Shown piece by piece: positions 1 to 30,620 of a stretch of DNA of 30,620 nt. Origin of the DNA: Rhizobium oryzihabitans (GTDB lineage: Bacteria > Pseudomonadota > Alphaproteobacteria > Rhizobiales > Rhizobiaceae); the NCBI RefSeq assembly GCF_010669145.1, contig NZ_CP048636.1:1-30620 (forward strand), given 5' to 3'. A program made the position numbers and the translations under genes. Position 1 is the first letter of the stretch. Each line of letters begins with the position of its first letter. The notes under the pieces are model-generated. The model was given only the letters and a program-made list of their open reading frames with translations. It did not search any database and was not told the origin of the DNA.

Positions 1-395
1 CCGGTCAGCCGAAGCAGCGGAATGCCGGCCACCAGGGCAGCGAGAGCTCCGGCGCCACCGGCGAGCAGGCTCGCGGAAAAGACATCGAGTTGAGTCGCTT
101 GAATAACGTCCGGCAGATCATGCAGGCGCATCTTCTTTCATCATCGGCGCGATTGTCAGCCAAGCGGAGACATAGGCACCAATCGCCATGAAGCTCATAT
201 GGCCGAAGGAGATCACGCCGGTATTGCCGATGAATATAAACAGGCCTACCACCACTATGAGCTTGATGAGCCAGTCGGTCACGGTGCGATCGAACGATCC
301 AGGACTCAAAAATGTCAGTGCCACAGTGCCACCAAGATCAGGACAAGCGGCGCCACTTCGCGCAGCATGGTATTGAGGGTGCGTAGCAGGCTCAT
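1..395 (-). pseudogene. livM: livM 5' part, branched-chain-type ABC permease, frameshifted, continues across the ends
   Basis: This is the N-terminal part of the second inner-membrane permease of a LivFGHM-type ABC importer. The ATG at 395-393 shares one base with the livH stop. The first 26 codons (MSLLRTLN...) run into a stop near 321. Restoring one base there (TGG to TGGG) joins the frame reading VALTFLSPGSFDRTVTDWL and the membrane segment IVVVGLFIFIGNTGVISFGH. A second shift lies near 127-136; after it the frame reads RLHDLPDVIQATQLDVFSAS through to LVAGIPLLRLTG at position 1. The last codon is split (GG) and is completed by the T at 30620, so the gene continues in the 29948-30620 feature. 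The whole gene would be about 1068 bp. Whether the shifts are real decay or sequencing errors cannot be told from the sequence. Confidence 0.85.
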
Positions 396-1275
396 CAGAC
401 GCGCTCCTTGGCCCAGGGCAGGATGATGATGCCACGGGGCCGCACGAGTAGAAGGGCAAACAGAACCGAGTAGAGGACGGCGTCTCGGAACGGGCGTAGT
501 TCAGGCGGTAGCGCCATTTCGATCAGAACGGTCAGGCTTCCGATTACGAAGCCGCCGATCGCCGCGCCGGCGAGGCTGCCCAGGCGCCGATGACGGTGGC
601 CACGAAGCCGACTACGGCAGGTTGAAGGCCGAGTTGCGGTGTGAGCGCTCCGATCTGGGCCACATAGAGAAGCGAAACAACACCAGCCAGCAGGCCGCTA
701 CGGCAAAAGCCACCGCGATGATGCGGTTGGCCTTGACACCCAAAAGACGGCCATGCGGAAATTTTCCGCAGCGGCGCGCATCTGGATGCCGTAGCGGCTG
801 TATTTCAAAAAGGAGGCGAGGGCGACGAGCAGTAGCAGCGTGGTCACAATCATGACGATCTGTAGGTAAGATACAGTGATCTTGCCGAAGCTGACGCTCT
901 GCAGCAGTGACGATCCGAAATTGACGCCGCGAGGCGTGGCGCGATCGTCATCAGGACGAGGTTCTGCAGCAGAAAGCTGACGGTGAAGGACCCGATCAGC
1001 AAGGTCGGGGTGCTGCGCTGTCGGAGCGGCCGGAACGCACAGCGTTCCATCACAAGGGCGACCAGAACGACCAGTGCGATCACCAGCACTGCTGCGATGG
1101 CGTCCGGCGCGCCGGATAGCAGCAGCAGGCCGTAGCCTCCGATCATCACCAATTCGCCATGCGCGAAGTTGACCAGTCGCATGATGCCGAAGACAAGGCC
1201 AATGCCGAGCGCCATCAGGGCGAACAGGCTGCCCATACTTATGGCGTCGACGAGGCTTTGGACGAGGTTCTCCAT
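395..1275 (-). pseudogene. livH: livH, branched-chain-type ABC permease, four frameshifts
   Basis: First inner-membrane permease of the importer. It starts at 1275, sharing one base with the livF stop. The N-terminus (MENLVQSLVDAISMGSLFAL) and the LivH signature region FGIMRLVNFAHGELVMIGGY are clear. The frame breaks near 933-938, 742-746, 693-697 and 584-588. At each point adding one base restores a LivH-like sequence: RGVNFGSSLLQSVSFGKI, then LLGVKANRIIAVAFAVAG, then LLAGVVSLLYVAQIGAL, then GGLGSLAGAAIGGFVIGS, ending in RPRGIIILPWAKERV. Corrected length is about 294 residues, normal for LivH. The consistent loss of single bases in short runs suggests either poor sequence quality here or a genuinely decaying gene. 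As written it would give only a truncated 141-residue product. Confidence 0.88.
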
Positions 1276-1994
1276 CAGATGGCCTCCACCGTGAGATTGC
1301 CGAAATAGGCTTCGCGGAAATTCGGATCGTCGCGCAGCTGCGCCGACGGTCCGGACAGGACGACCGAGCCCGTCGAAAGCACGAAGGTGCGGTTGGAAAC
1401 GGAGAGCGCGCGCTCCGCGTTCTGTTCGACGACGAGGATCGACAATCCTTTCTGCCGAAGCAGGGTAATGGCGTCGTAGACGCGATCGATTACGACGGGA
1501 GCCAGGCCGAGCGAGGGCTCGTCGAGCAGCAGCAGTCGCGGCAGCGACATCAAAGCGCGACCGATGGCAAGCTGTTGCTGTTCGCCGCCGGAAAGCTTGC
1601 CTGCACTGCCGTGCAGGCGCTCTTTCAGGATCGGGAAGAGCTCGAATACCTCGTCGAGGCGGCGCTCGAAGTCGGCCCGGGCCCGTGGTAGTGTGCTGCC
1701 AAGCGAAAGATTTTCCCGCACGGTGAGCGACGAAAAAATACCGCGATCCTCTGGCACTAGGCTGAGACCGCGTTCGGCGATCGCTTCCGGAGACAGGCCG
1801 GAGAGGGACTTTCCATCCAAGGTGATTTCGCCTTCCGAGCGGGTAATGCCCGTCAGGCTCAGCATCAGAGATGATTTTCCGGCTCCATTGGGCCCTACGA
1901 CGCTAACGATCTCGCCACGGCTAACGTCGAGCGAGATGCCCCGCAGTGCGACGATCGAGCCATATCGGACAAAAAGATTTCGGATTTCAAGCAT
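1275..1994 (-). CDS. livF: ABC transporter ATP-binding protein LivF
   Basis: Cytoplasmic ATPase subunit that drives the branched-chain-type importer. The protein has 239 residues, normal for LivF. Visible motifs are Walker A GPNGAGKSS near residue 34, the Q-loop region, the ABC signature LSGGEQQQLAIGRAL, Walker B LLLLDEPSLGLAP and the H-loop region LVVEQNAERAL. The ATG overlaps the end of livG and the stop overlaps the livH ATG, so translation is probably coupled. This is the only core transporter subunit besides the binding protein that is intact within the frameshift-rich 1-2800 region. The LivF assignment, rather than LivG, rests on the short length and position after livG. Confidence 0.95.
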   Translation of the reverse strand: MLEIRNLFVRYGSIVALRGISLDVSRGEIVSVVGPNGAGKSSLMLSLTGITRSEGEITLDGKSLSGLSPEAIAERGLSLVPEDRGIFSSLTVRENLSLGSTLPRARADFERRLDEVFELFPILKERLHGSAGKLSGGEQQQLAIGRALMSLPRLLLLDEPSLGLAPVVIDRVYDAITLLRQKGLSILVVEQNAERALSVSNRTFVLSTGSVVLSGPSAQLRDDPNFREAYFGNLTVEAI

Positions 1995-2783
1995 GATCTT
2001 TCGAAACGCTCCGTCCCAAATATGCTTCCGTCACGACGACATTTGCACGGATGTCGGCCGCGGAGCCCTCTGCGATCGTCTGACCGCGTGCCAGTACTTG
2101 AATTCGATCGCACAGTTTCATGATCAGCCGGATATTGTGCTCAATGATCACCACCCCGCAGCCGATGCGATCGCGTACATTCAGGATGATCTTCACCAGA
2201 TCATCGGCCTCGCCCATGGTGAGACCAGCCGCCGGCTCGTCGAGAAGCAGAAAGCGCGGCTGCATAGCGAAGGCGCGTGCGATGCCGACGCGCCGCTCGA
2301 TACCGTAGGGCAGCGCCGTCACGGCGACATCGGCGACCGAAGCGAGGTCGAGCCACTGCATGATGGCGTTCGCCTGCTCGCGTGCGTCCTTGCGGGATGC
2401 CCCATCGATACGGCGCCGACCTCGATATTTTCGGAGACCGACAGCCCTTGGAACAGGCGGACTGACTGGAAACTACGTACTACGCCGTGACGGCTGATCC
2501 AGTTACTCGGGCGCCTGTCGATCCGGGTGTCTCCGAGCCAGACCTCGCCGGATGTTGGGCGCTGAAACCCTGACAGGACGTTGACGAGGGTCGTCTTGCC
2601 GGCGCCATTGGGCCCGATGAGCCCGACGATCTCGTTCGGCGCGGCCTCGAAATCGACGGCGGTGACAGCGGCGAGTCCGCCGAAGCGGACATCGATGTTG
2701 TGGCAGCGAAGGGAGCCACTTTTATGCCTCCGCGACACGACAGCTGACCCAGATGTCGTAGACATTGCTAAAGTTTCCGACAT
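1987..2783 (-). pseudogene. livG: livG, ABC transporter ATP-binding protein, one frameshift
   Basis: Second ATPase subunit of the importer. The chosen ATG (2783-2781) is preceded by AGGAAC and lies just after the stop of the binding-protein gene. The first frame holds Walker A GPNGAGKTT and the Q-loop segment VVRSFQSVRLFQGLSV. It breaks at a C run on the plus strand at 2400-2403. The second frame continues with ASRKDAREQANAIMQWLDL, the signature-like LPYGIERRVGIARA, Walker B LLLDEPAAGL and VVIIEHN. Adding one G on the coding strand restores a protein of about 265 residues. The 3' end overlaps livF. As written, the product would lack the signature motif and Walker B and would not work as an ATPase. 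Confidence 0.9.
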
Positions 2784-2791
2784 GGCCGTTC

Positions 2792-3979
2792 CTATTTGAA
2801 TGGGTTCGGAACGCTGGTGGGCACCTGCCATTCGACGGCCTTGTGTTTGCCGTCCTCTACTTTCATGATCAACTGACCACGGTCGTAGTTGATGTGACGG
2901 TCCTTGGTGAAGGTGGTCTGGCCGACCAGCAGCGGTTCGGCCTGGAATTTCTCCAATTCGGCCACGACGGCGTCAGCGTTGAGCGACTTGGCGCGTTCGA
3001 CGGCCAGTGCATAGGCCTGGATGACGCTGTAGCCTGTCAGGGCCTGCGAGGAGATCGGCTTTGTGCCGAACTTAGCCGTGTATTTGTCGACAAATTCGCG
3101 GACCTTAGGGTTTGGATCGTCCCCGAACAGCGAGCCGTAGGCACCATACTGGAAGTTCGACAACTTGGGCACGGATTCGAGCCAATTGTCGCCATCCATC
3201 GAGTCAGAAGCGAGGATCTGTGTCTCTACTCCAGCCGAGCGGATCTGACGCAGCATGGCGACAGCGCCGCCTCCGGCCGAGCAGAACATCACGAAATCAG
3301 GCTGCTTTGGTAGGTTCTTGAGCCGGCTGATCTGTGCCGGGTAGGACATGTCGTTGCCATTGAACGTGTCCGAACCGATGATTGAGTCGGTTCCGGCAAG
3401 CTCCGTCCATACCTTTGTGAAGCTGCTGCAGACAGACTTATTGTAGTCGAGCATGGTGTCAAGCATTACATAGGCTGTCCGCCAGCCGGCCTTCTTGAAG
3501 GCCCATTCGGCGGATAGCGCGCCGAGGCCGGGCGTGGCGGTCGCCATCGAGAAGGCGTAAGGGCCGATAGCAAAAGCGTCGAACTTCGGATCCGCGGCAC
3601 AGGTGCCAAACGATACGACCTTCTGCGCATTTGCTGTCAGCGCGGCCGGTGCGCCGTAGTCGAAATCGCAAGACGCGATCACAAGTTGGGCACCTTGGGC
3701 CAGTACTTCAGAGGCGGCGCGAGCGCTGCCGGCAGGGTCCGTCTTGCTGTCGGAGACGACCAGGGACAGGGGGCGACCTAGAACACCACCCTTGGCGTTG
3801 ATCTCTTCGATCGCGAGTTGGGCGGCGTTAAGTGGGCCTTCGTCGTACTGGACCATCCAGCCGCTACGGGCGACGGCCGCGCCGACGACGATCGAATCCG
3901 CCGCCGACGCGGATGCCGCCGAGGCGATTGTTCCACTGGCTAGCGCGACAGCGAGCACATTTCGTCCGAAGTTCTTCAT
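2792..3979 (-). CDS. periplasmic substrate-binding protein of the liv-type importer
   Basis: Periplasmic receptor (Leu/Ile/Val- or amide-type, type I periplasmic-binding fold) that would deliver substrate to the LivHM pore. The start at 3979 is chosen because it is preceded by GGGAGAAC and opens a signal peptide, MKNFGRNVLAVALASGTIA with cleavage near SASAA/D; an in-frame start at 4075 would add an unlikely leader. Mature features include VVGAAVARSGWMVQYDEGP, AQLAIEEINAKGG and LVVSDSKTDP, typical of the family. The length is 395 residues. It is the first gene of the minus-strand operon. The linked hydantoinase and carbamoylases suggest the ligand is a hydantoin, N-carbamoyl amino acid or related ureide rather than leucine; this is inference. 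Confidence 0.92.
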   Translation of the reverse strand: MKNFGRNVLAVALASGTIASAASASAADSIVVGAAVARSGWMVQYDEGPLNAAQLAIEEINAKGGVLGRPLSLVVSDSKTDPAGSARAASEVLAQGAQLVIASCDFDYGAPAALTANAQKVVSFGTCAADPKFDAFAIGPYAFSMATATPGLGALSAEWAFKKAGWRTAYVMLDTMLDYNKSVCSSFTKVWTELAGTDSIIGSDTFNGNDMSYPAQISRLKNLPKQPDFVMFCSAGGGAVAMLRQIRSAGVETQILASDSMDGDNWLESVPKLSNFQYGAYGSLFGDDPNPKVREFVDKYTAKFGTKPISSQALTGYSVIQAYALAVERAKSLNADAVVAELEKFQAEPLLVGQTTFTKDRHINYDRGQLIMKVEDGKHKAVEWQVPTSVPNPFK

Positions 3980-4121
3980 CAAGTTCTCCCTCTTTTTCTT
4001 GGTTTCCCCGTCCCATGTGAAACACATAGCATCAGGTACAGTGCTTAAAAAAACAAATGTTTCGTCATTAGTCAACGATGATGAATATGTTTCTTTGATC
4101 GCGACCGTGCGTGCCTGTTGA
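3980..4121 (-). promoter_or_regulatory. candidate promoter/operator region of the liv-hydantoin operon
   Basis: This is the leader of the first operon gene. On the minus strand it contains TTGACT, which resembles a -35 box, followed by an A/T-rich stretch with no clear -10 match. The plus-strand segment 4051-4062 (AAACAAATGTTT) is a 5-bp-arm inverted repeat. A related AAACGTTT palindrome occurs at 28792-28799, upstream of the RpiR-type regulator. These could be binding sites for that regulator, but with only two loosely similar sites this is a guess. Confidence 0.3.
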
Positions 4122-4189
4122 TTATGGGATGGCGCGTCCTTCGAAAGACATCGAGTATGATGATCCGCGATTGAAGGAGGAGCCGGTCC

Positions 4190-4238
4190 ATGACGATTTC
4201 AATTTTGGGTATCGATATAGGCAACAATAGCTGCATCC
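4190..4238 (+). pseudogene. IS110-family transposase, 5' remnant
   Basis: A strong ribosome site (GAAGGAGGAG) precedes ATG at 4190. The reading frame begins MTISILGIDIGNNSCIP, which resembles the DEDD-type N-terminus of IS110-family transposases (GIDI.KN.C). The match stops near 4233-4240, where the DNA becomes a tnpA fragment on the other strand. Only about 16 codons are left, so this is a scar of an insertion or rearrangement. The family call is from motif memory on a short stretch. Confidence 0.5.
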
Positions 4239-4239
4239 C

Positions 4240-4433
4240 AGTCCACCAGCCAAAGCCCGGTGAGTGATGCGGATACCGCGCTGGATCGCCACATAAAGGA
4301 TGGATTCAAGCGCTGATCGCGTCGGCGTGAGAATTCTTCGACGCCGCAATTCCTCCGCCACCCTGTCTGCCAATTTATCTTTCTGGCGTAAGGTCAAGGC
4401 CACCGGCGTCAGCCAACAGGCCGGCGCCCTCAC
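4240..4433 (-). pseudogene. Tn3-family transposase tnpA, internal fragment
   Basis: The minus strand reads CWLTPVALTLRQ, DKLADRVAEELRRRRI and YVAIQRGIRITHRALAGGL. This corresponds to the region around residues 130-190 of Tn3-family TnpA proteins, where the ELRRRRI.P motif is conserved. It has neither end of the gene. One side stops at the IS110-like remnant; the other abuts the Tn5393-like terminus at 4461. An older tnpA was probably interrupted here and then eroded. Confidence 0.65.
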
Positions 4434-4460
4434 ATTTGAAGGAGAAAATGGCCGAATCTA

Positions 4461-4575
4461 GGGGTATTTGCGGGAGGGGGCGCAATCCTACGCTAAGGCT
4501 TTGGCCAACAATATTCACCGGTGAGGTTGATGTGTTCCCATCCGTGGGGAGAGATGTGGGCCAGAAGATCGGCCC
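4461..4575 (-). repeat. Tn5393-like terminal inverted repeat with the 3' end of its tnpA
   Basis: The sequence opens with GGGGTATTTGCGGGAGGGGG at 4461 and contains CCTACGCTAAGGCTTTGGCC near 4487. This resembles the unusually long (about 81 bp) Tn5393-type end as remembered. On the minus strand the same DNA codes LLAHISPHGWEHINLTGEYCWPKP, the conserved TnpA C-terminus, stopping at 4493. The rest of that tnpA and the opposite terminus are not found in the window, so this is a single orphan end. The 97-residue ORF containing it (4493-4786) has unrelated upstream sequence and is not a real gene. Confidence 0.65.
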
Positions 4576-4678
4576 CTGTCCTGGACCAATGCTGCCTTGG
4601 AGTTCTCTTATCTAAAGGCGAGCGTTCTGGCGCGAGGTAATCGTGATTTCCAGATTGCAGCCTTCGGCTTAGCTTGGT

Positions 4679-4753
4679 GTCGCGAAAGTCCCGAGTTTCG
4701 TTCGATTTGATCTCCTGGATTTCGCGTTGTTGCAAAATATCGATTTTCGCGAC
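4679..4753. promoter_or_regulatory. candidate res site of the adjacent resolvase
   Basis: A perfect 9-bp inverted repeat, GTCGCGAAA at 4679-4687 and TTTCGCGAC at 4745-4753, lies just upstream of the serine resolvase gene. Serine resolvases recombine at res sites built from such inverted half-sites next to their own gene. Only one pair was found by eye, so the full subsite structure is not established. Confidence 0.4.
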
Positions 4754-4802
4754 GGATTCCACGCGATAGATTCCGGCCAATGCCACAGGAACGGAAGCCG
4801 TC

Positions 4803-5360
4803 TTGCTAATTGGATATGCCCGCGTTTCGACCGATGATCAGACTTTGGACCAGCAGCGCGCGGCGCTGAAGGCGATAGGCTGCAAACGGATCTTTGAAGA
4901 AAAAGTGTCAGGCGCTAAGCGTGATCGGCCGCAGCTCGCTGCATTGGTCAACCAGCTCCGCGACGGCGATGTTGTTGTTGTCACTCGATTAGACCGCCTT
5001 GCACGATCCACACGCGACCTTCTCGATATTGCCGAGCAGCTGGAAGCTGCCAAGGCAGGGTTGCGCTCATTGGCTGAACCATGGGCCGACACCACGTCGC
5101 CGGCCGGCCGCATGGTGTTGACGATCTTCGCAGGCATTGCCGAGTTTGAGCGATCCTTGATCCATGATCGTACCAGCACTGGGCGAGCTGCTGCGAAGGC
5201 GAAGGGCGTTAGGTTCGGCCGCCCCCCTGCCCTATCCGTGGAGCAGGTCAACGTCGCCCGTAATCTTGTCAATGAAGGGCAGTCACCGCGTAACGTCGCT
5301 AAAATGCTAAGAGTGCATCCGGCCACGCTCTATCGTCATCTGGCTGAAATTGCGTCGTAG
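4803..5360 (+). CDS. serine resolvase/invertase family recombinase
   Basis: Site-specific recombinase that resolves cointegrates or plasmid dimers. The protein has 185 residues. It shows the resolvase catalytic domain: LIGYARVSTDDQTLDQQ, where the S of RVS is the nucleophile; GDVVVVTRLDRLARSTRDLL; and AGIAEFERSLIHDRTSTGRAAAKAKGVRFGRP. A C-terminal helix-turn-helix follows (SPRNVAKMLRVHPATLYRHL). The start is TTG at 4803, preceded by GGAACGGAAG; no ATG gives the conserved N-terminus. It may be the tnpR of the Tn5393-like remnant next to it, or a plasmid multimer-resolution protein retained after the transposon decayed. Confidence 0.9.
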   Translation: MLIGYARVSTDDQTLDQQRAALKAIGCKRIFEEKVSGAKRDRPQLAALVNQLRDGDVVVVTRLDRLARSTRDLLDIAEQLEAAKAGLRSLAEPWADTTSPAGRMVLTIFAGIAEFERSLIHDRTSTGRAAAKAKGVRFGRPPALSVEQVNVARNLVNEGQSPRNVAKMLRVHPATLYRHLAEIAS

Positions 5361-5399
5361 CTCTCCGATCGATATTTACTGCTTATAAAAAGATAGCAG

Positions 5400-5494
5400 A
5401 TTACAAACTGTTTGTAATTTGAAGCAAGTATCTTTCGCCTCGCATTCCGCGTGGTGGGGTTATGCAAGGTACAGCTACAAATTTGCACCTTGCA
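5400..5494. promoter_or_regulatory. palindromes upstream of the ribbon-helix-helix gene (candidate operator)
   Basis: 5400-5418 is a perfect palindrome with 9-bp arms (ATTACAAAC-T-GTTTGTAAT). 5463-5470 and 5487-5494 form an 8-bp inverted repeat (TGCAAGGT / ACCTTGCA). The 17-mer starting at 5394 (TAGCAGATTACAAACTG) recurs with two changes at 6804-6820 upstream of parA, which suggests a shared DNA-binding protein or a replication/partition site. Confidence 0.45.
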
Positions 5495-5525
5495 GAATCA
5501 GTGCGAATCGCAGTTTCCTGTAACG

Positions 5526-5732
5526 ATGAGCACAGCGAAACCAGTCAGAGAAAAAGTGGCCGCCCACCGCCAGCGTTTGCGCGAGGCAGGGCGAGTGTAC
5601 GTAAGTACCGATCTTCCGACCGATCTGGTGGACTGTCTTGATCGGATCAAGTCAGAACGCGGGCTGGCGTCGCGGGCTCAAGTGTTTGAATTAGCTTTAA
5701 AGGCGTTCGTTGAAAATGAAATGAGGGCATAA
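5526..5732 (+). CDS. small ribbon-helix-helix type DNA-binding protein
   Basis: A basic protein of 68 residues from the ATG at 5526 (an in-frame upstream start at 5451 would add 25 poorly conserved-looking residues). After a basic N-terminus (KPVREKVAAHRQRLREAGR) comes VYVSTDLPTDLVDCLDRIKSERGLASRAQVFELALKAFVE. That is a short strand followed by two helices, as in CopG/Arc-type repressors. It lies between a palindrome-rich leader and a terminator, just upstream of repA. It could be a copy-number regulator or an orphan antitoxin; the family is inferred from shape, not from a recognised homologue. Confidence 0.65.
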   Translation: MSTAKPVREKVAAHRQRLREAGRVYVSTDLPTDLVDCLDRIKSERGLASRAQVFELALKAFVENEMRA

Positions 5733-5736
5733 CGAA

Positions 5737-5771
5737 AAAACCCCTCGCCGCTGGTAACGGCTAGGGGTTTT
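5737..5771 (+). terminator. rho-independent terminator after the RHH gene
   Basis: The arms AAAACCCCTCGCC (5737-5749) and GGCTAGGGGTTTT (5759-5771) pair with one mismatch around a 9-base loop. The stem ends in a T run and begins a few bases after the stop of the small ribbon-helix-helix gene. The A-rich left side means it may work in both directions. Confidence 0.85.
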
Positions 5772-5843
5772 CGGTCAGTTACGACATCGGCTTTTGAGGC
5801 CACACAATCTAGGTCTCAAGATAGTCGAGTGTTCAAGAACCTG

Positions 5844-5859
5844 CAAGAGGCGTCTCTTG
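5844..5859. other. small hairpin in the repA leader
   Basis: CAAGAG-GCGT-CTCTTG forms a perfect 6-bp stem with a 4-base loop, 68 bases upstream of the repA start. Leader hairpins are common targets of antisense control of plasmid replication, but no antisense promoter was identified. Apart from this, 5772-5926 shows nothing recognisable. Confidence 0.25.
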
Positions 5860-5926
5860 TCGGGACGATGAATCTTTGTCCGCTGTCCACAGTCGTGCCC
5901 GCCTGAAAAAGGAGGCGGAAAGGACC

Positions 5927-6636
5927 ATGTTTGAACAGATTGGGGCGGTGCTCGAAAGAGCACCAGCCGAGCGGGAACGCACGCCCGTTCGGCGGCAAAG
6001 CCGTGCGCGCGGACGATGCGAGGGCGTATTCTGGCGACGGACGAACCGACAGGACGTGCGCACGATTGTGCTGGCGGCACGACGTTATGAACTGGCAGGC
6101 CGTCAACCAGGTGCTCGCAATGGACCCTTAGGAGGCGTGGCGATCGAGCTGCTGGAGCTGTTCGCCAATCTCGTTGATTTCCGTACCGGTCGGCTGGAAC
6201 CGTCGATCGACACGCTCATGCTGAAGCTCAGGCGCTCGCGTGACGCGATCGTGCGGGCGTTGAAGAACCTGCGTGCCCATGGCTTCCTCGACTGGCTGCG
6301 GCGCTATCAGCCGACAGGCAACGAGGGGCGCGGCCCCCAGGTCCAGCAAACCAGCAATGCCTATCGCATGTCCCTGCCCGATCGTGCGCGGCAGCTCCTC
6401 GGACGTTGGGGCCCCCCCCTCCGCTTCCAGACGATCATGTTCAGGCCGAAGCAGAACGCGTCGCTGACATCGAGGCGCATCGGATATCGCTCGATATTGA
6501 AGCCCGAACTCTGTTCGATGTTGGCGATAACCCCTTGGGCCAGGCGCTTGCTCGCCTTGGAAAGGCAATCAATCTACGTGAGTCCGCCAGACAGACTGAA
6601 TCCCTACCTGGTTCTATAAATAATAGAAAAGAATAA
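5927..6636 (+). CDS. repA: plasmid replication initiator RepA (frameshift in a C run)
   Basis: This would initiate plasmid replication. The ATG at 5927 follows GGAAAGGACC; a TTG-initiated extension from 5876 is less likely. The core reads ARNGPLGGVAIELLELFANL, VDFRTGRLEPSIDTLMLKL, then the helix-turn-helix SRDAIVRALKNLRAHGFLDW and GNEGRGPQVQQTSNAYRMSLP. This fits RepA-like proteins on rhizobial and sphingomonad plasmids as remembered. At the C8 run 6412-6419 the frame changes: the first frame continues to 6619 with unlikely sequence. The other frame ends at 6636 and gives PLPDDHVQAEAERVADIEA and DVGDNPLGQALARLGKA, then ends LPGSINNRKE, the expected C-terminus. One missing C explains it. Since the plasmid must replicate, a sequencing error or tolerated slippage is more likely than a dead gene. 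Confidence 0.8.
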
Positions 6637-6641
6637 GCGGA

Positions 6642-6701
6642 CGTCGCCATTCGGACCTCTTACGAGGTCCTGCGACGGTTAGGCCCGCGCTTATTGCGGG
6701 C
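6642..6701. other. two strong hairpins downstream of repA
   Basis: CGTCGC (6642-6647) pairs with GCGACG (6672-6677) and encloses a perfect GGACCTC-TTAC-GAGGTCC hairpin (6653-6670). A second stem GCCCGC/GCGGGC spans 6683-6701. Neither is followed by a clear T run. They may end repA transcription or form a structured RNA or part of the replication origin; the A/T-rich stretch that follows (6760-6900) would suit an origin. Confidence 0.5.
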
Positions 6702-6803
6702 CGGCTTGGCACCTATAGCATGAGACAACGCAGCTTCGCACCTGCGGCCAACGTCTTATGGCTTTTGAAAAAGTGTGGAGGGAAAATTGGCCGTGAAATA
6801 ATT

Positions 6804-6904
6804 TAGCAGCTTACAAAATGATAGCTTTTTATTGGCTGATAGTAAGCTGCATGTAAATTGTTTATAAATACAAATCTGCTAGCTTTCAGCTAATTAGCAG
6901 ATTT
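6804..6904. promoter_or_regulatory. repeat-rich parA leader, candidate par operator/centromere or origin
   Basis: An A/T-rich block directly before parA with nested inverted repeats: GCAGCTTAC (6806-6814) with GTAAGCTGC (6842-6850), and AAATCTGCTA (6872-6881) with TAGCAGATTT (6895-6904), both perfect. The 17-mer at 6804-6820 matches 5394-5410 at 15 of 17 positions. In ParA systems with a small partner, such leaders often serve as both operator and centromere. The interval 6702-6915 holds no gene. Confidence 0.5.
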
Positions 6905-6915
6905 GGAGATATGTC

Positions 6916-7587
6916 ATGCCAGTCATTTCATTCGTGTCGAGCAAAGGCGGAGTCGGCAAAACGACATCTGCTGTTGTGCTTGCTGGCGAGTTCGCAGCGG
7001 CTGGCCGCAGAGTGGTCTTGATCGACGCCGACCCGAACCGTCCGCTCGAAGCCTGGGCCCGCCTGAAAGGCACGCCGGACACCGTGCGGCTTATGATTGA
7101 TGATTCCGCTGAGACCATAATCGATACGATCGAGGAGGCCCGGGCAAATGCTGATTTTGTTATCGTTGACCTGGAAGGCACGGCAACTGACCGAATTGGT
7201 TTTGCGATTGCCCGCTCGGATCTCGTTTTAATCCCGCTCCAAAGCTCTGTGCTCGATGCATCGGAGGCCGCTAAATCCGTAAAACTGGTTCACCAGATGA
7301 GGAAGGTCGCCAACCGCGATATTCCTTACAGGGTGTTCTTTACACGTGTCCCGCCAGCTATTCGCGAGCGAACCGCTCGCGACATCGATCGACAATTTTC
7401 CGACGCGGCAATACCGGTCCTACCTGCAACTCTGATCGACCGCGCCGCTTACCGGGCACTTTTCTCCCTCGGCGGAATACTTCGTGATCTGGAAGCGTCC
7501 GACGTGTCGGGATTGCAGAGTGCCAAGGAAAATAGCCGCGAATTTGCCCAGGCTGTTATCAACGCTTTGAGAGGAGAGGGAGCATGA
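6916..7587 (+). CDS. parA: ParA-family partition ATPase
   Basis: Cytoplasmic P-loop ATPase that segregates the plasmid by binding the nucleoid. The protein has 223 residues, the short (type Ib-like) form without an N-terminal DNA-binding domain. The deviant Walker A motif KGGVGKTT lies at residues 10-17, followed by LIDADPNRPLEAW near 35 and the Walker B-like DFVIVDLEGTA. DLVLIPLQSSVLDASEA is the usual switch region. A GGAG site precedes the ATG. The stop overlaps the start of the next gene (ATGA), so the two are translationally coupled. The repeat-rich leader upstream is the likely control and partition site. Confidence 0.93.
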   Translation: MPVISFVSSKGGVGKTTSAVVLAGEFAAAGRRVVLIDADPNRPLEAWARLKGTPDTVRLMIDDSAETIIDTIEEARANADFVIVDLEGTATDRIGFAIARSDLVLIPLQSSVLDASEAAKSVKLVHQMRKVANRDIPYRVFFTRVPPAIRERTARDIDRQFSDAAIPVLPATLIDRAAYRALFSLGGILRDLEASDVSGLQSAKENSREFAQAVINALRGEGA

Positions 7588-7922
7588 GCACTGAAGATAA
7601 GAAGCGTGCGACCCTCGATTTTGGAGGTCTGGACAACACGCCAGCGCCGCCAGTCGATAATAATGCAGTTAAGGCCGCGACTAGAGCCGCAGGATTTAGA
7701 GAAACACCGAAGGCTGCCAGTTCCGAAGCTGCTCCCACCATTCGGGCGATGCGTAGAACGCGCCGGAAAACGGGACGTACAGAGCAATTCGCAACGCGCC
7801 TTCGCGCAGAGACTATCGAAGCGATCTACAACTATGCGGATCATCATGAGATCACGCTGGCAGAAACGATTGAGCGAGCAATTGAAGCTCTCGAGGGGCG
7901 GAATGAAGCTCTTGAAGGGTAA
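7584..7922 (+). CDS. small DNA-binding partner of ParA (ParB-like, RHH type)
   Basis: A protein of 112 residues whose ATG overlaps the parA stop. The first half is low-complexity and basic (APPVDNNAVKAATRAAG, AMRRTRRKTGRTEQ). The C-terminal part, FATRLRAETIEAIYNYADHHEITLAETIERAIEAL, has the strand-helix-helix pattern of ribbon-helix-helix proteins. In short-ParA systems the second gene encodes such a centromere-binding protein, so its position makes this the likely partner. No direct homologue was recognised; the role is inferred from coupling and fold. Confidence 0.7.
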   Translation: MSTEDKKRATLDFGGLDNTPAPPVDNNAVKAATRAAGFRETPKAASSEAAPTIRAMRRTRRKTGRTEQFATRLRAETIEAIYNYADHHEITLAETIERAIEALEGRNEALEG

Positions 7923-7958
7923 CGCTCAGCGTTATATATTTGGGGATAAGGAACCGGC

Positions 7959-8333
7959 GTGAGAGTTTTCAAAAACGGTTGGTTTCAGAAATTTGCCCGA
8001 AAGGAGAAAATCTCTGACGCCATGCTTTGTGAGGCTATTGCGCGCGCCGAACGCGGTCAGATTGATGCCGATTTGGGTTCTGGTCTCATCAAGCAGAGGC
8101 TTGCTCGGCCTGGTGCGGGAAAGTCCGGTGGATTCCGGACGTTGGTTTTCTTCCGGACGCAGCAGAGGGCTGTTTTTGCATTTGGCTTTGCCAAGAGCAA
8201 CATGGCCAATCTTGATGATGCCGATGAGGCTTATCTGAAAAAGGCCGCGAAGCTGGTTCTAGGATTTTCAGATGAGCAGATAGACGCGGAAATCGCTGCG
8301 GGGCGTATGTCAGAGGTGAAATGCGATGAGTAA
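7959..8333 (+). CDS. RelE/HigB-type toxin of a toxin-antitoxin pair
   Basis: A protein of 124 residues from a GTG start preceded by AAGGA. The sequence VFKNGWFQKFARKEKISDAML, IKQRLARPGAGKSGGFRTLVFFR and RAVFAFGFAKSN matches the RelE-like fold family in which toxin precedes antitoxin (HigB-like arrangement). These are usually ribosome-dependent mRNA interferases. The gene overlaps the downstream helix-turn-helix gene by 8 bp. It lies directly after the par genes on the same strand, so it probably adds post-segregational killing to plasmid maintenance. Catalytic residues were not assigned. Confidence 0.85.
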   Translation: MRVFKNGWFQKFARKEKISDAMLCEAIARAERGQIDADLGSGLIKQRLARPGAGKSGGFRTLVFFRTQQRAVFAFGFAKSNMANLDDADEAYLKKAAKLVLGFSDEQIDAEIAAGRMSEVKCDE

Positions 8334-8643
8334 GACCTACAAAAGTGAGGCATTGGCAGCCGTCCACGAGATGATGGAAGGTTTCTACGAGTCCGGAGCG
8401 ATCGACAAAAAGACGATGCGCGAATTTGATGAAGGCTGCCTGACAACCGTGGCCTCCCTGACTCCGGAAGAAATCCGTTCGATCCGTGAGCGCGAAAGCA
8501 TTTCCCAGCCCGTGTTTGCCCGTTACCTCAATGTCAGTAAAGGCCTGGTTTCTGATTGGGAACGCGGTGTGAAGCGGCCGAGTGGTCCGGCGCTACGATT
8601 GTTGACCGTCGTGCGCAATAAAGGACTGCAGGCCATCGCTTGA
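8326..8643 (+). CDS. HigA-type XRE antitoxin
   Basis: Antitoxin and repressor partner of the overlapping toxin gene. It has 105 residues. The N-terminal half (SEALAAVHEMMEGFYESGAIDKKTMREFD) would bind toxin. The C-terminal half has a Cro/CI-type helix-turn-helix, LTPEEIRSIRERESISQPVFARYLNVSKGLVSDWERGVKRPSGPALRLL. The ATG lies inside the end of the toxin gene, so translation is coupled. The complex would be expected to repress its own promoter upstream of 7959, where no clear operator was picked out. Confidence 0.9.
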   Translation: MSKTYKSEALAAVHEMMEGFYESGAIDKKTMREFDEGCLTTVASLTPEEIRSIRERESISQPVFARYLNVSKGLVSDWERGVKRPSGPALRLLTVVRNKGLQAIA

Positions 8644-8801
8644 CGCGCCGTCGAGCATATTGACCCGCTCCCGGCCGGCCCTACGGCCCTTTTGGAGAGA
8701 GCGTGCCGGCCGAGAGCTACCGACACAGGATATTGATAGATTGGGGCAGGGTAGCCGCCATAAGCCTAGCTGGTCGGGCAAGTCGTTGAGGGAGATCCAG
8801 A

Positions 8802-8936
8802 ATGCCGACGATGAAGTCTAGCCGTCTTGCCCGCGAGATTGCCGAATTGGCAGACGCACAGCGCCGCCTCGGTATCATGGATGAGGCAATTTATAGGAAA
8901 ATTACGGCGCCGCATCTTGGGGATGGGCGGCGGTAG
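8802..8936 (+). CDS. 44-residue ORF resembling the N-terminus of a second HigA-type antitoxin
   Basis: An ATG at 8802 with a good ribosome site (GAGGGAGA) opens MPTMKSSRLAREIAELADA, then QRRLGIMDEAIYRKITAPHLG, ending at 8936. The pattern REI.E.A...R.LGIMDEA.Y.KIT..HLG is what precedes the helix-turn-helix in HigA-like antitoxins, and the upstream antitoxin has a comparable GAIDKKTMREFD segment. The DNA-binding half is missing, so this is either a stub left by a deletion or a very short gene. 8644-8801 shows nothing recognisable. Confidence 0.45.
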   Translation: MPTMKSSRLAREIAELADAQRRLGIMDEAIYRKITAPHLGDGRR

Positions 8937-9008
8937 CCGCCCCGCTCCGGCGGCGAACGCGCTCCCCCATTGCGCCGAAGAGAGCCGGAGGAGCGGCCAG
9001 AGACATGC

Positions 9009-9037
9009 CCCGGTGCGTCAGCGCCGGGACCGTTTTT
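9009..9037 (+). terminator. rho-independent terminator
   Basis: CCCGGTGC (9009-9016) and GCGCCGGG (9021-9028) form an 8-bp stem with one G-T pair around GTCA, followed by ACCG and TTTTT (9033-9037). It would end plus-strand transcription coming from the toxin-antitoxin region. Confidence 0.65.
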
Positions 9038-9300
9038 CCCATTGAGCGGGTTCGTGGAAGACCTTATTGCGCCGCCGCTCTTTCATCTCTTCTCCTGAAA
9101 TACCAGGTCGAGGATCATCGATCGCCGCCTGTATCCCGCGCCTCATCAATTCGTCACGCAGATCGATGTGAGGTTCAAGCTCGTGGGCTTCGCCCAGGAG
9201 GACGAACGCCGCTTCGGATGGATCGATAAAGTGACCCTGTTCGATCCTGTCGAGCAGCCATAGCGCGAGCGACGGCGGCAGATAGGCGTCACGACACGAA
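9018..9300 (-). pseudogene. hypothetical protein, N-terminally truncated by the neighbouring transposon
   Basis: The minus strand keeps an open frame coding RDAYLPPSLALWLLDRIEQG, HFIDPSEAAFVLLGEAHELE, PHIDLRDELMRRGIQAAIDD and PRPGISGEEMKERRRNK, stopping at 9018-9020. It has no start codon; upstream it runs into the 3' side of a decayed tnpA. The helical, charged composition and the ending resemble small antitoxin-like proteins, but no family is recognised. It is too short in ATG-initiated form to stand out as an ORF, and codon use looks coding. Confidence 0.45.
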
Positions 9301-9338
9301 AGTGTTGAATCTGTCCGACTTTTGAGAACGTATGGTGA

Positions 9339-11649
9339 TCACGCTGCGAGGATGGATGTTTCGCGCCGTAGCGGCCTGAGATCGAGGCTTTCCGTCGAGG
9401 TCCAGATGTAATCGACAGTGAGACTGATGTGTTGCCACCCGAGCGGGGTGATGTGTTTGACTAGGTCGGGCGGCGTGGCGATACCCTCCCGGTTGAGTTC
9501 GGCGAAGGCCGGTTCGAGATAGAGAGTGTTCCAGTAGACGATGGCATTGATCAGCAGGTTCAGCCCGGACGCCCGGTAGAATTGACTCTCGAAGGTCCTG
9601 TCTCGCAGTTCTCCGAGACGGTTGAAGAATAGCGCACGGGCCAAGGTGTTCTGGGATTCGCTCTTGTTGAGGCCGGCCGTCGCGTTCCTGCGCATTTCGG
9701 GGTTCTGCCACCACTGGGGCAGAAAGATGGACCGATTGATACGACCGAGATCGCGCAGCGCCAACGCCAGTCCGTTCTGGCGTGGGAATGCGGACAGCTT
9801 TGCCAACAGGGTCGAAGGCCGAACCTGCCCGGAACGGATCGTCGTGACCAGCCGCAGGATGTCGTTCCAGTTTGCCTTGATCCGCTCGACGTTGATGTGC
9901 TCGCCAACGAGCGACGCCAGGTTTTCGGGAGGCGTGTCGCCCGGGAAGAGATAGAGCTTGCGATCCTTGAGACCGCGCAGCCGAGGCACAATCTGGAAAC
10001 CAACGAGATGGCAAAGGGCGAAGCTCATATCGCTTACCCCGCCGGTATCGACATAGTGGGTTTCGATGGCGAGATCGCTGCCATGATAGAGCAGTCCATC
10101 GAGGACATAGATGGCTTCGCTCGCATTGGCATTCATGGCGATGATGTAGAAAGCGCCGTACTGGTCAGAGGTGAACCGGTAGAATTTGGCGCCGGGGTTG
10201 GGACCATAGCGGCCGTTGAGGTCGCCGATCGCCTCGGCGTGTCCGCCCGCCGGAAAATACTGGCCATCGGAGGATGACGTTGTTCCATCGCCCCACAAGC
10301 TTGCCAGAGGCAATTGCCTCTGGGCGTTGACGAGAATGGCGTGCGCGGCCGTGTAACCTTCCTCGCGAATATGCCAGTCGTGCGCCCAGGCGAGTTGGCG
10401 CATCGAAATGCCGGGGAAACGTCCGCCATTCTCGTGAGACCGAGATTGATGCCGTCCGCCAGGATGGCGGTAAGGAGCGCAAGCTTGTTGTCGGCCGTCC
10501 GACCGCTGCGCAAATGGGTAAAGGCGTTCGAAAATTCCGTTCGGGCGTCAACCTCGAGCAAAAGGTCAGTGATGCGAATCGTAGGCAGACGGCTTTCCAC
10601 CTTTAGCTTCACCGACTTGGCGATATCCGGAAACATAGCCTTGTGCGGCGTGACGCTAAACCGCGCCCCGGTCAATTCTACATCGTCGAGCTCGCCGGCT
10701 GCGGCTAGACGTGAGAGGTCAGCCAGTCCATCGTTCAGCAACTGGCGCTGTTGGCGAAGATACGTCTCGACATCGGTATCAACGGCGATTGGAAGCGGTC
10801 CTTCCTCACGCATCAGCTCGAATGTCGGCTTGGGAATGAGAAAGCTTTCGAAAGACTGGAAGCGTTTGGCTCCTTCCACCCAGACATCGCCCGCATCGAG
10901 CCGGCGCTTCAATTCGCTGAACAGGCAAAGCTCATAAGCCCTGCGATCAATCTTTCCATCTTTGAGTATGAGAGGCATCCAGCCCTTCGGCGCAAAGGAG
11001 ATCGGTGCCTTGTCGGGTATGGTCCTTTTGCCCGTACGATATAGACCCGCGACCACGGATAGCGCCCGCAAGAGGTTCGCCGCCACTGCGTGACCGCGGA
11101 ACACGAGAGTGGAGAGAAACTGTGGCGCCAATTTCCTGATCGTCGGATAGCGCTGGAGCATTTCGATTTTACCGTCGATAACATCCGGCGCGATCAGCGT
11201 ATCGACCGCCTGGACACTGGTTTTAAAAGCTGGCCATTGGATGACCAGATCAAGCGCTTTAGCCATGTCCTCACCCTTCTCTCTGGCCTTGATGATCGCA
11301 TGGCAGACTTTTGAAACGTCCTTCAACGGCGTCTGCACTTCCCGAACGGATCGGGTGACGCGAGCAGCCGCCTGGTTATTGGCTCGCCGGGTCAGGATGC
11401 CCATGAGTTTCTTGAACATGTCGATCGCGCAATCGGTGAGATGGCGGGAAAGGTGGAGCACTGTTGCAGCCAGGACAGCATGTCGGCGTTCGGTGTTAAG
11501 GTCGCGCAGATGCTGCGCGCTCATTCGCGTCCCCTCTGCAGCAAATTCGTCAAAGACCTTGGCCGGAATTCGATCCATCAACGTCGTCGGCAGGTTCAGA
11601 GACCGGAGAAAGCGAATGCGCTCGGCAATTCTGGCCCCTGAACATTAAA
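9339..11649 (-). pseudogene. Tn3-family transposase tnpA, 5'-truncated and frameshifted
   Basis: The C-terminal three quarters of a Tn3-family DDE transposase. The 5' side begins at 11649 with ARIAERIRFLRSLNLPTTLM in an open frame lacking its roughly 200-250 N-terminal residues. It is cut by the terminus of the next element. Near 10416 the frame breaks: ADVSPAF should read ADVSPGISMRQLAWAHDW, which one extra G restores. The second frame holds the catalytic-region sequence LWGDGTTSSSDGQYFPAGG, then YVDTGGVSDMSFALCHLVG and the conserved ending LGWQHISLTVDYIW, stopping at 9339. No matching terminal repeat or resolvase was found. It is not functional because of the 5' loss, whatever the cause of the shift. 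Confidence 0.85.
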
Positions 11650-11687
11650 GGGGCACAGATATACGGTAGGCCGATTTCACGCCTTTT
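11650..11687. repeat. candidate left terminal repeat of the second Tn3-family element
   Basis: The stretch begins GGGGCACAGATATACGG at 11650, exactly where the reading frame of the neighbouring tnpA is interrupted, and ends with TTTCACGCC near position 30-38, where Tn3-type ends usually carry ACGC. The opposite end of this element is missing, so the repeat cannot be confirmed by comparison. It overlaps the last codons of the kinase-like gene. Confidence 0.4.
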
Positions 11688-12198
11688 GCGCAGCCTTCTT
11701 GATGGCAGCTACGAAGCCCAACAGTTCGGCTGGCGAGGTGAACCGGAACACCCGACCGGCAAATCCTTCCATTCGAGCAAGGTCGCGCTGTCGTTGCTCC
11801 TTTCGGTAATTGATCACAAATCGGAAGAAGGCCCAATCAAAGCGTTCAGGACATCCCGGCGCGAGCTGATCACCGCGATTTCGGCCCAAACCGGATACCG
11901 TTCGTCGAATAACTCGCCACAGGCATAACGATGTTGTGTAATCGAGATGGATAAGCGTGTCCGCAGATGCCAATCGCTGCTCAAGCGTGCCGCTATAATT
12001 CCCGTCCATAATCCATTCAGATTGCGCCGCAAGCTTTTCGACGGTTTTCTGCCATGATGCGCTATCCGGCCTTTGCCAGCCCGGCTGCCAGTAATGTCTA
12101 TCGAGGTGGACGACGGGCAAGCGGGTCGCTTCGGCCAGTTCTTTGGCGAGTGTGGATTTCCCGGCGCCCGGACAACCGACGATGAGGACTCGTTTCAT
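11677..12198 (-). CDS. P-loop NTPase/kinase-like protein (FlaR/adenylate kinase-like), transposon cargo
   Basis: A protein of 173 residues. Walker A GCPGAGKST is at residues 8-16, followed by LAEATRLPVVHLDRHYWQPG, WIMDGNYSGTLEQRLASADT and LIHLDYTTSLCLWRVIRRT, and a C-terminal LARMEGFAGRVFRFTSP. This pattern fits small AAA/adenylate-kinase-like proteins often labelled DNA topology modulation protein FlaR. The substrate is unknown. Its ATG overlaps the tnpR stop (ATGA), so it is coupled to the resolvase, and its end reaches the presumed transposon terminus. It therefore appears to be a cargo gene of the element, not part of the plasmid backbone. Confidence 0.8.
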   Translation of the reverse strand: MKRVLIVGCPGAGKSTLAKELAEATRLPVVHLDRHYWQPGWQRPDSASWQKTVEKLAAQSEWIMDGNYSGTLEQRLASADTLIHLDYTTSLCLWRVIRRTVSGLGRNRGDQLAPGCPERFDWAFFRFVINYRKEQRQRDLARMEGFAGRVFRFTSPAELLGFVAAIKKAAQKA

Positions 12199-12824
12199 TT
12201 CTTTGCCTTCCGCATAAGCAGCCGCTCTCCATCGGTGCGCAGCGCGCCCTTAGGATCGACAAACCGGTAGAGCGTCTGTCGTGTGATACCGAGTTCGGCG
12301 CAAAGATCGGCCACCTTGGTTTCCGGCTTCCCCATTGCTGCCTGAGCAAGGCGCAGCTTCGCCGGCGTCATTTTGAAGGGCGCTCCGCCGTTCCGGCCAC
12401 GTGCGCGTGCGGCGGCGAGACCAGCTTTGGTGCGCTCAATGATCAATGCCCGCTCGAACTCAGCCAGCGCCGCGAATATGCCGAACACCAGCCGGCCATT
12501 CGCCGTCGAGGTGTCGATCGACGCCCCTTCACCTGCCAGAACCTTGAGGCCGATATGCCGTTGGGTCAGATCATCGACCAGATTGACGAGGTGGCGGAGA
12601 TCGCGGCCGAGTCGATCGAGCTTCCAGACGACAAGCGTGTCACCGCGACGCAGCGCCTTCAGGCAGGCGGTGAGACCTGGACGGTCCTCTTTCTTTCCTG
12701 ACGCGGCATCCTCATAGACATTGTTGGCGTCGACACCAGCCTGTGCCAGCGCGTCACGCTGAAGGTCATGGACCTGGCTGCCGTCGGCTTTCGACACTCG
12801 CGCATATCCGATCAGAGCTGTCAT
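12195..12824 (-). CDS. tnpR: serine resolvase TnpR of the second Tn3-family element
   Basis: A serine recombinase of 209 residues. The catalytic domain shows LIGYARVSKADGSQVHDLQ (nucleophile S in RVS), GDTLVVWKLDRLGRDLRHLV and FGIFAALAEFERALIIERT. The C-terminal helix-turn-helix is KVADLCAELGITRQTLYRFV. It would resolve cointegrates at a res site in the 12825-12953 interval and repress the divergent tnpA. It differs clearly from the other two resolvases in the window, so it belongs to a separate element. Confidence 0.93.
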   Translation of the reverse strand: MTALIGYARVSKADGSQVHDLQRDALAQAGVDANNVYEDAASGKKEDRPGLTACLKALRRGDTLVVWKLDRLGRDLRHLVNLVDDLTQRHIGLKVLAGEGASIDTSTANGRLVFGIFAALAEFERALIIERTKAGLAAARARGRNGGAPFKMTPAKLRLAQAAMGKPETKVADLCAELGITRQTLYRFVDPKGALRTDGERLLMRKAKK

Positions 12825-12953
12825 TTATTCGTCCGTCTGCGTGACAATTTCGATTTGGCCGCGCCAAAGCCTGTAGATTGTCACATAACCCGTCTTGCAA
12901 AGTAAGCTCCGCGAACGGTTATCTCCAGTCTTTTTGTGACATATGGAGCGCCG
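12825..12953. promoter_or_regulatory. divergent promoter and candidate res site between tnpR and tnpA
   Basis: The interval between divergent tnpR and tnpA contains several copies of a GTGACA/TGTCAC motif (near 12840, 12878 and 12936) and a ATAACC/GGTTAT pair. This layout is typical of Tn3-family res sites, where the resolvase both recombines and regulates. Exact subsites were not resolved. Confidence 0.45.
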
Positions 12954-15480
12954 ATGCCTCGCCGCATGATTTTGACGGATGCCGAACGGCAGAATTTCCT
13001 TGCCCTGCCCAGCGACGACGACACCCTGATCCGCCATTGGAGCCTTGATGATGAGGACCATCGTCTTCTGGAAACGCGCCGTCGCGACGATACCCGTCTT
13101 GGCTTGGCCCTTCAGCTTTGTGCGCTCCGTTATCCCGGCCGTCTCATCCAGCGCGGAGAGGTCATCCCGGAAAGCGCGCTCACCTTCCTTGCCGAGCAAC
13201 TCCGCATCGAGCCGAATGCACTTGCCAGCTTCGCACGAAGAGCGCCCACACGCTACGAACAACTGACCGTCCTCCGCCAACACTACGGGTTCAGCGAGCT
13301 GAGCCACCCGTTGCGCACCGATCTGCTTGCCTTCGCGCGCGGCGTGGCGATCGCCTCGACCAAGGACAAATTCGTCGTCGCCGCTCTCGCCGATGAGATG
13401 CGCCGGCGGCGTATCGTCATTCCCGGCATCACCGTGATCGAACGGATGGCCGGACAGGCATGCACCGAGGCTGAGGAGGCGCTGTTTGCCGATGTTGCCG
13501 GAAGGCTGACGCCCGACATCATCGTCAGAATGGAAGCGCTGCTCGGTATTGGTCCACGCGTCCGCCAGAGCGGGGTCTCCTGGTTACGTGAACCTGCCGG
13601 AAAGGCTGGAGACGCAGCGATGCGGGGTCTGATCGATCGGCTTGAGGCCGTGCGCCACGTTGGCCTTTCAAGTGATGTGCTTCAGGCCGTCCCCGCCCAT
13701 CGGGTGAGCCGCATGGCACAAGAGGGCCGGCGCCTGACCGCCCAGAACTTCGAGCAAATGCGGCCCGGCCGCCGATATGCTACGCTCGCAGCTTTCCTTC
13801 TGGAGATGGAAATCGCGCTCACGGATGCCGCAATCGCCATGTTCGAAGTCCTGATCGGCAAGGCGTTTCGGCGGGCCGAGGCAGAGCGCGACAAACGACT
13901 GCTGGAAACCGCCACCTCGGCGACATCGGCGCTGGATTTCTTCGTGGGCTTCGGTGAGGCGATCGCTGCCAGGCGAGAAACCGACCTTTCGCTCGATGAG
14001 GCGGTCAATGCAGTCGGCGGCTGGGAGCAGTTGATGCGGGCAACCGCGGCTGCGAAGGCAGCATCTCGTCCCCGCAAGGACGATGATCTGATTGCCTATC
14101 TGCCGGCGCAATATATGCGTATCCGGCGCTTTGCAGCACCATTCCTGGCAGCCTTCACGTTCGAGGGTAATCGTCAGAGCCGTGATTTCATCAACGTGGT
14201 GATGCAAATGACGGCCGCAGGGAAAAGCCGCCGTCGCTCTCTGGACGCGCAATGGATCAAAGCGGCGCTCGATCTGGTCGACAAGCGGTGGAGCAAGGAA
14301 ATCAGAACGCCAGATGGCTCGGTTGACCGCAGAATGCTGGAAATCTTTGTCATCGTTGAGCTGAAGAACCGGATCGCTGCCAACGAGATCTGGATCAAAG
14401 GTTCTCGCACATATCGCGCCCTCGATGAGGGCATGATCTCCCATCAGACTTATTCCATCATCAAGGCCGAGGCCCGCATTCCCGTCGCCATCCCGGTTGA
14501 TGTCGAGATCTATCTCGCCCAGAAAGCCGAGGCGCTCGATCAAAAATTGCGTGAGGCAGCAAGCCGGCTGGAGGCGGGTCGCGGCGACACGCGGATCGGC
14601 GCGAAGGGCCTGCGGGTGCCTGCGGTCAAAACTGCCGAGACCGAAGCCGCGCTCGCCTTCGCAAGGAGAGTTGCGAGCAGCATGCCGCCGATCAGGTTGA
14701 CGGATCTTGTCGCCGACGTGGATCGAATGACCGGTTTCAGCTCACTGTTCGAGCATCTTCAGACAGGCCGAACGCCGGGCGATATGCGAATTTTCTATGC
14801 CGCGCTCATCGCCGAGGCCACCAATCTCGGCTTCTCGAAGATGGCATTGGCCTGCCCCGGCATCACACGCCGCCAGCTACAGCAGATGGCGATCTGGCAC
14901 TTCCGGGAGGAAACCTTCACCTTGGCACTTGCCCGGCTGGTCGAAGCCCAGCACGCGGCGCCGATCGCCACTGTTTTCGGTTCGAACACGATATCGTCTT
15001 CCGACGGACAACATATCCATCTCGGCGATGGCGGCGAAATCGCCGGTGGCGTCAACGGCCGTTACGGAACCAACCCGATCATCAAGCTCTACACGGCGAT
15101 CTCCGGTCGATATGCTCCCTTCCATACCAAAATCATCGCCGCCACGGCGAGCGAGGCCGTCCATGTTCTCGACGCGCTTCTCGAAACGGATGCGGGCCTC
15201 GACATCGTGCGCCATCATGTCGATGGTGGCGGCGTCAGTGATCTCGTCTTCGCCTTCTGCCATGCGCTAGGCTTTGCATTTGTCCCGCGCATTCCCGATC
15301 TCGATGGCCGATGCCTCTACGGCTTTGGCCCCGGCAAGCAGTATGGCATTCTCCAGAATGTCATGGGCGATCGCATCGACGCCGATTTGATCCGGGCGCA
15401 CTGGGACGAGATTCTGCGCTTGATGACCTCACTGCGCACCCGCACCGTCAGCGCTTCGCTCATGCTCAAACGGCTGTCAT
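12954..15480 (+). pseudogene. tnpA: Tn3-family transposase tnpA, truncated at its 3' end
   Basis: A DDE transposase with an intact N-terminus. The ATG at 12954 is preceded by GGAG and begins MPRRMILTDAERQNFLALPS; a GTG 18 bases upstream is less likely. LVADEMRRRRIVIPGITVIERM-like sequence, then FGSNTISSSDGQHIHLGDGG and HHVDGGGVSDLVFAFCHALG, mark the conserved regions. The frame is broken after ...SLMLKRLS at 15480 by the left repeat of a complete Tn3-family element; the listed read-through to 15548 lies in foreign DNA. About 120 C-terminal residues, including the last catalytic part, are missing. They are not found on the far side of the insertion, where traD begins at once. The protein should be inactive. 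Confidence 0.9.
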
Positions 15481-15520
15481 GGGGCTCTGTGGTCATTTCT
15501 ACATTAATACACGCTAAGGG
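15481..15520 (+). repeat. left terminal inverted repeat of the complete Tn3-family element
   Basis: 40 bases beginning GGGGCTCTGTGG and ending ACACGCTAAGGG. It differs from the right repeat at its 8th and 13th bases. It interrupts the upstream tnpA. Confidence 0.93.
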
Positions 15521-15604
15521 CATTTTGCAGGTGACGGGAAACACATGATTTCCGCTCACCGTGATCGCGGGGCAAACTGGCCACGCAATAGGGCCATTTT
15601 TTGC

Positions 15605-15663
15605 GCGACAAACCCTGTCGGAATGTTAGGCTGTGCGGCAACACCTGATTTGAGGTTTGTCGC
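15605..15663. promoter_or_regulatory. candidate res site of the complete element
   Basis: A perfect 10-bp inverted repeat, GCGACAAACC (15605-15614) and GGTTTGTCGC (15654-15663), lies between the left terminus and tnpR. The related half-site TGTCGG is in between. The right arm ends three bases before the tnpR ATG, so resolvase binding would also repress its own gene. Confidence 0.55.
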
Positions 15664-15665
15664 AC

Positions 15666-16271
15666 ATGTTGATCGGTTACATGCGGGTATCGAGTAGTGA
15701 CGAGCGCCAGTCGGTTGCCTTGCAGCGCGATGCCCTGCTCGCGGCCGGGGTCGATGAGCGCCATCTCCATCAGGATCGCGCTTCCGGAGCGCGTGATGAC
15801 CGGCCGGGTCTGAAGGCATGCCTCGGCGAATTGCGCGAAGGCGATGTCCTGGTCGTCTGGAAGATAGATCGGTTAGGCCGGTCACTCTCCCACTTGATCC
15901 GTATCGTCGAGGATTTGAAGGAACGTGGTGTCGCCTTCCGATCTCTCACGGAGGCGATCGACACCACGAATTCGCACGGCGCGTTTCTGTTCAACCTGTT
16001 CGGCTCGCTTGCAGAATACGAGAGAGTGCTGATCACCGAGCGGGTCAATGCCGGCCTGGCGGCGGCTCGCCGACGTGGCCGTAAGGGCGGGAGACCTCCA
16101 ACGATCGATGCGGAAAAGGTCGAGCAGGTTCTAGCTGCTTTGGAAGCTGGCGCCAGCAAGGCGTCCGTGTGCCGGACGTTCAAGGTGGCGCGCTCGACCT
16201 TGATCGACACGTTGAAGCGGACTGGATGGACAGGCCCCGGCAAGACCGGCACGCCCGAAACCGTAGTTTGA
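15666..16271 (+). CDS. tnpR: serine resolvase TnpR of the complete Tn3-family element
   Basis: A serine recombinase of 201 residues. The ATG at 15666 gives the usual start MLIGYMRVSSSDERQSVALQ; a TTG three codons earlier is less likely. GDVLVVWKIDRLGRSLSHLI and FNLFGSLAEYERVLITERVN complete the catalytic domain. The C-terminal helix-turn-helix is SKASVCRTFKVARSTLIDTL. The gene lies in tandem with tnpA, 16 bp apart. It would resolve the cointegrate made during replicative transposition, acting at the adjacent res site. Confidence 0.95.
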   Translation: MLIGYMRVSSSDERQSVALQRDALLAAGVDERHLHQDRASGARDDRPGLKACLGELREGDVLVVWKIDRLGRSLSHLIRIVEDLKERGVAFRSLTEAIDTTNSHGAFLFNLFGSLAEYERVLITERVNAGLAAARRRGRKGGRPPTIDAEKVEQVLAALEAGASKASVCRTFKVARSTLIDTLKRTGWTGPGKTGTPETVV

Positions 16272-16287
16272 CGAGTGACCGTGGCTG

Positions 16288-19257
16288 ATGGCGTTTCTCG
16301 ATGAGCAATCGCGTGCCGTTTTATTCGAACCACCCGAAGCTTATGAAGATGCGCAAGCGCGCTATGCACTGACTTCCGAGGATATTGTCTTCGTCAAGGA
16401 ACATCGCCGGTCGCATAATCGGCTTGGCTTTGCGATCCAACTCGCACTGGTGCGTGATCTGGGCCGTCTGCTGCGAATAGGCGAAGTTCCACCTCAGGCG
16501 GTTGTCTCTGTTGTCGCCGACCAGCTGGGCATCGACCCTGCAGTGTTCGAGTTCTACGCCCAGCGCGACGAAACGCGCCGGGAACACGCGCGCGAGATCG
16601 TCTCTGCACTGGAGCTTCAGCCTGTCCGGACGAGTGACTATCGCGAGTTGATAACGGCGGCGGCACGCGAGGCGGCGGCCACTGAACAAGGTGCGCCGAT
16701 CGCCAAGGCCGTGATCGAAGCCTTGAAGGAACGAAAGTTGCTCGTTCCTATGCCGGAGCTGCTGATCCGTCTGGCACTGGCCGGCCGGGCGGCGGCGCGT
16801 CGACAAGCCTATCGCGAATTGATCCGGGATCTGGAGCAGCCTTCGATCGAGGCGCTTGATCAGCTCCTCGCTGAGCGGGCCGGCGATCGGAGCCACCTTG
16901 GCTGGATTGCGGAAGCACCTGAAGGGGCGAAGCTGAAGAACCTCAAAGGCTTGATCGCCCGCCTCGAGGTATTGCGCTCAGCCGCCATTCCCGACGACCG
17001 TCGCAAGACGATCCATGCCAATCGCTACGGCATCATCGCCAGGGATGCACGCATTCTGCATGCCCGGGAGATACGACGCCTGACATCCGAACGTCGCTAC
17101 GCCACGCTGGCCGCCTTCGTCATCGAGAGACAGGCGTCGATCACCGACCTGACGATCGACATGTTCTGCAAAATGATTGGGAGCAACCGCCGCAAGGCCG
17201 AGATCAGCCGCACGGAACGCCGGCTAAAAGAGGCCGAGGTTCTTGATGGGGTGGCGCTTGAGCATCTCAAGCTCGGCGAGGCGCTTCTGGCCGCTCGTGC
17301 GAGCAAAACCGATCTTGCATCGGCGATCGCAGCCTCCCTCGGCTGGGACGGATTGGTCGCCAGCATGGCGGCAGCCAGATCTGTCGTCCACCCTGATCGC
17401 AGTAACGAATTCGACGAGCTCATCAAGCGGCACAAATCGTTGCGCAAGCTGGGCAGACTGATGTTCCGCACGTTCTCGTTCCGGTCGTTTCGTGCTGATG
17501 ATCCGATCCTTGTAGCAGTGGACCATCTGCGCGCGCTCTATGGCGGCCGGAAATTGCCGGCGCAGGTGCCGCTCGCCTTTCTGACCCGCAAATGGCGACG
17601 CTGCGTGCGCCCGAACAGTGCCGATATCGACCTGCGCGCCTGGGAAGTGGCGGTCCTCGTTCACCTGCGAGAGCGTCTGAGGGCCGGTGACATCTGGGTC
17701 GAAGGCAGCCGGGCATGGCGCAGTTTCGAGGATTATCTTCTGCCTCGGCCGATCTTCGAGCTGATGCGCGCCGAGGGGCGGCTCGGGCTCGCACTCCCCG
17801 ACAGCTTTGCCGAATGGCGAGCAGAACGGACCGCCACGCTCGATGCGAAGCTGAAAGAGCTGGCAAAGGCGGCGGCTGCCAATGCTATTCCGGATGCAGC
17901 GATTTCCGACAAGGGCCTGTCGATCTCGCCGATCCGCGAGGAGGAGCGCGACAGCATCGTCGCGCTCAGCCGCCGACTATATGTTCTGGTGCCACGGATC
18001 AGGATCACCAGCCTGCTTGCCGAGGTGCAAAGCTGGACCAAATTCCTCGACAGCTTCACGCATTATCGTACCGGTGAGACGGCAAACGACGAGGCAGCGC
18101 TGATGGCAGCGATCCTTGCCGACGCCACCAATGCCGGAGCCGAACGTATGGCGGAAAGCTCACGCGGCGTCACGATCCACCAGATGATGCTGATGGTGGA
18201 CAGGCATATGCGATCGGAAACCTACGCCACGGCGACCGCCGTGCTGGTCGATGCGCAGCAGGCCCATCCCTTTGCCGCGATCTGGGGTGACGGCCATATC
18301 TCCTCCTCGGACGGACAGTTCTTTCCGGCTGGCGGGCGTGGCGAAGCCAGCCTCGACTACAATGCAAAATACGGCAAGCGACCGGGGGCGTCGATCTATG
18401 GCTTCCTGTCCAACCGTTTTGCTTCCTTCTTCTCCCGCATGATCCAGGCATCCGAGGGCGAAGCCCCCTACGTTCTCGACGGCCTCCTTCACAACGAAAG
18501 CTCCGTCGAAATCTATGAGCACGCAACCGATACCGCTGGCGCCACCGAAACGACGTTCTCCATGTTCCACGCCTTTGGCTACAGGCTCATTCCCCGTATC
18601 CGCAATCTCGGCAATCGCAGGCTCTTTGTCATTGATCGCGATCCGGCTTACGAACCGCTCGACGCGCTGATCGCTGGAACCGTCAACATGGATGTCGTCG
18701 AGCACCACTGGGATGAGGTCTTGCGGCTGAAGGCTTCGATCGCTGCAGGTTTGGTGCCGCCTTCCGTCATCCTCAAGAAGCTGGCAGCGTCGCCGCGACA
18801 AAACCGGCTGAACCAGGCCCTGCGCGAAATGGGCCGGATAGAACGCTCGATCTTCATCTGCGACTGGCTGCTCGATACGAAACTGCGCCGCAGATCGCAT
18901 GCGATCCTCAACAAGGGTGAAAGCCGTCATGCTCTCGCACGCGCCATCTTCCTCCACCAGCTCGGCGAATTGCGCAACCGCGTCGCCGAAACCATGGCTT
19001 ACCGCGCGTCCGGTCTTAACCTCGTCGTCAACGCCATCATCCTGTGGAACACTGTCTATCTCAGCCGTGCTGTCGATTATATCAGCAGTCAGGGTATTAT
19101 CATTCCGGACGAGCTGCTCTCCCAGGTCGCACCACTACCATGGGCGCATATCGCGCTCACCGGCGACTACCTCTGGAACGAAATTGACCGACCCCTCGAA
19201 CGCTTCAGGCCAATCCGGGCTAACCGCTTCAATCCAAACAACTTCAAATTCCCTTAG
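16288..19257 (+). CDS. tnpA: Tn3-family transposase TnpA, full length
   Basis: A DDE transposase of 989 residues that carries out replicative transposition. The N-terminal domain (MAFLDEQSRAVLFEPPEAYE, HRRSHNRLGFAIQLALVRDL) recognises the terminal repeats. The catalytic domain has AIWGDGHISSSDGQFFPAGG and HATDTAGATETTFSMFHAFG, each with a candidate catalytic aspartate. GELRNRVAETMAYRASGLNL lies in the region of the catalytic glutamate. The end reads LPWAHIALTGDYLWNEI. The stop codon at 19255-19257 lies inside the right terminal repeat, which is common in compact Tn3 elements. It is the only apparently intact tnpA in the window. Confidence 0.96.
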   Translation: MAFLDEQSRAVLFEPPEAYEDAQARYALTSEDIVFVKEHRRSHNRLGFAIQLALVRDLGRLLRIGEVPPQAVVSVVADQLGIDPAVFEFYAQRDETRREHAREIVSALELQPVRTSDYRELITAAAREAAATEQGAPIAKAVIEALKERKLLVPMPELLIRLALAGRAAARRQAYRELIRDLEQPSIEALDQLLAERAGDRSHLGWIAEAPEGAKLKNLKGLIARLEVLRSAAIPDDRRKTIHANRYGIIARDARILHAREIRRLTSERRYATLAAFVIERQASITDLTIDMFCKMIGSNRRKAEISRTERRLKEAEVLDGVALEHLKLGEALLAARASKTDLASAIAASLGWDGLVASMAAARSVVHPDRSNEFDELIKRHKSLRKLGRLMFRTFSFRSFRADDPILVAVDHLRALYGGRKLPAQVPLAFLTRKWRRCVRPNSADIDLRAWEVAVLVHLRERLRAGDIWVEGSRAWRSFEDYLLPRPIFELMRAEGRLGLALPDSFAEWRAERTATLDAKLKELAKAAAANAIPDAAISDKGLSISPIREEERDSIVALSRRLYVLVPRIRITSLLAEVQSWTKFLDSFTHYRTGETANDEAALMAAILADATNAGAERMAESSRGVTIHQMMLMVDRHMRSETYATATAVLVDAQQAHPFAAIWGDGHISSSDGQFFPAGGRGEASLDYNAKYGKRPGASIYGFLSNRFASFFSRMIQASEGEAPYVLDGLLHNESSVEIYEHATDTAGATETTFSMFHAFGYRLIPRIRNLGNRRLFVIDRDPAYEPLDALIAGTVNMDVVEHHWDEVLRLKASIAAGLVPPSVILKKLAASPRQNRLNQALREMGRIERSIFICDWLLDTKLRRRSHAILNKGESRHALARAIFLHQLGELRNRVAETMAYRASGLNLVVNAIILWNTVYLSRAVDYISSQGIIIPDELLSQVAPLPWAHIALTGDYLWNEIDRPLERFRPIRANRFNPNNFKFP

Positions 19258-19290
19258 CGTGTATTAATGTAGAAATGCCCACGGAGCCCC
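19251..19290 (-). repeat. right terminal inverted repeat of the complete Tn3-family element
   Basis: Reverse complement of the left repeat at 38 of 40 positions. It contains the tnpA stop codon and ends one base before the stop codon of the traD-like gene. Confidence 0.93.
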
Positions 19291-19291
19291 C

Positions 19292-19591
19292 TCATGCCGA
19301 CTTCTCCGGCGTGCCCTCCATGATCGGTCTTTCAGCGCCGAGCAAATCAGCAAACAGTGCTTTGTCACCATCGCGAGTGAGGAAGCCGGGCAGCTCACGG
19401 CGGAGCCAATCTGCGAGGCGTTTTGTAAATTCCGGATCGCCTGCGTTTTCGAGACGATGGAGGACCAGGGCACCGAGCAGAACCTTGCGCCGCGTATCGT
19501 TGGCCCGCTCCTGTTTTCCCAATCTGGCCTTGAGTGCCGACCGTTGTGCATCCAGTTCCGCCAGCCGCTGTTCAATTGTCTTGCGTGCCAA
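19292..19591 (-). CDS. TraD-like conjugal transfer/relaxosome accessory protein
   Basis: A protein of 99 residues: KTIEQRLAELDAQRSALKAR, then DTRRKVLLGALVLHRLENAG, WLRRELPGFLTRDGDKALFA and DLLGAE. The N-terminal half is predicted coiled coil. DTRRKVLLGALVL and LPGFLTRDGDKALF resemble the small TraD/TraC mobilisation proteins encoded near traA on Ti-like plasmids; the choice between those names is from memory. It is downstream of the unknown gene at 19596 with a 4-bp gap and divergent from traA across oriT. Its stop codon directly abuts the right repeat of the Tn3-family element, which has left the coding sequence apparently whole. Confidence 0.7.
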   Translation of the reverse strand: MARKTIEQRLAELDAQRSALKARLGKQERANDTRRKVLLGALVLHRLENAGDPEFTKRLADWLRRELPGFLTRDGDKALFADLLGAERPIMEGTPEKSA

Positions 19592-19595
19592 ATAC

Positions 19596-20060
19596 CTACT
19601 CCTCTGAATAAACGTCCTTGATCCTGCGAAGTGCTTCTTCGCTGCTCATCTCCCCGGCTTCGTGAGATGCGGTAATCGCCGCGATCTCTTTTCCGCTTTG
19701 CAGAAAATGCGGATTTTCAGCCGTGGCCATATGTTCGGGCCGCGTGCTGGTCGCAGGGAATACAATGCCGGTAATGTCGGCGTCGTTCTTGAATACAGAT
19801 CCGATCAGGGCATCGACCGTCTCCATATACCCACTCGGAAAATTACGGCTGGCAGATATGTCGCCATGTTCCGTCTTGATCGACACGCCACCCAGCGCCG
19901 GCATGAGATCGAAGATCCGCGTCAGAGCATTGACGGTCTCCACCGATAGATGAACCGGCTCATCCGTGTTTCCGATCATCGACAGTTGCCAAGGTGGCCG
20001 ACGCGAAGAAGCTTGCTTGAGCTGAGTGATCGCGGATTTCGCATACGTGCGTTCAGTCAA
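19596..20060 (-). CDS. hypothetical protein in the mobilisation operon
   Basis: A protein of 154 residues starting with TTG at 20060, preceded by AGGCGG. It has no signal peptide and no membrane segment. Sequence highlights are LSVETVNALTRIFDLMPALG, YMETVDALIGSVFKNDADIT and GIVFPATSTRPEHMATAENP; the C-terminus ASHEAGEMSSEEALRRIKDV looks like the end of an antitoxin or short helical tail. No family is recognised. It is transcribed away from oriT and followed closely by the TraD-like gene. A role in relaxosome assembly or transfer control is possible from context only. Confidence 0.7.
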   Translation of the reverse strand: MTERTYAKSAITQLKQASSRRPPWQLSMIGNTDEPVHLSVETVNALTRIFDLMPALGGVSIKTEHGDISASRNFPSGYMETVDALIGSVFKNDADITGIVFPATSTRPEHMATAENPHFLQSGKEIAAITASHEAGEMSSEEALRRIKDVYSEE

Positions 20061-20240
20061 TTTACCGCCGCCTTTCGTTCCGATTGCTGATCACTATAGG
20101 GGAAACAGGCCCGATGATCACGGTAAAGATACCCTCTTTGACCAGAAAACTGCCGACCGATCAGCCATTTCTGCGTTTCGTGTGACGCATTTTACTTAGC
20201 CGCAGCGGGACACCGATGATTTCGAGAGCGTAGCGAACAG

Positions 20241-20280
20241 GATCATAAGGGCGCACTTACGACTTGCTGCGCAAGTCAGT
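20241..20280. other. origin of transfer (oriT), RSF1010-like nic region
   Basis: The core AAGGGCGCACTTAC at 20247-20260 is the reverse complement of GTAAGTGCGCCCTT, matching the nic region of RSF1010-type (MOBQ) origins of transfer as remembered. A perfect hairpin GACTTGC-TGC-GCAAGTC follows at 20261-20277. The site lies between the divergent traA and the TraD-like operon, where oriT sits in this relaxase family. By analogy the nick would fall within TGCG/CCCT on the minus strand. Confidence 0.8.
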
Positions 20281-20315
20281 GCTTGTTAATCTCCTCGGCA
20301 CTCGGAGGATGCCGT

Positions 20316-23300
20316 TTGGCGATTTATCATCTCAGCGCAAAACCTATCTCGCGGTCATCCGGCCGCAGCGCTGTTGCATCCGCCGCGTATCGCTCTGCCG
20401 TTAAGCTGACGAACGAGCGCGACGGGCTTGTGCATGACTTCACCCGAAAAGAGGGCGTGCAACACACCGAGATCGTTCTTCCCGAGCCGGGTGCCGGCGC
20501 CACAGGTTCGGCCGAATGGGCTTTGGATCGTTCAGCCTTGTGGAATGCGGCCGAGTTTGCCGAAAAGCGCAAAGACGCCCGCGTCGCTCGCGAGTTCGAA
20601 GTCGGGCTTCCGCATGAACTGTCGGCCGAAGGGCGGATCGAGGCGACGCGGACGTTTGCCCAGGATCTGGCCAATCGGTATGGCGCTGCTGTCGATTTCG
20701 CGATCCATGCGCCGCATGAGAAAGGCGACGTCCGGAACTATCATGCCCACGTTTTGATGACGACGCGGCAGGTGGGCGAGGGTGGTCTTGGGGAAAAGAC
20801 CTATCTTGAGCACAAGAATGCCCGGCTATTGTCGAACGGGATGGCGACCACGGACATGCAGCTTCGCGACATCCGGCAATCGTGGGAGAGCATTGCGAAC
20901 AGCCAGCTTCAGCGTGAGGGGCTGGATATCCGGATCGATCACCGTTCGCATCAGGAGAGGGGGCTTGAGCTTTCGCCGACCGAGCATGTCGGCGTTCATG
21001 CCACGCAGATGCAGCGGCAGGGGATGGGTGTCGAGCGAGCGCGGCTGGATGCCGAAGCGGCTCAGAAGAATGCCGACCTGATCCGCGAAAAGCCGGAACA
21101 GGTTCTGACGATCATCTCCCAGGAGAAGAGCGTATTCGATCGGCGCGACGTTGCTCGTGCCCTGCATCGCTACATCAATGACGACGCCCAGACGTTCCAG
21201 AATGCGTTTGCGTCGGTGATGGCATCGCCGGGGTTGGCAGAGCTTCAGCCGGAGCGGATCGATCCGCAGACGGGCGAGATCGAGCTTGCGAAGTATTCGA
21301 CCCGCGAGATGGTCAATCTTGAATCCGGCATGGCGCGATCGGCCGAACGGATGGCGGATGATCGCAGTCATGGTGTCGATCGCCGGCATGTCGTTGGCGC
21401 GATCGGCCGGCAGGATGCGGCCATTCAGAAGGCGTCCGGTGATGGGGCTGCGCGACTGTCGGATGAGCAGCGCCAGGCGATCGAGCATGTGACCGGGCCG
21501 GAGCGCATATCGGCCGTCGTCGGGTTTGCCGGGGCGGGCAAATCCACGATGCTGGCGGCGGCGCGTGAGGCGTGGGAAGCGCAAGGGTATCGGGTTCATG
21601 GTGCGGCGCTTTCCGGTAAGGCGGCCGAGGGGCTGGAGGAGAGTTCCGGTATCGAGAGCCGGACGCTTGCGTCCTGGTCGCATGGTTGGGAACGCGACCG
21701 GGGGACGCTCAGCCGCGGCGATGTTTTTGTCATCGACGAGGCCGGCATGGTCGGCAGCCGGCAGCTCTCTGGCTTCATTGGCGAGGCCGAGAAGCGTGGT
21801 GCGAAAATCGTTCTTGTCGGGGATCATGAGCAGCTGCAGGCGATCGGTGCCGGTGCGCCGTTCAGGGCCATTGCCGAGCGGATCGGCCATGCCGAACTGT
21901 CCGAAATCCGCCGGCAGCATGAGGGTTGGCAGCGAGAGGCGTCGGTGTCGTTTGCCACCCATAAGACCGCTGACGGTCTGGCCGCCTATCGGGATCATGG
22001 CGACGTTCACTTTGCCGCCGATGGTGACGCAGCGCGGGCGGCCATCGTGCAGGATTATCTTGCCGATCGCGAGGACCGTCCAGACGGCAGTCGTGTCGCC
22101 ATGGCGCATCGTCGTGTCGATGTTCGCGCCATCAATGATGCGATCCGTTCGGGGCTTCAGGAGCGCGGCGAGCTGGCGCGGGTCGCGCCTGGTGGTGCCG
22201 GCGTTGACGAGCTTTCGATCGGAAAGGGCAGGGGCGAGGAAAGGCCTCGGGCGCTGACTTATCAGACCAATGACGGAAAGCGCGATTTTGCCGAAGGCGA
22301 CCGGATCGTGTTTCTGGAAAACGATCGGGATCTCGGCGTCAAGAACGGCATGTTGGGGAAGGTGCTCTCCGTCGAGCAGGACGCGATACAAGTGCAGCTC
22401 GACGGGAGAACGGCGGATAGATCCGATATCATCAATGTACCGGTGAACAGTTACCAGGCCATTGATCACGGCTATGCCACCACCATTCATAAGAACCAGG
22501 GCGCGACCGTCGATCGTGCCTTTGTTCTGGCGTCGGGCACGATGGATCGGCATCTGACCTATGTCGCCATGACCCGTCATCGTGACGGGGCACAGCTCTA
22601 TGCCGACAGCCAAGAATTTACCGACAAGAGAGCCGGCCGGCTGGTGGCGCATGGGGTTGCGCCCTATGAGCACAAGGCCGGCAATCGCGACAGCTATTTC
22701 GTGACGCTGGAGAATGCCAACGGCGAGCGCTCGACGACGTGGGGTGTCGATCTGGGGCGGGCGATGGCCGAGGCGTCGCCGGAGATCGGCGCGACGATCG
22801 GCCTTCGTCATGAGGGGGCGGTTCCCGTCACCTTGCCGGATGGCACACAGACGCACCGTAATGGGTGGCGGGTTCAGGATGTGGCCGAGCTTGCTTATGA
22901 TCAGCTCGAAAGCCGGCTGTCGCGTTCCGGGGCGAAAGAAACGACGCTGGATTATGCCAGGGACTTTGCCGAGCGGCGTGGCATTGCCGAGGCGATCGGT
23001 GTTCGCAGCGAGATCGATCTTGGTGATGCCGCAATCAAAGGGCACGAGGCGCCCTCCCTTGCTGGCTCGACAGCAGGGGCTGTTCAGGATCGGTCACACA
23101 GCGAGCGTTCTGCTTACGAGGAGCGTACCCCCTCGCAGGCCGATCCTGAGCGCATGGAGCGTGCCCCCCGTCGCGGCATGTTCGATGGCCTGAAGCTGAA
23201 ATCCGGCCGAGGCGCTGCGCAGGCTGAACGGCCGGCGCGGGACGGCGAGCGGCGCGAGGATCGTGGCGAGCGGGATAGGTTGGCCGAGCGGGTACGGCCC

Positions 23301-23861
23301 ATGTCAGGCTTTGAGCAGGCCGTTGATCGCTATGCGCAGGCCTATAGCTCCGTCGATCGTCAGCTCAGCCAGGATCTACCTGTCCTCGATGCACAGAAGC
23401 AGGCCTATCGTACAGCGGCAGCCGACATGGACCAGGTGCGGCCGGGATCGCATGCGCTGGTCCGCTCGGCCATGCATTATGATCCACACACCGCCGATGC
23501 CATGACGCAGCTCTCCGGCCGCGAGCGTGTCGGTCAGCTGGTCTCCGGCATGGACAGGGAACGCGCCCTGCAGGCCGATCCGAATGTCCGGGCCGATCGG
23601 TTCATCGAGCGCTGGAATGAGCTTCGTTCCGAGCGTCAGGAGCTTCGGGGTTGGAACAATGACGAGGCGCGGGGTAAGGTCGATGCGGAAATGCGCGGGA
23701 TGAGCCAGCGCCTTGGCGGCGACCCGCAGCTTGAAACGACCCTGCGCAATCGCGCCCAGGAGATGGGGATCAGCTATATCGGTCGTGATCAGACCATAAG
23801 CCACGAGATGGAGCGGCAGCTGACCCAGGGCCGCAGCCAGAGCATGGGGCTTGAACGATAG
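20316..23861 (+). CDS. traA: TraA, MOBQ-family conjugative relaxase with helicase domain
   Basis: Nicks oriT, stays covalently bound to the 5' end and unwinds the strand for transfer. The TTG at 20316 is chosen because GGAGG lies 7 bases upstream and it gives AIYHLSAKPISRSSGRSAVA with the candidate catalytic tyrosine at residue 25. The metal-binding motif HEKGDVRNYHAHVLMTTR lies near residues 135-155. A RecD/TraI-like helicase follows: Walker A GFAGAGKST near 405, VIDEAGMVGSRQL near 472, LVGDHEQLQAIG, TTIHKNQGATVDRAF near 722 and LTYVAMTRHRDGA. The C-terminal 350 residues are charged and less conserved. About 1181 residues, somewhat longer than Ti-plasmid TraA. No frameshift despite its length. 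Confidence 0.95.
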   Translation: MAIYHLSAKPISRSSGRSAVASAAYRSAVKLTNERDGLVHDFTRKEGVQHTEIVLPEPGAGATGSAEWALDRSALWNAAEFAEKRKDARVAREFEVGLPHELSAEGRIEATRTFAQDLANRYGAAVDFAIHAPHEKGDVRNYHAHVLMTTRQVGEGGLGEKTYLEHKNARLLSNGMATTDMQLRDIRQSWESIANSQLQREGLDIRIDHRSHQERGLELSPTEHVGVHATQMQRQGMGVERARLDAEAAQKNADLIREKPEQVLTIISQEKSVFDRRDVARALHRYINDDAQTFQNAFASVMASPGLAELQPERIDPQTGEIELAKYSTREMVNLESGMARSAERMADDRSHGVDRRHVVGAIGRQDAAIQKASGDGAARLSDEQRQAIEHVTGPERISAVVGFAGAGKSTMLAAAREAWEAQGYRVHGAALSGKAAEGLEESSGIESRTLASWSHGWERDRGTLSRGDVFVIDEAGMVGSRQLSGFIGEAEKRGAKIVLVGDHEQLQAIGAGAPFRAIAERIGHAELSEIRRQHEGWQREASVSFATHKTADGLAAYRDHGDVHFAADGDAARAAIVQDYLADREDRPDGSRVAMAHRRVDVRAINDAIRSGLQERGELARVAPGGAGVDELSIGKGRGEERPRALTYQTNDGKRDFAEGDRIVFLENDRDLGVKNGMLGKVLSVEQDAIQVQLDGRTADRSDIINVPVNSYQAIDHGYATTIHKNQGATVDRAFVLASGTMDRHLTYVAMTRHRDGAQLYADSQEFTDKRAGRLVAHGVAPYEHKAGNRDSYFVTLENANGERSTTWGVDLGRAMAEASPEIGATIGLRHEGAVPVTLPDGTQTHRNGWRVQDVAELAYDQLESRLSRSGAKETTLDYARDFAERRGIAEAIGVRSEIDLGDAAIKGHEAPSLAGSTAGAVQDRSHSERSAYEERTPSQADPERMERAPRRGMFDGLKLKSGRGAAQAERPARDGERREDRGERDRLAERVRPMSGFEQAVDRYAQAYSSVDRQLSQDLPVLDAQKQAYRTAAADMDQVRPGSHALVRSAMHYDPHTADAMTQLSGRERVGQLVSGMDRERALQADPNVRADRFIERWNELRSERQELRGWNNDEARGKVDAEMRGMSQRLGGDPQLETTLRNRAQEMGISYIGRDQTISHEMERQLTQGRSQSMGLER

Positions 23862-23875
23862 AAGGACGAGACGGC

Positions 23876-24649
23876 ATGACGGACGATGATCGCAATCACC
23901 ATCCCGAGGACATGGAGCCAGCAGCGTTCCACGACGAGGATGATGCCGGCGATCCGGCCGCTGCGTTCGAGGCCCTGCGCGATACGGTCGAGGATCTGGC
24001 CGCCGATCTCGGCCGGGAAATGACGACGATCCGCAAGGGCGTCGAGTCCGCCTTCGATCAGCTGGAGCGGCAGGGGGCGGTGGTCGATTATAGCGCCGAG
24101 CTTGGCCGCATGACCCAGCAGCTCGCCATAGTGGGCGAGCACCTGCAGGCGATCCATCAGGCGCCGGTTCTCCGGCAGGGGGCCGAGCATTATGCCCGTG
24201 TTCTCGAGCGCAGCGGGGATGGGCTGGTTCGGTCTGCTGTGCAAAAGCTCGAGCAGCAGTCCTCCGATCTCGAGCGCATCAGCAGTGTGCTCGCCTCGCA
24301 CACTAAAAGCGCTCTGTATCGGAAGGATCAGGATTTCCGGATGTGGATGATGGCCGGCATTGGCGTCGTTGTCGGCGCTTTCCTTCTGGTAGTAGTGCCA
24401 AGGTTTCTTCCGTTCTCTGTCGATAGCCGTGTTGCCGCGCTGGTGATGGGCGGCGATCGCGTCAGCGCCGGCCGCGCCATGATCCAGGCAGCCGATCCGC
24501 AGGGAGGGCGGGACTTTGTGACGGCCGGGTGGGTTTATGACACAAACCGGGAGGCGCTGGATAAGTGCATTTCGGATATGTTCAAGACGCAGAAGGAGCA
24601 ACGCTGCGGGCTGACATTGCCTGTCGTGCAGAGTTCTGGCCACCCTTAG
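23876..24649 (+). CDS. single-pass membrane protein downstream of traA (DUF6118-like)
   Basis: A protein of 257 residues with an AAGGACGAG site before the ATG and only 14 bp after traA. The acidic N-terminus (EDMEPAAFHDEDDAGDPAAA) is followed by long amphipathic helices (FEALRDTVEDLAADLGREMT, VQKLEQQSSDLERISSVLAS) likely to form a coiled coil. A single membrane helix lies near residues 157-176 (MMAGIGVVVGAFLLVVV), followed by a roughly 80-residue C-terminal domain ending in CGLTLPVVQSSGHP. Proteins of this layout, labelled DUF6118, commonly follow traA on alphaproteobacterial plasmids; that label is from memory. The function is unknown; it may help transfer at the membrane. Confidence 0.75.
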   Translation: MTDDDRNHHPEDMEPAAFHDEDDAGDPAAAFEALRDTVEDLAADLGREMTTIRKGVESAFDQLERQGAVVDYSAELGRMTQQLAIVGEHLQAIHQAPVLRQGAEHYARVLERSGDGLVRSAVQKLEQQSSDLERISSVLASHTKSALYRKDQDFRMWMMAGIGVVVGAFLLVVVPRFLPFSVDSRVAALVMGGDRVSAGRAMIQAADPQGGRDFVTAGWVYDTNREALDKCISDMFKTQKEQRCGLTLPVVQSSGHP

Positions 24650-25057
24650 AGGATGGTCAGATCAGCTAGCTTTGCAGTGACAATACCCATCGGTCCGTCT
24701 GCAGTGTTCAGTTGCAGAGCCGGGAAGAGTAACGTGAAGAGGACTGGTTCGGCCTTTCCTGAATCATCAAGCCAAGGCGATTCGCTTCGTTTATCGCACA
24801 AAATAGGCGCGCCGCATCAGGTCAGATTTTCAGGCGGGAGCCCAAATTGTTATGATTGTAGCAGTGGTATATATCGCCCCGATGAGGTCAAAGAAACATC
24901 AATACCCGCGTAATAATACCCAGCTGTTCCTCGCTTGAGTGACAGCCACCCTTCTGGCTATAATCTCCGAAGGGTCGCCCCTTTAAGGCATCTAGACATA
25001 ACAGCCCATACGCCATCTTGATTGGAACCGGCATAGTGCGCAGATCTGGCGAGGATG
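24650..25057. other. non-coding interval between the mobilisation and hydantoin modules
   Basis: About 400 bases with no supportable gene. A plus-strand ORF at 24653-24913 has no convincing ribosome site or coding character. A stretch of lower GC near 24840-24920 suggests that the border of the acquired hydantoin block lies here. No terminal repeats or insertion sequence were recognised. Confidence 0.5.
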
Positions 25058-25087
25058 CCCGGAGCGATTTGGCCAAACTGCTCCGGG
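25058..25087 (-). terminator. hairpin downstream of the hydantoin operon
   Basis: CCCGGAGC (25058-25065) pairs perfectly with GCTCCGGG (25080-25087), with TTTGGCCAAA able to pair inside the loop. It starts 16 bases after the hydA stop on the minus strand. There is no T run, so it may be a weak terminator or protect the mRNA 3' end. Confidence 0.6.
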
Positions 25088-25102
25088 TGGGGATTACTCG
25101 GT

Positions 25103-26560
25103 TCAGACGCCGATTGGCATGTGCTCGGGCGAACGGTTCACCGCGCGAGGCGCCGTGATCTCCTTCCACTTCGACAATGCTGCGTTGACAGCCGGGAATG
25201 GCTTGCGTTTTATTAGCTTGCCGCGGCCGGGCTGCGCCTGCGAGTTCTGGCCGTCAGCCCAGACGACCTCGCCCCGCGAGATCGTATAGCGTGGCAGGCC
25301 GCGCACCTCGACGCCCTCGAACACGTTGTAGTCGATGATCGACTTCTGGTTGGCAGCAGAGATTGTCTTGGAAAGCTTCGGATCCCAGACGACAAGGTCG
25401 GCGTCTGATCCCGGCAGGATTGCGCCTTTCTGCGGATAGATATTGAGGATTTGGGCGATGTTGGTTGAGGTTACCGCAACGAACTCATTGGCCGTCAATC
25501 GTCCCGTCTCTACGCCCTTTGTCCAGAGCACGGAGAGCCTGTCTTCAACGCCTCCAGTGCCGTTCGGGATCTTGGCGAAATTACCGAGGCCGAAACGCTT
25601 TTGCTCGGTGGTGAAGGCGCAATGGTCGGTGGCAACCACCTGCAGTGAGCCGGCGGCGAGACCGGCCCAGAGACCGTCTTGGTGGCTCTTATCGCGGAAT
25701 GGAGGCGACATCACGCGCTGTGCGGCATAATCCCAGCTTTGGTTGAAATATTCGCTCTCATCCAGGGTCAAATGCTGGATCAGCGGCTCGCCATAGACGC
25801 GCATCCCTTTCTGGCGGGCCCGGCGGATAGCCTCATGCGCCTGTTCGCTGGATGCGTGCACGATGTAGACCGGTACGCCGGCGGCGTCGGCGATCATGAT
25901 GGCGCGGTTGGTCGCCTCACCCTCGACCTCGGGTGGTCTTGAGAAGGCGTGACCCTCTGGACCCGTGGTTCCCTCTCCGAGCAGCTTCTGCTGCAGGGAG
26001 GCGATGATGTCGCCGTTTTCGGCATGGACAAGGGGCAGCGCACCGAGCGCTGCACAGCGCTGGAAAGACGCAAACATCTCGTCGTCATTCACCATCAGGG
26101 CGCCCTTGTAGGCCATGAAGTGTTTGAAGGTGTTGATGCCAAGATCGACGATCTTGGCCATCTCGTCAAAATGCGTCTCCGACCAGCCGGTGACGCACAT
26201 GTGGTAGGAATAGTCACACGAGGTTTGGTGCGCAGCGCGGCTTTCCCATTCGGCTAGCGCCGCCAGCATGCCGGACTCGCCCGGGATGACGAAGTCAAGC
26301 ACGGTCGTCGTACCACCAGAAAGGGCGGCGAAGGAGCCAGTTTCCCAAGTCTCGGCTGCCGTGGTGCCCATGAACGGCATTTCGAAATGTGTATGTGGGT
26401 CGATGCCGCCCGGCATTATATAGGCGTCAGTGGCGTCGATAACCGTGTCGCCGGAAAGATCCGGCGCGATCGCCTGGATGGTCTCTCCCTCGATGCGGAT
26501 ATCCGCCTTGTATGTACGGTCGGCGGCGATGATCGTTCCGCCCTTGATCACAGTAGACAT
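25103..26560 (-). CDS. hydA: D-hydantoinase/dihydropyrimidinase
   Basis: Cytoplasmic amidohydrolase that opens 5-substituted hydantoins (or dihydropyrimidines) to N-carbamoyl amino acids. The protein has 485 residues, normal for the family. The metal ligands are visible: DPHTHF with H56 and H58, the lysine that is carbamylated in FKHFMAYKG (K152), H179 in PLVHAENGD, the histidine in VYIVHASSEQ and the aspartate in VATDHCAFT. The ending, ...KLIKRKPFPAVN, is typical. The ATG follows GAGGAACG. It is the last gene of the block, 41 bp after the L-carbamoylase. No dihydropyrimidine dehydrogenase is present, so hydantoin use is favoured over reductive pyrimidine breakdown. Confidence 0.95.
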   Translation of the reverse strand: MSTVIKGGTIIAADRTYKADIRIEGETIQAIAPDLSGDTVIDATDAYIMPGGIDPHTHFEMPFMGTTAAETWETGSFAALSGGTTTVLDFVIPGESGMLAALAEWESRAAHQTSCDYSYHMCVTGWSETHFDEMAKIVDLGINTFKHFMAYKGALMVNDDEMFASFQRCAALGALPLVHAENGDIIASLQQKLLGEGTTGPEGHAFSRPPEVEGEATNRAIMIADAAGVPVYIVHASSEQAHEAIRRARQKGMRVYGEPLIQHLTLDESEYFNQSWDYAAQRVMSPPFRDKSHQDGLWAGLAAGSLQVVATDHCAFTTEQKRFGLGNFAKIPNGTGGVEDRLSVLWTKGVETGRLTANEFVAVTSTNIAQILNIYPQKGAILPGSDADLVVWDPKLSKTISAANQKSIIDYNVFEGVEVRGLPRYTISRGEVVWADGQNSQAQPGRGKLIKRKPFPAVNAALSKWKEITAPRAVNRSPEHMPIGV

Positions 26561-26601
26561 CTATCGTTCCTCATTATGTTGGGTAGGTGGCTTTCGGTGG
26601 G

Positions 26602-27852
26602 TCATCCGTCGAAACCGGCTGTTTCCAAGGCGGCGCGCAGGAGCACATTTGCTCCATTGGCCGCCCATTCGCAGTTGATCGCCTCGTCTTCGTTATGGCT
26701 TAGCCCGTCGACGCAGGGGCAGAAGATCATGGCCGTCGGTGCGATCCGGTTGATCCAGCAGGCGTCATGGCCAGCTCCCGAGATAATGTCGCGATGGGTG
26801 TGGCCCTGAGACGTCGCCGCGGCACGGATGCGCTGCAGCAAATCGGTGTCAAAGGCGACCGGCCCAAATTCGCCCACGGTTTCAACTTCGAAGCCGAGGC
26901 CAAGCTCAGTGGCAATCCGCTCGACGCCGCCGCGAAAGCGCATCTCCATGTCGGCGAGGACAGAGCCTTCGGGGTGTCGGAAGTCGACGGTCAGGACGGC
27001 CTTGCCGGGTACAACATTGCGGGAGTTCGGCTGCTGGGACAGCTGACCGACGACACCGACGCCGTTTGGCTCGTGGCTCCAGGCAATTTCCTCGACCAAC
27101 TCGACGATGCGCGCGGCGCCCAGCCCGGCGTTCCGCCGCCTTGACATCGGGGTCGAGCCGGCATGCGCCTCCTGCCCGGTGAGTGTTGCTTGCAGCCATT
27201 TCAGGCCTTGGCCATGGGTAACGACACCGATGTCGATACCCTCATCTTCGAGGATCGGACCCTGCTCGATATGGAGCTCGAGATAGGCGTATGGGCGGTG
27301 TCCACCCGCGGGATCGGTGCCCAGGAAACCGATACGGGCCAGTTCGTCGCCCATCCGCAGCCCGTCGACGTCCGTGCGCGAATAGGCCCACTCGACGCTA
27401 TGTACGCCGGCGAAGACGCCGGAGCCCAACATGACCGGTGCGAATCGGCTGCCTTCCTCATTGGTCCAGTTGACAATTTCTATCGGCCGGGACGTGCGGA
27501 TATCGTGCTCGTTGAGGGTACGGATGATTTCCAGTCCGGCGAGCACGCCCAGCACGCCGTCGTAGCGCCCGCCGGTCGGTTGAGTGTCCAGATGGCTGCC
27601 AATCATGACTGGAAGCGCCTCGGGATCCGTTCCTTCGCGCCGTGCGAACATGTTGCCGACAGCATCGACGCTGACCGTGCAGCCGGCCGCCTCGCACAAT
27701 GTTTGGAAAAGCAGGCGGCCGTCGCGATCTGCGTCGGTCAGCGTCTGCCGGTTGTTGCCGCCGCGGAGGCCCGGGCCGATTTCAGCCATGGCAGCGAGGC
27801 TCTCCCAGAGGCGGTTCGGATTTACGCGGAGGTTGTCGGCACTGCTTGCCAT
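26602..27852 (-). CDS. hyuC: N-carbamoyl-L-amino acid hydrolase (M20-type amidase)
   Basis: Zinc/manganese-dependent amidohydrolase converting N-carbamoyl-L-amino acids to L-amino acids, CO2 and ammonia. The protein has 416 residues. The M20 family motifs are GSHLDTQPTGGRYDGVLGVL (ligands H87 and D98), NWTNEEGSRF with E132/E133, ELHIEQGPILE, GQEAHAGSTPM, SGAGHDACWINR and GLSHNEDE near the end. The ATG at 27852 follows AAGGAC. Beta-ureidopropionase and allantoate amidohydrolase share these motifs, so the exact substrate is inferred from the adjacent hydantoinase and D-carbamoylase. It lies 43 bp after the regulator gene. Confidence 0.9.
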   Translation of the reverse strand: MASSADNLRVNPNRLWESLAAMAEIGPGLRGGNNRQTLTDADRDGRLLFQTLCEAAGCTVSVDAVGNMFARREGTDPEALPVMIGSHLDTQPTGGRYDGVLGVLAGLEIIRTLNEHDIRTSRPIEIVNWTNEEGSRFAPVMLGSGVFAGVHSVEWAYSRTDVDGLRMGDELARIGFLGTDPAGGHRPYAYLELHIEQGPILEDEGIDIGVVTHGQGLKWLQATLTGQEAHAGSTPMSRRRNAGLGAARIVELVEEIAWSHEPNGVGVVGQLSQQPNSRNVVPGKAVLTVDFRHPEGSVLADMEMRFRGGVERIATELGLGFEVETVGEFGPVAFDTDLLQRIRAAATSQGHTHRDIISGAGHDACWINRIAPTAMIFCPCVDGLSHNEDEAINCEWAANGANVLLRAALETAGFDG

Positions 27853-27895
27853 CGAAAGTTGTCCTTGTCGCGGGTGCGCGCCGCTAGTTGTGCCT

Positions 27896-28759
27896 TCAGC
27901 GCTTGCTGTGACTGAAAGCGTCGAGTTCGTCGTGCAGTTCGTCGATCCGGTTCAGGCGGTCGATGCCCGCCTGCCCGAGATGAAGCGCCAGCGAGGTCCC
28001 AAGAAAGTTCAGCACGCTGAGCGCCGCGGTGTAGGAATCGTAAAGGTAGGGACCATGACTGTGGCAACGGAATACGACGTCCGCGAGTTTGGCTGTCCGC
28101 GAGGCGCTGATGTCGGTGACATAAACGGTTTTGACGCCGATGCTCTGGGCCTTGCTCATCACGGCTCGCAAGGCCATAGGCCGCCGCCTGAAGCCGATGA
28201 TCAGCATGCCGTCCCCGGGTTTCATGTTAAGAACTTCTTCGGCGAAGCTCAGACCGCCGACCGGAATAAGGCGGACATCCTCGCGCAGCATGTTGAGGAT
28301 GAAGCGCGCATAGTGGGCCAGTCCGAAGCTGTTGCGCAGCCCTAGGATCCAGATCGTCGGCCCCCGCGCCAGAATATCGAGCGATTGCTCGATCTGATCC
28401 GCACCAATGCGCTCAAATGTCTTGCGAAGATTGTCTTGATCAGTCGTGAGATGCTCTTCGACGTTCGGTGCGACCTTGGCCTCACCGCGCGCCTCGAGCT
28501 GTTTGAGCGGAGAGCCCCAATGATTAACGTTGCGGGCAATTCGGCGGGCCTCTTCAAAGCTCCGATAGCCGAGTCGTTTGAAAAGGCGCGCCGCTGTTGC
28601 TTTGGATACCTTTGCTTGTTGCGCCAGCTCCGTGGCGGTGTATCCGATAAAATCGCTACGCTGGTCCATAATGAGATCCGCCAAGGCGCGCTCGCCTGGC
28701 GGAATCTCCTCGTAAATGGCCAGTATTCGCTTTTCGATCGACTTGTCCGCATCAACCAT
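27896..28759 (-). CDS. MurR/RpiR-family transcriptional regulator
   Basis: A DNA-binding regulator with an N-terminal RpiR helix-turn-helix (KSIEKRILAIYEEIPPGERA, then YTATELAQQAKVSKATAARLFKRLGYRSF) and a C-terminal SIS sugar-isomerase-type ligand domain (GPTIWILGLRNSFGLAHYAR and GDGMLIIGFRRRPMALRAVM). Length is 287 residues from the ATG at 28759; a TTG codon just before it gives an extra residue. It is embedded between the two carbamoylase genes, so it probably controls this block. RpiR proteins often sense phosphosugars, but relatives in catabolic clusters of this type respond to the pathway substrate; the effector here is unknown. Confidence 0.92.
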   Translation of the reverse strand: MVDADKSIEKRILAIYEEIPPGERALADLIMDQRSDFIGYTATELAQQAKVSKATAARLFKRLGYRSFEEARRIARNVNHWGSPLKQLEARGEAKVAPNVEEHLTTDQDNLRKTFERIGADQIEQSLDILARGPTIWILGLRNSFGLAHYARFILNMLREDVRLIPVGGLSFAEEVLNMKPGDGMLIIGFRRRPMALRAVMSKAQSIGVKTVYVTDISASRTAKLADVVFRCHSHGPYLYDSYTAALSVLNFLGTSLALHLGQAGIDRLNRIDELHDELDAFSHSKR

Positions 28760-28791
28760 CAAGTCAATTTCCCCTTAATTCGCGCCAGACA

Positions 28792-28799
28792 AAACGTTT
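28792..28799. promoter_or_regulatory. AAACGTTT palindrome upstream of the regulator gene
   Basis: An 8-bp perfect palindrome 33 bases upstream of the regulator start, loosely similar to AAACAAATGTTT at 4051-4062 before the first operon gene. It might be a regulator site, but it is short and could be chance. Confidence 0.2.
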
Positions 28800-28851
28800 A
28801 CCGGCACGTCTGCCGAAGCTGTTACAATCTCGACGCTGGCCCGTCGGCCGG

Positions 28852-29811
28852 TCAGCCGAGGGAGACTTCGTCTGCGAGAGGCGGCGGCATGGCGCCCTTC
28901 CGCTCGACGATCAACTTGTATGATTCGGGCTCGCGATGACGCGCAAAATCGAAGATTGTTTCGCGATAGCGCTTGCCGATGTCGAGATCAGCCTTCGCGG
29001 TGATTACTTCGTCGCCGATCGAGGAGGCCATGGAGACGATCTCTCCGGAGGGGGAAACGATCACGCTTTGCGCCAGCATCTTGGAGCCTTCCTCGGTTCC
29101 GCACTTCGCGGTACCAACGACCCAGGTGGCGTTCTGATAGGCGCCTGCCTGCATCGACAGATGATTGTGGAAACTCGTGAGCGCGTCGATGTCGTCATGG
29201 CCGGTGTGGTCGAAGGGTGTGTTGTAGCCCAGCAATACCATCTCGACTCCCTGGAGACCCATCACGCGATAGGTCTCGGGCCAGCGGCGATCGTTGCAAA
29301 GGCACATGCCCATGACACCACCGAAGCCGCGCCAGACCGGGAAGCCGGTGTTTCCTCGCTCGAAATAGCGCTTTTCGAGGTGCTGGTGCTGCCGTCCGGC
29401 CTGGGGCTCGGAATGCCCCGGCAAATGGACCTTGCGATACTTGCCGATGATGACGCCGCGGCGGTCAACAAGGATCGACGTGTTGAATTTTCGGAGCCGA
29501 CCGTCTTCCTGGGCGAGTTCCGCATAGCCGAGATAGAAGCCGATCTCAAGCCGATGGGCCTCGTCGAACAGCGCCTGTGTCTCGGGACCTGGCATCGCCC
29601 GTTCGTAGTACTGGGTGAGCTCGGCCTCGTTGTCGATCAACCAGCGCGGAAAGAAAGTGGTGAGGGCGAGCTCCGGGAACACTACCAGTTCCGCACCGCG
29701 CGCCTTGGCTTCGCGCATCAACGCGATCAGGCGGGCGACGACCTGGGTACGGGTCTCTGACTTGGCGATCGGGCCCATCTGGGCGGCAGCAACATTGACA
29801 AAGCGTGTCAT
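28852..29811 (-). CDS. N-carbamoyl-D-amino acid hydrolase (nitrilase superfamily)
   Basis: Hydrolyses N-carbamoyl-D-amino acids to D-amino acids, CO2 and ammonia. The ATG at 29811 is chosen because it gives the family N-terminus MTRFVNVAAAQMGPIAKSET and follows AAGGACC; the frame opens 30 codons earlier with an unlikely leader. Length is 319 residues, close to the 304 of the Agrobacterium enzyme. The nitrilase triad is complete: E47 in VFPELALTTFFPRW, K127 in KYRKVHLPGH and C172 in MCLCNDRRWPE. HLEKRYFERGNTGFPV and LTSFHNHLSMQAGAYQNATW are also characteristic of the D-carbamoylase. It lies between livM and the regulator on the same strand. Confidence 0.95.
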   Translation of the reverse strand: MTRFVNVAAAQMGPIAKSETRTQVVARLIALMREAKARGAELVVFPELALTTFFPRWLIDNEAELTQYYERAMPGPETQALFDEAHRLEIGFYLGYAELAQEDGRLRKFNTSILVDRRGVIIGKYRKVHLPGHSEPQAGRQHQHLEKRYFERGNTGFPVWRGFGGVMGMCLCNDRRWPETYRVMGLQGVEMVLLGYNTPFDHTGHDDIDALTSFHNHLSMQAGAYQNATWVVGTAKCGTEEGSKMLAQSVIVSPSGEIVSMASSIGDEVITAKADLDIGKRYRETIFDFARHREPESYKLIVERKGAMPPPLADEVSLG

Positions 29812-29947
29812 TCGTCTGGTCCTTGCAATTGGTGCGCGAAGCAAAGGCGCGCGCGGGCTGAATGGATGCGCTCGGGTCGCGCACCGATGGTGGTGCGGCA
29901 TCCGATAGGATGTCGGTCAGGCCCCGCGGGGCCGGTGACTTGCGTTC

Positions 29948-30620
29948 TCATGCGTTGCGCTCGGCTGGGATGGCGGTCGTCAGCGGAGTGTCCGCTCCGG
30001 CTCTGGGGCGACGGAACATCAGATCGCGACCCCTCATGATGCCGCTCGGCCGGGCAATCAACACGCAGAGCATGATGACCGCCAGTCCGACTTCTGCAAG
30101 CCCTGGCATTTCGCCGACCGAAACGCCAGCAATGCTGAAGCCGCCTTCGAAACGCCGCAGGATCTCAAGCAGCAGCGACACTAGGAGGGTTCCGATCACT
30201 GCACCGCTCAGGCTCTCCATGCCACCCACGACCAGCATCGCCAGCGTGATGAAGGTCAGGTCGAGGAAGAAGGCGTTGGCCGAGAGAATACCGAGGAAGT
30301 GGCCGTAGAGGGAGCCACCGACTCCCATGACGAAACCGCTGACGACCAGGGCGATCAGACGCTGGCGATAGACGTTGACGCCAGAGGCCCGCGCAGCAAT
30401 CTCGTCGCCGCGCGACGCACGGATCATCAATCCGAGGCGGCTGCGGGTAAAGGCCCATGCGATAATCAGGGCGACGATTGACCACGCGCAGGCTACCAAA
30501 GGCGTCACGTAGACCGGCAGGCCAATCAGCGAGCCGCGCCCGCCGGTCAAGCCATCCCAGTTGCCGGCGATCGAGATCGTCACAATCAGTACGGCGAACG
30601 TGCCGATGCTGGCAGAGATA
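29948..30620 (-). CDS. livM: livM 3' part, branched-chain-type ABC permease, continues at position 395-1
   Basis: C-terminal two thirds of the LivM permease. From the window end the frame reads ISASIGTFAVLIVTISIAGN, then WDGLTGGRGSLIGLP. It then shows LGLMIRASRGDEIAARASGV, which is the conserved cytoplasmic loop that contacts the ATPases, the membrane segments ALVVSGFVMGVGGSLYGHFL and FLDLTFITLAMLVVGGMESL, and finally LIARPSGIMRGRDLMFRR. It is in frame with the fragment that ends at position 1, so the two are one gene on a circle. No frameshift is seen in this part. The stop is at 29948 and the next gene starts 136 bp downstream; that gap shows no gene. Confidence 0.93.
   Translation of the reverse strand, partial: ISASIGTFAVLIVTISIAGNWDGLTGGRGSLIGLPVYVTPLVACAWSIVALIIAWAFTRSRLGLMIRASRGDEIAARASGVNVYRQRLIALVVSGFVMGVGGSLYGHFLGILSANAFFLDLTFITLAMLVVGGMESLSGAVIGTLLVSLLLEILRRFEGGFSIAGVSVGEMPGLAEVGLAVIMLCVLIARPSGIMRGRDLMFRRPRAGADTPLTTAIPAERNA

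Follow-up and report, generated by a model that had tools for sequence, protein, structure and literature searches.

The window analyzed here, 30,620 bp long, is the whole of contig C5, with no part of the contig lying outside it, and it belongs to a genome of nine contigs and 5,858,741 bases (5.86 Mb). Its features are listed below, where the frames given as intact in L037 are those of a 14 kb contig from a Cypionkella MAG.

1..395, minus strand: 5' part of livM, its frame twice shifted by a single base between about 395 and 118; frame intact in L037 (362 aa).
400..1275 (lower bound approximate), minus strand: livH-like permease, with several frame shifts; frame intact in L037 (294 aa); named from gene order and liv context.
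1275..1994, minus strand: livF-like ATPase, intact (ABC_tran).
1987..2831, minus strand: livG-like ATPase, split over two frames by one single-base shift; frame intact in L037 (281 aa); named from gene order.
2792..4075, minus strand: livJ-like substrate-binding protein (Peripla_BP_6).
4122..5360: probable Tn3 transposase remnants (minus strand) and a serine recombinase gene (4803-5360, plus strand), from a Resolvase match and a short Tn3 transposase match.
5876..6619, plus strand: putative RepA-like replication gene, matched by plasmid records; frame shifted near residue 181.
6916..7587, plus strand: ParA-family partition ATPase, matched above cut-off by VirC1 and CbiA and by ParA_partition at a score under that model's curated cut-off.
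7584..7922, plus strand: stability/partitioning determinant, assigned from its position and its relatives in pC6.5e and X9 p.2.
7959..8643, plus strand: RelE-type toxin with a helix-turn-helix (HTH) antitoxin (PF06296, HTH_3).
9282..19290: three Tn3-family pieces; other contigs of the genome carry copies or close relatives of them.
20283..23861, plus strand: TraA relaxase/helicase (Ti type; MobQ), with TIGR02768 and NF041496 above cut-off.
23876..24649, plus strand: DUF6118 protein adjoining traA (PF19613), in a neighborhood like that in Sinorhizobium plasmids.
25103..26560, minus strand: D-hydantoinase/dihydropyrimidinase (TIGR02033 above cut-off).
26602..27852, minus strand: M20 amidase of the hydantoinase/carbamoylase family (TIGR01879 and NF006769 above cut-off).
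27896..28762, minus strand: RpiR-type regulator (HTH_6 and SIS).
28852..29901, minus strand: N-carbamoyl-D-amino-acid hydrolase, matching solved DCases (best 8i99, E 2.3e-123).
29948..30620, minus strand: 3' part of livM, an open frame that reaches the joint (the joined piece matches BPD_transp_2).

Read across the joint between positions 30620 and 1, the importer genes follow the order livM-H-F-G-J. One minus-strand codon is split by the joint, with two of its bases at positions 2-1 and the third at 30620. It reads G, giving RLT-G-ISASIGTF, with the frame open onward to 29948; on the start side the open stretch of the joined frame begins only at about position 118. The two contig ends, when compared, had no overlap in common. 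A sequence-only reading had described one livM frame running from 395 to 1 and resuming at 30620. Its placing of the gene and of a codon across the joint holds, but its single open frame from 395 does not, as this is interrupted by the two single-base shifts between about 395 and 118. The same reading took the joined protein for a continuous LivM core, which is borne out by a single BPD_transp_2 domain that crosses the joint near residue 44 and, within the 267 aa of the joined piece, covers residues 17-201 (E 2.7e-20).

Scanning genome contigs with the joined livM piece gave five related loci (L037, L038, L039, L040 and L041), the best being the Cypionkella contig L037. Against the window arranged as 25103..30620 followed by 1..4095, L037 yields one blastn match of 9,652 columns at 78.8% identity, with no gap at the joint. 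The linear window gives two matches, with inner ends that place window base 30619 on L037 5222 and window base 1 on L037 5220. Base 30620 therefore takes the single L037 base between these two, and nothing is missing or doubled at the joint. The earlier proposal of a closed circle cut inside livM thus agrees with the L037 DNA, which runs straight through. It had further been predicted that the joined LivM would align without a gap at the joint, and so it does in all four loci that reach this point (L037, L038, L039 and L041): the 41 columns around the joint are gapless and the G is kept. L040 covers residues 143-264 only and falls short of the joint. Identity of the joined protein through the joint is 87% to L037 and 48-50% to the three further loci, and in the plasmid collection the joined piece has 137 matching records, of which 55 cover 80% or more of it in one place, all at less than 60% identity. 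Such continuity would not be expected of unrelated contig ends. Position 1 looks like an arbitrary cut, and the position of the joint inside livM would thus have no biological meaning.

Joint-spanning frames were also scanned against Pfam for six of the nine contigs (C5, C1, C3, C6, C8 and C7, leaving out C2, C4 and C9), and among these a domain across the joint was found in C5 only. This failure says little about the circularity of the other contigs, because C9, which was outside that test, does close: its end-to-start sequence has one match across the joint with each of two circular plasmids, at 99.2% and 99.1%, with 12 and 15 mismatches in all. At least two circles of this assembly (C5 and C9) are cut at arbitrary places inside genes.

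Two further contigs have other relationships. Contig C7 (L014) matches, over 3557-20000, Shinella p2_Teo12, in which two protelomerase-family genes are annotated. The match includes stretches that are repeated and inverted, and C7 may be an element that is linear or has hairpin ends. Many single-base losses appear near the start of C7 in this comparison, which consists of several overlapping alignments and is hard to read. In contig C3 (L012, 16,358 bp), the 6,698 bases of 9661-16358 are 100% identical to p2_Teo12, the match stopping at the contig end inside a p2_Teo12 gene, and the remainder matches Agrobacterium plasmids that carry repC, so that a fragment or a chimera is possible in the case of C3.

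Compared with its relatives, the window has nine coding single-base shifts (eight losses and one gain), a count that leaves out intergenic gaps, gaps in that N-terminal part of the D-carbamoylase ORF which has no match, mutually compensating gaps (parA and traA), a multi-base gap in the stability gene, and gaps relative to Tn3 relatives at 81-83% in places where exact copies of the window sequence exist elsewhere. Six of the nine fall within the first 1 kb and one more within 2.4 kb; the remaining two are in rep near 6.4 kb and in the old Tn3 transposase near 10.4 kb. Open frames are found in all four hydantoin genes, in livF and livJ, and in traA and the young Tn3 transposase, and the stretches 11633-15480 and 15481-19290 are free of such errors when set against exact copies. 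Under an even spread, the probability of finding seven or more of nine in the first 2.4 kb is 5.7e-7, and that of all nine in the first 10.5 kb is 6.6e-5, figures for which the cut points were picked after seeing the data and the compared stretches cover part of the contig.

A similar pattern is seen in C9, which has no indels in the 0.9 kb aligned before its joint and, past the joint, 13 in 2.0 kb (or 12 in 2.1 kb), followed by nine single-base losses at 2.1-4.9 kb, five more up to 13.4 kb and none at 18.1-19.9 kb. At the far end of C9 (71.1-76.3 kb) there are four or five non-triplet indels relative to two relatives at 94%; as only one in each comparison is a loss and the rest are gains, losses do not crowd there. 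Consensus quality is poor on the start side in this assembly. It could be argued that livM, livH, livG and rep are real pseudogenes produced by gene decay, since the shifts stand in the deposited sequence and the liv frames of L037 are intact. This appears unlikely, as the shifts crowd towards position 1, whereas in the compared coding sequence at 11.6-30.6 kb the only gaps are compensating ones or ones that leave the window frame open. Moreover, the genes that are hit (livM, livH, livG, rep and the old Tn3 transposase) include mutually unrelated ones, and C9 has the same start-side crowding with few mismatches. For these reasons, sequence comparison makes it most likely that the broken livM, livH, livG and rep reflect consensus errors where the assembled contig begins rather than decay, perhaps caused by, for example, low coverage at the start of a draft contig.

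The plasmid backbone is made up of the RepA-like ORF, ParA, the stability gene, the RelE/HTH pair, the TraA/MobQ relaxase and the DUF6118 protein. The rep-like query is matched by 222 plasmid records, 12 of them over at least 80% of its length; the top matches are in two pieces and are annotated as helix-turn-helix protein or replication protein A, and the ORF itself has no Pfam or NCBIfam match. The stability determinant has no Pfam match either, and the multi-base gap relative to its relatives at its 3' end (about 7.9 kb) may be a further frame shift. TraA is assigned with scores of 1060.8 bits for TIGR02768 (cut-off 590.45) and 230.9 bits for the MobQ model NF041496 (cut-off 200).

Two circular plasmids are close relatives of this backbone: pC6.5e of Rhizobium rhizogenes (NZ_MK318990.1, 33,094 bp) and X9 p.2 of Rhizobium sp. 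(NZ_CP071314.1, 90,919 bp, typed MOBQ). Both share with the window the rep-like gene, ParA, the stability determinant and the RelE toxin in like order, and pC6.5e additionally has the HTH antitoxin and traA. DNA identity to pC6.5e is 83.8% over 3,308 columns (window 5472-8762) and 76.0% for window 20225-23035, and identity to X9 p.2 is 92.0% over 3,052 columns (window 5475-8517). The rep gene is annotated as open in both plasmids, whereas it is frame shifted in the window. One more relative of the backbone, pSR6, has a linear sequence on deposit. The cargo of pC6.5e and X9 p.2 differs from that of the window, and the stretch of pC6.5e with coupling protein and mobilization genes went unrecognized in the window, which has the Tn3 block in that place. 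Because no coupling protein or VirB-type channel genes were recognized among the 19 ORFs scanned against Pfam, and because Tn3 pieces stand where pC6.5e has its coupling and mobilization genes, the element seems more likely to be mobilizable than self-conjugative.

The window is thus very probably the complete sequence of a 30.6 kb circular plasmid from a rhizobial host, which the plasmid relatives suggest was probably Agrobacterium-like; the circle would have been cut at an arbitrary point within livM on output of the assembly. Of the two possibilities left by the sequence-only reading, a plasmid or a circularized excision product, the first is favored by the Rep-like, partition, toxin-antitoxin and relaxase genes together with the circular plasmid relatives. 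Replication would probably depend on the RepA-like protein, whose ORF is frame shifted as sequenced and outside curated families, and maintenance on ParA and the RelE-type pair. Mobilization would probably proceed by the plasmid's own TraA/MobQ relaxase, with help from the transfer system of another plasmid, since coupling protein and VirB genes went unrecognized among the scanned ORFs. The finding is right but ordinary: a small plasmid with a circular map that was opened at an arbitrary point.

The Tn3 block bears on a different reading, in which the circle would represent one loop from a larger plasmid, a segment between two direct copies of the block that was assembled as a circle by copy collapse. 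Pieces of 9282-19290 have copies or close relatives on C6, C9, C8 and C2, at about 100% identity on C6 and C9, and as the block is thus repeated on other contigs, the arrangement through it rests on the assembler. At its present edges the young Tn3 (15481-19290) has no perfect 5-bp target duplication, four of five bases being alike, which suggests recombination or an adjacent deletion and speaks for the loop. However, the unique part of the window has Rep-like, par, toxin-antitoxin and relaxase genes of its own, and its two close backbone relatives are circular plasmids, so that we consider the loop distinctly improbable. The inverted repeats of the young Tn3 are 45 nt long and 93% identical. 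Finally, that the circle is an excision product of a chromosomal or plasmid island is very improbable: the hydantoin-Liv genes do form a cargo unit, bordered on one side by probable Tn3 remnants, but the plasmid backbone is present, and a search for repeats of at least 24 nt found no flanking direct repeats, its one direct family being 27 nt at 74%.

For the plasmid itself, gene maps near position 1 should be read around the circle, and the shifts clustered there are not to be reported as pseudogenes without reads.

The cargo includes a putative D-specific hyu cluster, with genes for both D-hydantoinase and N-carbamoyl-D-amino-acid hydrolase (from TIGR02033 and the solved DCases, respectively); in the latter ORF, the match to the closest solved enzymes begins only after the first 30 or so residues. 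D-hydantoinase and D-carbamoylase occur together in hyu clusters of Alphaproteobacteria, as they do here, and one published account describes such pairs in Aminobacter, in Rhodobacter and on a Ketogulonicigenium plasmid (PMC3546935). To this pair the window adds the RpiR regulator, the M20 amidase and the Liv-type importer, in an order common to one Cypionkella MAG contig. All nine cargo genes are found in like order in that contig, L037 (Rhodobacterales), with intact frames and 78-92% protein identity in the six pairs compared, and part of the block (window 26325-30326) is found at 77% in L040 (Tabrizicola, Rhodobacterales). Our literature search found no paper joining hydantoinase, carbamoylase, Agrobacterium, plasmid and transposon, all five together.

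At one edge of the cargo, window 4080-5480 matches only four plasmid records, over 8-10% of its length, and the remnant region has a short match to Tn3 transposase genes in three of the four records found. At the other edge, 23800-25120, 53 records match, the ten listed doing so only over traA-DUF6118. In the family set, 44 of 297 genomes, including the genome under study, have D-carbamoylase relatives (E <= 1e-60), with a best other identity of 79%. Some part of 24600-30620 is matched in 36 of the 39 genomes of the genus set, again including its own. One match covers parts of the hydantoinase and the M20 amidase in 24 of these (66-68%), the two genes match separately in 11, with the genome's own C1 among them, and one genome matches only over a short liv stretch. 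As they are matched jointly in 24 and separately in 11, the hydantoinase-amidase pair is usual in the genus, and the plasmid copy, with its D-carbamoylase and Liv genes, is a second set.

We tentatively suggest, with somewhat less than even confidence, that the hydantoin-to-D-amino-acid island on this mobilizable plasmid is complete, has a Liv-type importer dedicated to it and moved between bacterial orders. From its gene neighborhood, the importer would probably take up the hydantoin substrate or amino acids. Enzymes for the D-amino-acid (hydantoinase) process could plausibly be drawn from this mobile cargo.
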